Below are positions 1-57,695 of a stretch of DNA of 57,695 nucleotides, one piece after another. The notes under the pieces were generated by a model. It saw only the letters and a program-made list of their open reading frames with translations, was not told the origin of the DNA and ran no database searches. This stretch comes from Bacteroidota bacterium. Lineage in GTDB: Bacteria > Bacteroidota > Bacteroidia > Chitinophagales > Chitinophagaceae. The stretch covers positions 1 to 57,695 of the forward strand of contig JAUZOD010000022.1 of NCBI GenBank assembly GCA_030706635.1. The letters run 5' to 3'. How positions within the stretch are numbered: the stretch's first letter is position 1; each line of letters begins with the position of its first letter. Position numbers and translations under genes: made by a program.

Positions 1-76
1 ATTCTCAAATTCTCAAATTCTCAAATTCTCAAATTCTCAAATTCCCACATCAGCACATCAGCACATTATCACATTA
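1..76. repeat. Tandem repeat, families A and C, cut by window edge
   Basis: Five tandem copies of the 8-base unit ATTCTCAA fill positions 1-40. They pass directly into CACATCAG/CACATTA units (family C) up to about 76. The array abuts the greA stop codon, whose TAA (complement, 74-76) lies at the junction. An inverted partner arm, if present, lies before the window. No coding potential is seen. Confidence 0.85.
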
Positions 77-547
77 AACCGTAATATTCTCAACTTTAAA
101 TTTCAGCTTCCCGGCAGGAACATCCACTTCTGTTACTTCTCCGATCTGTTTACCGAGCAATCCTCTTCCAATTGGAGAAGAAACGGATATTTTGCCCAGT
201 TTGAGATCGGCTTCCTTTTCAGATACGAGGTGATAGGTGGCCTGTTTTTTATTGTTTAGATTCGTAACAGTTACTTTAGTTAGAATGGATACTTTGCTGG
301 TATCTATATTCCCCTCGTCAAGAATACGCACATTCGCCAGATCTGATTCCAGTCGCTGGATTTTTGCCTCCAGCAATCCCTGGGATTCCTTGGCTGCATC
401 ATATTCGGCATTCTCCCGCAGATCGCCTTTCTCCCTGGCTTCCGCAATGGCGCGGGAAGCTGCAGGACGATCCACTGATTTCATTTTCTGAAGTTCAGCC
501 TTCAGATTCTGTAATGCCTCTTTGGTCAGATAAGTGATTTCGCTCAT
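74..547 (-). CDS. greA: Transcription elongation factor GreA
   Basis: GreA is a cytoplasmic factor that enters the secondary channel of RNA polymerase and stimulates cleavage of backtracked transcripts. The 157-residue product has the usual GreA length. It has an N-terminal coiled coil carrying the family signature IAEAREKGDLRENAEYDAAK (about residues 34-53), with the acidic tip residues D and E, and a C-terminal FKBP-like domain with the SPIGRGLLGK motif near residue 124. The ATG at 547 is preceded by a clear AGGAGG (552-557), unusually strong for this group. The stop codon touches a repeat array. A hairpin with a U-tract lies in the leader and may control expression. Confidence 0.97.
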   Translation of the reverse strand: MSEITYLTKEALQNLKAELQKMKSVDRPAASRAIAEAREKGDLRENAEYDAAKESQGLLEAKIQRLESDLANVRILDEGNIDTSKVSILTKVTVTNLNNKKQATYHLVSEKEADLKLGKISVSSPIGRGLLGKQIGEVTEVDVPAGKLKFKVENITV

Positions 548-572
548 AAATCCTCCTTATTGTTTATATAAA

Positions 573-607
573 AGAAAAAAAATACAACGCCTTTTGGGAG
601 GCGTTGC
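573..607 (-). terminator. Intrinsic terminator-like hairpin in the greA leader
   Basis: On the minus strand CAACGCC (606-600) pairs with GGCGTTG (591-585) across an 8-base loop and is followed by a T-rich tract (584-571), the form of a Rho-independent terminator. It lies about 30 bases upstream of the greA start and about 165 bases downstream of the dehydrogenase stop. It could end the rsmA-dehydrogenase transcript, or act as an attenuator for greA, since a promoter-like box sits immediately before it. Confidence 0.75.
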
Positions 608-614
608 ATTTCTG

Positions 615-622
615 CAAAGATA
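615..622 (-). promoter_or_regulatory. Candidate -7 box for greA
   Basis: The minus strand reads TATCTTTG followed by C, an exact match to the Bacteroidota -7 consensus TAnnTTTG and identical to the box found before atpB. No TTG lies at the expected 19-20 base distance, so the -33 element is weak or absent. Transcription from here would begin near 608, directly at the foot of the terminator-like hairpin. Confidence 0.5.
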
Positions 623-770
623 AGGAATCCATTTGCAAAAGATATTCCCTGGAAGCCGTTTTGCCGTAGGCTGTTCCCTGAAAAAAGTAAAATATTTCTT
701 TTTTAAACTTCACGGGTAAAAACTGACGCAGGTTCGGAACCTATTGATTATCAATCCGTCAAATACCTCT

Positions 771-1697
771 CTAGAATCCCAGTTTATCGAGTACCACTTT
801 GGCCATCTTGTAAAAGGCTTCCTGACTGTATCCAGCTACGTGTGGGGTAATCAACACGTTATCAAAGGCCAGCAAACGGTTAAACTGTTCTTTTTCGGTC
901 GGGCCGTATTGATCCAGCTTTTCATTTTCAAGTACATCGAGAGCAGCCCCGGAAATCTGACCTTTTCCCAGAGCCCGGATGATCGCCTCATTTTCCTGGA
1001 CCTTACCCCTGCAGCTATTGATAAACCAGGGGGCTCTTTTCAAGGAAGAAAAAAAGGAATCGTTCGCCAGGTGAAAGGTTTCCTCGGTCAACGGTACGTG
1101 GAGGCTAATCACGTCAGCATAACGGCCAAGTTGATCCATATTTGCTTCCTTGATATTTCCTTTGGCAAATCCGAATTTGTATTTGTCATAAGCAAGCACA
1201 GTAACGTCAAACGAAGAGAGCAGTTTGGCAAATGAAGATCCGGTATTGCCAAAACCAATAATGCCCACGGTCTTACCGCTCAGTTCTGTACCACGGTTGG
1301 CATCACGGATCCATTTCCCCTCCTGCACTTCCCGGAAAGCCTTTGGCATTTTATTCATTAAGCTGAGTAACATGCCGAGAACATGCTCCGCTACGGCGTT
1401 TCGGTTGCCTTCGGGACTGCTTACGCATTGGATGCCCCTGGTTTCCGCAAAAGCAGTGTCAATCAGTTCCATCCCGCTGCCCAGCCTGCCGATCCATTTC
1501 AAACCCATCGCCCGCTCCAGAATTTTGCGGTCGACTTTTAACCGGGTAGTGACAATCAGTCCCACCACATCCACGATGGCCGTTTCCAGTTCGCCGTACG
1601 TTAGTTGCGGAAGATAAACAATCTCAAATCCCTTTCCGGATAACCTTTCGATCAGGTAAGGATGAACCTTTGCTGTGATCAATACTTTTTTAGTCAT
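771..1697 (-). CDS. D-2-hydroxyacid dehydrogenase (NAD-dependent, SerA/hydroxypyruvate reductase-like)
   Basis: The 308-residue protein belongs to the D-isomer-specific 2-hydroxyacid dehydrogenases, which interconvert 2-oxo acids and D-2-hydroxy acids with NAD(P). The NAD-binding Rossmann segment is seen as [14 protein letters not shown] near residues 144-157. The catalytic triad is recognisable: Arg in NSCRGKV, Glu in LENEKL and His in TPHVAGYS near the C-terminus. There is no ACT domain, so it is the short form and not a full feedback-regulated SerA. The substrate cannot be decided from sequence; 3-phosphoglycerate or glyoxylate/hydroxypyruvate are the usual options. It follows rsmA by 15 bases and is probably cotranscribed with it. 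Confidence 0.88.
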
Positions 1698-1712
1698 TTT
1701 ATTTTTTATAAC

Positions 1713-2483
1713 TCATTTCATTTTCCAGGTCAGATCTGCAAACTCCCCGATCGTGAGCTGTTCTGCGCGGCGGCTGAATATCGCTTCCTGCAATACCTCT
1801 TCTGTAAACAATCCTTTTACTGCATTGCGCAGCATCTTCCTTCTCTGATTGAATGCCGTCTTCACCAGCAAAAAAAACATCTTCTCAGTTCTCGCCGGTA
1901 ACGGATCTCTCAATGGCGTTAAGCGGATGACACCGCTCTTCACTTTAGGTTGCGGGGTGAAAGCCTGCTCGCTGACTTCAAACAAAAACTCCACCTTATA
2001 AAATGCCTGGATCAGCACACTGATCACTCCGTACGTCTTACTCCCTTCATGAGCGGCAATACGCTGGGCAACTTCTTTCTGGAACATGCCGATTACCCGT
2101 TCCACACTTTCCCTCCAGTCCAGAATTTTAAAGAGAATCTGTGTGGAAATATTATAAGGAAAATTACCGATCACCGTAAAACGGCCTTCAAAAGGACTAT
2201 TCATTCTTAAAAAATCGGCTTCAATAAGTTCAGGGATCAGTGCTGGATAAGTGCTTCTAAGGTATGCTGCCTTTTGCGCGTCTATTTCCACAGCTTTGAA
2301 ATCGATGTCTTTTATTTCTATCAGGTATTTGGTAAGCGCACCGGCGCCGGGACCTATTTCCAGTAATTGCGTGAAGGGATTAACCAGCAGGGCATCCACA
2401 ATCTGCCGGCAAATGGCCTCATCTTTTAAAAAATGTTGCCCAAGGGATTTCTTTAAATTCAGAGAAGACGGCAAATGGATCAT
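1713..2483 (-). CDS. rsmA: 16S rRNA (adenine-1518/1519-N6)-dimethyltransferase RsmA (KsgA)
   Basis: RsmA dimethylates two adjacent adenines in the 3' hairpin of 16S rRNA during small-subunit maturation, using S-adenosylmethionine. Diagnostic motifs in the 256-residue protein are KKSLGQHFL near the N-terminus, the SAM-binding LEIGPGAGALT (residues about 43-53), the catalytic NFPYNIS in place of the usual NLPYNIS, and the C-terminal FTPQPKVKSGVIRL. The gene is divergent from pdxA with a 66-base spacer; rsmA and pdxA are neighbours in many bacteria. The minus strand just before the start contains TATTTTTG (2496-2489), a candidate -7 box that would give a nearly leaderless mRNA. Confidence 0.96.
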   Translation of the reverse strand: MIHLPSSLNLKKSLGQHFLKDEAICRQIVDALLVNPFTQLLEIGPGAGALTKYLIEIKDIDFKAVEIDAQKAAYLRSTYPALIPELIEADFLRMNSPFEGRFTVIGNFPYNISTQILFKILDWRESVERVIGMFQKEVAQRIAAHEGSKTYGVISVLIQAFYKVEFLFEVSEQAFTPQPKVKSGVIRLTPLRDPLPARTEKMFFLLVKTAFNQRRKMLRNAVKGLFTEEVLQEAIFSRRAEQLTIGEFADLTWKMK

Positions 2484-2549
2484 GGATGCAAAAATAAACG
2501 ATCCGGTCAGGGTAATAATCGTATTTTTAATGCTCGAAAAAATTGAGAC

Positions 2550-3638
2550 ATGAGTATTCCGCTACAAAGACCCGTGATCGGCATTTCCATAGGTGATATC
2601 AATGGCATCGGAACCGAGCTGGCCATAAAAACATTTTCCGACAACCGTTTGCTTGAACTCTGCACCCCGGTACTGTTTGCCTCCAATAAGCTCATCAATT
2701 TTTACCGTAAATCCATCCCGGATTCCAGCTTTAATTATCAAAACATAAAAGATCTTTCCCGGGCCTATCCCAAACAGGTAAATATTTTCAATTGCTGGGA
2801 GGAGGAAGTGAGCATTACCCCCGGCACACTTAACGAAACAGGCGGCAAATATGCTGTAAAATCATTGGTGGCTGCGGTTGCCGCATTGAAAGATAAAAAA
2901 ATACAGGGCCTCATTACAGCCCCTATTCACAAAAAGAATATTCAGTCCGACGATTTTGCCTACACCGGACATACCCCATATCTTCTTCAGGCTTTTGGAA
3001 TGAAAGATGTACTGATGCTGATGAGTTCAGAAAATTTCAGGGTTGGCCTGGTAACGGAACATATTCCCATAAGTGAGATTGCGAAAAAAATCACCCGGGA
3101 GGCCATCCTGTCCAAATTAAACATCATGAAAGATTCCCTGATCCGGGATTTTGGTATTGATAAGCCACGCATCGCGGTGCTGGGACTCAATCCGCACGCA
3201 GGAGACGAGGGCTTGATCGGACGCGAAGAAGAGGATATCATCAAACCCGCCATTAAAGACGCCAAACACAATATGCTTGTTTTTGGGCCCTATAGTGCAG
3301 ATGCCTTTTTTGCGCGGAACCAACAGCAGAAATTCGATGCCGTACTGGCTATGTATCATGATCAGGGTCTTATTCCATTTAAGTCCCTGGCCTTTGGTGA
3401 AGGCATAAACTATACGGCCGGCCTGCCGGCTGTTCGTACATCCCCAGATCACGGAACGGCATTTGATATCGCAGGCAAAGACAAAGCGGATCCCGGCTCC
3501 TTCATGTCAGCAGTATTCGGGTGCCTTGACATACTGGAAAAACGACGCGATTTTAATGAAAACCATAAGAATCCATTAAAGAAAATGGGATCAGTGGTAT
3601 TGGCAGGAGCTGAGGACGAGAAAATTGACGAGGGGTAA
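2550..3638 (+). CDS. pdxA: 4-hydroxythreonine-4-phosphate dehydrogenase PdxA
   Basis: PdxA oxidises 4-phospho-hydroxy-L-threonine in the DXP-dependent route to pyridoxal 5'-phosphate. The 362-residue protein begins with the typical ISIGDINGIGTELAIK segment. It contains the three histidine regions that bind the divalent metal: YTGHTPYL, LNPHAGDEG and MYHDQGLIP. Near the C-terminus is RTSPDHGTAFDIAGK, characteristic of the family. Length is slightly above the E. coli enzyme. The gene is transcribed away from rsmA, and its 3' end runs into a family A inverted repeat. Confidence 0.96.
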   Translation: MSIPLQRPVIGISIGDINGIGTELAIKTFSDNRLLELCTPVLFASNKLINFYRKSIPDSSFNYQNIKDLSRAYPKQVNIFNCWEEEVSITPGTLNETGGKYAVKSLVAAVAALKDKKIQGLITAPIHKKNIQSDDFAYTGHTPYLLQAFGMKDVLMLMSSENFRVGLVTEHIPISEIAKKITREAILSKLNIMKDSLIRDFGIDKPRIAVLGLNPHAGDEGLIGREEEDIIKPAIKDAKHNMLVFGPYSADAFFARNQQQKFDAVLAMYHDQGLIPFKSLAFGEGINYTAGLPAVRTSPDHGTAFDIAGKDKADPGSFMSAVFGCLDILEKRRDFNENHKNPLKKMGSVVLAGAEDEKIDEG

Positions 3639-3798
3639 GAAAATTTGGGAATTTGAAAATGAAAAACTTTGATTATTAAAAATATATAACATTAATAATC
3701 AGCTATTTATATTAATAGGCTGATTTTCAACTCTAATTATCACATTCGACTTTGGAATTCCATTTTCAAATTTCCAAATCATCAAATTTTCAAATTCC
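3639..3798. repeat. Family A inverted repeat after pdxA
   Basis: The left arm (3639-3664, TTTGGGAATTTGAAAATG-like) is mirrored by the right arm (3761-3798, CATTTTCAAATTTCC-like plus further CAAATTTT units). The AT-rich interior includes ATTAATA/TATTAAT. The repeat occupies most of the 371-base gap between pdxA and the next gene; the rest of the gap holds a promoter and a leader of about 160 bases in which I see no gene. Confidence 0.75.
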
Positions 3799-3810
3799 TC
3801 TCCTGCCCTA

Positions 3811-3841
3811 TTGCAAATGCCAAAACCGCTATATATCTTTG
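3811..3841 (+). promoter_or_regulatory. Bacteroidota-type promoter TTG-N20-TATCTTTG
   Basis: TTG at 3811-3813 is followed after 20 bases by TATCTTTG at 3834-3841, matching the -33/-7 consensus of Bacteroidota housekeeping promoters. It would drive the T9SS cargo gene with a start near 3848, giving a leader of roughly 160 bases. Confidence 0.65.
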
Positions 3842-4009
3842 AAACACGCCTATCTCCCGATCGTCACCCGTCTGAACTAATCTCTTAGGATTTTCTCCAA
3901 TAGCTATGTGAACAATTTCGCAGATTGTCCGATCCCTTTCTATTGAATGACCTCTGTTCCCCTTTACAGCTACGCGTCATTACATTGTTCACTATCTGAA
4001 ATTTACAAA

Positions 4010-4693
4010 ATGAAAAGGATCATCGGGTTCGCTTTACTCTTATTATTGGCAATTCCGGCCGGATTATTTGCCAACAGCATTCCATCCAGCGCAACGGATA
4101 CCAGCAGCAGCACGAAAAGCATTACCCTTCGCGGAAGCCTTGCTGTTTTCAATGCCGCCTACGGCAGAAATTATTTTGAACTGAACTGGAACACGATTGC
4201 GGGCAATTTTGAACACTTCGAAATTGAAAGAAGCCTGGACGGGCAGACTTTTGAAAAACTGGGAGACGTTAAAGTAAACGATTTAACGGAAGCAGGCCAG
4301 TATCTTTTCCGGGATCATTTTAAATCCGTTACGGCCCGGAAAAATGATTTCTATTACCGGCTAAAACAATTTGAGGCCAACGGAAATTTCAGTTATTCCA
4401 AGGTGCTGATCGCGAGAATGTACAATACAAAATCACTGGCTTCTTTGAGTGTTACACCAGACCCGATCGCCAACGATATCCTGGTGAATGTGCAACTGAA
4501 TGAAAATTCATTTGTGGTGATGAAGGTCATTGATCCGGATGGACACATAATACTGAAAGAAAGCGGGAACGCAACAACCGGCTCAAGCACTTACACACTG
4601 AATGACTCCCGCAATCTGCAAAAAGGACTTTATACGCTGGAAGTAACTGTAAATAGCAGGGAAAAACTCGTTATGAAACTCATGAAAGGATAA
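4010..4693 (+). CDS. Secreted protein with type IX sorting domain
   Basis: The protein has a classical signal peptide from MKRIIGFALLLLL, so I place the start at the ATG at 4010; an in-frame upstream ATG at 3947 would put 21 unlikely residues before it. The mature part has one beta-rich domain with the ELNWNT...FEIERSLDGQTFEKLG...YRLKQ pattern common in Bacteroidota surface proteins. A C-terminal T9SS type A sorting domain runs from about SVTPDPIAND to KGLYTLEV and KLMKG. This implies export across the outer membrane by the Por machinery with cleavage of the tail. No enzymatic domain is visible. It is a single gene with its own promoter and terminator. Confidence 0.85.
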   Translation: MKRIIGFALLLLLAIPAGLFANSIPSSATDTSSSTKSITLRGSLAVFNAAYGRNYFELNWNTIAGNFEHFEIERSLDGQTFEKLGDVKVNDLTEAGQYLFRDHFKSVTARKNDFYYRLKQFEANGNFSYSKVLIARMYNTKSLASLSVTPDPIANDILVNVQLNENSFVVMKVIDPDGHIILKESGNATTGSSTYTLNDSRNLQKGLYTLEVTVNSREKLVMKLMKG

Positions 4694-4724
4694 TTTCCGG
4701 TAACCGCTTTTACCGGATAATGCA

Positions 4725-4757
4725 AGGCCCTCCCGTTTTGAACGCGGAGGGCTTTTT
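4725..4757 (+). terminator. Rho-independent terminator
   Basis: GCCCTCC (4727-4733) pairs with GGAGGGC (4746-4752) across a 12-base loop, followed by TTTTT. It lies 32 bases after the stop of the T9SS cargo gene. Confidence 0.85.
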
Positions 4758-4763
4758 AATGGG

Positions 4764-4854
4764 CAGTTGACATGGACAATTCTGCATTTCAAATTTCCTT
4801 CATTCTAAACGCTCAACCCTCTATTGTCCATTGTCAACTGTCCATTGTCCATTT
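4764..4854. repeat. Family D inverted repeat (GTCCATT/GTCAACT units)
   Basis: The left arm CAGTTGACATGGACAATT (4764-4781) is mirrored by a right arm of TTGTCCA/TTGTCAACTG units up to 4854. The right arm overlaps the last codons of the winged-helix gene, whose C-terminal tail GQWTVDNGQ is literally translated repeat. Confidence 0.8.
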
Positions 4855-5147
4855 TCCTTCCCCTTCACCGGCAAATAAGACTGCAAACTCTTTATATAAA
4901 GATTAAACGCAATAGCTCCTTCCGGTGTTATTTTGCACAATGTATGCGGGTAATTATCTTTAAATTCCTTGATCACTTCAATGTATCCGGCTTCCCGTAA
5001 TTTATTGATCTGCACGCTCAGGTTACCCGATGTGGCATTCGTTTGCTCTTTGATGGCAGTGAATTCTGCTTCCTGATTGCTCATAAGTAATGAAATAATG
5101 GCCAGTCGCAGCTGCGAATGAAGTACAGGGTCGAGATCTTTGAACAT
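4821..5147 (-). CDS. Winged-helix transcriptional regulator
   Basis: This 108-residue protein is a compact winged-helix DNA-binding protein of the MarR-like/HTH_34 type. An N-terminal helix (DPVLHSQLRLAIISLL) precedes a helix-turn-helix segment (FTAIKEQTNATSGNLSVQINKLREAGYIEV, about residues 29-58) and a basic wing (KEFKDNYPHTLCKITPEG). There is no separate ligand-binding domain. It is the third gene of a probable operon with a TPR-like secreted protein and a TonB-dependent receptor and may regulate it; the ligand is unknown. The last roughly ten residues come from an intergenic repeat, so the original stop was probably earlier. Confidence 0.85.
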   Translation of the reverse strand: MFKDLDPVLHSQLRLAIISLLMSNQEAEFTAIKEQTNATSGNLSVQINKLREAGYIEVIKEFKDNYPHTLCKITPEGAIAFNLYIKSLQSYLPVKGKENGQWTVDNGQ

Positions 5148-5203
5148 TCTGAATAAACGTTTTTTGTTTTACATCCGCTTTCATAAAGCATTCCACAATT
5201 TCA

Positions 5204-5830
5204 TCACTGACATTTCGCAAGCTCTTCTTCCGCCCTTTCCTGACCCCAGTTAGGATAAAGTGGCTTGGGCTGTTGTTTTTTAAACAGCTCAATTGCTTTT
5301 TCAAAAATGGGCTTTGCTTTTGCTTTTCCCCCACCAAAAGCTTCCGGCGTATTCATGATACCCTCCGCCTGGAGATAATACAGACGGGGATTTTCAGGAT
5401 CCATCTTAAGACCGCTGGCGAGTGCCGCTGAAGCCTGTTGTCCATAAGTCTGCCAGCGCGTTTGCGGATCTACCATCATTTGCTGGGTGGCAGACATATT
5501 CCGGAGCCCGCATATTTCGGAGTTTTTTTCAATGATCTCTGCCTTGTCACAAAGTGCATTGATACGGGCTGAATTTGCGTCTCTGTCGAGTTTCGGATCG
5601 TTCCAGCCTGCCGTGCAAAGGGAAAGTCCGGCATAATAATAGGGCAGCCACTGTGTTTTTTCAGCGTCACCGATGCGTTCGAATGAATTGGCCAGCGATT
5701 GATAATCTGCTGTTGTTTTTGCGGTACCAAACAGTGCCAGATTTTTCTTCATTGCCTCCGTATAACGATCGCTTTGCGCCATGCAGGCAAACCCGGCAAA
5801 CAGTAAAAGAGAAAAAAGAATTGATTTCAT
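5204..5830 (-). CDS. Secreted TPR-like protein of unknown function
   Basis: A signal peptide (MKSILFSLLLFAGFACMAQ) is followed by about 190 helical residues. The pattern of paired helices (DYQSLANSFERIGDAEKTQWLPYYYAGLSLC, then ASAALASGLKMDPENPRLYYLQAEGIM) resembles degenerate tetratricopeptide repeats, including the PENPRLYYLQA turn. It is probably periplasmic. It starts 24 bases after the TonB-dependent receptor stops and precedes a winged-helix regulator by 56 bases, so the three genes are likely one operon. No catalytic motif is visible. It may be an accessory or scaffolding component for the receptor; that is inference from position only. Confidence 0.7.
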   Translation of the reverse strand: MKSILFSLLLFAGFACMAQSDRYTEAMKKNLALFGTAKTTADYQSLANSFERIGDAEKTQWLPYYYAGLSLCTAGWNDPKLDRDANSARINALCDKAEIIEKNSEICGLRNMSATQQMMVDPQTRWQTYGQQASAALASGLKMDPENPRLYYLQAEGIMNTPEAFGGGKAKAKPIFEKAIELFKKQQPKPLYPNWGQERAEEELAKCQ

Positions 5831-5854
5831 ATTAGGATAATTAAGAGTGACAGG

Positions 5855-8140
5855 TTAAAGATTGTTGTTGATGGCATCCTGCGTCCGGTCAACACCCCAG
5901 CTTAAGAAACAACCAATGAAATAAAATCGTTGGGCTGGAGGTTCTATGGCTTGTTTCTCCTGACCGTTGAACGAATAATTATATCCGTAAACGGCATTAT
6001 ATCCCAGCACGTTGCTCATGCTCGCAAACAGCACCACAAAGGTTTTGGGGTTTTTCTTGCCAATGCTGGGCACATATTCCATACTAAAATTAAGGCTGTT
6101 GTAATCCTTGGTATATCCCTGGTCTGCAGTATAATATTTTCCCGAGCTGTTGATCATAAAATCATAATAAGGTCTTCCGCTTGCGTAGGTATAGGTGAGA
6201 TTAAATCCCGTTTTCCAATCCGTGATAAACCGTTTCATCACCAGGGAAACTGTATTTTTTGAAGCAAAATTGGGTACAATCGTTCCAGGATAATTCAGAT
6301 AATCCCGCTTGGTATCCAGGTAAGAATAGCTGATCCAATAGTCAAAATTTTTAAATGTTTTCTTATCTCTCCAGAAAAATTCAATCCCCCTGGCATCTGC
6401 ACTGCCATTATTATTATAATTAAAATAATAATAATTAATGGGAATGGTTTTGATGAGGTCTTTGTATTTCTTATAATAAGCTTCTACCCGGAAGATTTGA
6501 TCCTTAGTCATCTTCTGATAGTTGATGATATAATGCGTTGCCTGGGTGAATCCGAGGTTTGATGTATAAAACAATTGCTGGTTATCTGCTTTCTGATAAA
6601 AGATGCCATAAGCCGCCGAGATCTGAGCGTCTTTGCCGGTTTTGTAGGCAAGCGAAATTCGGGGCGCGAGATCGGGTTTTTTAATCAGAGACGAATATTC
6701 ATACCGAAGCCCTATTTTAGCAGCAAGTTCATTGGTTAAATAAATATCCGTTTCGGCGAAGGCCGCATACATATTATCCTTCAGCGAACGGGAGGTATCC
6801 TGGTAAATGAAGTGGTTGTTGTCATACCAGTATTCACCGCCGAACCGGAGAGCACTGAGGCCGCCCAGCTTTTTTTCAAATACGGCTTTGGTCTGGGCCA
6901 GATCTTCCCGATTCTTCAAAACAAAATTTTTATTATACATCCAGAAGAGGCTGGCCGGATAAATGCGGGGCTTGTTGTCAGGTCCCTGTAGCTGCTGATG
7001 GATATCATCCAGGTTGGTGCTGTAACTGCTGCTAAGATTCATTTTCCAGCCATTGTTTAAAATTTCACGCCAGCTCAGGTTATTGTACCAGTTATGATTG
7101 CCCAGATCAAAGGCATTTTTCAGATAAGCACTATCCACGTCAGGCCTTCGCAGACCCAGTTGATTGTAATTAAACGTTGTGTAGTATTTGATCATGCCGC
7201 CATTTTTCGTTTTGATGCGGAAATTGGCATCGCCGGAATGAAACTGGGGAAGCCGGAAATAATCCGGCGTCTGTTTCACGAGTCCGAAATAAAGGCCAAC
7301 GTTTACATAGTTGTAGGAAACTCCCCAGGAAGATTTTTTGTCCCTGGCCAGTTGTTGCGTTCCTACACCCGCCACGATGGGTGAAATGGAAGCGTCGACT
7401 TCCGATTTTTCCGGAAGATCAATGGATTCCAGTAATACGACAGACGAAAGTGCCTGTCCGTAGAGTGCCGAATAACCACCCGTGCTGAAAACGGTTCCTT
7501 TGAAAAGAAAAGGAGAGAAACGCCCCCGGGTGGAAATGTCAGGAACGCTGGTGTAATAGGGATTGGCCACCAGGCTTCCATCGATGAATTGCTTAGTCTC
7601 CTGACTGGTCCCGCCCCGAACAAAAAGACCTTCCTGTTCCCCTACCTGTTGTGCACCGGGTAAGGTTTTCAATGCTGCCGTGATGTCCGCATTCGACCCA
7701 GCCGTGGTAGCAACATCCAGAGAACTGAGCACGGCTCCCCGCTTGGAATCACCAGCGGAAAATGAACCTGCCGTAATGGTGACCGCTTTCATCTCATTCG
7801 GCTCTTCTTTCAAATTCAGATACAGCTGAATAGATTTACCCTGCAGCAGGATCGGTTGCTCCAGGGCGCGGTATCCGATAGAACTAAATCTGATTACCTG
7901 ATGGCCTGTATCCGAAGCGGAAAACCTGAAGTTGCCGGAAGAATCGGATGTGGCACCGTCAAAACTATTTTTGATCGTTATGCTGACCCCGGGTACCGGG
8001 TGCCCTTTTCCATCCTTAATCTTCCCGGAGACAATAGTCTGTGCCTTGGCAATCTGAAATATTAAGATGAGGGCGATAAGGCTTAAAGTCTTTATAATAT
8101 ATTGATTATAATATATTTGTACTATATAAAATAATCTCAT
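5855..8140 (-). CDS. TonB-dependent outer-membrane receptor with carboxypeptidase-like regulatory domain
   Basis: An N-terminal signal peptide ending LIFQIAKAQ leads into a carboxypeptidase-D-like beta-sandwich (VSGKIKDGKGHPVPGVSI...SDSSGNFRF, about residues 35-110). A plug domain follows (ITAALKTLPGAQQVGEQEGLFVRGGTSQETKQFIDG) and then a long beta-barrel rich in Tyr, Asn and Trp. At about 761 residues it is shorter than SusC-type receptors, and no SusD gene follows. Import substrate is unknown. I start at the ATG at 8140; a TTG two codons upstream is less likely. The first 20 codons are extremely AT-rich, with two ATATATTATAA-like copies. It leads an operon with a TPR-like protein and a winged-helix regulator. 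Confidence 0.9.
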   Translation of the reverse strand: MRLFYIVQIYYNQYIIKTLSLIALILIFQIAKAQTIVSGKIKDGKGHPVPGVSITIKNSFDGATSDSSGNFRFSASDTGHQVIRFSSIGYRALEQPILLQGKSIQLYLNLKEEPNEMKAVTITAGSFSAGDSKRGAVLSSLDVATTAGSNADITAALKTLPGAQQVGEQEGLFVRGGTSQETKQFIDGSLVANPYYTSVPDISTRGRFSPFLFKGTVFSTGGYSALYGQALSSVVLLESIDLPEKSEVDASISPIVAGVGTQQLARDKKSSWGVSYNYVNVGLYFGLVKQTPDYFRLPQFHSGDANFRIKTKNGGMIKYYTTFNYNQLGLRRPDVDSAYLKNAFDLGNHNWYNNLSWREILNNGWKMNLSSSYSTNLDDIHQQLQGPDNKPRIYPASLFWMYNKNFVLKNREDLAQTKAVFEKKLGGLSALRFGGEYWYDNNHFIYQDTSRSLKDNMYAAFAETDIYLTNELAAKIGLRYEYSSLIKKPDLAPRISLAYKTGKDAQISAAYGIFYQKADNQQLFYTSNLGFTQATHYIINYQKMTKDQIFRVEAYYKKYKDLIKTIPINYYYFNYNNNGSADARGIEFFWRDKKTFKNFDYWISYSYLDTKRDYLNYPGTIVPNFASKNTVSLVMKRFITDWKTGFNLTYTYASGRPYYDFMINSSGKYYTADQGYTKDYNSLNFSMEYVPSIGKKNPKTFVVLFASMSNVLGYNAVYGYNYSFNGQEKQAIEPPAQRFYFIGCFLSWGVDRTQDAINNNL

Positions 8141-8330
8141 ACTCAATCGAATTGGGATTAGAATGAGCCATCCGACATAATGTCCACGAAAATAAAGTAG
8201 TTCATATTATAAACCAAATAATTCAATGGCAGGCTTTTGGTAATAATAAGTTAACAAGTAACGCTGGTTATGCTGCCCGGGAGCAGTTAATTTTGGGCTG
8301 TGTAACAGTCGTACCACTTAAAAGATTGCC

Positions 8331-8843
8331 ATGAACTGGAGTACCACGAACAATCAGGAACACACCATAGAGCGCTTCGAGCTTTTTGATGGTAATATAC
8401 CCGAAATGGTGCTTCGTTATAACCCGGTCCAGCGCTCGGGGAGGCTGGAGCGTCACAATAATCACCTGCTTTTTTTTATTGAACAGACCGGCATTTGGGG
8501 AAACAAATTCTTATTTGAAAATGAATACGGGGTGGAGATCGGTAAGATCTCTTTTGATAATCAGCAAAACCTTGATGGTCATATTCAAATAGATAAAAAG
8601 AAGATTTATTTTAAGATCCCGCTGAATCCCAAAGGCGATGTTTTTTTTGTTCCCAATAAATTCCTTAAACACAATTTTCACTGTACTATCGAGGCAGAAA
8701 ACTTTTTAACCACCCCGGATAAAAAAGTAAGCGCATCACAGTCGGAAAAATATGCGTGCATGATCCTTGGCTTGTTCTGGTACCTCTTTCCGGAATCCAT
8801 TCCCGAAGCGAATAAATCGGGTGTTTCCCTTGCGCTGCACTAA
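8331..8843 (+). CDS. Conserved-looking protein of unknown function
   Basis: I do not recognise this 170-residue protein with confidence. It lacks a signal peptide and is predicted mostly beta: alternating hydrophobic strands such as HNNHLLFFIEQTGIWGNKF, NEYGVEIGKISF and KKIYFKIPL, followed by a hydrophobic helix (YACMILGLFWYLFPESI) near the C-terminus. The strand pattern around FLFENEYGVEIGKI is reminiscent of the Tubby/LURP-one (scramblase) fold, a weak guess. It stands alone, convergent with the DUF6067 gene, with a 190-base upstream gap in which I see no other gene. No terminator is visible in the 78 bases after it. Confidence 0.6.
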   Translation: MNWSTTNNQEHTIERFELFDGNIPEMVLRYNPVQRSGRLERHNNHLLFFIEQTGIWGNKFLFENEYGVEIGKISFDNQQNLDGHIQIDKKKIYFKIPLNPKGDVFFVPNKFLKHNFHCTIEAENFLTTPDKKVSASQSEKYACMILGLFWYLFPESIPEANKSGVSLALH

Positions 8844-8921
8844 CAATCAGCATCGGTCAGACGTCATCCTTCAACCCTGATGCGTCACTTTCGGCCAAAG
8901 CGATCTCTACAATAACCTCCT

Positions 8922-11576
8922 TTATCTTTTTCTCATGACCAGCAGGTAACCCTTTCCTGCCGGAACATGGAGGCGCCCGGGTGAAACGCCGGTTTGTGCT
9001 TCCTGATAATTTTCAATGAGGGGTATATCAAAGGAAACCGATGAAGCGGACAGTCCCAATTTCGAATAATCTATTCCAATTGTACAATCCTGATCCTGTT
9101 CGGAAAAATTGCCCACAGCCAGCACGCTGACATCGTCGCCTTTAAAAACCGTTACCCGGATTGCTTTATTATCAACAGTAACCGGATTGTCGTTTTCCCA
9201 GTAACCCATCATCGTCATTTTCGGAAGTCCGTAATCGTCCCAGAATTTCCAGATGGCATTGGGATCTGTCTTTCCCCAGCCTGCCCGGTTGGTAATACCG
9301 TAAACCATACCTCGCCAGGGATTTCCATCATTCTGGAGCATTTGACCGGGAACACCGAATGGAATGCCGGCGATTTCAGTCAGCCAGTAATCGGGCGGCG
9401 TATTGTAATTCCTGCTTTCCCCAATCCATACCAGATCGATATAAGGAAGCAGGTCCATATACAGATTCAGGCAGCTGGCATAGCCGGCTTCCTGATTGAA
9501 ATGGTTCCAGCTGTGCATGTCAATCCTTGGCGCCGGCCGGTTATTGTCGAGGATTTTCCTTGCCCTGTTCAGCGTGGTACGATCCAAAGAGCAATCATCA
9601 ATATAGATTCCGTCAATATGCATGTGCTTAACCATCCAGTCAAGTCCGGCAATATAAAAATTATTTAACCGGCTATTGGGTGTAGTGATCAGCGAGAGAT
9701 CGCGGATACCCGCATACTTGCCGCTGGACAGCGGGCTGACCCAGGCTGGTATATATTTTCTTCCCCTCAGTTGTTCCCTGAGCCAGGGATCCGGACCGTC
9801 TGGATGAATCAATGTTTTTGCCGTTGCACCCGGTCCGGGAAAAATAACTTCCCCCTGCAGGCTGACGAAGGGGAGCAGCTCCGGAAGATTCACCGTGAGT
9901 TCGCGTGTGGTATAATAAACTTTTACTCTTTTGTTGTCCTGCTGTGCCGTTTGAATAAACCGGGTAAGTTCCTGGTTGTTGAGGTCTGAATACGGATAAT
10001 TGATAAAAGGATATATGTCGTTGCCCTGATGAACATTGATGATGTTGGCGCCTAGAGAATCTGCCTGTTTTAAGAACTGGGCACTTTCCTCTTTTCCGGA
10101 ATGAAAATACCGGTCGTTGAACTGAACATTCTTATCCATGATTTTAAATGGCGTTATCAGCAATTCAAAATCATAATGAAGCCGATCATTCACTTTCATT
10201 TCCCTGGAGCCGGAATAAGCATTTACCATCACCTCTTTCCCTCTCTCATAAATGTTTACCCCGCCCTTACCTGCATTTCCCCAGGAAGGCGGAAGATTCA
10301 GCGGACCGAACGCATAATAAATATTCACCAGGGGCAGACGATAATTTTCTGCCTTCCATTTTATGCGTAGTCCTCCATTCACTGCACCCAGCCAGAGTGC
10401 ATCCTGATTTTTAGTTGTATCCCATTTCCATTGCCAATGTTCCGGCCGGGTTCCCCCCTCCTTATTCAGCCCCATCATATAGGTCGCCTTATTCCTGTTC
10501 AAAGGCACTTCAAGACGTATGTCGCGGATATTCAGTTTTCTTTTTGCCCGCACAGTCAGGTGATAATTGACAAACCCGTCGAATTGCAGCTCGGCTTCAC
10601 AAATAAGATCACAGTCATCCGATTCACTTGTCACTTTCCACGAAATCGCAGAAGGCGACTGCCGAAGAAAGCTGAGCTTACCGGGCTTCAGGTGAATAAG
10701 CTCGCCATTCTCCTTTTCAATAACAAAACGGAATCGATCGTCCAATACGGGATCGCCATGTGCTGATACAGATTGGTTCGAAGGCGTAAAATAACTGGTT
10801 ATTTTTTCAGGCAATCCGTCATCCGCAATTTGCAATGACCGCCCCGAAACGGCCAGCACACGTTCATTCCTGCTTACAGGCTGAAATTCTTTGGGCACCT
10901 GGGCATCCATTCCATTTGTTGAATTTAACCAGGCCATCCGGGAGAGACGGCTGCCCTCGTCAAAACCATGATCAGGAAGGGAATCGCCACTCACAGTTAT
11001 CTGAATAGTTATTTTTTTTGAAACCGTTTGAAACGAACCTGCTTTGCCCATAACAGTTGCTTCAACAATGATCTGTCCGGCATAATCACCTTTCGCGGCA
11101 TCCGGTATGCCGATACCCATCCATAGAGCCTGCACGTCATTGGCCGGTACATTTACATTTTGTGTGAATGGATGCCCCTGGTAATCAATGCCACCCGTAT
11201 TAAAACAAGTGGCTGCTCCGGCTGCGATCAGGTCTCCGCCCTTTGTTTTCAGGTCCGAAAAATATACATGTACATGATTCAGATTTTGACGGATGGCCCA
11301 GATTCCGGTTTGGAATACAAAATATTCACCCGGCTGCGCGTGCATGGAAATATGGTCAGGAGAATATCCCGCTTCCAGCCATTTTAACTTTAATGAATCA
11401 AACCATTGGATGGGTGCCTGCCGATCGTCTGGAAATACAAGGAAAACCTGCTGTTTTATCTTATTTGCATATTGATGAACCGCATCTCTGGTTGAAATGT
11501 ATTTCACGGCCGCATCCTGCGCAAAAGCGGCAGATCCTATCGCAGCAAAGCATGTCAAAAAAATTATTCTTTTCAT
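8922..11576 (-). CDS. Secreted DUF6067-type glycoside hydrolase
   Basis: The 884-residue protein starts with a signal peptide (MKRIIFLTCFAAIGSAAFAQ). It carries an N-terminal beta-sandwich region (about residues 20-200), a middle galactose-mutarotase-like beta domain (about 260-490), and a C-terminal TIM-barrel-like part. The barrel contains HVDGIYIDD-type strands (seen as HIDGIYIDDCSLDR near residue 655), PRIDMHSWNHFN and LVWIGESRNYNTPPDYW. These match the DUF6067 / GH123-like glycosidases of Bacteroidota. The paired acidic residues YIDD and GES are candidate catalytic positions by analogy. Substrate unknown. It lies downstream of the truncated T9SS cargo but behind a strong terminator, so it probably has its own promoter. 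Confidence 0.75.
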   Translation of the reverse strand: MKRIIFLTCFAAIGSAAFAQDAAVKYISTRDAVHQYANKIKQQVFLVFPDDRQAPIQWFDSLKLKWLEAGYSPDHISMHAQPGEYFVFQTGIWAIRQNLNHVHVYFSDLKTKGGDLIAAGAATCFNTGGIDYQGHPFTQNVNVPANDVQALWMGIGIPDAAKGDYAGQIIVEATVMGKAGSFQTVSKKITIQITVSGDSLPDHGFDEGSRLSRMAWLNSTNGMDAQVPKEFQPVSRNERVLAVSGRSLQIADDGLPEKITSYFTPSNQSVSAHGDPVLDDRFRFVIEKENGELIHLKPGKLSFLRQSPSAISWKVTSESDDCDLICEAELQFDGFVNYHLTVRAKRKLNIRDIRLEVPLNRNKATYMMGLNKEGGTRPEHWQWKWDTTKNQDALWLGAVNGGLRIKWKAENYRLPLVNIYYAFGPLNLPPSWGNAGKGGVNIYERGKEVMVNAYSGSREMKVNDRLHYDFELLITPFKIMDKNVQFNDRYFHSGKEESAQFLKQADSLGANIINVHQGNDIYPFINYPYSDLNNQELTRFIQTAQQDNKRVKVYYTTRELTVNLPELLPFVSLQGEVIFPGPGATAKTLIHPDGPDPWLREQLRGRKYIPAWVSPLSSGKYAGIRDLSLITTPNSRLNNFYIAGLDWMVKHMHIDGIYIDDCSLDRTTLNRARKILDNNRPAPRIDMHSWNHFNQEAGYASCLNLYMDLLPYIDLVWIGESRNYNTPPDYWLTEIAGIPFGVPGQMLQNDGNPWRGMVYGITNRAGWGKTDPNAIWKFWDDYGLPKMTMMGYWENDNPVTVDNKAIRVTVFKGDDVSVLAVGNFSEQDQDCTIGIDYSKLGLSASSVSFDIPLIENYQEAQTGVSPGRLHVPAGKGYLLVMRKR

Positions 11577-11629
11577 TTGAAAGCCTGTGTTTAATGGAGC
11601 ATTCCCCCGAAGATCTGACGCAATTCTGA

Positions 11630-11667
11630 GAAAAACAAAAAGGCCAGGCTTAGAAAAGCCCGGCCGT
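11630..11667 (-). terminator. Rho-independent terminator after the truncated T9SS cargo gene
   Basis: On the minus strand GGCCGGGC (11665-11658) pairs with GCCTGGCC (11649-11642), extended by two A-T pairs, with a single mismatch. It is followed by a T-rich stretch (11641-11631). It begins about 30 bases after the stop codon. Confidence 0.9.
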
Positions 11668-11695
11668 TGTTGATCGTACCCTTTAAAACTAAAAC

Positions 11696-12955
11696 TTAAA
11701 ATTCTTTTTTATGCATTTTCGCATTGATCGAACAAATGGAATACATCATTTTATTTTGCATCGAAACCGGAATTGCAAATTCCGATTCTTTGACTACCGG
11801 ATTCACGGAAACCATCATCTGCCGGTCCCGGTGAGTCTTCACCGCAATCACATCGGAATAGCTGTATTTCGATTCCCGGTCAACCATTTTTAACCGGTAG
11901 TACACCAGGTTCCCCGCAACGCCCGTCAGATGATCAGTAAACTGATAGTCCTTTCTGACCGCCCGGTTTTCATCTGTAAAAATCACGGCATGATCGTCAT
12001 ATTCATTTCCATCCAGACTTCGTTCCAGGATAAAATGACTGGTGTGCTGCTCCATGGCCGTTGACCAGTTCAACTTTACGTTCCTGTCATTCTCCAATTG
12101 TGCATTGAAAGCAACCAGGGTGAGTGGCTGGGGTGCATTCACAGGAACATCATAAATTAATGACTTGAACCAAAGCGCATACATCCTGTCTGCTGCGTGA
12201 CTGCCCCTGTTGCCCGTTTCTGCACCTACCCTTACGATCAGGCGGCTGGTATTGCGGTAAAAATTATCGACCGTTGTTTCATCAGCGTTCGTTGTAACGC
12301 CAGCATAATCTTCTGTTGTACCATCGAACCGCCTGCCTTCTTCCGCGGGATCAGCCAGGCAACCTTTCACCGGCAGGAACGTCATCGCCGTATTTCGCAT
12401 CATGGAGAAATCATGTACCTGGTAATAGGACTGATACTCATGTAAATTCTGCCCGTCACCGTCAATATCCAACCCCGAAACAAAGAACTGGTTTACGGAT
12501 ACTGCCTGATCCGGATGATCATGGCTTATAAATGAAATCTTAAATTCCATCCACCAACTGCTATGGGCGGGAGCATCTCCATTTCCGTAGCACACCCTGG
12601 GTTGCCAGGCATTGTCATATCCCGTGCCTCTCACCGAATCCTGGTCGGGCCCCTTCAAATCGATTTCGGATAAAGTGACCTGCGAACTGCTTCTGCCCTG
12701 TATCTTCACGAGGGCATCAATACCCATTCCCACATTGGAAAACAGATAAACCGCTCCGTCTTTTCCGGCATCGCTGCAACCCGTGCCTGTTATCAATTTG
12801 GGGTTCATGAATACGAGTTCAGGAACCAGTGATTGTGCATGGAGTGCGCATCCCGTCATCATTGAAATGAGAACTGCGAATATATTTTTTAAAATCCGTC
12901 TGTTTACCAAATTCTTGAGGTGCCCTCCGGATTGTTTCATGACTTTTTTGAACAT
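11696..12955 (-). CDS. T9SS cargo-like secreted protein with truncated sorting domain
   Basis: The 419-residue product has an N-terminal signal peptide ending GCALHAQ and a large beta-rich region of unknown function containing an acidic DIDGDGQN calcium-loop-like motif near residue 170. A domain with NVKLNWSTAMEQHTSHFILERSLDG follows, as in many T9SS cargos. The final 40 residues (VSVNPVVKESEFAIPVS...SINAKMHKKEF) match only the first half of a type A sorting domain. The usual NGLSKGLYxVxV end is absent, and none is encoded in another frame before the terminator 30 bases on. The gene may be a decayed cargo whose product is no longer surface-exported. An alternative start at 12940 is possible. 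Confidence 0.75.
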   Translation of the reverse strand: MFKKVMKQSGGHLKNLVNRRILKNIFAVLISMMTGCALHAQSLVPELVFMNPKLITGTGCSDAGKDGAVYLFSNVGMGIDALVKIQGRSSSQVTLSEIDLKGPDQDSVRGTGYDNAWQPRVCYGNGDAPAHSSWWMEFKISFISHDHPDQAVSVNQFFVSGLDIDGDGQNLHEYQSYYQVHDFSMMRNTAMTFLPVKGCLADPAEEGRRFDGTTEDYAGVTTNADETTVDNFYRNTSRLIVRVGAETGNRGSHAADRMYALWFKSLIYDVPVNAPQPLTLVAFNAQLENDRNVKLNWSTAMEQHTSHFILERSLDGNEYDDHAVIFTDENRAVRKDYQFTDHLTGVAGNLVYYRLKMVDRESKYSYSDVIAVKTHRDRQMMVSVNPVVKESEFAIPVSMQNKMMYSICSINAKMHKKEF

Positions 12956-13185
12956 AGGGATGATATCATGATCCCATAGCTATTGGAAACAAAAGCCCAT
13001 TCTTCTTAAGAATTGGAAAACGTATAGTAAGTAACGAACAGTAAAAATGGATTCAGGAAAATTGGAAGGGGAAGTTAATCAGGAGATTGGTACGGATTAC
13101 TTGCAGGACAAAGATTGCAAGCGTTTTTCAAAAATGCAAGTGTTTGGGGAAATATTCTGTTAAATAGTTTGACTCCGGGTTAAAA

Positions 13186-13257
13186 GTTGACGGTTGACGG
13201 TTGACCGACTTCAGTTGCGGATTCGCACATAAAGTCGGTCAACCGTCAACCGTCAAC
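13186..13257. repeat. Family B inverted repeat with perfect 26-base arms, downstream of atpA
   Basis: Arms 13186-13211 and 13232-13257 are exact reverse complements over 26 bases, made of GTTGACG units. The 20-base loop contains TGCGGATTCGCA, itself nearly palindromic. It is the main structure in the 321-base gap between atpA and the T9SS cargo-like gene. The rest of the gap (12956-13185) shows no gene or clear promoter to me. Confidence 0.95.
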
Positions 13258-13276
13258 AAGAAATTCCAAGTAATTC

Positions 13277-14854
13277 CTACTTATACTGCGGAATCAGTTC
13301 ATTAGCCAAAGCCACCGTTTTGCGCACGGCATCATCCGGCAGGTTGCCTTTTTTGAATTCAGCCAGTATTTCGGGTAATTTATTTTCCATTTCCATCAGG
13401 AAATGCTCTTCAAATGCCTTTATACTTTTCACCGGAACTTCGCGAAGCAGACCCTGTGTACCCAGGTAGATGATGGCTACCTGTTTTTCCACGGCAACTG
13501 GCGAATATTGTGGCTGCTTCAGGATCTCCACATTACGGGCGCCTTTATCCAGTACGAGTTTAGTTGACGCATCCAGATCACCTCCGAATTTCGAGAAGGC
13601 TTCCATTTCCCGGTAAAGGGCCTGGTCGAGCTTCAGCGTACCGGAAACCTTCTTCATGGATTTGATCTGCGCATTGCCACCCACACGGCTAACCGATATA
13701 CCCACGTTGATGGCCGGACGAATACCGGAGTTGAACAGGTTACCTTCCAGGAAAATCTGACCGTCAGTAATGGAGATCACGTTCGTCGGAATATAAGCAG
13801 AAACGTCACCGGCCTGGGTTTCAATAATGGGCAATGCGGTAAGCGATCCACCTCCCTTCACCAGACTTTTCAGGGATTCGGGCAGGTCATTCATATTTTT
13901 AGCAACGGAATCGTCACTGATTATCTTCGCGGCCCTTTCGAGCAGACGGCTATGCAGATAAAATACGTCTCCGGGATAAGCTTCACGTCCGGGTGGCCGG
14001 CGAAGCAGCAGGGAAACTTCACGGTAAGCAACAGCCTGTTTGGAAAGATCATCGTAGATGATCAGGGCCGGACGACCGGTATCACGAAAGAACTCACCAA
14101 TCGCTGCACCCGCAAATGGAGCGTAGAACTGCAAAGGAGCGGGTTCCGATGCCGAAGCGGCAACAATCACCGTATATTCCATCGCACCATGATCCGTCAG
14201 TGTTTTCATGATGCCTGCAATCGTGGACGCTTTTTGCCCGATGGCGACATATATACAAAATACAGGCTTGCCTGCTTTGTGAAATTCTTTTTGATTGATG
14301 ATGGTGTCAACGGCAATGGCTGTTTTTCCCGTCTGCCGGTCACCGATGATCAGTTCCCGCTGTCCGCGTCCGATTGGAATCATGGCATCAATCGCTTTGA
14401 TACCAGTCTGGAGCGGTTCTTTTACCGGCTCGCGGAAAATAACTCCCGGCGCTTTGCGCTCAAGCGGCATTTCATGCCTACTGCCAGTGATCGGTCCCTT
14501 TCCGTCTATCGGTATCCCCAGCGTATTCACCACCCTTCCCAGCATACCCTCACCGACCTGGATGGAGGCAATTTTCCCGGTGCGGCGCACTTTGGCGCCT
14601 TCCTTAATATCGCCGCTTTCTCCCATCAGTACCACGCCCACGTTATCTTCTTCCAGGTTGAGCGCAATGGCCCTGACCCCATTTTCAAATTCCACAAGCT
14701 CCCCGCTGCTTACATTATTGAGACCGTATACTCTGGCGATACCATCCCCCACCTGGAGCACAGTTCCTACTTCCTCCATGTCGGCCGACACATTGAAGTT
14801 GCTCAGCTGCTGGCGGAGTATCGCTGATATTTCATCTGGTTTTATTTCTGGCAT
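13277..14854 (-). CDS. atpA: F-type ATP synthase subunit alpha
   Basis: AtpA is the non-catalytic nucleotide-binding subunit of the F1 hexamer. The 525-residue protein has an N-terminal beta-barrel ([25 protein letters not shown]), the P-loop GDRQTGKTA near residue 171, and the alpha signature [14 protein letters not shown]. It is the last gene of the atpB-E-F-H-A cluster, 30 bases after atpH. In related genomes atpG normally follows directly; here a family B repeat and an unrelated gene follow instead. Beta and epsilon subunits are not in the window, which is usual for Bacteroidota, where atpD/atpC are encoded elsewhere. Confidence 0.98.
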
Positions 14855-14884
14855 AAAATCTTTTTAAAATGATGGCTGTTTTAT

Positions 14885-15448
14885 CTAACGTATTTTATAA
14901 ATAAAGTCGTTGTTTTCAAATTGCTTTCTGATCACGTTCAGATCGTACAATATACTGGCGTCAATCAGGCGGCCATCCACCTCAATAATAAATCCGCCGA
15001 TGATATCCGGGTTGACAATGGTTTTCAGTTCCGTATTTTCCCAATGCGCTGTTTCACCGAGTTTCCTTACGATGGCCGATTTTACTTCTTCGCCGGGCAT
15101 AACCGCGGTGGTCAATGTTACAATGTGTATTCCCTTATAGTCCTTGTACTGCTTAATAAAAGCCGCAACGATTTCGGGGAGATGGATTTCCCTTCCTTTC
15201 CGTACCAACAGCCGGTTAAACGAACTGCTGATAATACCTAACCTGTCTTTCGTAAGTGCGTTCAGGATCTTTTCCTTTTTATCTCCTTTGATTACCGGAC
15301 TCCTAAGCACCCGCACCAATTCCGGACTGGCCTGCGTCAGCTCCTGCATATACAGCATATCCTGATAAACGGGTTCGAGCTGATCTCTTTCTATGGCCAG
15401 GTCCAACAACGACTTTGCATAACGGACAGCCAGACGGGGATTGGGCAT
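14885..15448 (-). CDS. atpH: F-type ATP synthase subunit delta
   Basis: AtpH connects the peripheral stalk to the top of F1. The 187-residue product begins NPRLAVRYAKSLLDLAIERDQ, the usual start of delta/OSCP proteins. It ends with the conserved NPDIIGGFIIEVDGRLIDASI segment. Its position between atpF and atpA supports the call. The spacer to atpF, 109 bases, is unusually long for this operon and is filled by a family C inverted repeat. Confidence 0.96.
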   Translation of the reverse strand: MPNPRLAVRYAKSLLDLAIERDQLEPVYQDMLYMQELTQASPELVRVLRSPVIKGDKKEKILNALTKDRLGIISSSFNRLLVRKGREIHLPEIVAAFIKQYKDYKGIHIVTLTTAVMPGEEVKSAIVRKLGETAHWENTELKTIVNPDIIGGFIIEVDGRLIDASILYDLNVIRKQFENNDFIYKIR

Positions 15449-15459
15449 TTGTTTAATTT

Positions 15460-15557
15460 CAAAATGTGGAAATATGTAAATGTGGAAACGAAGGAACTTG
15501 AAAATAGTTTAGATACTGAATTAAAAGAATTTTCACATCAGCACATTTACACATTGG
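15460..15557. repeat. Family C inverted repeat inside the atp operon
   Basis: The left arm AATGTGGAAATATGTAAATG (15462-15481) and right arm CACATCAGCACATTTACACATT (15534-15555) are imperfect reverse complements around an AT-rich loop. The element fills the atpF-atpH spacer and ends directly at the atpF stop codon (15558). Confidence 0.85.
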
Positions 15558-16052
15558 TTAATTCAGCTTCACCTCAGCAGCAAGCTTCCTTATATAACTT
15601 TCCTGTTCCGGCTTGTTCTCCAGCTGACGACGCAGTATTTTTTCTGATACGTCTATCACCAGGCTGCCGATTTGATTCTTAACTTCCGTGAGCGCAGCCA
15701 TTTTTTGCTGCTCAATGGCAGCCTGTGCATCCGTAATGATTTTACCGGCTTCTATTTTCGCCTGGTCCCGGGCTTCATTGATGATCTTGTCTTTCGTATC
15801 CCGCGCTTCTTTCAGCATCTGCGCCCTTTCTTCCCGGGCCTTAGCCAGGAGCGCTTCATTTTCACTTTTCATCTGTGCCATTTCCGCCTTTACCCTCTCG
15901 GCTGTTGCCAGAGAGTCAGAAATGGTTTTTTCCCGGTCATTGAGGGATTGGAGAATGGGTTTCCAGGCAAATTTCTTTAATACCAGAACCACAATCACAA
16001 ACGCCAGCAGCGTCCAGAAAATGAGACCGAAGGAAGGAATTAAAAGATCCAT
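15558..16052 (-). CDS. atpF: F-type ATP synthase subunit b
   Basis: AtpF forms the peripheral stalk. The 164-residue protein has one N-terminal membrane helix (LIPSFGLIFWTLLAFVIVVLVLKKF, about residues 3-27). A long charged coiled coil rich in Ala, Lys and Glu follows (ERVKAEMAQMKSENEALLAKAREERAQMLKEA), then a C-terminal delta-binding part (IGSLVIDVSEKILRRQL). Only one b-type gene is present, so the stalk is presumably a homodimer. It lies 83 bases after atpE. Confidence 0.97.
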   Translation of the reverse strand: MDLLIPSFGLIFWTLLAFVIVVLVLKKFAWKPILQSLNDREKTISDSLATAERVKAEMAQMKSENEALLAKAREERAQMLKEARDTKDKIINEARDQAKIEAGKIITDAQAAIEQQKMAALTEVKNQIGSLVIDVSEKILRRQLENKPEQESYIRKLAAEVKLN

Positions 16053-16135
16053 GAAAATAGTTTTATATAAAGTGTTTTCTTTTCAAAATATACTGCATCC
16101 TCCGTCCTGTACTTCGGATGCAGTATGCATTCGTT

Positions 16136-17532
<1,397 letters not shown>

Positions 17533-17551
17533 GCGGTATCCAAATTTGCCG

Positions 17552-17581
17552 CAAAGATAAGGGAGGAGGGGGAATTTGCAA
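17552..17581 (-). promoter_or_regulatory. Promoter of the atp operon, TTG-N19-TATCTTTG
   Basis: On the minus strand TTG (17581-17579) is followed after 19 bases by TATCTTTG (17559-17552) and then C. Both elements and spacing match the Bacteroidota consensus. The expected transcription start is near 17545, giving a leader of only about 13 bases to the atpB ATG. Confidence 0.8.
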
Positions 17582-17623
17582 GAAGGATTTGAGGTTTTAT
17601 TGCAGAAAGTGAAGGGTTTTTTT

Positions 17624-17709
17624 GTTGACGGTTGACCGTTGATGGTTGACGGTGTTTAGTTGCAAATCGGCACCTGATCTTGGTCAACCATCAACGGTCA
17701 ACCGCCAAC
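17624..17709. repeat. Family B inverted repeat upstream of atpB
   Basis: Arms 17624-17650 and 17683-17709 are reverse complements over 27 bases with one mismatch. The core TTTAGTTGCAAATCGGCACCTGAT matches the cores of the other family B copies. The element ends 3 bases from the ABC transporter stop codon and lies just upstream of the atp promoter. Confidence 0.93.
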
Positions 17710-17712
17710 GTT

Positions 17713-19509
17713 TTAAGCGAATTGCATCTGATGCAGCTTAAAATAAAATCCCTGTTTTTCCATCAGTTCATCATGGTTGCCTATTTCTTTGATCTCTCCC
17801 TTGTCCAGCACCAGAATTTTGCTGGCCTTTCGGATGGTGGACAGGCGATGGGCGATAACGATGGAAGTCCGGTCCGAAATGAGTTTTCCGATAGCATCCT
17901 GTATCAACCGTTCGGAGCCCGTGTCAACAGAAGAAGTCGCCTCATCCAGGATGAGAATCGACGGATCGAATAGCAGGGCCCGGATAAACGACAATAACTG
18001 CCGTTGCCCGAGGGATAGCGTACTTCCCCTTTCCATTACATTAAAATCATATCCGCCGGGAAGTTCCATGATAAAATCATGCATCCCGATGAGTTTCGCA
18101 GCCTGCACCACCCGCTCAAAGGGAATTTCCTGATTGCGAAGGGTGATATTCTCCAGGATCGATCCGGAAAAAAGAAATACATCCTGTAAAACGACGCCTA
18201 TGGAAGATCGCAGCGTGTCCAGTTTATAGCTTTCGATGGGGCGGTCATCCACGAGGATCTGACCCTTCTGAATGGCGTACAGCCGGTTGAGTATGCTGAT
18301 GATTGAGGTCTTTCCGCTGCCGGTGTGACCTACAATGGCCAGGGTTTCACCGGACTGCACCTGAAATGAGATGTTCTTCAGCACATAACGATCATCGGTA
18401 TAGGCAAAATAAACGTGGTCGAATTCAATCTTCCCCCGAAGTCTGGCCGGTGCATTGGTCCCTTCCGACACGATCCGGTCTTCATTATCCAATACCTTAA
18501 ATACCCGTTCACTGGCGACCATGCCCATCTGCAGGGTGTTGAACTTATCCGCAATCACCCGCAATGGCCGGAACAATAAATTCAGGTATAAAAAGAAAAC
18601 AATAATTTCCCCTGAAAGGTCTTTTGCCTTCTCCGGCGGAAGGTCCAAAACCAATCCGGCCCCCCACCATACCAATAACCCGGTGGACACAGCCAGCACA
18701 ATTTCCACGATGGGGAAAAACACGGAATAGGCGAAAATGGCTTTGATATTGGCATTCCGGTGTTCCGAGTTAATCTTCCGGAACCGTTTGTATTCCTGGT
18801 CCTCGGCAGCAAATGCCTGCACCACCTGCATCCCGGTAATGTGTTCCTGTACAAAGGCATTCAAAGCGGCTACGGCATTACGTACCCGAATAAAGGATTT
18901 ATTCACCGCTTCCTTAAAAACATAGGTGGCCAGGATCAAAAACGGAAAAGGGATCAGACAGATTAGCGTCAACTGCCAGTTGCCCCAGAACATAAACAGC
19001 AGCACCGAAATAATGGTCAGCAGATCCGATACAATAGGAATCAATCCTTCGGAGAATATGTCGTTGATGGCTTCAATATCATTAATCGTGCGGGTGGTCA
19101 GCGTACCGATCGGTGTTTTGTCGAATTGCGAAAGGTTCAATCCCAGTATCTTTTTATACACGGATACCCGCAGGTCTTTCACAACCGTCTGACCCAGCCA
19201 GGAAGTAAGAAAAGAAAAGAAAAAACGGAACGCTGTTTCTATAAGCAGTAGTCCGATCTGCAGGATAGTGATGTAGGTGATCATCTCAATCATCCTCTCT
19301 CTAACCGAAAGATCGCCCGTAATCCCCGCGCGGATATAATGATTAACCGTGTACTGGATCAGGTAGGGTCGTAATGGGGAAAGGATCGCCAGCAGAATGG
19401 ATAAAACGACCGACCCGTACAACCATTTTTTATATGGAGTAGCATAGTGCAAAATCCTGCGCAGCAGGCTGAAATCGAAAATTTTCCTTTTTGGAATCGC
19501 GTCGGGCAT
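17713..19509 (-). CDS. ABC exporter (MsbA-like, membrane and ATPase domains fused)
   Basis: The protein has six membrane helices in the first 320 residues (ABC type 1 exporter fold), then one ATPase domain with Walker A GHTGSGKTS, signature LSLGQ, Walker B ILILDEATS and the H-loop IAHRLST. It probably acts as a dimer exporting lipid, peptide or drug; the substrate is not readable. I start at the ATG at 19509 (598 residues). A TTG at 19536 would overlap the stop of the preceding gene and add nine residues. The 23-base distance to the secreted caspase-like gene suggests coexpression. Confidence 0.93.
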   Translation of the reverse strand: MPDAIPKRKIFDFSLLRRILHYATPYKKWLYGSVVLSILLAILSPLRPYLIQYTVNHYIRAGITGDLSVRERMIEMITYITILQIGLLLIETAFRFFFSFLTSWLGQTVVKDLRVSVYKKILGLNLSQFDKTPIGTLTTRTINDIEAINDIFSEGLIPIVSDLLTIISVLLFMFWGNWQLTLICLIPFPFLILATYVFKEAVNKSFIRVRNAVAALNAFVQEHITGMQVVQAFAAEDQEYKRFRKINSEHRNANIKAIFAYSVFFPIVEIVLAVSTGLLVWWGAGLVLDLPPEKAKDLSGEIIVFFLYLNLLFRPLRVIADKFNTLQMGMVASERVFKVLDNEDRIVSEGTNAPARLRGKIEFDHVYFAYTDDRYVLKNISFQVQSGETLAIVGHTGSGKTSIISILNRLYAIQKGQILVDDRPIESYKLDTLRSSIGVVLQDVFLFSGSILENITLRNQEIPFERVVQAAKLIGMHDFIMELPGGYDFNVMERGSTLSLGQRQLLSFIRALLFDPSILILDEATSSVDTGSERLIQDAIGKLISDRTSIVIAHRLSTIRKASKILVLDKGEIKEIGNHDELMEKQGFYFKLHQMQFA

Positions 19510-19532
19510 CGCGCAAAGTTGCGAAGTTTTAC

Positions 19533-21752
19533 TCAATCTTCTTCGCCCATCGCTTTCCGGTACGCCTTAATGAAGATGGCACCAAGATTTTTGTACGGAG
19601 GAATGTAATCATCAAAGCGTTCACGGGCCACAGGATCCTTCCGGAATTTTTCGGTCAATTCCTTCCACATCGGAAGCCAGTCAATATTATTTCCCCCCAG
19701 CAAATCATCGTTGATGGCTTGCAATATGGGTTCGTTCACTGACTTTGTTCCCACCTGCTTTGATGAAATGATGTGCGCATCGCTGCTGATGTTCAGCACC
19801 TCGCTCAGGTTATTATATCCGCCACAGGAACCCAGCACCACAATTTTCGCCGAAGGCTGAATTTGTTGTAGGGTGTACCGGACATGATAACTGTGACCGC
19901 GGTGTATGTAGATAGTGGGCTTTAATTTATTATCATACAGATAATCGTCCAGATGATGTTGTGCCTTATCATCCGGATCGTCCTCACCGAAAAGCGGCCG
20001 GTTAGCAAAGATCCAGATTGGTTTGCCCTTTACAGATTGAATGGTTACCCACTCCTTCGTGGGGTTCATCGTAATTTTCCATTCCGGCTTGTGCAGGAAT
20101 AGCCTGAGGAAATCATCGTAGGAATGTTGACCGTCCTTATCCTCATCCCCATAAAAGAATACCTGCTGAATAACACGCCCGCTGTCATCTTTTAAAGAAT
20201 CATAACTGATGCTGTAAACAGGGGCTATACCCAGTTTGGCAGAGAGGTCTTCCTGGTTGGTCGTATCCGCGGATTCAAACAGGGCTTCCATCAGGTGATA
20301 GATCACTATCCCCCGCTTGTCGTTATTGAGCAAGTTCCGTTTGTAATTCCATTTTACCTCATTCAGCACAAAGGCAGCCAGCGGTGGGTTTTTATCGAAA
20401 ATACTGCTATAGGAATCTGCGACATCCACGGCATCTTCCTCATTGGCCCTTTCCAGTCCGATGATGAATGCTTTCATGATGGTAGCGGCATTGTCCTTAT
20501 CCATGGTAGCGAGAAAATGATCCAGTTTATTATACGCCGCTGCCATCTTGATGAACTTCCTGAAATAATCCCCGTGCATCTGTAAAATCAGGCTGTCACC
20601 CCGCGGAACCTGCATACGCTGGAAAATGCGGTCATACACACCCAGGTAACTGGACGTGTAAATTTCATCTTCACTGAGTACCACCAGATAATACAATTCT
20701 GCCGGGCTGAGCTGGTCCAGGATTTTAAACCGCACAGAAGCCGGTTTATCATGCAGTGCATTAATTTCCCTGACAAACACATCTTTCCCCTTGTTTTCCA
20801 GCATCGTCGTCAGCGCTTCCATTTCCAATGCGGTATCATATAACGGAGGCAACATACGATCCACATAATTCAGCCTGGTCTTCACCAGGAGGCGATAATA
20901 GTTCAGGTTATCGTCTTTAACATTATTGATCTCGGTGATGGTAATGCGGTGATGAATCAGATCATCCAGAAAAGGCAGATAAAGTTGCCCGCTGCGGCTG
21001 GCGGCAATCTTTGCCACCATGATGGTCAGGGAGTCGGTGCTGTTGCGGATACGCGAGGATAATGCGGTATTGCCTGAAGCATAGTCATATAGCTTTCGGA
21101 TATTGTGCCTGCCTCCGATAATGATAAGGCTGTCGGCGTTCGGAAGGCTGGGATTGCTGCTGAGAATCGTAAAAATCTGATCGGGATGCAATTCGCAATA
21201 TTTGCTGATCAGCACGTTACGGGAATTTTTCACGCCCACATTTTCTGTCGGCAGCAGAAAACAGTCCACCAGGATTTTACCTATCCCATAGATGTTAGCT
21301 GCAATAACGGGTTCGATGCTTTTATTGGCCCGGTCCAGTTCCATAGCCCGGGTGAAAGCTTCAAAGAGAGCAGGCGCCATGGATGACGGGAAATCCCGCT
21401 GCCGGTAATGGTTATTAAAACCCTTCAGCATGGTTTCGAGCGAACGCAGGTTTTTAATTTTCATCTGCCCGTTCAGGGTGGAATCCAGCTCGATCTTCTC
21501 CTGAAGTTCGTCCACCTGCCGGATCATCGCATCCGCCACCTGCAGGTTAACATTTTCGTCTTTCGATACCTGAATAATGCTGTCGGCCTTGCCATCGAGT
21601 GCCAGCAACCGCTTCTGCTCCCGGTCGATATTGTCGTGCCACAGTTTTCGCTCTTGCTGAATCTTAAAGGGAGGACGGGCCATCTGGGCCTGAACCATCA
21701 GGGCGGGAAGGAGAAAAAATGAGAAAATGGAGAACCGGATGATCTTTTTCAT
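19533..21752 (-). CDS. Large secreted protein with C-terminal caspase-like His/Cys signature
   Basis: The roughly 739-residue protein has a signal peptide (MKKIIRFSIFSFFLLPALMVQAQ), so I start at the ATG at 21752 and not at the GTG at 21764. Residues about 25-500 are helical with no family I recognise. Near 535-548 is an EF-hand-like loop DEDKDGQHSYDDF. After it comes a strand-helix-strand unit IYIHRGHSYHV...KIVVLGSCGGY (about residues 614-643), whose Gly-His and Gly-Ser-Cys-Gly match the dyad layout of clan CD peptidases such as caspases and gingipains, though His and Cys are only 23 residues apart. Peptidase activity is inference. It precedes an ABC exporter by 23 bases. Confidence 0.6.
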   Translation of the reverse strand: MKKIIRFSIFSFFLLPALMVQAQMARPPFKIQQERKLWHDNIDREQKRLLALDGKADSIIQVSKDENVNLQVADAMIRQVDELQEKIELDSTLNGQMKIKNLRSLETMLKGFNNHYRQRDFPSSMAPALFEAFTRAMELDRANKSIEPVIAANIYGIGKILVDCFLLPTENVGVKNSRNVLISKYCELHPDQIFTILSSNPSLPNADSLIIIGGRHNIRKLYDYASGNTALSSRIRNSTDSLTIMVAKIAASRSGQLYLPFLDDLIHHRITITEINNVKDDNLNYYRLLVKTRLNYVDRMLPPLYDTALEMEALTTMLENKGKDVFVREINALHDKPASVRFKILDQLSPAELYYLVVLSEDEIYTSSYLGVYDRIFQRMQVPRGDSLILQMHGDYFRKFIKMAAAYNKLDHFLATMDKDNAATIMKAFIIGLERANEEDAVDVADSYSSIFDKNPPLAAFVLNEVKWNYKRNLLNNDKRGIVIYHLMEALFESADTTNQEDLSAKLGIAPVYSISYDSLKDDSGRVIQQVFFYGDEDKDGQHSYDDFLRLFLHKPEWKITMNPTKEWVTIQSVKGKPIWIFANRPLFGEDDPDDKAQHHLDDYLYDNKLKPTIYIHRGHSYHVRYTLQQIQPSAKIVVLGSCGGYNNLSEVLNISSDAHIISSKQVGTKSVNEPILQAINDDLLGGNNIDWLPMWKELTEKFRKDPVARERFDDYIPPYKNLGAIFIKAYRKAMGEED

Positions 21753-21778
21753 AATTAAGGCCACTGAACAGGGACAAA

Positions 21779-21808
21779 CAAAAATACAGCCATTTCCGGT
21801 AAGCGCAA
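21779..21808 (-). promoter_or_regulatory. Promoter of the caspase-like / ABC exporter operon, TTG-N19-TATTTTTG
   Basis: On the minus strand TTG (21808-21806) is followed after 19 bases by TATTTTTG (21786-21779). Spacing is identical to the atp promoter. The expected start near 21772 gives a 20-base leader to the ATG at 21752. Confidence 0.7.
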
Positions 21809-21924
21809 GTCCTAAGGCAACCCAAATGAAATAAGGCCTTCCGGCTGTTTAATATTAAAAAATTGTAAACTTGGCTGCTTTCCCGGATCTAACGCTATAT
21901 TTCTATTAGGTTTGCGTAAATTAT

Positions 21925-22611
21925 ATGTTAATGGATGCCAAAGGGAAGAAAATTCTGATCGCGGATGATGAGCCCGATATCCTGGAAGTACTCCAATATA
22001 ATCTGGTCCGGGAAGGATATGAAGTAACCACGGCAAAAGACGGTGATGATGCGCTGAACAAAGCAAAGAGCACACAACCGGATCTGATCATCCTGGATAT
22101 CATGATGCCGAAGAAAAGCGGCATGGAGGTCTGCGAGATCCTGCGCACCCAGCCCATGTTTCACGATACCCTGATCCTGATGCTGACGGCCCTCAACGAC
22201 GAAAGCTTTCACATCAAGGGATTGGAAAATGGCGCAGATGATTATGTGAACAAGCCCGTAAGTCCAAAAGTACTGATCAGCCGGGTGGGTGCCTTGCTCC
22301 GCCGGTCAAATAAAGAATCTTCGGAAAAGGTGCTGAAACGGGGAAACCTGACTATAGATCCTTCCAAGTTTGAGGTGACGGTAGACGATCGCCAGGTAGT
22401 GCTGGCAAAAAAGGAATTTGAGCTGCTGCACCTGCTCACCTCCCGCCCGGGAAAGGTATTTTTACGAAACGAAATCCTTAACCAGGTCTGGGGTAACGAT
22501 GTGATTGTGGGGGATCGTACCATTGATGTGCATATCCGCAAGATCCGCCAGAAGCTGGGGCTTGATTGTATCAATACGGTAAAGGGTGTTGGTTATAAGT
22601 TTGTCAATTAA
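21925..22611 (+). CDS. PhoB/OmpR-family response regulator
   Basis: The 228-residue protein has a receiver domain (acidic pair in LIADDEPD, phospho-acceptor Asp58 in LIILDIMMP, Thr in MLTAL, Lys in NKPVSP). A C-terminal winged-helix DNA-binding domain follows (LTIDPSKFEVTVDDRQVVLAKKEFELLHLL...DRTIDVHIRKIRQKLG...VKGVGYKF). It is followed after 4 bases by its histidine kinase. TAGGTTTG at 21907-21914 matches a -7 box but lacks a well-placed TTG. Nearby phosphate transport genes (DUF47, PiT) make phosphate control possible but not shown. Confidence 0.95.
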   Translation: MLMDAKGKKILIADDEPDILEVLQYNLVREGYEVTTAKDGDDALNKAKSTQPDLIILDIMMPKKSGMEVCEILRTQPMFHDTLILMLTALNDESFHIKGLENGADDYVNKPVSPKVLISRVGALLRRSNKESSEKVLKRGNLTIDPSKFEVTVDDRQVVLAKKEFELLHLLTSRPGKVFLRNEILNQVWGNDVIVGDRTIDVHIRKIRQKLGLDCINTVKGVGYKFVN

Positions 22612-22615
22612 AGAA

Positions 22616-23665
22616 ATGTTCAGCGCGCAGAATCTCTCTCCCAAACAACTATCTGCCTTCACAGCAATGGTGCTTTCCGTGCTCGTAGCGATCGGGGTGT
22701 TTATACTCACTTCCAACTGGAAATACGGCCTGGGGGCCCTCGTACTGGTATTCATCGGAAGTTATGCCCTCATTCAGTTCACCCTGGAAAAATTCATCTA
22801 TCGCAAGATCAAGCTGATTTATAAATTCATTTATCAAACCAAAGCCACCCGCAAAGAGGAAGTCTATTTTAAATATATCCTCCCTCAGAAAAGCATTGAT
22901 GAAGTGCGGGAAGACGTCGAAAGATGGGGAAACCGGCAAACGGAAGAAATTGAATTGCTTCGAAAGAACGAGGCCTTCCGGAAGGAATTCCTTCAGAACC
23001 TTTCCCATGAATTCAAAACACCCATTTTTGCCATTCAGGGTTACGTGGATACCCTGCTGAACGGCGCCATGGACGACCTGAGCGTACGCAAGCGTTTTCT
23101 GGAAAACACGGAGAAGAATGTTTCCCGCCTTGTGAACCTGGTGAACGACCTGGATGAGATCTCTAAACTGGAGCGCGGCGAACAACTGTTGTTTAAGGAA
23201 AATTTTATAATACAGGACCTGATCCGCGAGGTATTCGAATCCCTTTCTATTACCATGCAGGAAAAGACCCTGCGCACCGGCATCAAAAAAGGATGTGAAC
23301 ACCCCATGATGGTGTTTGCTGACAAAGAAAAAATCAGAATGGTGTTGCTCAACCTGGTGGAGAATGCTTCCAAATACGGCAAACGCAATGGCAGCATTAC
23401 CGCCAGTGTTTACAATACCGACGGGAAACATGTACTGGTGGAAATTACCGATGACGGCATCGGCATCGAAGAGGAACACCTCACCCGCATCTTTGAAAGA
23501 TTTTATCGTACGGATTCTGCCAGAAGCCGGGATAAAGGAGGAACCGGCCTGGGACTGGCCATCTGCAAACACATTATCGAAGCCCACGGCCAAGCCATCC
23601 ATGCCCGAAGTACTCCGGATGTAGGCACTTCCATCGGGTTCACGTTGGAATCAAGAAGGGACTGA
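22616..23665 (+). CDS. Sensor histidine kinase, PhoR-like
   Basis: The 349-residue kinase has two membrane helices (about residues 10-27 and 33-55) separated by only a few residues, so it has almost no periplasmic sensor. There is no obvious PAS domain. The dimerisation box is NLSHEFKTPIFAIQGY with phospho-acceptor His131. The ATPase shows N-box LVENASKYG, G1 DDGIGIEEE, F-box FERFYRTD and G2 GGTGLGLAI. I use the ATG at 22616, 4 bases after the regulator stop, and not a GTG at 22586 inside the regulator. Its 3' end overlaps the convergent DUF5690 remnant by 15 bases. Confidence 0.94.
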   Translation: MFSAQNLSPKQLSAFTAMVLSVLVAIGVFILTSNWKYGLGALVLVFIGSYALIQFTLEKFIYRKIKLIYKFIYQTKATRKEEVYFKYILPQKSIDEVREDVERWGNRQTEEIELLRKNEAFRKEFLQNLSHEFKTPIFAIQGYVDTLLNGAMDDLSVRKRFLENTEKNVSRLVNLVNDLDEISKLERGEQLLFKENFIIQDLIREVFESLSITMQEKTLRTGIKKGCEHPMMVFADKEKIRMVLLNLVENASKYGKRNGSITASVYNTDGKHVLVEITDDGIGIEEEHLTRIFERFYRTDSARSRDKGGTGLGLAICKHIIEAHGQAIHARSTPDVGTSIGFTLESRRD

Positions 23666-24167
23666 GTTCCCCAACTTTTCATTGATCGTGCGCATGGGTA
23701 AGGCCGGCAGAGCATTCCTGCCCGTGAACACCAGCTTTTTATATTTGGATCTGAAATAAGTCAGGGAAATTATGGCGCCTGCAATACCCAATACAGAAAG
23801 TGCCGGCACCCCGTGAGAATAAAAGCTTGTCCATTGCAGTTTTACCCGAAGCACTTCTTTACTGATGAGCACCTCTACGCTTCCCAAATAACCAAAGGAA
23901 TCCGCTACATAAATCAGAAATCCAACATTTCCCGGAAATCTAAAAGCTGGCAATAAGTCTCTCGAAGAATATGCAGTTGAAGGGAATATAGGTTGTATAT
24001 AAACCCAGACCGACCAGCGTGAGCCACCAGAACGCAGACAGATACCCCTGCAGAAAGGCTAAGCTGGCGCACCCGGTAATCAGGAACCCGATAATAATGA
24101 TATAATGGGTACAAACCAATGCTTTGAGGTTGTTGCGGATCAGGATCATACTACTCATCAGTAGCAA
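23651..24167 (-). pseudogene. Remnant of a DUF5690 membrane protein gene
   Basis: Two overlapping minus-strand frames together encode about 170 residues resembling the C-terminal third of DUF5690 proteins (multi-helix, MFS-like). The upstream frame gives ITGCASLAFLQ...GLGLYTTYIPFNCIFFERLIASF. The match continues in another frame with NVGFLIYVADSFGYLGSVEVLI, so a frameshift lies near 23940-23950. The N-terminal two thirds, with its start, is missing; the bases between 24168 and the next gene show nothing similar. Homologues are usually over 400 residues. I rate decay as clear and the family name as probable. Confidence 0.75.
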
Positions 24168-24274
24168 TCTGGTCGGGTTTTTCCACTGATCTTAATCTTT
24201 AGAAGATGGCAATTCCTTAACCGGCAGATAATCATCGCTTCATACCGAATGAAGAACTTTGAAAAACCTCCGGA

Positions 24275-25111
24275 ATGCAAAAACGCCCGATCGATGTTGT
24301 GGTTCTGTCAGATATTCACTTAGGCACATTCGGGTGCAAGGCTAAAGAACTGCTCAACTATCTCAGAAGTATTCAACCGCGTATTCTCATATTGAATGGT
24401 GACATTATTGACGGCTGGCAATTCAGCAAAAGGTTTTTCCCTTCCGCCCACATGCAGGTGATCAAAGAATTCTTTCAATTCATTTCCAGCGGCACCCGCG
24501 TGTTTTACATAACCGGAAATCACGACGAGATGTTGCGACGGTTTGCTGATCTGCATGTGGGCAATTTTACATTAACGGATAAACTCGTGCTGGAGATTGA
24601 CCATCAACTGGTCTGGATTTTCCACGGAGATGTATTTGACAATACCACCAGGGGAAGCGCCCGGATGATCGCCAGGCTGGGCAGCAGTGGTTACGGGTTG
24701 CTCATTCTCTTCAACCGTTTTCTAAATGGCATACTAAAGGCTTGCAAACAGGAACGGGTATCCATTTCCAAAAGAATTATGCACGGGGTGAACAAAGCCG
24801 TGGCCAAAATCAATGATCTCAGCCAGATCGCCACCACGCTCGCCATAAAAAAGAAATATGACTACGTGATCTGCGGACATGTTCATCAACCGATGAAAAA
24901 AACCGTTGAATCGTCTGAGGGGAAGGTAGTGTATCTGAATTCAGGAGATTGGGTGGAAAACATGACGGCCCTGGAATACACTCCGGGTGAGTGGAAAATC
25001 TTCCGATACAACGAGAAAGATTTTCCGGTAGCGGGTGCCCCGGAAAAAAGACCCAAGCTCAACGTGACAACCGGCGGCATCACCGTGAGGCTGAATCCGC
25101 TAAATTTTTAA
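24275..25111 (+). CDS. LpxH-like UDP-2,3-diacylglucosamine diphosphatase (metallophosphoesterase)
   Basis: The 278-residue protein is a calcineurin-like phosphoesterase with every metal-binding motif present: SDIHLG (Asp13, His15), GDIIDGW (Asp43), GNHDE (Asn82, His83), HGDVFD (His117) and GHVHQP (His202, His204). It matches the COG2908 group that hydrolyses UDP-2,3-diacylglucosamine to lipid X in lipid A synthesis. This group is distinct enough from E. coli LpxH that the exact substrate is inferred. In relatives a glycosyltransferase gene follows; here that gene is broken (25121-25532). Confidence 0.85.
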   Translation: MQKRPIDVVVLSDIHLGTFGCKAKELLNYLRSIQPRILILNGDIIDGWQFSKRFFPSAHMQVIKEFFQFISSGTRVFYITGNHDEMLRRFADLHVGNFTLTDKLVLEIDHQLVWIFHGDVFDNTTRGSARMIARLGSSGYGLLILFNRFLNGILKACKQERVSISKRIMHGVNKAVAKINDLSQIATTLAIKKKYDYVICGHVHQPMKKTVESSEGKVVYLNSGDWVENMTALEYTPGEWKIFRYNEKDFPVAGAPEKRPKLNVTTGGITVRLNPLNF

Positions 25112-25120
25112 AAAGGAACA

Positions 25121-25532
25121 ATGAAAATATTTTACGCTGTACAGACCACCGGAAACGGGCACATCAGCCGCGCTATGGAAATACTTCCGTCAAAAGTATG
25201 ATCAACAGCAGATCCGTCATTGCGGGAGCCGGGTTCGAAACACCCGCCGAGGCCATGTACCTGGGTAAAACGCTGATGGTGGTACCGGCGAAGGGGCATT
25301 ATAAACAAAAATGTAAGGCGGCTGCTTTGCAAAAATGGGTGTAACGGTGGTTCCTTTGCTCAATGAGGACTCTTTTAAAGAAGTATCTGACCTGTGGACG
25401 CAGGAGGCTCCAGTCATAACACTGCATCCGGATCATTCCACGCGCGCCATTCTAAGCTATCTGATACACTGCTGTCGTAACCATCCCAAATACGATCTGG
25501 ATCTGCTATATCCGGAATGGATGGTAGGATAA
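25121..25532 (+). pseudogene. Remnant of a MurG-like glycosyltransferase gene
   Basis: The start is intact (AAGGA then ATG at 25121) and encodes MKIFYAVQTTGNGHISRAMEIL, the typical glycine-rich N-terminus of this glycosyltransferase family, but it stops at 25199-25201. The reading then resumes in a second frame with the donor-site motif SVIAGAGFETPAEAMYLGKTLMVVP, and after another shift near 25330 in a third frame with GVTVVPLLNEDSF to the end at 25532. The whole middle, some 200 residues in relatives, is deleted. So there is one large deletion and at least one frameshift. Confidence 0.85.
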
Positions 25533-25647
25533 TGTTGCGTTCCCGCGCTGCAAAAAAATCCCTAATCTCCAATGTTAAGAAATTATTACCAAACGGCTTT
25601 CCCGTGAATCGGTCATTAATACCATTATTTTTGTCCAAATTCCGATC

Positions 25648-26295
25648 ATGGCGCTTAACTCCATCATGAAGATATTCATGCCCAAAGACAGAATCTTCTA
25701 TTCTCTCTTTGAGGAAGTGGCGGATGGCGTGGCCAAAATGGGCAAGCTGCTCAAGACTGTGGTCAACGAGCCGAATATCGAGAAAAGGGCCGCCCTGGCT
25801 TCGCTGGTCGAGGACCAGGAGCACGTGAATGACGATCTCACCCACAAGGTATTCACTGAATTAGGACGCAACTTCATCACCCCTTTTGACCGGGAAGACA
25901 TCCATTATCTGGCGAGCGCCCTGGATGATATCTGTGACTATATCTATTCCACTTCCAAAAAGATCAATTTCTATAAAGTGAATCCCAGCGATATCGGCAT
26001 TCAGAAACTGGCCGATCTCATCGAGGAGGGAACCATCCAGATCCGCGAAGCCGTTGGTGAACTCCGGAATATGCGGGACATGCGTAAGATTACGGACGCC
26101 CTGGTAAAAATCAACAGCATCGAAAATCAGGCAGACGATGTTTTCGATATGAGCATCGACCGGCTTTTTGAAACGGAACCGGATGCAAAAGAAGTCATTA
26201 AAAAAAGAGAAATCTACCAGGTCATGGAAGTGGTAACCGACAAATGCGAGGACGCTGCGAATGTGATTGAGTCTATTATTATAAAGTATTCCTGA
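25648..26295 (+). CDS. DUF47 (PhoU-like) phosphate transport regulator
   Basis: The 215-residue all-helical protein belongs to the DUF47/PF01865 family, cytoplasmic PhoU-like proteins usually encoded next to PiT transporters and thought to modulate them. Recognisable segments are KDRIFYSLFEEVADGVAKMGKLL, FITPFDREDIHYLASALDDICDYI with its conserved acidic metal-site residues, and KREIYQVMEVVTDKCEDAANVIESI. The start could also be the Met seven codons in (25666). TATTTTTG at 25626-25633 is a possible -7 box. PiT follows after a family C repeat. Confidence 0.92.
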   Translation: MALNSIMKIFMPKDRIFYSLFEEVADGVAKMGKLLKTVVNEPNIEKRAALASLVEDQEHVNDDLTHKVFTELGRNFITPFDREDIHYLASALDDICDYIYSTSKKINFYKVNPSDIGIQKLADLIEEGTIQIREAVGELRNMRDMRKITDALVKINSIENQADDVFDMSIDRLFETEPDAKEVIKKREIYQVMEVVTDKCEDAANVIESIIIKYS

Positions 26296-26307
26296 GCAAA
26301 TGGGGAA

Positions 26308-26455
26308 TAATGTGGAAATGTGCTGATGTGGAAATGTGAAAATTACTTATTGTGGAACTACAGTTAACCTATCAATATAATTTACCCATTTTGACCTGCC
26401 CGCATGGCAGCATTTACACATCAGCACATTTACACATCAGCACATTTACATATTA
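26308..26455. repeat. Family C inverted repeat between DUF47 and PiT genes
   Basis: The left arm (26308-26343) has AATGTGGAAATGTGCTGATGTGG units, mirrored by CATTTACACATCAGCACATTTACACATC units in the right arm (26411-26455). The loop of about 67 bases is AT-rich and unlike those of other copies. The element separates two genes that are normally tightly linked. Confidence 0.88.
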
Positions 26456-26477
26456 CTCCCATTAGCTAACGTAACGC

Positions 26478-27518
26478 ATGACATTCCTGGTAATCATCAT
26501 CATCCTTGCGCTCATTTTCGATTTTATCAATGGCTTTCATGATGCCGCAAACTCCATAGCCACCATTGTTTCCACCAAAGTGCTGACGCCTTTTCAGGCA
26601 GTGCTGTGGGCTGCCATGTTCAATTTTATCGCTTTCTTTATTTCGAAATACGTGATCGGGGAATTTAAGATAGGGAATACGATTGCCACTTCGGTGCATA
26701 AGGAATTCATTACCCTGGAAGTAATCTTCTCCGGACTGATCGGCGCCATTGCGTGGAACCTGCTTACCTGGTGGTTTGGCATTCCTTCCAGCTCCTCACA
26801 TACCCTGATTGGCGGTTTTATCGGCGCCGCACTGGCGCATGCCGGAGCCATAAGCAAACATGGACTCGACGTGATCAACTACGCAAAAGTAGTCCCGACC
26901 TTTCTTTTCATTTTTCTGGCGCCCATCATCGGGATGATCATTGCCCTTATCATCACCATTCTCATCGTCAATATCTGCCGCCGCGCAAATCCTTACCGTG
27001 CAGACAAATGGTTCCGGCGACTTCAGCTGGTATCTTCAGCCTTACTCAGCCTGGCCCATGGCGGTAATGACGCGCAAAAAGTAATGGGTATCATCGGGGC
27101 TGCCATGATCTTCTACCAGCACGGAAAGGGCATAGACATCAGTTTCGGGCAATTTGTAGATCATAATATGTGGGTCCCGCTGGCCAGTTTTAGTGCCATC
27201 GCCCTGGGAACACTCAGTGGTGGCTGGAAAATTGTGAAAACCATGGGAACCCGCATCACCAAGGTGACTCCGCTGGAAGGAGTAAGTGCCGAAACTGCCG
27301 GAGCAATCACCCTTTTCATCACGGAAAAACTCGGAATCCCGGTCAGCACCACCCATACCATCGCAGGATCCATCATCGGGGTGGGCGCCACCAAGAGGCT
27401 TTCCGCCGTGCGCTGGGGAGTAACAATCAACCTGCTCTGGGCCTGGATCCTGACCATTCCCGTCAGTGCAGCCTTCTCCGCCATCGTTTACTATGTTCTC
27501 ATTTTAGTTCTAAAATAA
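26478..27518 (+). CDS. Inorganic phosphate transporter, PiT family
   Basis: The 346-residue membrane protein carries both PiT signature repeats: DFINGFHDAANSIATIVST near the N-terminus and LAHGGNDAQKVMGIIGA in the second half. About ten hydrophobic helices are seen. The conserved SSSHTLIGG and STTHTIAGS segments follow each repeat, as expected for an inverted duplication. It imports phosphate with a cation, at low affinity. The preceding DUF47 gene is its usual partner. Confidence 0.95.
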   Translation: MTFLVIIIILALIFDFINGFHDAANSIATIVSTKVLTPFQAVLWAAMFNFIAFFISKYVIGEFKIGNTIATSVHKEFITLEVIFSGLIGAIAWNLLTWWFGIPSSSSHTLIGGFIGAALAHAGAISKHGLDVINYAKVVPTFLFIFLAPIIGMIIALIITILIVNICRRANPYRADKWFRRLQLVSSALLSLAHGGNDAQKVMGIIGAAMIFYQHGKGIDISFGQFVDHNMWVPLASFSAIALGTLSGGWKIVKTMGTRITKVTPLEGVSAETAGAITLFITEKLGIPVSTTHTIAGSIIGVGATKRLSAVRWGVTINLLWAWILTIPVSAAFSAIVYYVLILVLK

Positions 27519-27533
27519 GTTGCCCATGGAAAA

Positions 27534-27612
27534 GTTGACGGGTGACCGCTGGCCGATCTTAAGTGCGAATTCGCACCTGATTACCGTCAACGGTCAACCG
27601 TCAACCGTCAAC
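27534..27612. repeat. Family B repeat with perfect 14-base palindrome core
   Basis: The right arm (27585-27612) is a clean run of CGTCAAC units. The left arm (27534-27555) has diverged. The core contains GTGCGAATTCGCAC (27563-27576), a perfect 14-base palindrome, followed by CTGATT. The element lies between the PiT stop and the rmlA start. Confidence 0.9.
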
Positions 27613-27673
27613 CCTTCTTCAGCATATATGCCGTTTTTTAGCTACTTTGCGCCGGTTTAAAACAGGGGATTCT

Positions 27674-28537
27674 ATGAAGGGAATTATTCTGGCAGGAGGT
27701 TCCGGAACGCGTTTACATCCGATCACGTTTGCCATCAGCAAACAAATCATGCCCGTGTATGATAAACCCATGATTTATTACCCCCTGTCTACCTTAATGA
27801 TGGCCGGGATCAGGGAAATCCTGATCATCTCAACCCCACATGACCTGCCCCTCTTTATTAAATTATTCGGGGATGGGTCCCAATTAGGCTTGAAGATCAG
27901 CTATGCCGAGCAACCCCGGCCCAACGGGCTCGCCCAGGCTTTTGTGATCGGAGCCGGTTTTATCGGAACAGACAGCGTGGCCCTGGTGCTGGGAGACAAT
28001 ATCTTTTACGGCTCCGGACTGGGGGATCAGCTTATCGCAAACACCCATCCTGATGGCGGGATTGTATATGCTTACCATGTCAGCGATCCCGAGCGGTACG
28101 GTGTGGTGGAATTCGATGCACAGATGAAAGCGGTTTCCATTGAAGAAAAACCCGCAAAACCAAAAAGCAGCTACGCCGTGCCCGGCTTATATTTTTACGA
28201 CAATGCCGTAGTGGATATTGCGAAAAACCTAACTCCAAGCGCACGCGGCGAATACGAGATCACCGATGTGAATAAAGAATATTTAAAAAGAGGAAAACTG
28301 AAAGTGTCCATCATGGATCGTGGCACCGCCTGGCTGGATACGGGAACGTTTGACTCCCTGATGCAGGCAACCCAGTTTGTACAGGTTATAGAACAAAGAC
28401 AGGGCATCAAGATAGCTTGTATCGAAGAAATTGCGTACCGGAAAAAATTTATTACGAAAGAACAGGTTAAAGCCATAGCACAACCCCTGCTGAAAAGTGG
28501 GTATGGACAATACCTGCTGGATTTGATCAACACCTAA
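27674..28537 (+). CDS. rmlA: Glucose-1-phosphate thymidylyltransferase RmlA
   Basis: RmlA makes dTDP-glucose from dTTP and glucose 1-phosphate, the first step of dTDP-rhamnose synthesis. The 287-residue protein begins [16 protein letters not shown], the nucleotidyltransferase signature, with [20 protein letters not shown] and [10 protein letters not shown] in the expected places. I start at the ATG at 27674 (AGGGG 5 bases upstream); an in-frame TTG at 27647 would add nine residues and lies in a promoter-like TACTTTGC box. rmlB-D are not nearby, so dTDP-glucose may be used by enzymes encoded elsewhere. galE follows after 15 bases. Confidence 0.95.
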
Positions 28538-28552
28538 TTTACGCGCTGAACT

Positions 28553-29608
28553 ATGAAAAAAATTCTTGTCACCGGTGGCTGTGGATATATCGGATCCCAT
28601 ACCATCATCGATCTTCAGGAGAATGGCTTTGACGTGATTTCTGTCGATAATAACTCCCGGTCCAACCCGCGCATCCTGGAAGGGGTGCAGAAAATATCGG
28701 GTAAAAAAGTCAAAAACTACAAGGTGGACCTTTGCAATTTCGACGACAGCTATGCCATCTTTCATGAAAATCCGGATATCACGGGCATCATCCATTTTGC
28801 GGCCTTCAAGTCAGTCGGAGAATCCGTTTCCAATCCCCTGATGTATTTCGAGAATAATCTCCAGTCGCTGATCAATCTGCTCAAATGCGTTCAGGAATTT
28901 AAAATCCCTCATTTTGTATTTTCTTCTTCCTGTACGGTCTATGGAAATCCTGCGGAAATCCCCGTGTCGGAAACGACTCCGCCAAAGCCCGCAGAATCGC
29001 CTTATGGATATACCAAACAGATGGGAGAACAGATCATCAACGAATTTTATAAATCCGTGGATCTGAATGCCATCCTGCTGCGATATTTCAATCCGGTCGG
29101 CGCCCACCCCTCCGGCATCATCGGAGAACTGCCCATCGGCAGACCCGCGAACCTGGTACCGGCCATCACCCAAACTGCCGTTGGCAAATTGCCACAGATG
29201 CAGGTTTACGGAGATGACTATCCAACCCGCGATGGATCCTGCATCCGGGATTTTATTCATGTTTGCGATATCGCCCACGCCCACACGCTTTCCCTGCAAT
29301 ACCTCATTGCCGGTAAATCCACCCAAAAATGCGGGGTTTTTAATCTCGGCAGCGGAAATGGTGTTACCGTGCTGGAAGCCATTCACGCATTTGAAAAGGT
29401 CAGTGGTTTGAAACTGAACTACTCCATTGGCCCGCGGCGCCCGGGTGACGTGGTGGCCATCTACGCCAACAACGAGCTGGCCCGGAAAGAACTCGGATGG
29501 AACCCGAAATATTCACTGGAAGATATGCTGTCTACTGCCTGGCGATGGGAACAGAAAATTAAAATAGACGAAACATTTTACAACAGTAAGTTTTCAGAAC
29601 TCAATTAA
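28553..29608 (+). CDS. galE: UDP-glucose 4-epimerase
   Basis: GalE interconverts UDP-glucose and UDP-galactose. The 351-residue short-chain dehydrogenase has the NAD-binding VTGGCGYIGSHT, the catalytic Ser region FSSSCTVYG, the YxxxK pair in SPYGYTKQMGE, and RYFNPVGAHPSG typical of GalE. It lies 15 bases after rmlA, so the two sugar-nucleotide genes are probably cotranscribed and feed cell-surface polysaccharide synthesis. Activity on UDP-GlcNAc cannot be excluded. Confidence 0.93.
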   Translation: MKKILVTGGCGYIGSHTIIDLQENGFDVISVDNNSRSNPRILEGVQKISGKKVKNYKVDLCNFDDSYAIFHENPDITGIIHFAAFKSVGESVSNPLMYFENNLQSLINLLKCVQEFKIPHFVFSSSCTVYGNPAEIPVSETTPPKPAESPYGYTKQMGEQIINEFYKSVDLNAILLRYFNPVGAHPSGIIGELPIGRPANLVPAITQTAVGKLPQMQVYGDDYPTRDGSCIRDFIHVCDIAHAHTLSLQYLIAGKSTQKCGVFNLGSGNGVTVLEAIHAFEKVSGLKLNYSIGPRRPGDVVAIYANNELARKELGWNPKYSLEDMLSTAWRWEQKIKIDETFYNSKFSELN

Positions 29609-29641
29609 CCCCATTCTTTTTTATATAACCAGCAACAGAAA

Positions 29642-30592
29642 ATGATAACGGTAACAGGACAAAAAGACACCAGGAGCGGATTTGGAGACGGTATAGTCGA
29701 AATAGCGAGAAAGAATCAGAACGTAGTAGCGCTTACGGCCGATCTGGCTGGGTCTCTTAAGCTCAATCAATTCATCAAAGAATTTCCGGAACGTTTTATT
29801 CAGTGTGGAATAGCTGAAGCCAATATGATCAGTATTGCAGCAGGCATGACCATCGGGGGTAAAATTCCCTATACCACTACTTTCGCCAATTTTTCCACGG
29901 GACGTGTGTACGATCAGATCCGTCAATCCGTGGCTTATTCCGGCAAGAACGTGAAAATCTGTGCTTCCCACGCGGGGCTGACCCTGGGCGAGGACGGCGC
30001 CACGCACCAGATCCTGGAAGACATCGGTATGATGAAAATGGTTCCGGGAATGACCGTGATCGTGCCCTGCGACTATGCCCAGACCAAAGCAGCCACCATG
30101 GCCATTGCCGACTACCAGGGCCCTGTCTATCTGCGTTTCGGAAGACCGGTTTGGCCGATCTTCACCACAGAAATGGAATTCAAAATAGGAAAAGCCCAAC
30201 AGCTGACGGAAGGCACAGACGTTTCTATTTTTGCCTGCGGACACCTGGTGTGGATCGCGCTGGAAGCAGAAAAAATACTCAGGGAGAAAGGCATTTCCGC
30301 TGAGGTGATTAATATCCATACAGTCAAACCGCTGGATGCAGAGGCCGTTCTGAAATCCATACAAAAAACAGGATGTGCCGTTTCCGCGGAAGAACACAAT
30401 ATCATTGGCGGATTGGGCGACAGCGTGGCCCAGGTGGCCGCCAAAAACGCGCCTGTTCCCCAGGAATATATTGGTACAAAAGATACTTTCGGAGAAAGCG
30501 GAACGCCCGCCCAGTTGCTGGAAAAATACGGGCTGGATGCGGCTCATATCGTGCAGGCAGCTGAAAAAGCCATCTCCCGGAAAAATAAATAG
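29642..30592 (+). CDS. Transketolase, C-terminal subunit (split enzyme)
   Basis: The 316-residue product corresponds to the pyrimidine-binding and C-terminal domains of transketolase: TADLAGSLK, ERFIQCGIAEANMISIAAGM (with the catalytic Glu that activates thiamine diphosphate), HAGLTLGEDGATHQ, and a C-terminal GESGTPAQLLEKYGL. The diphosphate-binding half must be a separate protein, as in other two-subunit transketolases. It is not the upstream gene here (galE) nor anywhere else in the window. It would act in the non-oxidative pentose phosphate pathway. Confidence 0.9.
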   Translation: MITVTGQKDTRSGFGDGIVEIARKNQNVVALTADLAGSLKLNQFIKEFPERFIQCGIAEANMISIAAGMTIGGKIPYTTTFANFSTGRVYDQIRQSVAYSGKNVKICASHAGLTLGEDGATHQILEDIGMMKMVPGMTVIVPCDYAQTKAATMAIADYQGPVYLRFGRPVWPIFTTEMEFKIGKAQQLTEGTDVSIFACGHLVWIALEAEKILREKGISAEVINIHTVKPLDAEAVLKSIQKTGCAVSAEEHNIIGGLGDSVAQVAAKNAPVPQEYIGTKDTFGESGTPAQLLEKYGLDAAHIVQAAEKAISRKNK

Positions 30593-30632
30593 TGCAATTT
30601 CCCGTATAGAGTGACTAACCTGATTTTATCTG

Positions 30633-31184
30633 ATGACGGAGCAAACAACGGATACTGAATTACTGGCCTTGTTCCGCGAGCCGGCAACAAAGGAAAAAGC
30701 GTTCAATATCCTTGTTAAAAAATACCAGGAACGGCTGTATTGGCATATACGCCGCATGCTGGTGGATCATGATGATTCTAATGATGTGATGCAGAATGTG
30801 TTTATCCGGGTTTGGAATGCCCTGGCCAATTTCCGCGAAGATGCCCAGCTTTATACCTGGCTCTACAGGATCGCCACCAACGAATGCCTCACTTTTCTGG
30901 AGAAGCAAAAAAAGCGGGCCTCCGTGTCCATCAATGACATCGAAAGCGGATTAAGCAATAAGATCCGGGCGGATAAGGATTTCGATGCCAGTAAGCTGGA
31001 GTGGAAATTGCAGTTGGCCATCCAGCAATTGCCTGATAAACAACGTATTGTATTTAACTTACGATATTATGACGAAATGCCCTACGAAGAAATGAGCAGG
31101 GTATTGGAAACTTCGGCAGGAGCCCTGAAAGCCTCCTACCATCACGCGGCTAAAAAAATAGAGGATTTTATACTGAATCATTAA
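30633..31184 (+). CDS. ECF-type RNA polymerase sigma factor
   Basis: The 183-residue protein has sigma region 2 (ILVKKYQERLYWHIRRMLVDHDDSNDVMQNVFIRVW...FREDAQLYTWLYRIATNEC) and region 4 (LQLAIQQLPDKQRIVFNLRYYDEMPYEEMSRVLETSAGALKASYHHA), with no regions 1.1 or 3. It is therefore an extracytoplasmic-function sigma factor. It is followed by a membrane protein with an anti-sigma-like layout and a Spy-like secreted protein, which suggests envelope-stress signalling. The 40-base gap after the transketolase gene leaves open whether it has its own promoter. Confidence 0.95.
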   Translation: MTEQTTDTELLALFREPATKEKAFNILVKKYQERLYWHIRRMLVDHDDSNDVMQNVFIRVWNALANFREDAQLYTWLYRIATNECLTFLEKQKKRASVSINDIESGLSNKIRADKDFDASKLEWKLQLAIQQLPDKQRIVFNLRYYDEMPYEEMSRVLETSAGALKASYHHAAKKIEDFILNH

Positions 31185-31218
31185 ACTTTGAGGTCCATAA
31201 CGAGTCTTATTGAAACCC

Positions 31219-31926
31219 ATGAAAAGGTTAAATGAAATAGAGAGTGAGTTATCCGGGATCGCACCGGTACTGGGTAAAAACGGAACTACGGCTCAACCGT
31301 ACAGTGTTCCGGATGGCTATTTTGCGCATTTTTCAGAAATCCTGCTTAACAGGATCCACAGTGAATCAGGCCTTTTTTTGAAAGAAACTGATATTTCCAA
31401 CACTGTAAATGCGTTGAGCCGGACTGAATTCGGGGATGAAAATCCCCTTTCCGAACTTGCTTCCCTTTCTCCCTTTCTGGCCAAACTGGAAAGGAAAACA
31501 CCCTACCAGGTTCCCGTCGATTATTTCCGCGAATTCCAGGCGAAGAAGGAGAATCCGGTTCCCTCAGAGCGGACTTCCGTCTACGCTGAACAACCCGCTG
31601 TGTCAAAAGCAAAGCTGATTCTTTTCCATTCAGGCACGCGCTTCATGAAATATGCCGTGGCTGCAGTGGCGGCTGGTATAATTGCAACAACCACCTTCTT
31701 TGCCTTGCGCAATACTTCTGCCGATCCTTTAAGTTCGCTAACCAATGTGAGTGATCAGGAGATGGCAAATTATCTGGAAAACCACGATGTCCATTGGGGT
31801 CCCGGAGCTTCCGCCCCGACCGTCTCTGTGGATTTCAGCGACAACGACATCAGCGATTTGCTAAGCAACATCTCGGATACGGAACTGGAACAATACCTGC
31901 CAGATCAAAAACAGAATACAAACTAA
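31219..31926 (+). CDS. Probable anti-sigma factor (single membrane helix)
   Basis: The 235-residue protein has a cytoplasmic N-terminal half with two copies of a Y-x-V-P-x-x-YF motif (YSVPDGYFAHF near residue 27, YQVPVDYFREF near residue 98). A membrane helix KYAVAAVAAGIIATTTFFAL lies at about residues 147-166, and an acidic periplasmic tail follows. This layout is common for proteins encoded directly after ECF sigma genes in Bacteroidota. No zinc-binding anti-sigma motif (HxxxCxxC) is visible, so the function is inferred from position and topology. I use the ATG at 31219; a TTG at 31210 also fits. The Spy-like gene starts 6 bases after its stop. Confidence 0.7.
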   Translation: MKRLNEIESELSGIAPVLGKNGTTAQPYSVPDGYFAHFSEILLNRIHSESGLFLKETDISNTVNALSRTEFGDENPLSELASLSPFLAKLERKTPYQVPVDYFREFQAKKENPVPSERTSVYAEQPAVSKAKLILFHSGTRFMKYAVAAVAAGIIATTTFFALRNTSADPLSSLTNVSDQEMANYLENHDVHWGPGASAPTVSVDFSDNDISDLLSNISDTELEQYLPDQKQNTN

Positions 31927-31932
31927 TACGGA

Positions 31933-32331
31933 ATGAAGAAACTTTTACTTTATATCCTTTTCATCATCGCGGGTTTCACAGTTCAGGCACAGAATGGTAC
32001 CCGGCTGGAAGCGCTTAAGATCGCCTACATCACAAAAAAAATGGATCTCAGTCCGGAAGACGCTCAAAAATTTTGGCCCATTTACAACCAATACGCTGCC
32101 GAACTCCGGCAGGCCAGGCAATATGCACAGCGGAATAACCAAAGCGAAATAGAACTGGATGAAGTCACTTTGGGCATCCGGAAAAAATACAACAGCCAGT
32201 TTACCCAGGTTCTCCCGCCTGAGAAAGTGAATGCCTTTTTCAAATCAGAAAAGGAATTCGGTGTTTTTGTTCAAAAAGAAATGGAGCGTCGCGAACTCAA
32301 AACGCAAAGACGCAACGAAAACAGACAATAG
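31933..32331 (+). CDS. Small secreted Spy/LTXXQ-like protein
   Basis: A signal peptide (MKKLLLYILFIIAGFTVQAQ) precedes about 110 helical, charged residues. KIAYITKKMDLSPEDAQKFWPIYNQY and QVLPPEKVNAFF resemble the paired LTxxQ-type helices of Spy/CpxP periplasmic chaperones, although the exact LTxxQ is replaced by LSPEDAQ and LPPEKV. It is the third gene of the sigma / anti-sigma module and a plausible sensor or target in envelope stress. A strong terminator follows about 90 bases downstream. Confidence 0.75.
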   Translation: MKKLLLYILFIIAGFTVQAQNGTRLEALKIAYITKKMDLSPEDAQKFWPIYNQYAAELRQARQYAQRNNQSEIELDEVTLGIRKKYNSQFTQVLPPEKVNAFFKSEKEFGVFVQKEMERRELKTQRRNENRQ

Positions 32332-32422
32332 ACCCTGAGATTTCCCTAGTTTACCGATTACTTTAAGTTAAAAAAACTTCAATGCCGATATTTGAAGCTG
32401 GTGTTTTTCATAGGTTAGCAAC

Positions 32423-32453
32423 GGCCGGCTCTTTCAAGAGCGGGCCTTTTTTA
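32423..32453 (+). terminator. Rho-independent terminator after the sigma-factor operon
   Basis: GGCCGGCTCTT (32423-32433) pairs with AAGAGCGGGCC (32436-32446) with one mismatch, followed by TTTTTTATA. In practice the inner pairs probably open to form the loop. It closes the operon; the rest of the 283-base gap before the next gene shows no gene. Confidence 0.88.
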
Positions 32454-32614
32454 TAGGTCTTCCCCTCTTCTTTCCACACCAACAATACATCACCCGGCAT
32501 GAAATGAATTTCCGGTTTTTCTGTTTTCAGCTAATTTCGCAGTTCAAAGACCGGTAATGGAAAGGCAATCTTATCTTTTCCGGATTATACCGGAGGACCA
32601 AATACCTTACGACG

Positions 32615-33871
32615 ATGATGAAAATCTCCGCTTTCATTCTATTGTTTTTTTCCGGGGTGGGTTTTCTGCATGCTCAGGACAGCACACAGCAAATTGTTCC
32701 GGGCAGGGTAAACCGGCCCAATCAGATGGGAAAACCTTACGTGATCCTGATATCGGCCGACGGGTTCCGTTATGATCTAGCAGATAAATACCATGCAAAG
32801 AATCTGCTGCAACTCCGAAAACAAGGCGTTAATGCAGATTATATGCAATCCTCATTCCCTTCCCTCACATTTCCGAATCACTATACCATTGTAACAGGGC
32901 TTTATCCGGCTCACCACGGATTGGTAGATAATTCATTTTATGATCCGGCAAAACAAGCCTCCTATTCAATCGGAAATAAATCGGCGGTGCAGGATAGTTC
33001 CTGGTACGGCGGAACACCCCTCTGGGTACTGGCTGAAAAACATGGGATGCTGTCGGCTTGTTTCTATTGGGTCGGCTCGGAAGCGGCCATCCAGGGCGTA
33101 AGACCAACCTATTATTATAATTTTAATGAACGGATCCCCATGAATTCCCGCATCCGGATCGTGCGGGACTGGCTCAGCTTACCGGAAGAAAAGAGACCGC
33201 ATCTTATTACCTTCTACATACCGGATGTGGACCATCAGGAACATCTGCATGGTGTCGATTCCAGGGAAACGGAAATGGCCGTTCAATATGTGGATGAGAG
33301 CATCGGCAAACTGGTTCGTACCGTGGATTCATTGCAGCTGCCCGTGGATTTTATTTTTTTATCAGACCATGGCATGCTGAACATTGATACCCTGAATTAT
33401 ATCGGGATACCGCCGGTGCTGGATACGAATCAGTTCAGGATCGTCAACTCGCTCTCACTCGTTCATTTATACGCATATAACCAGGAAGACATTCTGTCAA
33501 CCGAAATCGCCCTGAAATCCCAGGCCTCAGATTATGATGTTTACCTGGCCGACGAATTACCGGCCATCTGGCATTACAGCAAGGCAGATGATGTTTATAA
33601 CCGCATCGGCGACATACTACTGGTGAGCCGTCCACCAAAAGTGTTTAATTTCAAAAAGCATCATCTAAACCTGGGAGAACATGGCTTCGACCCCTCCCTC
33701 ACTGAAATGCACGCGTGTTTTTATGCCTGGGGACCGGATTTCAAAAAACACTACCAAATCCCGGGATTTGAAAACATTCATGTTTTCCCCCTCATCGCCA
33801 GGATCCTGAAACTCCCGTACAGCGACCCGATAGATGGACGGCTCAGGGTGCTGAAGGGAACACTGCGGTGA
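32615..33871 (+). CDS. Secreted type I phosphodiesterase / nucleotide pyrophosphatase (ENPP-like)
   Basis: The 418-residue protein has a signal peptide (ISAFILLFFSGVGFLHAQ) and the alkaline phosphatase-superfamily core of nucleotide pyrophosphatases. The metal-binding Asp is in LISADGFR, and the catalytic Thr in FPSLTFPNHYTIVTGLYPAHHG. Further metal ligands are YIPDVDHQEH, LSDHGM and LGEHGFD. It would hydrolyse nucleotide pyrophosphate or phosphodiester bonds in the periplasm or outside the cell. A TAATTTCG box about 80 bases upstream may be part of its promoter, without a clear -33 element. Confidence 0.92.
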   Translation: MMKISAFILLFFSGVGFLHAQDSTQQIVPGRVNRPNQMGKPYVILISADGFRYDLADKYHAKNLLQLRKQGVNADYMQSSFPSLTFPNHYTIVTGLYPAHHGLVDNSFYDPAKQASYSIGNKSAVQDSSWYGGTPLWVLAEKHGMLSACFYWVGSEAAIQGVRPTYYYNFNERIPMNSRIRIVRDWLSLPEEKRPHLITFYIPDVDHQEHLHGVDSRETEMAVQYVDESIGKLVRTVDSLQLPVDFIFLSDHGMLNIDTLNYIGIPPVLDTNQFRIVNSLSLVHLYAYNQEDILSTEIALKSQASDYDVYLADELPAIWHYSKADDVYNRIGDILLVSRPPKVFNFKKHHLNLGEHGFDPSLTEMHACFYAWGPDFKKHYQIPGFENIHVFPLIARILKLPYSDPIDGRLRVLKGTLR

Positions 33872-33880
33872 ACGCTTTGC

Positions 33881-34002
33881 CAATGTGCTAATATGGAAAT
33901 GTGCTGATGTGAAAATAAAAGAACCTTGCCCGGGTATCTCTTGTTTCATCAACACATTAGTTCTCCAATTTTCACATCAGCACTTTTTCACATTTCCACA
34001 TT
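33881..34002. repeat. Family C inverted repeat between convergent genes
   Basis: Left arm AATGTGCTAATATGGAAATGT and on to 33916; right arm 33967-34002 with TTCACATCAGCAC and CACATTTCCACATT units. The right arm overlaps the last 15 bases of the hydrolase gene, so its C-terminal residues NVEM and stop codon are repeat sequence. Confidence 0.85.
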
Positions 34003-34731
34003 AAACACCGGAACCTTAATATCATGATAAAACAAAAACGTCCACCCCTCTCCCCCGCCCTGTTCCCACCATTGCTGGCGTAACTGCATGCATTTTTTCC
34101 CGTCATAATCATACTTCGCCACAAAACGGTTTTTCATTTGGCTCAATTGCGGCGCCACATCACCGCCAAAGAAAAAATGCTGACCATCTTCTTCCAGATG
34201 GAAAACCTGGTGAAATGGACAATGACCTCCCGTAAGTTCATAACGGATATAGTCGTCTATTTTGCCGTTGCCTTCAAGCTTCACGAGATTGCTGAATGAA
34301 TTCAAAAACTGAAACGATTCCGGCTCATAGCTGGGTGATCCTTTTTCGAGCGCATACTCCAGCTCCCTTCGTTGTATATAATATTTTGCCTGTGGAAAAG
34401 CCGCGACACGACGCCCATCCGGAAGGTTTTTACCCATTCCGCCCACATGATCTTTGTGTAAATGACTCATCAGGACTTTGCTGACAGACCGGGGATCAAC
34501 GCCCGCAACTTTCATCAGCTGATGCAATTGCAACTCACCGTCTTTTTCAAAGCCAAGTCCCGAGTCCAGCAACAATACATCATTGCGGGTAACTACCACA
34601 AAAGGCTGGATCTCCACCAGAAGACTCCCCGTGGACCGCTGCTGCAGATCATCATGGGCAATATCAAAAGGAATAAATTCTTTGGACTTTCCAACGGTGA
34701 ATGCGCCTTCGGAAAGCGGGATGATTTTCAT
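33988..34731 (-). CDS. Metallo-beta-lactamase-fold hydrolase
   Basis: The 247-residue protein carries the complete dinuclear zinc motif set: MSHLHKDHVGG (HxHxDH), GGHCPFHQ with the third-site His, and the bridging Asp in GGDVAPQ. There is no signal peptide. Similar proteins include lactonases and other small-molecule esterases; the substrate cannot be named from sequence. It is separated from rodA by a family A repeat. The last residues and the stop codon come from a family C repeat, so the natural C-terminus may have been altered. Confidence 0.88.
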   Translation of the reverse strand: MKIIPLSEGAFTVGKSKEFIPFDIAHDDLQQRSTGSLLVEIQPFVVVTRNDVLLLDSGLGFEKDGELQLHQLMKVAGVDPRSVSKVLMSHLHKDHVGGMGKNLPDGRRVAAFPQAKYYIQRRELEYALEKGSPSYEPESFQFLNSFSNLVKLEGNGKIDDYIRYELTGGHCPFHQVFHLEEDGQHFFFGGDVAPQLSQMKNRFVAKYDYDGKKCMQLRQQWWEQGGGEGWTFLFYHDIKVPVFNVEM

Positions 34732-34755
34732 GCCGTAAAAGTAGGAAGGCAGATG

Positions 34756-34884
34756 GATAATTTGAGAATTTGATGATTTGAAAATTTGAAGATGAAAAGC
34801 AATGAAAAATGATCCTCAAATCAATAATGCTGACAGACGCAAAGCATTCTCAAATTTTCAAATCATCAAATTCTCAAATTATCC
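34756..34884. repeat. Family A inverted repeat between rodA and hydrolase gene
   Basis: Arms 34756-34793 and 34847-34884 are almost perfect reverse complements over about 35 bases, built of TTTGAGAA/TTTGATGA/TTTGAAAA units. The loop is about 53 bases. The right arm ends within two bases of the rodA stop codon. Confidence 0.93.
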
Positions 34885-34885
34885 C

Positions 34886-36232
34886 CTACCTCAACACCAT
34901 CTGCCGGTCCGAATCCAATTTTACCAGAATAAACAGCATAACGCTGAACGTGAGCAGAGAAGTTCCTCCATAACTCACAAAGGGAAGTGGTATACCGATA
35001 ACGGGGGCCAGACCGATGGTCATGCAAATGTTAATAGCAATATGAAAAAAGAATACCGAGGCCACGCCATAGGCATAAGCGCGACTGAATACGCTTCGCT
35101 GTCGCTCCGCAATGGTCACGATTCGCATCAGCAGGATCCCGTAGATGCTGAGAAATAGAACACTGCCGGTAAATCCGAAACTCTCTCCGATGGTGCAGAA
35201 AATAAAATCTGTTCTTTGCTCGGGCACAAAATCATAACGGGTCTGGGTGCCGCTCAATAAACCTTTACCCAAAAGACCGCCATTGCTGATCGCGATCTTA
35301 CTCTGCTTCACATTATAATTACTGCTCGTTTTCTTCTTGGAACCCGCTTTCTGTTCAATCTCCAGGGCTGCTTCGGCATCCTTCGGCACATAGTCTTTAC
35401 CGATGGCATCGTAAATGCGTTTCACCTGATAGGGCTGAAAGATATGATCGAAGGCAAAGGGCACCACAAAACGCTGGATGCCCACACAAACAAACCACAC
35501 GCTGGCAATCGCAAATAAAATACTGCGGTGCCGCTTAACCTGTTTTCTCAGAATAAATATAGCCAGTGCAGCAATACCCGTGAGGATCAGCGCCAGCAGA
35601 TTGGGATCCAGCAATAGCGTCGCCACCACAAGCACTGCGAAGGAAAAGCCGATGATCAGCACGTAGGGCGGCAGGCCTTCCCGGAACATCACCAGAAAAA
35701 ACGAAAAATAAACCAACGCCAGTCCGGTTTCTTTTTGCATGATGCTCAACCCCGCAGGAACCAGTGCAATAATCGCTGCAATGATCTGTGAACGGGGTCT
35801 TGCAAAATCGGTCTCCACGCGCGACAGGTATTTGGCCAGCGCCAGGTTTACAAATATTTTACAGATGTCTGCCGGCTGGATCTGCACGGAACTGCCCAGC
35901 CTGATGATGGACTCCGTTCCCTTTATATTGGAGTGAAACGGAAACACGATTAACATGAGCAGGATACCGAACGCATACCAGAGATTGGCCGTTGCAGTGA
36001 AAAACTTACTATCTGTGAGTAAAATGAAAATTCCCGCTACACCGCTCAGTAAAAAGAACAGGGCCTGCCGGCTGTAATCAGTTTTCAGGGAGATGAATCC
36101 CTGGAGAACATTTTCTCCATCCCGGTAGGTTGCCGCGAAGATACTGATGACGCCGATGGCGCTTAAGATGAACCAGAGCAGGACCAACCACCGGTCAGCC
36201 CCTTTTACCAGGGATGCATTTCGTTGGGTCAT
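34886..36232 (-). CDS. rodA: Rod-shape SEDS glycosyltransferase RodA
   Basis: RodA polymerises glycan strands from lipid II during side-wall synthesis, together with PBP2. The 448-residue protein has about ten membrane helices. The SEDS signature is near the C-terminus (GLAPVIGIPLPFVSYGGTSLLTFSVMLFIL), with QPADICKIFVNLALAKYL earlier. A long loop around residues 250-310 (KRIYDAIGKDYVPKDAEAALE...KTSSNYNVKQSKIAISNGGLLGKGLLSGTQ) is larger than in E. coli RodA and typical of Bacteroidota. The start overlaps the mrdA stop by 4 bases (ATGA), indicating translational coupling. Confidence 0.96.
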   Translation of the reverse strand: MTQRNASLVKGADRWLVLLWFILSAIGVISIFAATYRDGENVLQGFISLKTDYSRQALFFLLSGVAGIFILLTDSKFFTATANLWYAFGILLMLIVFPFHSNIKGTESIIRLGSSVQIQPADICKIFVNLALAKYLSRVETDFARPRSQIIAAIIALVPAGLSIMQKETGLALVYFSFFLVMFREGLPPYVLIIGFSFAVLVVATLLLDPNLLALILTGIAALAIFILRKQVKRHRSILFAIASVWFVCVGIQRFVVPFAFDHIFQPYQVKRIYDAIGKDYVPKDAEAALEIEQKAGSKKKTSSNYNVKQSKIAISNGGLLGKGLLSGTQTRYDFVPEQRTDFIFCTIGESFGFTGSVLFLSIYGILLMRIVTIAERQRSVFSRAYAYGVASVFFFHIAINICMTIGLAPVIGIPLPFVSYGGTSLLTFSVMLFILVKLDSDRQMVLR

Positions 36233-38646
36233 GCGGTTTTATTTTTACTGTCGTCTTGCTGTACGGCTGGTTGCTCTTCAGGCTTTATCGCCAGGCCCTG
36301 AACTGATTTACCCGATGTTTCCGGGCTTGAATGTCCTGCCGTAATTCCCATGTTCCGCTTTCGCGGGAAATCACTTGTTTTCGTCCGCGTTTCAGCTCCG
36401 GGGATCTTATTTGAATCCGGTTTGTGTAAAGGGTTGGGTTCAGTTTCACGGATCGTGCCGGAATCAGTTTTATGATTACGCAAAGAATCCGGTTTGTGCA
36501 ATTTCAGGGAATCGGGTTTTCGTATTCTGGCAGGCTGTGTTTTTTTGATCAATGCCGAATCGGTTATTTTCCGCTTTGTTGTATCTGTGACTGCTGTAGC
36601 TATTTTTGGTCGCGGTCCGAAAGGTATGGTTACGCGAACGGATTGCCTGATCAGCGTATCCAGCATTTCCTTGCGCAGTGACCGGTCCAGGAAACGTTTC
36701 AAACGGCTGCTGTCGCCGGTTTGTTTTGCCCAGGTCTCACCTCTGAGGGAATCGGTGATAAACTGAAGACGAACAAAGTAACCGGGTACCAGGTTGGTAT
36801 TGGCAATAACCGTTGCCTGTTTCACCCGTTCAGCCGTGAGTGTGTCCCGCAAGTATTTTTCAACCAGGAAACTGCCGATCGGCGCCGCCCACCTGGCTCC
36901 GAAACCCGCATTCTGTATAACCACCGCGATGGCGATCTGCGGATTTTCGCGGGGCGCAAAACAAACAAAAATGGAGTTATTATTCAGTTTGGTGCGCCGT
37001 CCCTCCAGTGACAAATAGGTTTCCGCAGTACCCGTTTTTGCACACATGTTGATGCCCGGTATCCGCGCAATGCGCGCAGTGCCTATTTCCGTAACATCCT
37101 GCATCCCGCTGATCACCGTTTCATAGTCAGCATCAGAAATATGGCTGAGTACCGAATGTTTTTGCCTGTATTTATTCAGAATGGTATCATCGGGAGACTC
37201 CCCGTCCACTTTTTCCACAAAATGCGGAATATAAAAAGATCCTTTATTGGCCACAATACACATCGCATTGGCAATCTGGAGAGGGGTCACCTGCATCTTA
37301 TCCTGCCCGATACCCATGGTGACCATAGTACAGGAATTCCAGGAGCCGTGATATTCCCTGTCATAAGCGAGCGTGTCCGGAATATTTCCTGCATCTTCAC
37401 TCGGCAGGTCCACGCCAACCCGTTCACCCAGACCAAATTTGTTTACGTACTCTTTCCATTTCATGAGGCCGTTTCTCGGTCCGTGCAACTGGGGATTGTC
37501 CAGCTCCAGTCTGAAGGTGTTATAAAAAAAGGAGTTGCAGGAGTTGGCTATGGCCAGCCGGAGATTGGCGGCATGCCCCGGGGCCTTCTCGGTACATTTA
37601 TACACTTTGTTACAGCCATAGTAAAATCCTGTACAGGCAATGCCACTGGCCGGCGTAATCACACCCTCATCCAAACCGATCAGGGCCGCCAGCGGCTTGT
37701 AGGTTGAACCCGGCTGGTAAAGTCCCTTGATGGCGCGGTTCAATAAAGGAGCCCGCACGTCGAGCACCAGCTTGCCATAGTTCTTCTGCTTATCCGGACC
37801 CGTTAGGGAATTGGGATCATAATCCGGACTCGAAGCCATAGCCAGGATACCCCCGGTCTTGGGTTCGATGGCCACGATCGCGCCCACTTTATTGGCGAGT
37901 AATTTCTCGGCCAGTTGCTGTAGCTCAATATCAAGATAAGTGTGCAGATTCCTTCCGGCGATGGCCGGCGTATCCAGGTCGCGGTTGGCATAATGGCCCA
38001 CCAGCCGGTTTTTATTGTCTTTGATCCAATATTCGATCCCCCGCTGGCCCATCAGCTGCTTTTCGTAAAACTGTTCCAGTCCGCTCCTGCCCACATAATC
38101 CCCCAGCTGATAATAATAATTGGAACGCCTTAAAATATTGGAATCCACTTCCCCTACATAACCCATGATGTGTGCGCCGGCATCGTAAGGATAGGTGCGC
38201 ACAGGCCTTTCCTGGAGGTTGAATCCGGGAAACCGCCAGATATTCTCTTCCAGTTTGGCATACAGATCGGGCGGCAGCAGATCTTCGAATATAGTAGGAC
38301 GAAATGGGCCGTTCTTGTAACGTGCATCGATCACACGGGCGCGGAATTCCGCGGTGTCTATTTCCATCAGCTGACAGAAATAGCCCGTGTCAATATTTTT
38401 AACCTGTGATGGCGTAACCATCAGGTCGTACATAATGGTATTGTTGAGAATAGCGCGGTTCCGGTGATCATAGATGATGCCACGGGTAGGATAAATGCGC
38501 TTGGGAAAAAGAGCGTTTTCCTGCGCCATCTTTTTATACTTATCGGAGACCACCTGCAGGTTGAACAGCTGCGCAAAAATAATCAGGAACATCCCACCGA
38601 AGATGAGGCGTATGATATTACTGCGCGATTGATTAAAAACAGGCAT
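36229..38646 (-). CDS. mrdA: Penicillin-binding protein 2 with long C-terminal tail
   Basis: PBP2 cross-links peptidoglycan in the elongasome with RodA. The 805-residue protein has an N-terminal membrane helix and a dimerisation domain. The transpeptidase has the active-site motifs STYK (about residue 313), SCN (about 367) and KTG (about 537). E. coli PBP2 is 633 residues. The extra length is mainly a basic, proline- and threonine-rich tail of about 130 residues with HKPDS/RKPDS repeats, likely disordered. The gene sits between mreD and rodA, overlapping rodA. Confidence 0.96.
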   Translation of the reverse strand: MPVFNQSRSNIIRLIFGGMFLIIFAQLFNLQVVSDKYKKMAQENALFPKRIYPTRGIIYDHRNRAILNNTIMYDLMVTPSQVKNIDTGYFCQLMEIDTAEFRARVIDARYKNGPFRPTIFEDLLPPDLYAKLEENIWRFPGFNLQERPVRTYPYDAGAHIMGYVGEVDSNILRRSNYYYQLGDYVGRSGLEQFYEKQLMGQRGIEYWIKDNKNRLVGHYANRDLDTPAIAGRNLHTYLDIELQQLAEKLLANKVGAIVAIEPKTGGILAMASSPDYDPNSLTGPDKQKNYGKLVLDVRAPLLNRAIKGLYQPGSTYKPLAALIGLDEGVITPASGIACTGFYYGCNKVYKCTEKAPGHAANLRLAIANSCNSFFYNTFRLELDNPQLHGPRNGLMKWKEYVNKFGLGERVGVDLPSEDAGNIPDTLAYDREYHGSWNSCTMVTMGIGQDKMQVTPLQIANAMCIVANKGSFYIPHFVEKVDGESPDDTILNKYRQKHSVLSHISDADYETVISGMQDVTEIGTARIARIPGINMCAKTGTAETYLSLEGRRTKLNNNSIFVCFAPRENPQIAIAVVIQNAGFGARWAAPIGSFLVEKYLRDTLTAERVKQATVIANTNLVPGYFVRLQFITDSLRGETWAKQTGDSSRLKRFLDRSLRKEMLDTLIRQSVRVTIPFGPRPKIATAVTDTTKRKITDSALIKKTQPARIRKPDSLKLHKPDSLRNHKTDSGTIRETEPNPLHKPDSNKIPGAETRTKTSDFPRKRNMGITAGHSSPETSGKSVQGLAIKPEEQPAVQQDDSKNKTA

Positions 38647-38667
38647 CTCAGGATATGGAATTATGAA

Positions 38668-39201
38668 TTAAACAGTGTTCGTCCTGAATTTCTCTTTCCG
38701 GAAGAATAAAAGCTCCGTGAGCAATATCAACAACAGACTGATACCCGTTGTTGCGGTTACTTTCCCTATAAAATACAAAAAAGATCCGAAACTCAGCCAT
38801 TCCAGGAAAACAAGATACCCATGATGAAACAGCGTAAGTATAAACACGTAGGTTCCATACGGCGCCCAGCCCATGCTTGTGATGGAAGGTGACAGATAAT
38901 TTTTATCGGCGCCTTCCTGCGAAATGAGCATATTAACGATGAATGGCCGCAGGTAGGCTATCAGTACACAGGCCGCAGCGTGCAATCCAGGGGTATGCAT
39001 GAAATAATCCAGGCTCAGCCCAAAAAAGAAGGCTACGCTCATCAATCCCGCGCGGGACATACTGAAGGGCAGCCATAAGATGTAGAGGTAATATAAATAG
39101 GGTGTGATAAACCGGTGCAATGGAGGCATCTTGAACAGGATGAAGACCTGCACAAAGATGAAAAGCACAAAGCGGATAATATTTTTCAGCAGTTCGCTCA
39201 T
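38668..39201 (-). CDS. mreD: Rod-shape determining protein MreD
   Basis: The 177-residue protein is almost entirely hydrophobic with five to six membrane helices (FVLFIFVQVFILFKM, PFSMSRAGLMSVAFFFGLSLDYFMHTPGLHAAACVLIAY and others). The segment GLSLDYFMHTPGLHA, with Asp in the membrane, is typical of MreD. Sequence conservation in this family is low, so position between mreC and mrdA supports the call strongly. Its ATG overlaps the mreC stop by one base (TAATG). Confidence 0.9.
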   Translation of the reverse strand: MSELLKNIIRFVLFIFVQVFILFKMPPLHRFITPYLYYLYILWLPFSMSRAGLMSVAFFFGLSLDYFMHTPGLHAAACVLIAYLRPFIVNMLISQEGADKNYLSPSITSMGWAPYGTYVFILTLFHHGYLVFLEWLSFGSFLYFIGKVTATTGISLLLILLTELLFFRKEKFRTNTV

Positions 39202-40052
39202 TAGAATTTCTTGTGCGTAGAATCTTCCATCCGTTTTTGCTCTTCAGCCTGCGAATTGGAAATCACATACACGTATTCGATATTAAAAAAATCGGTTGCC
39301 GGTTTTAGCCTCAGCGTGTAAAAATTACTGCTTCTGTCGTCCAAAACTTCTTCCACCGTGCCGACCATGATATTACCCGGGAATAAAGAAGACGTCGGGC
39401 TGGTTACCACTGAATCCCCTTTCTGCACCCTGGCGCTTTTAGGGATATCTTTCAACGTGACATAGTAAGGACTCATTCCATCCCATTCCACGGTACCGCG
39501 ATCTCCCCCGTTTTTTAATTTCACCACCACTTTGTACTGCGTGTGAAGCATCGTCATCACACTGGAATAATTTTCGCTCACATTCACAACGGTGCCCACA
39601 ATGCCCTGCGGGCTCACCACACCCATGTTCGGACGCACACCCTGGTTGGAACCTCTGTGGATGGTGATGAAATTAGTCCTGGTGCTCACGGTACTTCCCA
39701 CCACGCGGGCATCAAGCCAGGTAAATTTCTGGATTTGCCGGAGAGAATCCAGTTGCACGGTATCCAGCACCAGTTTCCCGCTGGCATTGGGTTTTTCGTA
39801 ATTTTCTTTAATCATCTGGTTCAACCGCGCATTCTCGGCAGCCAGCTGATCATTGATCTTTTTTAGCTTGAAATAGTATTCCACCGTGCTGTAGCGCTGG
39901 TCCAGGTTGCCCGTGATCTCCCCGGCAACATTCATGAAAGCAGCTTCGTGGTATTTGTTGTAGCGGAAAAGAAAGGAAAGCGCGACGATCTGCAACACCA
40001 GGAAAAAAAGGAAGTTGGCGTACTTTCTGATGAAGAGAAAAACATTGCGCAC
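39201..40052 (-). CDS. mreC: Rod-shape determining protein MreC
   Basis: The 283-residue protein has a short cytoplasmic start, one membrane helix (FLFFLVLQIVALSFLF), a coiled coil (YFKLKKINDQLAAENARLNQMI) and a periplasmic beta domain with NQGVRPNMGVVSPQGIVGTV and VQKGDSVVTSPTSSLFPGNIMVGTV, the two MreC beta-barrel motifs. It organises the elongasome with MreD, RodA and PBP2. The start codon is GTG at 40052; no better ATG is available without losing the membrane helix. Confidence 0.95.
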   Translation of the reverse strand: MRNVFLFIRKYANFLFFLVLQIVALSFLFRYNKYHEAAFMNVAGEITGNLDQRYSTVEYYFKLKKINDQLAAENARLNQMIKENYEKPNASGKLVLDTVQLDSLRQIQKFTWLDARVVGSTVSTRTNFITIHRGSNQGVRPNMGVVSPQGIVGTVVNVSENYSSVMTMLHTQYKVVVKLKNGGDRGTVEWDGMSPYYVTLKDIPKSARVQKGDSVVTSPTSSLFPGNIMVGTVEEVLDDRSSNFYTLRLKPATDFFNIEYVYVISNSQAEEQKRMEDSTHKKF

Positions 40053-40092
40053 AGGTGCTATGATTTATAATAATATAACAGCATGATCAGAA

Positions 40093-41118
40093 CTACCGCA
40101 TAACAAAAGGGTACCTGTCGTAGTTTTTCAAAGAGATCCCTGTTCCCCTGACAACGCTTTTTAAAGGATCATCGGCAATATGCACAGGAAGTTTGATTTT
40201 CTGGCTGAGCCGTTTATCCAGTCCCCTGAGCAGGGCACCTCCGCCGGTCAGGTACAGGCCGCGCCGGTAGATGTCTCCGGCAAGTTCAGGAGGTGTGGTT
40301 TCCAGGGCTTTCAGGATGGCTTCTTCTATCTTGAAAATGCTTTTGTCCAATGCTTCGGCAATTTCCTGGTAACTCACCAGGATCTGCTTGGGAATACCGG
40401 TCACCAGGTCACGGCCGTTTACGGGAATATCATCCGGTGGGTTGTCCAGATCTTTTAATGCGGCGCCAATCTGGATCTTGATCTGCTCGGCCGTTCTCTC
40501 CCCGATCAGTAAGCTGTGATAGCGCCGCAGTGCTTCCATGATGTCTGCCGTAAATTCGTCTCCGGCAATCCGGATGGACTGGTCACAAACGATGCCGGCC
40601 AGGGCGATCACCGTAATGCCGGTGGTTCCCCCTCCGATATCAATGATCATATTACCCACGGGCTCTTCCACGTCTATGCCAATCCCCAGGGCAGCCGCCA
40701 TGGGTTCATGAATAAGGTATACTTCTTTGGCTCCGGCCTGTTCGGCGCTGTCCCGCACCGCTCTTTTTTCCACTTCGGTAATGCTGGAAGGAATACAGAT
40801 CATCATGCGCCAGCTGGGCGGAAATAAGGGTTTCTTGGGATAGATCATCTTGATCATTTCCCTGATCATCAACTCAGCGGCATTGAAATCGGCAATAACC
40901 CCGTCTTTCAGGGGCCGGACCGTCCGGATGCTTTCATGCGTCTTTTCATGCATCATCAGGGCCCTCTTTCCGACAGCAAGCACAGTTTTCGGATTATTGC
41001 GGTCCAGGGCAACTATACTTGGTTCGTTTACGACGATCTCGTCATTGTGAATGATCAGGGTGTTGGCGGTCCCCAGATCCATGGCAATCTCTTGCGTCAG
41101 GAAATTGAATAATCCCAT
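40093..41118 (-). CDS. mreB: Rod-shape determining actin homologue MreB
   Basis: The 341-residue protein shows the actin-fold nucleotide motifs: AMDLGTANTLI (phosphate 1), MIDIGGGTTGITVIAL (phosphate 2) and LTGGGALLRGLDKRL (adenosine). MreB filaments position the cell-wall elongation machinery. The gene leads mreB-C-D-mrdA-rodA, a complete rod-shape cluster, so the cell is expected to be rod-shaped. The upstream 150-base gap holds no recognisable promoter box. Confidence 0.97.
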   Translation of the reverse strand: MGLFNFLTQEIAMDLGTANTLIIHNDEIVVNEPSIVALDRNNPKTVLAVGKRALMMHEKTHESIRTVRPLKDGVIADFNAAELMIREMIKMIYPKKPLFPPSWRMMICIPSSITEVEKRAVRDSAEQAGAKEVYLIHEPMAAALGIGIDVEEPVGNMIIDIGGGTTGITVIALAGIVCDQSIRIAGDEFTADIMEALRRYHSLLIGERTAEQIKIQIGAALKDLDNPPDDIPVNGRDLVTGIPKQILVSYQEIAEALDKSIFKIEEAILKALETTPPELAGDIYRRGLYLTGGGALLRGLDKRLSQKIKLPVHIADDPLKSVVRGTGISLKNYDRYPFVMR

Positions 41119-41268
41119 TTTAAAAGGTCAGATTTAGATTCTGTTACGATGCATGCAAAATTGATGGAAATAATCCGAATTAACAAAGTGAACATCCCTG
41201 ATTTATAATATCGTGGATATCCTGCACTGAACGCAATTTTCACACGGATATTTCCTTAAAACTGATCT

Positions 41269-42264
41269 TTATTCTGAAGAAAAACCCAATCGTCTTTCCA
41301 TTTTTCTGTCCAGCTTTGGTAATTTTTTTCTTTCAATCAGAAAACTGGTGAGCTGCGCAATCTCATGAAAAATAAAATGCTTCTCCAGCGTTCCCTGAAG
41401 ATAGCTGCGACCTGTGCTGCCACCCGTTCCTATGCGCGTACCGATGGTCCGGTGAACCATATGCATGTGCCGGTAACGCCAGGTACTCAGTTGTTCGTCA
41501 ATTTCCAGAAGTTGGTTGAGCAATTGGAAAGGTAACTGCAATATGGGATATCCCTGATAAATCATGATAAAGAGACCCGCCCGGCATGCCGCGGCAGAAA
41601 GTGAGCGTCCCGGAGCCCCGTTTTCTTCGGAAAATACGGTATCGAACAAAACAGCATGCCCTTTTTCCACTTCAGAAAGACTTTCCCGGTAAAGCTTCCG
41701 GTATCCAGGCCAAAAATCATTGTCTTTCAAAAAGGGCATCCGCTCCAGCCATCCGTTGAGCAGCTCCAGCAGGGTCTTTTCCGATTCTGCAGTTTTGATC
41801 AGGCTCACTTCGGTTTCGCGTAACTGAGAGATATAATGCGCCTGCCCGTGTCTTTGCTCAAATTTCAAACCCAGCTTGGCTTCCAGCAGTTTGAACTGCC
41901 AGCTTTGAAAACCCGACGCCGGACGAAGCGTATCCCGGAAATCCAGGAAATCCATAGGCGACATGGTTTCCATCACTTCTATTTGCTGCACCAGCAATTT
42001 CAAAATCGTATGGATCCGATGCAGCCGGTGCACAATAATCTGAAGTTCGGGAGAATCATCGTTGAGAGAAGGCTTTTGAAGGATTGCTTTCACAGAGTCC
42101 ACCTCATACAGGAGTTGTTTGAACCACAATTCATAGGTCTGGTGAATAACGATAAAAAGCATTTCATCATGCGCGTGCGCCTGTAGTTGGTCGCTGCGGA
42201 GTTCCTGAGCCTTCAGGATCAGATCCAGTTTAAGATAATCGGCATAATGAAGCGCAGGTTCCAT
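41269..42264 (-). CDS. kynA: Tryptophan 2,3-dioxygenase
   Basis: This haem enzyme opens the indole ring of tryptophan to N-formylkynurenine, the first step of the kynurenine pathway. The 331-residue protein has the highly conserved HDEMLFIVIHQTYELWFKQLL near residue 32. The haem-binding and substrate region is RYRHMHMVHRTIGTRIGTGGSTGRSYL. It is somewhat longer than the classical bacterial enzyme. Other kynurenine pathway genes are not in the window. purD lies 38 bases upstream on the same strand. Confidence 0.94.
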   Translation of the reverse strand: MEPALHYADYLKLDLILKAQELRSDQLQAHAHDEMLFIVIHQTYELWFKQLLYEVDSVKAILQKPSLNDDSPELQIIVHRLHRIHTILKLLVQQIEVMETMSPMDFLDFRDTLRPASGFQSWQFKLLEAKLGLKFEQRHGQAHYISQLRETEVSLIKTAESEKTLLELLNGWLERMPFLKDNDFWPGYRKLYRESLSEVEKGHAVLFDTVFSEENGAPGRSLSAAACRAGLFIMIYQGYPILQLPFQLLNQLLEIDEQLSTWRYRHMHMVHRTIGTRIGTGGSTGRSYLQGTLEKHFIFHEIAQLTSFLIERKKLPKLDRKMERRLGFSSE

Positions 42265-42302
42265 CGGTATAAAGTTAAGCGGTATCCGGGCTAATCCGGC
42301 CG

Positions 42303-43580
42303 CTACAAAAATTCATATCCGATATCCCGCCGGTAATACATGCCTTCAAAATCGATGTGATGAAGCACCCCGATGGATTTGCGGATGGCCTCCGGAAGCG
42401 TCTCCGCATAAGAGGTCACACACAATACGCGGCCACCCTGGGTAAGCACTTTCCCCTGTTCTATCCGCGTTCCGGAATGAAAGATCAAACTGTCTTTTGT
42501 TTTATAATCCAGGCCGGAAATGGTATGCCCTTTTTCGTAGCTCCCCGGATAACCTCCACTCACAACCACCATAGTGGCCACTGCACGGGGATCTATATCC
42601 ATCTGTATGGTATCCAGCTTCCTTTCGGCAACCGCCCTGAACAATGCCAGCAGGTCATTCTTTAAACGCGGAAGCACCACTTCCGTTTCCGGATCGCCCA
42701 TACGACAATTATATTCAATCACCTCCGGTTCCCCGTTCACCTTAATGAGTCCGATAAAAATAAAACCGCGGTAATCAATCCCCTCTTCTCTTAACCCGCG
42801 AATGCTGGGCTCGATGATCCTGTCTGTGACTTTCTTCATGAAAGCTTTGTCAGCAAAGGGCACCGGACTCACCGCCCCCATGCCGCCCGTATTCGGCCCC
42901 TTGTCGCCCTCCCCGATCTTCTTATAGTCCTTGGCCTCGGGTAAAAGCACATAGTGATCACCGTCAGTGAGCAAAAAAATGGAGACTTCGATGCCGTCCA
43001 GGAACTCCTCCACCACAATCCTTTTACCGGCTTCCCCGAACTTGTTCTGCTGCAACATCAGTTCAAATTCAGCCATGGCTTCCACATGACTATTGCAAAT
43101 GATCACACCCTTGCCCGCTGCCAGCCCGTCGGCTTTCAATACAATGGGCAGACTGTGCGCTTTCAGATAGTCGGATCCTTCCGTATAATTCTCTGCGTCA
43201 AACTCCCGGTAACCCGCGGTGGGAATTTGGTATTTTTGCATGAACCGCTTGGAAAAGGCCTTACTGCCTTCGAGTTGGGCACCCTGCGCAGTAGGCCCGA
43301 TCACCATGATTTCCGAGAGTTCAGGATCGGCGGTAAAGAAATCAACGATTCCCAATACCAGCGGCTCTTCCGGGCCAACCACCAGCATGTCGATCTGATT
43401 TTCGACGCAGGCCTTTTTAACTGCCGGAAAATCGGTCGGGATCAGTTCAATATTGGTTCCGAAAGCAGCGGTGCCCGCATTACCCGGAGCAATGAACAAC
43501 CCGGAACAATCCGGGCTCTGGGAAATTTTCCAGGCAAATGCATGCTCCCGTCCGCCGCCGCCTAATATTAAAATATTCAT
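42303..43580 (-). CDS. purD: Phosphoribosylamine-glycine ligase
   Basis: PurD makes glycinamide ribonucleotide, the second step of purine synthesis, in an ATP-grasp reaction. The 425-residue protein begins with the typical NILILGGGGREHAFAWKI, followed by LFIAPGNAGTA, VVGPEEPLVLGIVDFF, and the ATP-grasp SLPIVLKADGLAAGKGVIIC. The signature FRMGDPETEVV is seen here as YNCRMGDPETEVVLPRL. Full length. Confidence 0.97.
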   Translation of the reverse strand: MNILILGGGGREHAFAWKISQSPDCSGLFIAPGNAGTAAFGTNIELIPTDFPAVKKACVENQIDMLVVGPEEPLVLGIVDFFTADPELSEIMVIGPTAQGAQLEGSKAFSKRFMQKYQIPTAGYREFDAENYTEGSDYLKAHSLPIVLKADGLAAGKGVIICNSHVEAMAEFELMLQQNKFGEAGKRIVVEEFLDGIEVSIFLLTDGDHYVLLPEAKDYKKIGEGDKGPNTGGMGAVSPVPFADKAFMKKVTDRIIEPSIRGLREEGIDYRGFIFIGLIKVNGEPEVIEYNCRMGDPETEVVLPRLKNDLLALFRAVAERKLDTIQMDIDPRAVATMVVVSGGYPGSYEKGHTISGLDYKTKDSLIFHSGTRIEQGKVLTQGGRVLCVTSYAETLPEAIRKSIGVLHHIDFEGMYYRRDIGYEFL

Positions 43581-43740
43581 TTTCAGAGTGGATTAGGCCC
43601 GAAATTCCCGATTCATTACCACATCTGAAAAAATAATTTTTAAGCATGCCCCGAATGCATCCCGCTGTGGGTTGTATAAATAAATCTTACTTTAGGTTCA
43701 GCATTGTAAATTCATCCCAAACTCGAAACACATCAGTTTT

Positions 43741-45405
43741 ATGAATACAGCGTTACCGCAAAAAGGACATCCCCGGGGTTTGTACGTATTGTTTTTTACC
43801 GAAATGTGGGAACGGTTCGGCTATTACCTGATGGTCGGCATCCTGTTTTTATTTTTGCATGATACGGTAAACAACGGCGGAAGGGGCCTGGACACCGGGC
43901 TGGCTGCGGATATCGTTGGAACCTACATTGCCCTGGTGTATCTGACGCCTTTTATCGGGGGACTGATCGCGGACCGCTATATCGGATACCGGGTTTCCGT
44001 TTTTCTGGGCGGCTCCCTGATGGCCCTGGGTTATTTCCTGATGTCCGTGCCACACAGCGGTGTCCTGTTGTATGCCGCCCTGGGCAGCGTGATTATCGGA
44101 AACGGATTTTTCAAACCCAACATCAGCACCCTGCTGGGGAATATTTATAATAAAGAAGAATTAAAACCCAAGAAAGACATCGCCTATAATATTTTTTACA
44201 TGGGCATTAATATTGGCGCCCTGGTCTGCAATTTCGTGGCGGCCTTCCTGCGCATCAATTATTCCTGGGGTTACGCCTTTGCCGCCGCAGGTTTTGGCAT
44301 GGTCATCTCCCTGATCTTTTTTGCCTCCGGCCAGAAATATGTAAAACATGCCGATGTAATTAAGCCCGTGCAGAAAGAAGATATGCCTTTGTCAAAAATT
44401 GTTTCTTATGTGTTCCTGCCGGCCATTGCAGCGGGCATCATCGGCTGGTTTATTCCCGGAAATCTTATGGGTTCCGATTCCAATGACGCGTTTATTTTTG
44501 CCTGCATCCCCATCATCATATTTTACTTCAATATCTGGCGGCGCTGCGACAAACCCGACCGCCGTCGCATCGGTGCCTTATTCACACTCTTCGGCGTCTC
44601 CATTATTTTCTGGAACATCTATAATCAAAATGCCACTTCCCTCACCATCTGGGCAGACAACTATACCAAACGCGAAGCACCAGCAGCGATTGAAAAAATC
44701 ATCAAGCCTTTTGGTTTTCTCCAGACCGTGAACACGAAAGAGAAAGAGGTACCGGTGCTGGATGAACACTTCCATGCAAAAACAGGAGCCAAAGGAAATG
44801 TGGTCACCCACATCGGCACGGATCCATACCTGCAGAATATTCCGAAAGGCGAGTGGCCTGCACCCGGTGAAGATCTCAAACTCATTTCAACGGAAATCTA
44901 TCAATCCATAAATCCATTCTGGATCATCGTGCTCACCCCGATCATCGTCGGCTTGTTCGGATTCCTGAAAGCCAGGAACAGGGAACTCAGCACACCCGGA
45001 AAATTTGCCTGGGGAACCATCATCGCCGGATTGTCTTCAGTGGTTATGGTTATTGCGGCCTTGTCCACCAACATCTATGAGCACAAAGTGTCCTCAGCCT
45101 GGATCATCGGCAGCTATGGCGTCTTCACCATCAGCGAACTTTTTGTTAGCCCGGTGGGCCTCTCCCTGGTGTCCAAGGTCTCCCCCCGTCGTTTCACCGC
45201 GCTGATGATGGGTGGATGGTTCATCACCACCTCCCTCGGAGCAAAAATTGCGGGCATCATGGCAGGCTTCTGGGATAATTTCGACAGCAAGGCCCTGTTC
45301 TTCGGCATCAGCGCCACCGCAGCGATCGTTGCCGGCCTGCTGCTCTTTCCACTGACAAAAAAATTGAACAAAATAGTTTTGGAAGCGACGGCGGCGGATG
45401 AGTGA
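43741..45405 (+). CDS. Proton-dependent oligopeptide transporter (POT/PTR2 family)
   Basis: The 554-residue membrane protein has the POT proton-coupling motif ExxERFxYY as FFTEMWERFGYYLMVG at helix 1. The family signature GNGFFKPNISTLLGNIY and the C-terminal SPVGLSLVSKVSPRRF are also present. About twelve to fourteen helices are seen. An extended loop at about residues 300-385 (NYTKREAPAAIEKII...GTDPYLQNIPKGEWPAPGED) is typical of Bacteroidota members. It imports di- or tripeptides with protons. It stands alone and converges on apaG across a family A repeat. Confidence 0.95.
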   Translation: MNTALPQKGHPRGLYVLFFTEMWERFGYYLMVGILFLFLHDTVNNGGRGLDTGLAADIVGTYIALVYLTPFIGGLIADRYIGYRVSVFLGGSLMALGYFLMSVPHSGVLLYAALGSVIIGNGFFKPNISTLLGNIYNKEELKPKKDIAYNIFYMGINIGALVCNFVAAFLRINYSWGYAFAAAGFGMVISLIFFASGQKYVKHADVIKPVQKEDMPLSKIVSYVFLPAIAAGIIGWFIPGNLMGSDSNDAFIFACIPIIIFYFNIWRRCDKPDRRRIGALFTLFGVSIIFWNIYNQNATSLTIWADNYTKREAPAAIEKIIKPFGFLQTVNTKEKEVPVLDEHFHAKTGAKGNVVTHIGTDPYLQNIPKGEWPAPGEDLKLISTEIYQSINPFWIIVLTPIIVGLFGFLKARNRELSTPGKFAWGTIIAGLSSVVMVIAALSTNIYEHKVSSAWIIGSYGVFTISELFVSPVGLSLVSKVSPRRFTALMMGGWFITTSLGAKIAGIMAGFWDNFDSKALFFGISATAAIVAGLLLFPLTKKLNKIVLEATAADE

Positions 45406-45412
45406 GGAGAAG

Positions 45413-45517
45413 TAATTTGAAAATGCAAAGATCGGAGAGTCTGATATTTACATAATAAAATCAGGTTGGCCTGCCCTTCATTTTCAAATCTTCAAATTCT
45501 CAAATTTTCAAATTATT
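45413..45517. repeat. Family A repeat between POT transporter and apaG
   Basis: Short left arm AATTTGAAAATG (45415-45426) and a longer right arm (45479-45517) of TTTTCAAAT/CTTCAAAT/TCTCAAAT units. The asymmetric arms suggest loss of part of the left arm. Confidence 0.75.
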
Positions 45518-45518
45518 A

Positions 45519-45905
45519 TCAATTCATCTTAAACGGAACAATCATCTCAAACATCGGAATATTCACCTCGAAGATCTTTTTGGAATTCAGGTTTTCCATA
45601 TTGTAGCTGCCATACATCTTCCCCATTTCGGTACGCAGGTTGCAACCGCTGACATATTGGTATTTCTCTCCCGGCTGAAGGATCGGCTGAACACCCACCA
45701 CGCCTTCTCCCTCCACCTCCCGGTGGGTTCCGTTGCTGTCAAAAATATGCCACTGCCGGCGGTTCAGTTTTACCGGAAAATCATTGTGATTCCAGATGGT
45801 AATGCGGTAGGCAAACATATGTTCACCCGCAACAGGATTGCTGTAGTCGGGCTGATAAAAAGTCTCGACATCAATCTCAACCCCTTCTGAAATTTTGTTC
45901 GCCAT
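45519..45905 (-). CDS. apaG: ApaG (Co2+/Mg2+ efflux-associated, DUF525)
   Basis: The 128-residue beta-sandwich protein matches ApaG/DUF525: VETFYQPDYSNP, FAYRITIWNHNDFPVKLNRRQWHIFDSNG, and VVGVQPILQPGEKYQYVSGCNLRTEMGKMYGSY. In Enterobacteria ApaG is linked to cobalt resistance and diadenosine tetraphosphate metabolism; the precise biochemical role remains unsettled. It is divergent from the isocitrate dehydrogenase gene with a family B repeat in the spacer. Confidence 0.93.
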   Translation of the reverse strand: MANKISEGVEIDVETFYQPDYSNPVAGEHMFAYRITIWNHNDFPVKLNRRQWHIFDSNGTHREVEGEGVVGVQPILQPGEKYQYVSGCNLRTEMGKMYGSYNMENLNSKKIFEVNIPMFEMIVPFKMN

Positions 45906-45946
45906 GGAGTTAATTTACGTAAAATTAAGGAAATGCTTTGAGAAAG

Positions 45947-46034
45947 GGTTGACGGTTGACGGTTGATGGTTGACGGCCTTTAGTTGCGAATCCGCCCCTG
46001 ATATCGGTCAACCGTCAACTGTCAACCGTCAACC
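45947..46034. repeat. Family B inverted repeat between divergent apaG and icd
   Basis: Arms 45947-45974 and 46006-46034 are reverse complements of GTTGACG/GTTGATG units with few mismatches. The core CTTTAGTTGCGAATCCGCCCCTGATAT matches other family B cores. Because it lies between two divergent starts it cannot serve as a terminator of either gene. Confidence 0.92.
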
Positions 46035-46075
46035 TTTTCTCGTACATTCGCGCCCAACAGCACTAATCTTTTATC

Positions 46076-47527
46076 ATGAAAATCGCAGTCGCCAGGGGAG
46101 ACGGTATCGGGCCCGAAATCATGGACGCCGTTCTTTCCATATTCAATGCCAATCAGGTACCGATCGAATACGAAGTGGTGGATATGGGTAAATGGGTATT
46201 CGACAAGGGATTCTCCAACGGAATGACCCCCGAAGCCCAGCATACCATTGAAGAACTGGGCATACTTTTCAAAGGACCCATGGAAACCCCGAAAGGAAAA
46301 GGAGTAAAAAGCGTGAATGTCACCGCCCGGAAAACCTGGAATACCTATGCAAACAAAAGGGTCTTTCTTTCCCTCCATGGCGTGGATACCGTTTTTTCCA
46401 AAGCGGGTATTCCCATCGACATTACCATCGTCCGGGAAAATATTGAGGATACTTACGGCGGCATCGAACACATGCCCACCCATGATGTGGCCCTCAGCAG
46501 GCGTTTCATCACGCGCCCGGGCAGTCTGCAGGTGATTAAATATGCTTTTGAAATGGCGAAAAAGAACGGTGCCCGCCGGATTACCTGCGGACATAAAGCC
46601 AATATCATGAAGCTCACCGACGGACTTTTTCTGGAATGTTTCCAGGAAGTGGCCAAACAATATCCGGAGTTAAAATCGGATGATATCATTGTGGATGACC
46701 TGGCTATGAAACTCGTGGTGCGCCCGCAGGAATTTGATGTGGTTGTACTCACCAATCTGCAGGGCGATATCATCTCGGACCTTTGTGCGGGACTGGTGGG
46801 CGGACTGGGTTTTGCGCCATCGGCAAATATCGGAGATCATATTGCCATCTTTGAAGCTGTGCACGGAACAGCCCCGGATATTGCCGGAAAAAACATTGCC
46901 AATCCCACCGCCTTGTTACTGAGCGGCATCGCGATGCTGCGTCATCTGGGTTATATGCAGAATGCGGCCGTGATAGAGAATGCTTTGCTCTATACTCTGG
47001 AACAGGGCATACACACCGGAGATTTTGGAGATAAAGCCATTCCCGGAAAAAATACCACCGAATTCGCCCAGGCCATCATCAACCATTTCGGTAAAACCCC
47101 GGAGCACGGCGCCAAACCGGTGATGCCCAATATGCACGTTACCCCGACTGTTTTTAAACTGGACCATAACCAAATGATGGTTTCAGAAGAAACCCTGAAA
47201 GAATATATAGTGGGCGTGGACATGTTTATCGTGAGCTCCGAACAACCGGAATACATCGCCAAAAAATGTCAGCGCCATGGCGGTGTCAAGTTCAATCTCG
47301 TCAGCATCAGCAACCGCGGTACCCAGGTATGGCCCACCGGCTCAAAATATACCAACCTGGTCAATTTATACAATGTCCGTTTTGAAAGCCTGGATGGTTC
47401 TCCATTGAATCAACAGGATGTGCTCGGACTCTATGTTAGCCTCAGCGGCGATTTCAAGATCAGCTCAAGTGAACTGCTGAATATGCGCGGAGGCAAGAAG
47501 GCGTATAGTTTGGCGCAGGGGCAGTGA
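46076..47527 (+). CDS. icd: NADP-dependent isocitrate dehydrogenase, long form
   Basis: The 483-residue enzyme oxidises isocitrate to 2-oxoglutarate in the TCA cycle. It begins KIAVARGDGIGPEIMDAV. Substrate residues are in KSVNVTARKTWNTYANKR, then IVRENIEDTYGGIEH, the metal-binding Asp stretch LQGDIISDLCAGLVGGLGFAPSANIGD, and HGTAPDIAGKNIANPTA. A C-terminal extension of about 140 residues after the catalytic core is like the longer bacterial form seen in Thermus and Rickettsia-type enzymes, not the E. coli form. Coenzyme preference is inferred from the family. A TACATTCG box precedes it near 46043. Confidence 0.92.
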   Translation: MKIAVARGDGIGPEIMDAVLSIFNANQVPIEYEVVDMGKWVFDKGFSNGMTPEAQHTIEELGILFKGPMETPKGKGVKSVNVTARKTWNTYANKRVFLSLHGVDTVFSKAGIPIDITIVRENIEDTYGGIEHMPTHDVALSRRFITRPGSLQVIKYAFEMAKKNGARRITCGHKANIMKLTDGLFLECFQEVAKQYPELKSDDIIVDDLAMKLVVRPQEFDVVVLTNLQGDIISDLCAGLVGGLGFAPSANIGDHIAIFEAVHGTAPDIAGKNIANPTALLLSGIAMLRHLGYMQNAAVIENALLYTLEQGIHTGDFGDKAIPGKNTTEFAQAIINHFGKTPEHGAKPVMPNMHVTPTVFKLDHNQMMVSEETLKEYIVGVDMFIVSSEQPEYIAKKCQRHGGVKFNLVSISNRGTQVWPTGSKYTNLVNLYNVRFESLDGSPLNQQDVLGLYVSLSGDFKISSSELLNMRGGKKAYSLAQGQ

Positions 47528-47528
47528 A

Positions 47529-47611
47529 GAATGTGCTGATGTGGAAATGTGCTGATGTGTTGATGCACACAAAGAATTTTCACATCAGCACATTTCCACA
47601 TCAGCACATTC
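47529..47611. repeat. Family C inverted repeat with perfect 31-base arms
   Basis: Arms 47529-47559 and 47581-47611 are exact reverse complements over 31 bases with a 21-base loop. Units are AATGTGCTGATGTGG. It lies between the convergent icd and MazG-like genes, starting two bases after the icd stop and ending four bases before the MazG-like stop. Confidence 0.96.
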
Positions 47612-47615
47612 CTCA

Positions 47616-47939
47616 TCAACCCCACCTCCCCGCATCACGCACATTCTTCTTTTCAAGATTTTTCCGGAGCGCGGCGGTCAGATCAACACCGGTCTGATTC
47701 GCGATACACATCAGCACCCACAATACATCCGCCAGTTCATCCGGAAGATTTTTCTGCAGATCGGAATCTTTAAAGGACTGGTCCCCATAGAGACGGCTCA
47801 TGAGCCTGGCCACTTCTCCCACTTCCTCCGTGAGGATCGCCATATTGGTGAGCTCGCTGAAATAACGGACTCCCGTGGTTTGTATCCAGGCATCAATCAG
47901 CTCCTGCGCCTTGCGTATGGATAATTCCTCCGTTGACAT
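47616..47939 (-). CDS. MazG-like nucleotide pyrophosphohydrolase
   Basis: The 107-residue all-alpha protein contains the MazG/dUTPase-superfamily metal-binding pattern: LTEEVGEVARLMSRL (ExxE on one helix) and LPDELADVLWVLMCIANQTGVDL (ExxD on the next). It is a single-domain form that would hydrolyse a nucleoside triphosphate to the monophosphate and pyrophosphate, probably as house-cleaning. It lies 20 bases after the PhzF-family gene and is likely cotranscribed. Confidence 0.88.
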   Translation of the reverse strand: MSTEELSIRKAQELIDAWIQTTGVRYFSELTNMAILTEEVGEVARLMSRLYGDQSFKDSDLQKNLPDELADVLWVLMCIANQTGVDLTAALRKNLEKKNVRDAGRWG

Positions 47940-47959
47940 GCGTATAAAAGATTTCGGGA

Positions 47960-48748
47960 TTAAATATCAATTTCACCGACAAGATAGGTAAATGCATGGC
48001 CGCTCATGAGCACCCGGTCTTTTTTTAATTCGCAGTCCAGGTATCCTCTTCGTTTAGATAACTGAATGGCGGATAGCTTTGATTTCCCCAGTTTCTCCGC
48101 CCAGTAAGGAACCATCGCCGTATGCGCCGATCCGGTAACGGGATCCTCATTAATGCCCGACTGCGGAAAAAAACAGCGGGAAACAAAATCAGCTTCATGA
48201 CCCCTGGACGTGACAATGAGTCCGCGCGAGGGCAGTTTCGTCAGCAGGCCGAAATCCGGAGAAAGTTTCTCTATATCGTCCTGATCGTTGAGCACCGCCA
48301 TATAATCAAAAGCCGATTTATAAAGCTCCGCAGGTTTTATCTTTAACCCCTTTTCGACCAGATCCGTGTCATTAGCCGGAACAAGCTGATCAGCCGGAAA
48401 ATCCAGCATGATCTTATCTTCTGCATTTCTGGACACCTGCAACGGTCCGCCTTTAGAATGAAACCGGATCTGATCTTTAGGATATCCGAGGTGGTTGAAG
48501 AAGATATGGGCGGAAGCCAGCGTGGCATGCCCGCAAAGCGCCACTTCCACTGTCGGTGTAAACCACCGGATAGCATAATCCCCATCCTGGGGAACAATGA
48601 AAGCGGTCTCCGCTAAATTGTTCTGAGCCGCAATCTGCTGCATCAGGGTTTCACTCAGCCATTTATCCAAAGGAACCACCGCAGCCGGATTGCCGCCGAA
48701 TTTATTATCGGCAAATGCGTTGGCAATATAAATTTTAAGATTCATCAT
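47960..48748 (-). CDS. PhzF-family isomerase-like protein
   Basis: The 262-residue protein has the duplicated diaminopimelate epimerase-like fold of the PhzF family: KIYIANAFADNKFGGNPAAVVPL, the catalytic Glu in NNLAETAFIV, RWFTPTVEVALCGHATLASAH and, in the second half, NEDPVTGSAHTAMVPYW. Function outside phenazine producers is unknown; an isomerase is expected. The start is ATG ATG. A TAATTTCG box lies on the minus strand about 40 bases upstream (48794-48787) without a clear -33 element. Confidence 0.88.
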   Translation of the reverse strand: MMNLKIYIANAFADNKFGGNPAAVVPLDKWLSETLMQQIAAQNNLAETAFIVPQDGDYAIRWFTPTVEVALCGHATLASAHIFFNHLGYPKDQIRFHSKGGPLQVSRNAEDKIMLDFPADQLVPANDTDLVEKGLKIKPAELYKSAFDYMAVLNDQDDIEKLSPDFGLLTKLPSRGLIVTSRGHEADFVSRCFFPQSGINEDPVTGSAHTAMVPYWAEKLGKSKLSAIQLSKRRGYLDCELKKDRVLMSGHAFTYLVGEIDI

Positions 48749-49055
48749 AATAAAGAACGTAAAACCCCATCAAACCTCCCCGTACGCGAAATTACCCCTG
48801 ATAAGTACAATTACTTATGCACGAAATACTGGGAATTTAGGGTGTTTTAACCTGGATAATTGCAATCGTTTTTATTTAATTTGCCTGAGTTCCGCGTTCG
48901 GATTAATGGAATCGTTTTCAACTTTCCTGGTTTGTCCCTTCCGGGAAGGACCAGAAATCAAATAAATGATAACCATTAAATTATAAATTTAGGCAACCCT
49001 TTTCGTAAACATATTTCTCATTCAGAATTTATTGAAAAAAAATAGATTCATTTTT
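48749..49055. other. Intergenic gap without recognised gene
   Basis: The gap between divergent PhzF-like and unknown genes is AT-rich. It contains an imperfect hairpin around GTCCCTTCCGGGAAGGAC (about 48936-48953) with no T-tract. I see no tRNA, repeat family member or convincing promoter other than the TAATTTCG box facing the PhzF gene. Confidence 0.5.
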
Positions 49056-49544
49056 ATGGTACAAGAGCAAATCAAAAGCACGACCTCAAAGCCCGAAATT
49101 CCAGCTAACTGGGCCAAAAATACCGGGGTATTTAGTGGCGATGAATTGATAGATGCTTATTTTTTGGGTAAAGAGGCTGGAATTCAGGCTGGTTGGGATG
49201 AAAAATTTCGAACCCTCGCGACGCAGTTTTCCAGGAACGTCGATTTGGCAATCAAGCTATCAGAACAACTCTATCAGGAAGCTCTGCACATGAATATTTG
49301 CCTCAAAGGCATTCATCTTAAGGCAGATAGTCCGGGCAAATTTAAATCTGTTTTTGTGACGGATATTAACGACCATTTGTCTGAAAAATTCTTAAAAGTT
49401 CTCAGTATAGCCCGTAAATACAAAGCAATAAATGAAAAAGGAGATCTGTATATTAGCTTTCTATTCATGCCATACTCCAAAAAAATCAGCAAAGAGGCCC
49501 TGACTGCTGATGGATATTTTTTAGAATATGACGAAGACAAGTGA
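49056..49544 (+). CDS. Protein of unknown function
   Basis: I do not recognise this 162-residue protein. It has no signal peptide or membrane helix. The first half is helical and charged (DELIDAYFLGKEAGIQAGWDEKFRTLATQFSRNVDLAIKLSEQLYQEAL). The second half alternates strands and helices (KFKSVFVTDINDHLSEKFLKVLSIARKYKAI, LYISFLFMPYSKKISKEALTADGYFLEY). I use the ATG at 49056; a TTG at 49032 would add eight residues. Its base composition is more AT-rich than its neighbours, and it stands alone between unrelated genes, so recent acquisition is possible. It converges on dtd with only a 14-base gap. Confidence 0.6.
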   Translation: MVQEQIKSTTSKPEIPANWAKNTGVFSGDELIDAYFLGKEAGIQAGWDEKFRTLATQFSRNVDLAIKLSEQLYQEALHMNICLKGIHLKADSPGKFKSVFVTDINDHLSEKFLKVLSIARKYKAINEKGDLYISFLFMPYSKKISKEALTADGYFLEYDEDK

Positions 49545-49558
49545 CCGGCTCAGTCCCC

Positions 49559-50011
49559 TCATTCCTTATTCTTCGTGTCGATCAGAATGGTAACCGGACC
49601 GTCATTCAGCAGTTCCACTTTCATGTCCGCCCCAAAAACGCCAGTCTGGATTTTTCTGCCCAGATCCCGCTCCATCTGCGCAATCAGGGATTCATAAAGC
49701 GGGATGGCTATACCTGGTTTCGAAGCCCGGATATAAGAAGGCCGGTTCCCTTTTTTTGTGGAAGCAAACAACGTGAACTGGCTCACCAGCAATATCTCCC
49801 CGCCGGTATCCAGCAGAGAACGGTTCATCACCCCCTCTCCATCATCAAAGATCCGCAGCTGAATAATTTTATGACTAATCCATTGAATGTCTTCCACCCC
49901 ATCGGCATCTTCAATACCAACCAACACCAAAAGCCCACGACCGATAGATGATCTCAGCAAACCGTCAATGCTAATGCCGGCATGGGTGACTCGTTGGATT
50001 ATTGCGCGCAA
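49559..50011 (-). CDS. dtd: D-aminoacyl-tRNA deacylase Dtd
   Basis: Dtd removes D-amino acids and glycine mischarged on tRNA. The 150-residue protein begins RAIIQRVTHAGISIDG and has the catalytic motifs LLVSQFTLFA and LLNDGPVTILID (family NxGPxT). The conserved N-terminus requires a TTG start at 50011; no ATG fits without adding residues translated from an intergenic repeat. That TTG lies inside TAGCTTTG, which also matches a -7 promoter box, so the true start of transcription is uncertain. A family C repeat lies directly upstream. Confidence 0.9.
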   Translation of the reverse strand: MRAIIQRVTHAGISIDGLLRSSIGRGLLVLVGIEDADGVEDIQWISHKIIQLRIFDDGEGVMNRSLLDTGGEILLVSQFTLFASTKKGNRPSYIRASKPGIAIPLYESLIAQMERDLGRKIQTGVFGADMKVELLNDGPVTILIDTKNKE

Positions 50012-50012
50012 A

Positions 50013-50129
50013 GCTAATGTGCTGATGTGGAAATGTGCTAATGTGTAAATTAAGGCTTGTAAGCTAATTATTTTACTAATGGTGCAGAAATTCATTTACA
50101 CATTAACACATCAGCACATTATCACATTA
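50013..50129. repeat. Family C inverted repeat between divergent dtd and arfB
   Basis: Left arm 50013-50050 (TAATGTGCTGATGTGGAAA-like) and right arm 50093-50129 (TTTACACATTAACACATCA-like) are imperfect reverse complements. The loop of about 42 bases is AT-rich. It fills the spacer between the two starts. Confidence 0.88.
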
Positions 50130-50158
50130 CTCCCACATTTTCCTCCTACATTCGCCCC

Positions 50159-50563
50159 ATGAACCTCTCCTTCTCCAAAGAAATCAGTTTCCGCACGGCC
50201 CGCAGCGGTGGAAAAGGAGGGCAAAACGTGAATAAGGTGGAGACCATGGTGCTGGGTTATTTCCATATCGGGAATTCGGAACTTCTCAGCGAAGAACAGA
50301 AAACCATCCTGCAGCAAAAACTGGCTTCCAAAATAAATGCAGAAGGTTTTCTGCTGGTCAAAAGTCAGGAGCACCGCTCGCAGCTTGAGAATAAGGAAGA
50401 AGTGGTGAAAAAGATCGAACACCTTATTGAGCGTGCCCTCATCAAACCCAAGCCGCGCCGGCCGACAAAACCCAGCTTCGCTTCAAAAGAAAAAAAGAAA
50501 GAATCCAAACAGAAAAAATCGCAGATCAAAAATTTCAGGAAAAAGATCAACCGCTTTGAATGA
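50159..50563 (+). CDS. arfB: Alternative ribosome-rescue factor ArfB (peptidyl-tRNA hydrolase)
   Basis: The 134-residue protein is a stand-alone class I release-factor catalytic domain with GGQ at residues 20-22 in RTARSGGKGGQNVNKVET. A long basic tail (KPRRPTKPSFASKEKKKESKQKKSQ) inserts into the empty mRNA channel of stalled ribosomes. It lacks codon-recognition domains, which separates it from RF1/RF2. TACATTCGC just before the start may be part of its promoter. Its stop overlaps the next start by 4 bases (ATGA). Confidence 0.94.
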   Translation: MNLSFSKEISFRTARSGGKGGQNVNKVETMVLGYFHIGNSELLSEEQKTILQQKLASKINAEGFLLVKSQEHRSQLENKEEVVKKIEHLIERALIKPKPRRPTKPSFASKEKKKESKQKKSQIKNFRKKINRFE

Positions 50564-51387
50564 GGCGCCTTTTCTTCATATCAGCAGCCCGGGACATTTA
50601 TCCCGCTGTTTCTAAACCAGATGCTTTATCCAAAACACTCCGGCTGGCATGCGGCATGATCCTGATGATCATCGCAACTTCCTTCCGGACCACAATACCA
50701 CCCGCACCAAACCTGATCCTCCGTTTTAAAATTACGCTGCACGGCCAGCCCCTGGAGCTTCATAAAGATTATCCCGATCCGTTTGGAGAAAGTTTTAAGC
50801 TGGATATATTTCGCTTCTATACCGGCAAAATATCAGCCGGTCTTAACGGCGCACCTGCGGAAAAAGGAATTTCCGCAAGCGCTTATCAACTTATTGATTT
50901 TGCCGATTCAAACAGCACTTCCGTGGCGCTTCATATTAAGAACGGCGACTACAACGAAATCCATCTCCGGCTGGGAATAGATTCCGCAGATCAGACCAGC
51001 GGCGCACAAACGGGACTGCTCGATCCTCTGAAGGGCATGTTCTGGACCTGGAACAGCGGATATATCTGTTTCAAAATAGAAGGCGTTTCCCCGGAATCGA
51101 ATGAGCCGGCACACGGCTTTGCCTACCATATCGGTGGATACAGAAGCCCGTACCAAACCATCCGCACGATAAAATTGGCAACTCCACCCGGACGAACATT
51201 CCATGTAAACAAAGCGGAAACCACGATCCTGGTTATCCCCATCGATCTGGACCGGTTTTTTCAGGGTATAACACCCATCCATATCCGCAATACGCCGGCA
51301 TGCACCACGCCGGGAGAGCTCGCCCATAAACTCTTTGAAAATTTCGCCGGCAGCTTTACCGGAATTGAAATTCCGGACAAACGATGA
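50560..51387 (+). CDS. MbnP-family copper-associated protein
   Basis: The 275-residue protein has an N-terminal hydrophobic export segment (LRLACGMILMIIATSF) and a beta-rich domain. Its order of motifs matches MbnP: LRFKITLHGQPLELHKDYPDPFGESFKLDIFRFYTGKI, then GLLDPLKGMFWTWNSGYICFKIEG. The Trp residues in FWTW are in the region that MbnH is known to oxidise to kynurenine in methanotroph MbnP. Export and copper binding are inferred from the family. It overlaps the arfB stop and the next start by 4 bases each. An internal start at 50656 is possible. Confidence 0.82.
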   Translation: MRRLFFISAARDIYPAVSKPDALSKTLRLACGMILMIIATSFRTTIPPAPNLILRFKITLHGQPLELHKDYPDPFGESFKLDIFRFYTGKISAGLNGAPAEKGISASAYQLIDFADSNSTSVALHIKNGDYNEIHLRLGIDSADQTSGAQTGLLDPLKGMFWTWNSGYICFKIEGVSPESNEPAHGFAYHIGGYRSPYQTIRTIKLATPPGRTFHVNKAETTILVIPIDLDRFFQGITPIHIRNTPACTTPGELAHKLFENFAGSFTGIEIPDKR

Positions 51388-52403
51388 AAGCCATGCTGAT
51401 CATAGCGCTGCTGGCCTCGTGCTGCGTGATGTTGACCCATACGCCCTTTCCTTTTGTTATTCCCAGGGGGTTTCCGCCACCGGTTTACCCTTTTGAAAAG
51501 AATCCGGTAACCCGCGCCGGCTTTGAGCTGGGCCGCAAATTATTTTATGACGGGAAACTTTCCATTGACGGCAATTTCCCCTGCGCTTCCTGCCATCAGC
51601 AATTTGCCGCTTTTGCCACTTATGAACACCGGCTAAGCCATGGCTATAATAATCAATTCAGCTACCGGAATGCACCGGCTTTGTTTAATCTGGCCTGGCA
51701 AAAGGAATTCCACTGGGATGGCGGCATCAGCAACCTCGAAGTACAACCGCTGGCACCCATGCTGGATCCGCACGAAATGGCCGAGAGTCTTGGTCATGTG
51801 ATCAGCAAGTTGAAGCAGGACAAACAATATCCGGCGCTTTTCAATAAGGCATTCGGAAGCCCTGGCATTAATTCACAAAGGATTTTGCGTGCGCTGACCC
51901 AGTTCACCGTTTCTCTTGTATCTGCAAATTCAAAATATGACAAAGTGCAAAGAGGCGAAGCGGTTTTTACCCAATATGAAAAACCGGGATATGAAATCTT
52001 TCAGCAGAAATGCGCCGCCTGTCATAAAGAACCGTTGTTCACTGATCTCAGCTACCGGAACACGGGTCTCGCGGCAGACAGTACCCTGAAAGATTACGGG
52101 CGTATGCGCATTACCGGTAGAAAAGAAGATTCGCTGAAGTTCAGGGTGCCCAGCCTGCGCAATGTGTACCTGACTTTTCCCTACGGCCATGATGGCCGGT
52201 TCGCAACCCTCAGTGATGTGCTGGATCATTACAGCAGGGGCGTGACTCAAAGTGCCACCCTCGATACTTCCCTGAGGAAGGGAATCCCGCTGAGCGATAA
52301 CGACAAATTTTATCTGATCCAGTTTCTGGGAACACTCACCGATACCTCTTTTGTAAACAACCCCCTGTTCAAAGACCCGGGGATGGCAAACAGTAACCCG
52401 TAA
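51384..52403 (+). CDS. MauG/MbnH-type dihaem cytochrome c peroxidase
   Basis: The 339-residue protein has two haem c sites, CASCH (about residue 66) and CAACH (about residue 209), and family segments FELGRKLFYD, YRNAPALFNLAWQKEFHWDGGISNLEVQPLAPMLDPHEM and FRVPSLRNVYLTFPYGHDGRFATL. The N-terminal LLASC looks like a lipobox, suggesting a lipoprotein. Being translationally coupled to a MbnP-like gene, it is likely a MbnH-type enzyme that modifies its partner rather than a hydrogen peroxide scavenger. That assignment rests on gene pairing. Confidence 0.88.
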   Translation: MKAMLIIALLASCCVMLTHTPFPFVIPRGFPPPVYPFEKNPVTRAGFELGRKLFYDGKLSIDGNFPCASCHQQFAAFATYEHRLSHGYNNQFSYRNAPALFNLAWQKEFHWDGGISNLEVQPLAPMLDPHEMAESLGHVISKLKQDKQYPALFNKAFGSPGINSQRILRALTQFTVSLVSANSKYDKVQRGEAVFTQYEKPGYEIFQQKCAACHKEPLFTDLSYRNTGLAADSTLKDYGRMRITGRKEDSLKFRVPSLRNVYLTFPYGHDGRFATLSDVLDHYSRGVTQSATLDTSLRKGIPLSDNDKFYLIQFLGTLTDTSFVNNPLFKDPGMANSNP

Positions 52404-52492
52404 AGATCATCACAAACAATACCCGTCAAAATGGTTTTATATTTGTTTGTCATCACCGCTTATTTACCCCTTCTGAGACATAATTTTAAATC

Positions 52493-54376
52493 ATGAAAAA
52501 AACCCGTTTCGTTTCAGTTCTGACCCTGCTGCTAGCCTCGCCTTCTTTTATGTATGCACAGCCGGTCAGTCGCAATATTAAAACGCCCGAATACAGAGAA
52601 CTCCAGCGCAAGCTTTGCAGCGGCTGGAATACCTGGTATAATGGCAGTTTTACCTCCCATGTGCATCTTCCCCAGGGTTTTTCGATCAACTTATGTTTAA
52701 CACAGCCTGGCAATCCGGATTATCTGAAAGAAACGTTCAAAGAGCCTGCCATCAGTAACCGTCCCGAAAAGGTTTTACCCGGTCTGCGTGCAGACGATGG
52801 AAGTTATACCAGCATGAAGCTGACCTATAAAGAGGAAGAGCTATCCATCCAGAGCGCCACCGACGGAGCAGATGAACTGATTTTAGTTTCTCCGGGGAAA
52901 AAATCAAAGAATTATTTAGTTGTTGAAGCCGGTTTGCTCTGGAACCTGCAGGGTTCGATCGGAATGCACAACAATGGTCTTTTCGGGATGTTCCCGGAAG
53001 ATACTATTGAAGTGCATACCACTGCATCACCGGTCGAAGACGCTTATGCAGTGACGACGGCGCCACACCTTACGTTTACCCTGGACAATGAAATCGGCAT
53101 TTATACCGGAAAAACCAGAACATTACCGGAAATAAAAGCCATCATTCAGAAGCATCGTGACGAAGAGCAAAAACGAATGGATAGCCACGGTGACCTGGCC
53201 TCCTCGTTTACCGCAATGCAAACCATTCTGGCCTGGAATACCATTTACGACGCTCCGAATCACCGGGTGATCACACCCGTAAGCAGGAGCTGGAGCAATG
53301 GCTGGGGAGGATTCGTGCTGTTCGACTGGGATACTTACTTCGCGAGCTATATGCTCTCTTCGTTCAACAAGGATCTTGCTTACGCCAACGCCGTGGAGAT
53401 CACCAAGTCCATCACACCCGATGGCTTTATTCCCAACTACCAGTCGCCCTTCGGGAATACATCCTGGGACCGCTCCGAACCGCCTGTCGGCAGCGCCATC
53501 ATCCTCTGGATTTATAATAAGTATAAGGAGAAATGGTTTTTAAATGAAGTTTACGACGAACTCCTGACCTGGAACAGATGGTGGGCCAGCAAAAGAGACG
53601 TAAAGGGATATCTGTGCTGGGGATCAACACCGGTTCCCGATTCCCTGAAATCAATAGAAAAAAATAATCTGCAGGCGGCAAAATTCGAGTCAGGACTCGA
53701 TAATTCCCCGATGTATGATTCCATCCCCTTTAGTCAGACCACGCACACCATGGAACTGGCCGACGTGGGGTTGATGAGCATGTACATCGCAGACTGTAAT
53801 TCGCTGGCGGAAATATCCACCATACTGGGCAAAAAAGCAGAAGCAGCAGAATTAAATAAAAGAGCATCCTTTTATACCAGACAACTGGCTGGTATGTGGG
53901 ATGAAAAAACAGGCATTTTCTTAAACAAGCGATTGGATAATGGAGAAAAGAGTTATCGCCTGTCTCCGACCAATTTCTATCCCATGCTGGCCAAAGCCTG
54001 CACGGAAAAGCAGGCGGAGCGAATGATAAAGGAACATTATTATAATCCGGATGAATTTTATGGTAAATATGTAATCCCCTCCATTTCCAGGAATAATCCT
54101 GCGTTCAAAGACAATGATTACTGGCGCGGAAGGATCTGGGGACCCATGAATTTCCTGGTCTATATGGGCATGCGGAACTATCATTTACCCGAAGCCCGCC
54201 TGGATCTCATCAGCAAATCCAAAGCGTTGCTGATGCAAAACTGGAAAGCAGACGGCGGAGTTTATGAAAACTATAATTCGGTAACCGGAACAGGCGGCGA
54301 TGTGCACAGCGCCGATGGATTTTATCATTGGGGAGCGCTGTTGACGTTTATTGAGTTTGTAGAGCGGGGACTTTGA
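52493..54376 (+). CDS. Secreted GH63/MGH1-like glycoside hydrolase
   Basis: The 627-residue protein has a signal peptide (VSVLTLLLASPSFMYAQ), an N-terminal beta domain (to about residue 215) and an (alpha/alpha)6 barrel. Barrel motifs are SRSWSNGWGGFVLFDWDTYFASYML, GFIPNY, the acid Asp region FESGLDNSPMYD, RIWGPMNFLVYMG and the C-terminal base region GGVYENYNSVTG followed by FYHWGALL. This matches GH63/mannosylglycerate-hydrolase-like enzymes, which act on alpha-glucosides or mannosides. TATATTTG at 52438-52445 is a candidate -7 box. Confidence 0.88.
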   Translation: MKKTRFVSVLTLLLASPSFMYAQPVSRNIKTPEYRELQRKLCSGWNTWYNGSFTSHVHLPQGFSINLCLTQPGNPDYLKETFKEPAISNRPEKVLPGLRADDGSYTSMKLTYKEEELSIQSATDGADELILVSPGKKSKNYLVVEAGLLWNLQGSIGMHNNGLFGMFPEDTIEVHTTASPVEDAYAVTTAPHLTFTLDNEIGIYTGKTRTLPEIKAIIQKHRDEEQKRMDSHGDLASSFTAMQTILAWNTIYDAPNHRVITPVSRSWSNGWGGFVLFDWDTYFASYMLSSFNKDLAYANAVEITKSITPDGFIPNYQSPFGNTSWDRSEPPVGSAIILWIYNKYKEKWFLNEVYDELLTWNRWWASKRDVKGYLCWGSTPVPDSLKSIEKNNLQAAKFESGLDNSPMYDSIPFSQTTHTMELADVGLMSMYIADCNSLAEISTILGKKAEAAELNKRASFYTRQLAGMWDEKTGIFLNKRLDNGEKSYRLSPTNFYPMLAKACTEKQAERMIKEHYYNPDEFYGKYVIPSISRNNPAFKDNDYWRGRIWGPMNFLVYMGMRNYHLPEARLDLISKSKALLMQNWKADGGVYENYNSVTGTGGDVHSADGFYHWGALLTFIEFVERGL

Positions 54377-54384
54377 GGGGTATG

Positions 54385-54491
54385 GTTGATAGTTGATGGT
54401 TAATGGACTTCATGTGTAGCCTGGCACATGAGTAATGGCAGTTTTCAGTCGGAGAGTTTCACAGAAAGTCCATTAACCATCAACCATCAAC
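54385..54491. repeat. Divergent family B inverted repeat between convergent genes
   Basis: Arms 54385-54410 and 54466-54491 are reverse complements over 26 bases with one mismatch, using GTTGATG/GTTAATG units instead of GTTGACG. The interior starts CATGTGTAGCCTGGCACATG, an inner palindrome that parallels the core of other family B copies. Confidence 0.85.
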
Positions 54492-54519
54492 AATTTACCC
54501 CAAGCAGCCCACACCTCAA

Positions 54520-55563
54520 TCACTTATAATACGGCATCAAATCATCCTTAAAAATTCTCTCTGATTCTTCCCAATGCTGGCTCACTTCCTGGCGCCTTTT
54601 GTTCAGGTCCTGGTTGAGCTCGTTAAAGCTGCTCACGCTGGCATTCATTTCCTTTACGGCCTTGTTGTATTCTTCTACGTCTGCCTTGGTACGCCTGCTG
54701 CCCTTCGCGTTCATGCTCTTTTTGATCTTGTCAAAATTTTCCTGTTTCAGATAGAAATCGGTGAGTTTCGGAATATCATTTTTGGCCATGCGGCTGTAGA
54801 ATTCCAGGGCCTCGCGACAACCATTGGCAAGCCCGGAATGGCCTTTGTAGTCCTTCAGACTGTCTGCTTTCAAAGCCGCTAATCCCTCGTCGGCAAAACT
54901 GATCAGGGCATTGCGCGCCTGTTCCGCATCGTTGATCTTGTGGCTGTTCAGGGCATTGAACAACTGACCGTCTTCCCAGTTACATTTAAAAAACAGGATA
55001 TAGATCCGGTCAGCATACTGCGTTACTTGCCCGGCCGAAGCCATTTTATCATTAAGATCATTTTTTGTATCCACCAGGATCACGCTGTTTTTTGCGGCAA
55101 ATTCCTTTTCCGCTACAGCGAGGTTGGCAGATGCTTCTTCCAGTTTCTGCGAGGTTTTTTCTTCGAGTAAAAGATAGGCCTGCATCTGATCTACCGACTG
55201 CTCGGCGATCTCCTCCATATTCACGATCTTGGAATAGTCTTCGTTGAAGATCCGGTAGCAAAACTGGATATAGTCTATGCTGGCCTGGCGCAAAGAATTA
55301 TCTCCTTTGTATTTGGGCAGACCGATGGTTTTATATTTCGCATTGTTAATGCTTTCCAGTGCCTGCGCTCTTAATTTTTCTACTTTCCGGGCACGACGGC
55401 TGTGCGCCGCAGCACTCACATAGGCCATGTATTTTTCGTTCATCTCCATTTGCGCGCCGGAGACCTGGGTCATGTAGTCCCCTGCATTTTCAATGGTCTG
55501 TGCATGAGATTTCGTCAGTGAACATACCGTCAGCATCAGCATGAAAAAAAAGCACCTGTACAT
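54520..55563 (-). CDS. Secreted coiled-coil protein, LIC11966-type
   Basis: A signal peptide (MYRCFFFMLMLTVCSLTKSHAQ) is followed by about 325 mostly helical residues with heptad-like patterns (LEEKTSQKLEEASANLAVAEKEFAAKNS; SFNELNQDLNKRRQEVSQHWEESERIF). The overall pattern resembles proteins annotated as LIC11966-family surface proteins; I hold this name with moderate confidence. No enzymatic motif is seen. It follows the tail-specific protease gene by 27 bases and may be cotranscribed with it. It could be periplasmic or outer-membrane associated. Confidence 0.65.
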   Translation of the reverse strand: MYRCFFFMLMLTVCSLTKSHAQTIENAGDYMTQVSGAQMEMNEKYMAYVSAAAHSRRARKVEKLRAQALESINNAKYKTIGLPKYKGDNSLRQASIDYIQFCYRIFNEDYSKIVNMEEIAEQSVDQMQAYLLLEEKTSQKLEEASANLAVAEKEFAAKNSVILVDTKNDLNDKMASAGQVTQYADRIYILFFKCNWEDGQLFNALNSHKINDAEQARNALISFADEGLAALKADSLKDYKGHSGLANGCREALEFYSRMAKNDIPKLTDFYLKQENFDKIKKSMNAKGSRRTKADVEEYNKAVKEMNASVSSFNELNQDLNKRRQEVSQHWEESERIFKDDLMPYYK

Positions 55564-55590
55564 CAGATTGGTTTTGATATGATAATGAAT

Positions 55591-57681
55591 TTATTGCGGC
55601 AGCATCCGGGTCGCCAGCTGGTAGCCCAGCAACAGTCCCGGATCCCTGGATAAAACGCTGGTAAGCTGCAAATTCGTATTCCGCAGGTCTTCATCTGCCT
55701 GCATTCTTATTTTTTCAAACTCGTTCCACTGGATCTCGTAGGGAAGGGAAACGGATGACTGCGATCTGTCCCGGTCTTCCAGGAATTTTTTCATCTTCAC
55801 ATGATCCGCACGCACTTTCTGCAGCGACAAAGATTCGTCCTTCGGCGACTGTAAAGCCATCAACCCGTCCAGGAATTGATTAAAGGATTTAATATAGGCG
55901 CAGGTATCGGTAAATGAGCTGGCAAAAGTTTTGAGACGCTCCACGGGAAGCGCCGGATAAGCATGATAATACTTGTTGGAATCAATCGTCTTGTTGTCCA
56001 GGGCAAAAGGCAGTGTCTTTTCCCGTTCGGACCTCGTGGCGGTAAAATCCCTCAGCAGGATATCCGGAATCACACCGGTCTCCTGGGCACTGGATCCATT
56101 CACCCGGTAAAGCCGCTCTACCGTGACCTTGATAAAATTTTCCGCCGACTTCATTCTCTCCAGATGATCCTCATCAAAAACTGTGTCCAGCGGCAGCACC
56201 ACCTGCGCTGTGGCTTTCCCAAAAGTGGGTGACCCCACGATCAGGGCGCGATGATAATCCTGTAAAGTACCTGCCAGCACCTCGGATGCGGAAGCGCTGA
56301 ACCCATTCACGAGCAGCAACAGGGGACCATCATAAACGGAACCCCGGTTCACGTCTTTCATGGTGAAGACCTTGCCTTCTTTATTTTTCGTCATGCCGAC
56401 GGGCCCCACGTCGATAAAAATGCCCGCCAGGGCAATGGCTTCGGTCATGGATCCGCCGCCGTTGTAGCGGAGGTCCAGTATAAGGCCTTCTATACTGTCT
56501 TTCTTGAGCTTGAGGATTTCCTTGGCCACGTCATCGGCGCAGCCCTTATCGGAACCGGAAGCATCGCTTTCCCAATCGGTGTAAAAGGCAGGCAAAGAAA
56601 TGAACCCGATGCGGTGAGCCCCTTTAATCACAAAACTCCGCACTTTGCTGTTGTCGTCATCCACTTCCGCTTTCTCGCGCTGCAGGGTGACCTTGCGGAT
56701 GCTGCCATCTCCTTTCTTCAGGGTAAGCGTCAGGCTTTTGGGATGATCCCCCGAGATGAGTGCACTCACTTCGGCGGGCGAACCATCGGAGACGTCCACC
56801 TCTTCATTCCCCTCCCACTGCAGGGCCAGCACGGCGTCGCCTTCATGGATCTGTCCGCATTTATACGCGGGACTTCCCGGTTTGAGCCGCGAGATCTCGG
56901 TACCTTCTTTGCCATCAGCGAGGCCAAATCCAAATTGCAATTGTTTATCTCCGAGCTCTGCCTGGAACTCTTCTTTTTTTGCCATGGAGAAAAATTCCGT
57001 ATGCGGGTCGAAGCAGGAAGCCACCGATTCGCACCAGGCGTTGCAAACAAAACCCGGCAGACCGTCATTGAACTGCAGGACGCGCTGGATATCCCTTTTG
57101 AATGCGTGCCACACTTTTTTCCGCGCAGCGGATTCGAGGCTATCGGCTTTCAGTTCATGCCGCGGGGAATCGTTTTCATCATATTCATCGGCCATGGTTT
57201 CGAGCACATTCCGCCGGAATAGTTTATTGAGCCTGATCCTGCGCAGACCATCATTGTAAGCAAAAACGGTATCTTCAGCAACGGTATAGCTGTCGCCCGT
57301 ATTCAGGGGAAAAGAAGTTTTTGAAAAAATGTCCAGGAGGGAATCCGTTTGACGGATCCTTTTTCCAAAAAGACTGATGAGTGCATCCAGGAAAACCGCC
57401 TTTCTGTTCAGCAGCTCCTGATCGAGGGTGTATTGCCAGGATTTCAGCTGGTTCAGATCCTCACCGGAGAAATAGATTTTATCCGCATCCAGCGCTGCAA
57501 TCATTTGAGAGAACAGATCAGCTGAGAACTCCTTATCCACGGCTCTTGGCTGAACGTGATAGATCTCGGCCATCCGCGTGATCAGGAACGCATTATCAGC
57601 TGTTTTGGCTGTCAGCTGCGCCCGGGCATGTTTAGCCGGCAGGAACCAGAGACCGGTCAGCAGCAAAAGGGCAGACTTCAT
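55591..57681 (-). CDS. Tail-specific (carboxy-terminal processing) protease, S41 family
   Basis: The 696-residue protein has a signal peptide (ALLLLTGLWFLPAKHARAQ), an N-terminal helical domain (DADKIYFSGEDLNQL typical of Prc), and a PDZ domain (about residues 235-330). The S41 protease core has the catalytic Ser in NGFSASASEVLAG (about residue 462) and Lys in SPTFGKATAQ (about 487). A C-terminal helical domain (DUF3340-like) follows. It resembles E. coli Prc, a periplasmic protease that trims or degrades proteins from the C-terminus. The gene is complete, its ATG lying 14 bases from the window end. Confidence 0.95.
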   Translation of the reverse strand: MKSALLLLTGLWFLPAKHARAQLTAKTADNAFLITRMAEIYHVQPRAVDKEFSADLFSQMIAALDADKIYFSGEDLNQLKSWQYTLDQELLNRKAVFLDALISLFGKRIRQTDSLLDIFSKTSFPLNTGDSYTVAEDTVFAYNDGLRRIRLNKLFRRNVLETMADEYDENDSPRHELKADSLESAARKKVWHAFKRDIQRVLQFNDGLPGFVCNAWCESVASCFDPHTEFFSMAKKEEFQAELGDKQLQFGFGLADGKEGTEISRLKPGSPAYKCGQIHEGDAVLALQWEGNEEVDVSDGSPAEVSALISGDHPKSLTLTLKKGDGSIRKVTLQREKAEVDDDNSKVRSFVIKGAHRIGFISLPAFYTDWESDASGSDKGCADDVAKEILKLKKDSIEGLILDLRYNGGGSMTEAIALAGIFIDVGPVGMTKNKEGKVFTMKDVNRGSVYDGPLLLLVNGFSASASEVLAGTLQDYHRALIVGSPTFGKATAQVVLPLDTVFDEDHLERMKSAENFIKVTVERLYRVNGSSAQETGVIPDILLRDFTATRSEREKTLPFALDNKTIDSNKYYHAYPALPVERLKTFASSFTDTCAYIKSFNQFLDGLMALQSPKDESLSLQKVRADHVKMKKFLEDRDRSQSSVSLPYEIQWNEFEKIRMQADEDLRNTNLQLTSVLSRDPGLLLGYQLATRMLPQ

Positions 57682-57695
57682 ACTACAAGTAAAGA

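Follow-up and report, generated by a model that had tools for sequence, protein, structure and literature searches.

A likely REP-like family of dispersed gene-end hairpins in a Bacteroidota genome and its possible renewal by polymerase slippage and template switching

Direct reading of the window (the whole stretch of DNA analysed, 57,695 nt) revealed four spacers with inverted repeats, at 13186–13257, 17624–17709, 27534–27612 and 45947–46034, exactly where the first-pass annotation had placed them (Table 1). In these elements, here called family B, a core of constant length is flanked by arms built of 7-base units. The perfect arms of 26 bases described for the 13.2-kb copy and the perfect palindrome described in the 27.5-kb copy (GTGCGAATTCGCAC) are both present. 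The shared loop, previously put at about 25 bases, does contain a conserved core, but its length is 30 nt, fixed over the 14 copies that align along 72 columns with zero gaps; likewise, all four copies counted before are there, and a fifth, disrupted one has to be added. Folded as RNA, the four copies gave energies of −37.6 to −59.3 kcal/mol on either strand (z −5.9 to −14.1). The motif GTTGACGGTTGAC is found, with up to 2 mismatches, at 23 places in the window (mean of 100 shuffles, 0.83). When 3 mismatches were tolerated, the core pattern was found at 3 places (0.01 expected), a search that the 13.2-kb copy escapes because it carries 4 mismatches. Further hairpins of the window, with 8-nt units, have the same architecture as family B and no common core among their loops. 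Among the sampled relatives, strongly periodic hairpin arms almost always have a period of 7 or 8 bases.

Table 1. Family-B copies, their neighbouring genes and other unit hairpins of the window, and orthologous sites empty of family B
Feature	Position	Strand	Remarks
Copy 1, left arm	13186–13206	.	three 7-nt units
Copy 1, core	13207–13236	-	30 nt; fits consensus GACTTTTATTGCGAATYCGCACCTGAAGTC slightly better reversed (margin 4.6 bits)
Copy 1, right arm	13237–13257	.	19 nt from stop end of atpA
atpA	13277–14854	-	
Copy 2, left arm	17624–17651	.	four units, GTTGATG among them
Copy 2, core	17652–17681	+	30 nt
Copy 2, right arm	17682–17709	.	mirrors left arm
ABC transporter gene	17713–19536	-	gene end 3 nt from right arm of copy 2
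8-nt-unit hairpin	26303–26460	.	AATGTGGA/AATGTGCT-type units; 86-nt loop
Phosphate transporter gene	26478–27518	+	left arm of copy 3 starts 15 nt after gene
Copy 3, left arm	27534–27554	.	degenerate units
Copy 3, core	27555–27584	+	30 nt; perfect palindrome at 27563–27576
Copy 3, right arm	27585–27612	.	four units
8-nt-unit hairpin	33882–34002	.	inverted arms, AATGTGCT-type units; other family
8-nt-unit hairpin	34755–34884	.	AATTTGAA units; family B at orthologous G006 site
Unit hairpin	45414–45517	.	AATTTGAA-type arms, convergent genes; family B at orthologous G006 and G019 sites
Copy 4, left arm	45947–45975	.	four units; pairing extends to 45940
Copy 4, core	45976–46005	+	30 nt; orientation at this site forward in G000, G006 and reversed in G019
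Copy 4, right arm	46006–46034	.	
Copy 4, context			divergent genes, ApaG family and isocitrate dehydrogenase family on either side
8-nt-unit hairpin	47525–47615	.	AATGTGCT-type units
8-nt-unit hairpin	50015–50129	.	AATGTGCT-type units
Fifth family-B copy, disrupted	54385–54491	.	GTTGATA/GTTGATG arms, GACTT...AAGTC ends, other sequence at centre
Empty orthologous site	C35:63420		in G006 and G019
Empty orthologous site	C35:75811		in G006
Empty orthologous site	C78:27534		in G006
Empty orthologous site	C97:111344		in G019

Outside the window the family is spread over the genome. GTTGACGGTTGAC has 156 occurrences (85 + 71), against 0 for the reversed control. The covariance-model search proposed earlier (model R2), with 150 of 1628 candidates scored, returned at least 149 strand matches, which amount to at least 77 distinct places and support a dispersed element. 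The preferred unit differs between species, GTTGAC being dominant in G000 and GTTGAT in the relatives G006 and G019. Family B is most likely a REP-like family of dispersed hairpins, with about 80 copies directly behind genes; the original observation is confirmed as real, and was understated.

The position of the copies with respect to genes is strongly biased, with a median distance of 6 nt to gene 3' ends (83 ends) and 41 nt to 5' starts (55 ends; p 9e-13); in G006 and G019 together the values are 12 and 42 nt (p 4e-7). With 12 of 81 copies set aside as lying inside an ORF call, the gene contexts of the remaining 69 are 37 tandem, 23 convergent and 9 divergent, the last including the 45.9-kb copy. 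Such a location at gene 3' ends would suit transcription terminators selected for RNA pairing, with a sequence that is free provided the hairpin forms, as would the end of atpA within the genus, where short GC hairpins (G015, G020, G022, G025 and G026) and unit hairpins (G000, G006, G014 and G017) could be recognised by eye. This explanation is nonetheless improbable. An intrinsic terminator consists of a GC hairpin and then a T-tract, and family B offers the hairpin with no excess of T behind it (T fraction over the 12 nt beyond the hairpin of 0.316 on the gene-3' side and 0.332 on the other), so it is not a textbook intrinsic terminator. The 9 copies between divergent genes, the conservation of a core sequence for which a terminator has no need and the unit hairpins directly before atpG in Sphingobacteriales and others, where units of 7 or 8 nt lie between atpA and atpG, also speak against it, as does the pooled G-U count given below.

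The slot 3' of atpA was classified in 79 of 80 named Bacteroidota loci (one, with 7 nt behind the gene, was left out; other class limits scored all 80) and holds 45 short hairpins, 17 unit hairpins, 7 of other type and 10 cases with no hairpin. T-runs of at least 4 accompany 37 of the 45 short hairpins and none of the 17 unit hairpins. A replacement of terminators by unit hairpins at this slot was rejected as a conclusion: an atpG-like start lies 72–153 nt downstream in 14 of 17 unit-hairpin loci against 3 of 45 short-hairpin loci, so the two sets differ in gene order, the comparison is confounded and that within the genus alone was used. The hairpins may plausibly have a function at RNA 3' ends.

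A closer inspection of the arms showed that they pair better within copies (0.863) than after permutation (0.807, sd 0.0059; z 9.5, with 0 of 5000 permutations as high), and the same is seen in G006 (51 copies, 0.875 and 0.801) and G019 (26 copies, 0.908 and 0.837). The earlier suggestion that the arms are maintained as a hairpin is borne out to the extent that, in three genomes, the arms of one copy are more complementary to each other than to those of other copies; selection on structure does not follow from pairing alone, since one arm can also be copied onto the other by template switching. In a unit-shift control, pairing in these genomes was 0.901, 0.905 and 0.920 in register and 0.849, 0.852 and 0.917 with the partner moved outward by one unit. 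At bases departing from the column consensus the values were 0.402, 0.456 and 0.484 in register and 0.317, 0.456 and 0.548 shifted; exact register thus gives little or no advantage there, and part of the agreement between arms is agreement in unit type. The excess of G-U over A-C expected from selection at the RNA level was nominal in tandem copies of the genome under study (28 vs 13, p 0.028), absent in relatives (15 vs 16) and not significant after pooling (43 vs 29, p 0.12), and this signature was discarded. Linker columns 21/52 (GG 24, CC 22, CG 13, GC 9) were considered as a record of core flips and dropped, the pattern being absent in G006 and G019.

The core behaves differently from the arms. 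Its pairing within copies (0.543) does not exceed the permuted value (0.568): what is conserved in it is the sequence, not a helix. Recognition of the core, as suggested earlier, is putative; no recognising protein was identified, and both orientations occur at orthologous sites. A putative protein binding site (for a nucleoid protein, a recombinase or a regulator), presented as a cruciform by the arms and inverted site-specifically, would account for the constant length, the recognisable sequence, the near-palindromic centre and the apparently free orientation of the core. It would also fit the identity of orthologous cores between G000 and G006/G019, which at 0.682 is not clearly above that of random pairs (0.659; reached in 272 of 5000 permutations), as it should be if a consensus is held. 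We consider this slightly less probable even than terminators, given that no such protein emerged, that the 8-nt families share the architecture with no common core and that the centre of the core is replaced in some family-B copies (54.4 kb and others).

Comparison of orthologous sites showed that between related species the hairpin is often kept while the units differ on both arms, and at two sites (34.8 and 45.4 kb) the family itself changes. When core columns alone were compared (margin of at least 5 bits on both sides), about half of the pairs had a reversed core: 6 of 12 involving G000 and 4 of 7 between G006 and G019. Without a margin filter the figures are 9 of 19 and 6 of 10, and at 8 bits 5 of 8 and 3 of 6; those from the whole matrix (7 of 19 and 7 of 10) are partly influenced by the arms. 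Because the 19 pairs come from 15 sites, they are not independent, and the G006–G019 pairs listed number 12. One G006–G019 pair (L186/L225) shows a core inverted in place with its arms kept. An odd GTATAT unit is present in both arms in both species, and the cores agree at 0.93 when one is inverted and at 0.67 uninverted, the former value being the maximum among 1326 cross pairs (tied with one other pair). One unit of this pair, GTTGAT in G006, is GTGGAT on both arms in G019. The arms of orthologous copies (G000 vs G006/G019) are no more alike (0.773) than those of random copies (0.778), so replacement by new insertions could be an alternative reading.

Such replacement would be the work of a miniature mobile element of MITE or REP type, moved by some enzyme that would recognise the core or the arm ends, with orthologous sites as recurrent hot spots. 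Repeated hits would explain the differing arms, either core orientation and the swaps of family in single slots; moreover, one core at about 80 sites requires some copying process, and the comparison of orthologous spacers for presence or absence, also proposed in the first-pass annotation, found 5 of 26 without family B. This reading, although the strongest of the competing ones, is unlikely. The Y1 transposase (PF01797) and RAYT (NF047646) profiles had no match in the genome itself, which is 99.93% complete (controls positive in 5 and 6 of 14), and for 10 pairs of neighbouring copies the longest intervening ORF matches an ordinary Pfam family in 7 cases, has no match in 2 and is a NUMOD4-HNH gene in 1. 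The 13.2-kb copy had no match in plasmids or phages, one exact core pattern had none in viral contigs, and no clear target duplication was visible by eye at the 5 empty sites. The odd arm units kept around an inverted core in L186/L225 are not expected from a fresh insertion.

On balance we lean, with some reservation, towards gene-end hairpins of REP-like type that are renewed through slippage of the polymerase and through template switching. The arms would lengthen and shorten by slippage of entire 7-base units, a step deduced from the period, with no event observed. A nascent strand that switches template to the opposite arm during replication would rewrite one arm from the other and occasionally invert the spacer, so that the hairpin could be kept near-perfect with no selection on every base. 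In yeast, template switching is described as a cause of both arm homogenisation and spacer inversion (PMC8604942), and it has been credited with creating RNA hairpins (PMC8794818). With less certainty, the hairpin may act in RNA, marking or protecting the 3' end of the preceding transcript, as a two-way stop at the ends of transcription units or, between genes, as a hairpin for stability or processing.

SbcD (TIGR00619), a subunit of the hairpin nuclease, was above cut-off in 13 of 77 genomes; a match of some kind at E 0.001 was obtained in 35 of the 77, the genome under study having none. Hairpins numbered 13 in 581,458 bases with SbcD and 44 in 994,627 bases lacking it (G000 excluded; p 0.028, a test which like the following ones ignores kinship among genomes), and 7/8-unit hairpins 1 and 9 (p 0.10). 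Covariance-model positives were 2 of 28 genomes with SbcD and 11 of the remaining 49 (p 0.12; model thresholds differed between searches), and hairpin density across genomes gave p 0.084. SbcD, a unit hairpin and covariance-model matches occur together in G105. These figures hint, weakly, that loss of SbcD may favour gene-end hairpins.

When the paired strands of a helix change in a compensatory way, this is commonly taken to prove selection on RNA, and covariation by itself would have labelled family B a structured RNA. With dozens of copies per genome, arms that change together, no pooled signature of the RNA strand and at least one spacer inverted in place, the family is a test bed for separating pairing made by mutation from pairing that is selected, and a record, left by nature, of hairpins possibly created and renewed by DNA copying. 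Tentatively, and with the odds rather against it, self-renewing hairpins at gene ends might form a class general to Bacteroidota, their slots persisting over long evolutionary times while the content is rewritten by slippage, template switching and an occasional new family. If so, the 7/8-base rule would reflect the physics of the replication machinery; were the rule general, a preference of bacterial slippage for heptamers could be tested directly.

Small loop inversions between inverted hairpin arms, as in family B, are found in plastid intergenic spacers; these are single loci and are not known to have tandem-unit arms. As to named families, the absence noted at first persists: Rfam gave 0 matches at gathering score in the window (two within 12900–13300 lie far below it), and neither the literature searched nor the accessible part of PMC4060949 holds family B. 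The template-switch cases share arms made alike and an inverted spacer, but come from yeast coding genes and RNA genes, where the process is not presented as the life cycle of dispersed hairpins in bacteria (PMC8604942, PMC8794818). TAACTGA repeats, also present in five Bacteroidetes, are intergenic tandem heptamers like those of family B, but direct repeats; most of those in the main genome of that study closely precede start codons (PMC4679880, where a link between the 7 nt and polymerase slippage is cited as proposed by Mrazek et al. 2007). REP/BIME and CGTC-tagged REPs are likewise dispersed palindromes downstream of coding regions, mostly between tandem or convergent ORFs, and the CGTC type has no dedicated transposase and counts Bacteroidetes among its hosts (PMC3733652). 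Their stems measure 5–13 bp (8–9 bp in the CGTC type, with loops of 4–5 nt), and they carry a tag, which in the CGTC type is unpaired and joined by a short, CCA-like tail (PMC3733652), whereas family B has arms of at least 20 bp of tandem heptamers, a 30-nt spacer and no RAYT or Y1 gene in its genome. The GTAG of RAYT-associated REPs is missing from the feet of the arms in the 71-copy consensus, and the CGTC of family B sits within the paired unit CGTCAAC. The nearest printed relative found is the GGGAATC heptamer repeat of Xanthomonas (PMC4692102). It is G-rich and studied as quadruplexes, and the fixed-length conserved spacer, the co-variation test of arms and the spacer inversion of family B were not met in the available part of that paper. 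The class itself, 7-nt tandem units, intergenic, 3' of ORFs and with inverted pairs, is that of family B: the Xanthomonas repeats lie a mean of 28 nt behind the upstream ORF, with 7–8% between divergent ORFs, form paired arrays in inverted orientation in 70 and 75 cases, and keep their gene neighbours constant while length and sequence change extensively between species.

All four intergenic hairpins of family B claimed by the first-pass annotation are present where it had placed them in the window, which is the complete contig C78 of a draft genome of 4.58 Mb and 99.93% completeness. Together with ten others they align in 72 columns with no gaps, arranged as three 7-base units, a 30-nt core and three mirrored units. 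A search of the own genome with a covariance model of the family (R2) gave 149 strand matches, which represent at least 77 distinct places (150 of 1628 candidates scored). Sixty stretches around copies were fetched, the window and three earlier loci were added, and a matrix scan of this set gave 71 sites with scores above 40; the looser cut-off of 18 gave 81, which include a few weak or offset ones. The core consensus in one orientation is approximately GACTTTTATTGCGAATYCGCACCTGAAGTC; on the contigs, the core reads one way in 39 of the 71 copies and the opposite way in 32, with an orientation margin of at least 5 bits in 64. The core centre holds a different sequence in some copies, including the one at 54.4 kb of the window. 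A longer-core subtype (C46:78104-78199 and C108:102179-102277) retains GACTTTAGGTG and the CACCT-type ends with a longer centre, and a match at C76:27969-28064, known from the model alone, spans 96 nt instead of the usual 72.

Arm complementarity over the 71 copies was 0.863 within a copy versus 0.807 between copies (5000 permutations, sd 0.0059, maximum 0.828), with marked joint change between the arms at columns 7/66 and 9/64, and the result was reproduced in two related genomes, G006 (51 copies) and G019 (26 copies). A one-unit shift control attributed part of this agreement to the type of unit rather than to the exact register, which is the outcome to expect from copying and slippage of whole units. 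Pairing of the core columns was 0.543 within copies versus 0.568 permuted (71 copies); since it does not exceed the permuted value, the core is kept as a sequence and not as a helix. The dominant units are GTTGAC (266), GATGAC (51) and GTTGAT (41) in the own genome, GTTGAT (157) and GTTGAC (76) in G006, and GTTGAT (81) and GTTGAC (51) in G019, a species difference that is seen although the search matrix came from the own copies.

In the first search R2 matched 11 of 58 genomes (own included), all within one of the 25 genera, with G006 and G019 rich in matches. The wider family search gave matches at 1e-6 in 18 of 195 genomes (own included) and 13 of 101 genera; these are known from the model alone, score lower and span 55 to 120 nt. 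Identity to the window is about 77-80% across long aligned parts for both G006 and G019, which are 85.4% identical to each other in the fetched loci. The orthologous spacers located in either genome number 26, 21 occupied and 5 without family B, the occupied share being biased upward because most of these loci were fetched as copy-bearing. Two of the 21 pairs, with weak own copies, were dropped; the remaining 19 (15 sites) have an arm identity of 0.773 versus 0.778 for random pairs and a core identity of 0.682 versus 0.659 (272 of 5000 permutations equally high). The comparison of G006 with G019 located 12 spacers, of which 10 were scored; of the other two, one offered insufficient sequence and the other carried no family B.

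A closer comparison of the core columns alone showed a reversed core in 6 of 12 pairs of the own genome with a relative and 4 of 7 G006-G019 pairs when a margin of at least 5 bits was applied on both sides, and in 9 of 19 and 6 of 10, respectively, with no margin. The clearest inversion is that of the G006-G019 spacer pair L186/L225, in which the flanks match and an odd GTATAT unit is present on both arms in both species. Here 28 of the 30 core bases agree when inverted versus 20 uninverted, and the inverted value (0.93) is the top of 1326 cross pairs (mean 0.686, sd 0.086), tied with one other. One unit that is GTTGAT in G006 appears on both G019 arms as GTGGAT. The two products named in PMC8604942 for inverted-repeat template switching are homogenised arms and an inverted spacer, and PMC8794818 states that RNA stems can be created and repaired by this process. 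Switching between inverted arms would homogenise the arms and invert the spacer; combined with slippage of 7- or 8-base units, it would give variable unit numbers, mirrored units and flipping spacers. This combination is the most likely account of the family-B hairpins.

The hairpin slots outlive the families that fill them. Hairpins with 8-base AATTTGAA units stand at 45.4 kb and 34.8 kb of the window, and the orthologous place carries family B in G006 and G019 for the former and in G006 for the latter. As judged by eye, the slot at the 3' end of atpA (13.2 kb) holds family B with GTTGAT-type units in G006, a hairpin of GAGTGGC/GAGTAGT units in G014, one of TTATTGA units in G017, and short GC hairpins in G015, G020, G022, G025 and G026. 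The 17.6 kb slot, also by eye, contains ATTATGG arrays in G019 and GCGTTAA in G017, and that at 27.5 kb CGTAAAG-type arrays in G005, AGTC-type in G020 and no array in G006, G025 and G026.

In many Sphingobacteriales and Saprospiraceae and one Hymenobacter (L285-L317), an inverted array with units of 7 or 8 bases takes up almost all of the atpA 3' spacer; the next gene is mostly atpG, and the unit sequence varies between many species. Other 8-base-unit families, AATGTGCT, AATTTGAA and their complements, occupy many window spacers as inverted or single arms with no common loop. Left of the 13.2-kb hairpin, the non-coding stretch 12960-13160 is conserved in several genus members (73% identity of 12973-13156 to locus L115), contains ATTGGAA-like and GATTGCAAGCG motifs and had no match of weight in Rfam; it may be an undescribed RNA or a regulatory region.

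Repeat-unit elements in spacers of the window
Positions	Element
13186-13257	family B hairpin
17624-17709	family B hairpin
27534-27612	family B hairpin
45947-46034	family B hairpin
1-70	8-base-unit families
3643-3807	8-base-unit families
15471-15555	8-base-unit families
26303-26460	8-base-unit families
33882-34002	8-base-unit families
34755-34884	8-base-unit families
45414-45517	8-base-unit families
47525-47615	8-base-unit families
50015-50129	8-base-unit families

No RAYT (REP-associated transposase type) was found in the own genome, and the plasmid, phage and viral contig searches gave no match. The longest ORFs between ten close copy pairs comprise seven of ordinary Pfam families, two with no match and one NUMOD4-HNH gene on C98. 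This gene (L064, 2000-2787), of endonuclease type and 197 aa, is flanked by two oppositely oriented family-B copies; the own genome has three NUMOD4 matches in all, and the other two lie on C13 near 25 kb, ~17 kb from the listed C13 copy. SbcD is part of the E. coli nuclease that removes hairpins. By TIGR00619 it is absent from the own genome, and 13 of 77 related genomes lie above the cut-off and 64 below; the association between SbcD and the density of hairpins is weak and uncorrected for kinship. Hairpin removal in E. coli by a nuclease including SbcD is described in PMC3733652.

At a self-match cut-off of at least 0.7, periodic arms were seen in 19 of 38 hairpins (period 7 in 10, 14 in 4 and 8 in 5) of a genus sample made up of the window, orthologous loci and ~20 kb samples of eleven genus genomes. 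Ten of the 24 long-armed hairpins in 80 named Bacteroidota loci (572,059 bases) pass, seven with period 7 and three with period 8, compared with 0.04% of shuffled arms. Samples of 70 genomes, overlapping in part with the genus sample, gave at 0.65 period 7 eleven times, period 8 four times and period 9 once; 20 stretches added from SbcD-positive genomes gave one period 8 and, counter to a rule of 7- or 8-base periods, two copies of one period-12 arm. For most bacterial genomes, heptamers are reported as the commonest class among the longer simple repeats in PMC4679880 and PMC4692102, where a slippage explanation is credited to Mrazek et al. 2007.

With simple longest-ORF gene calls, and the 12 of 81 copies within a call excluded, the contexts in the own genome (n=69) are 37 tandem, 23 convergent and 9 divergent, versus 29, 12 and 22 for element-free spacers of at least 100 bases in the same stretches (divergent against the rest, Fisher p 0.004). 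The median distance is 6 nt to a 3' end and 41 nt to a 5' start. The 77 copies of G006 and G019, less 15 within ORF calls and 6 with no neighbour, gave 23 tandem, 24 convergent and 9 divergent, with distances of 12 and 42 nt. In the window, 8 of 10 flanking genes scanned match Pfam, including ATP synthase subunits, transporters and isocitrate dehydrogenase.

As RNA, the hairpins are very stable, and they occupy positions at which a transcript may end or an upstream message be cleaved. In the open-licence literature no description was found of this family, nor of tandem-unit arms, a fixed core and spacer inversion combined in bacteria, and membership tests placed the hairpins in neither the RAYT-associated REPs nor the CGTC REPs. 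Since the T-tract beside them is missing, the pooled G-U bias of the arms is not significant and similar hairpins lie directly before atpG, the family-B hairpins would work in a manner nearer to that of REPs than to that of terminators.
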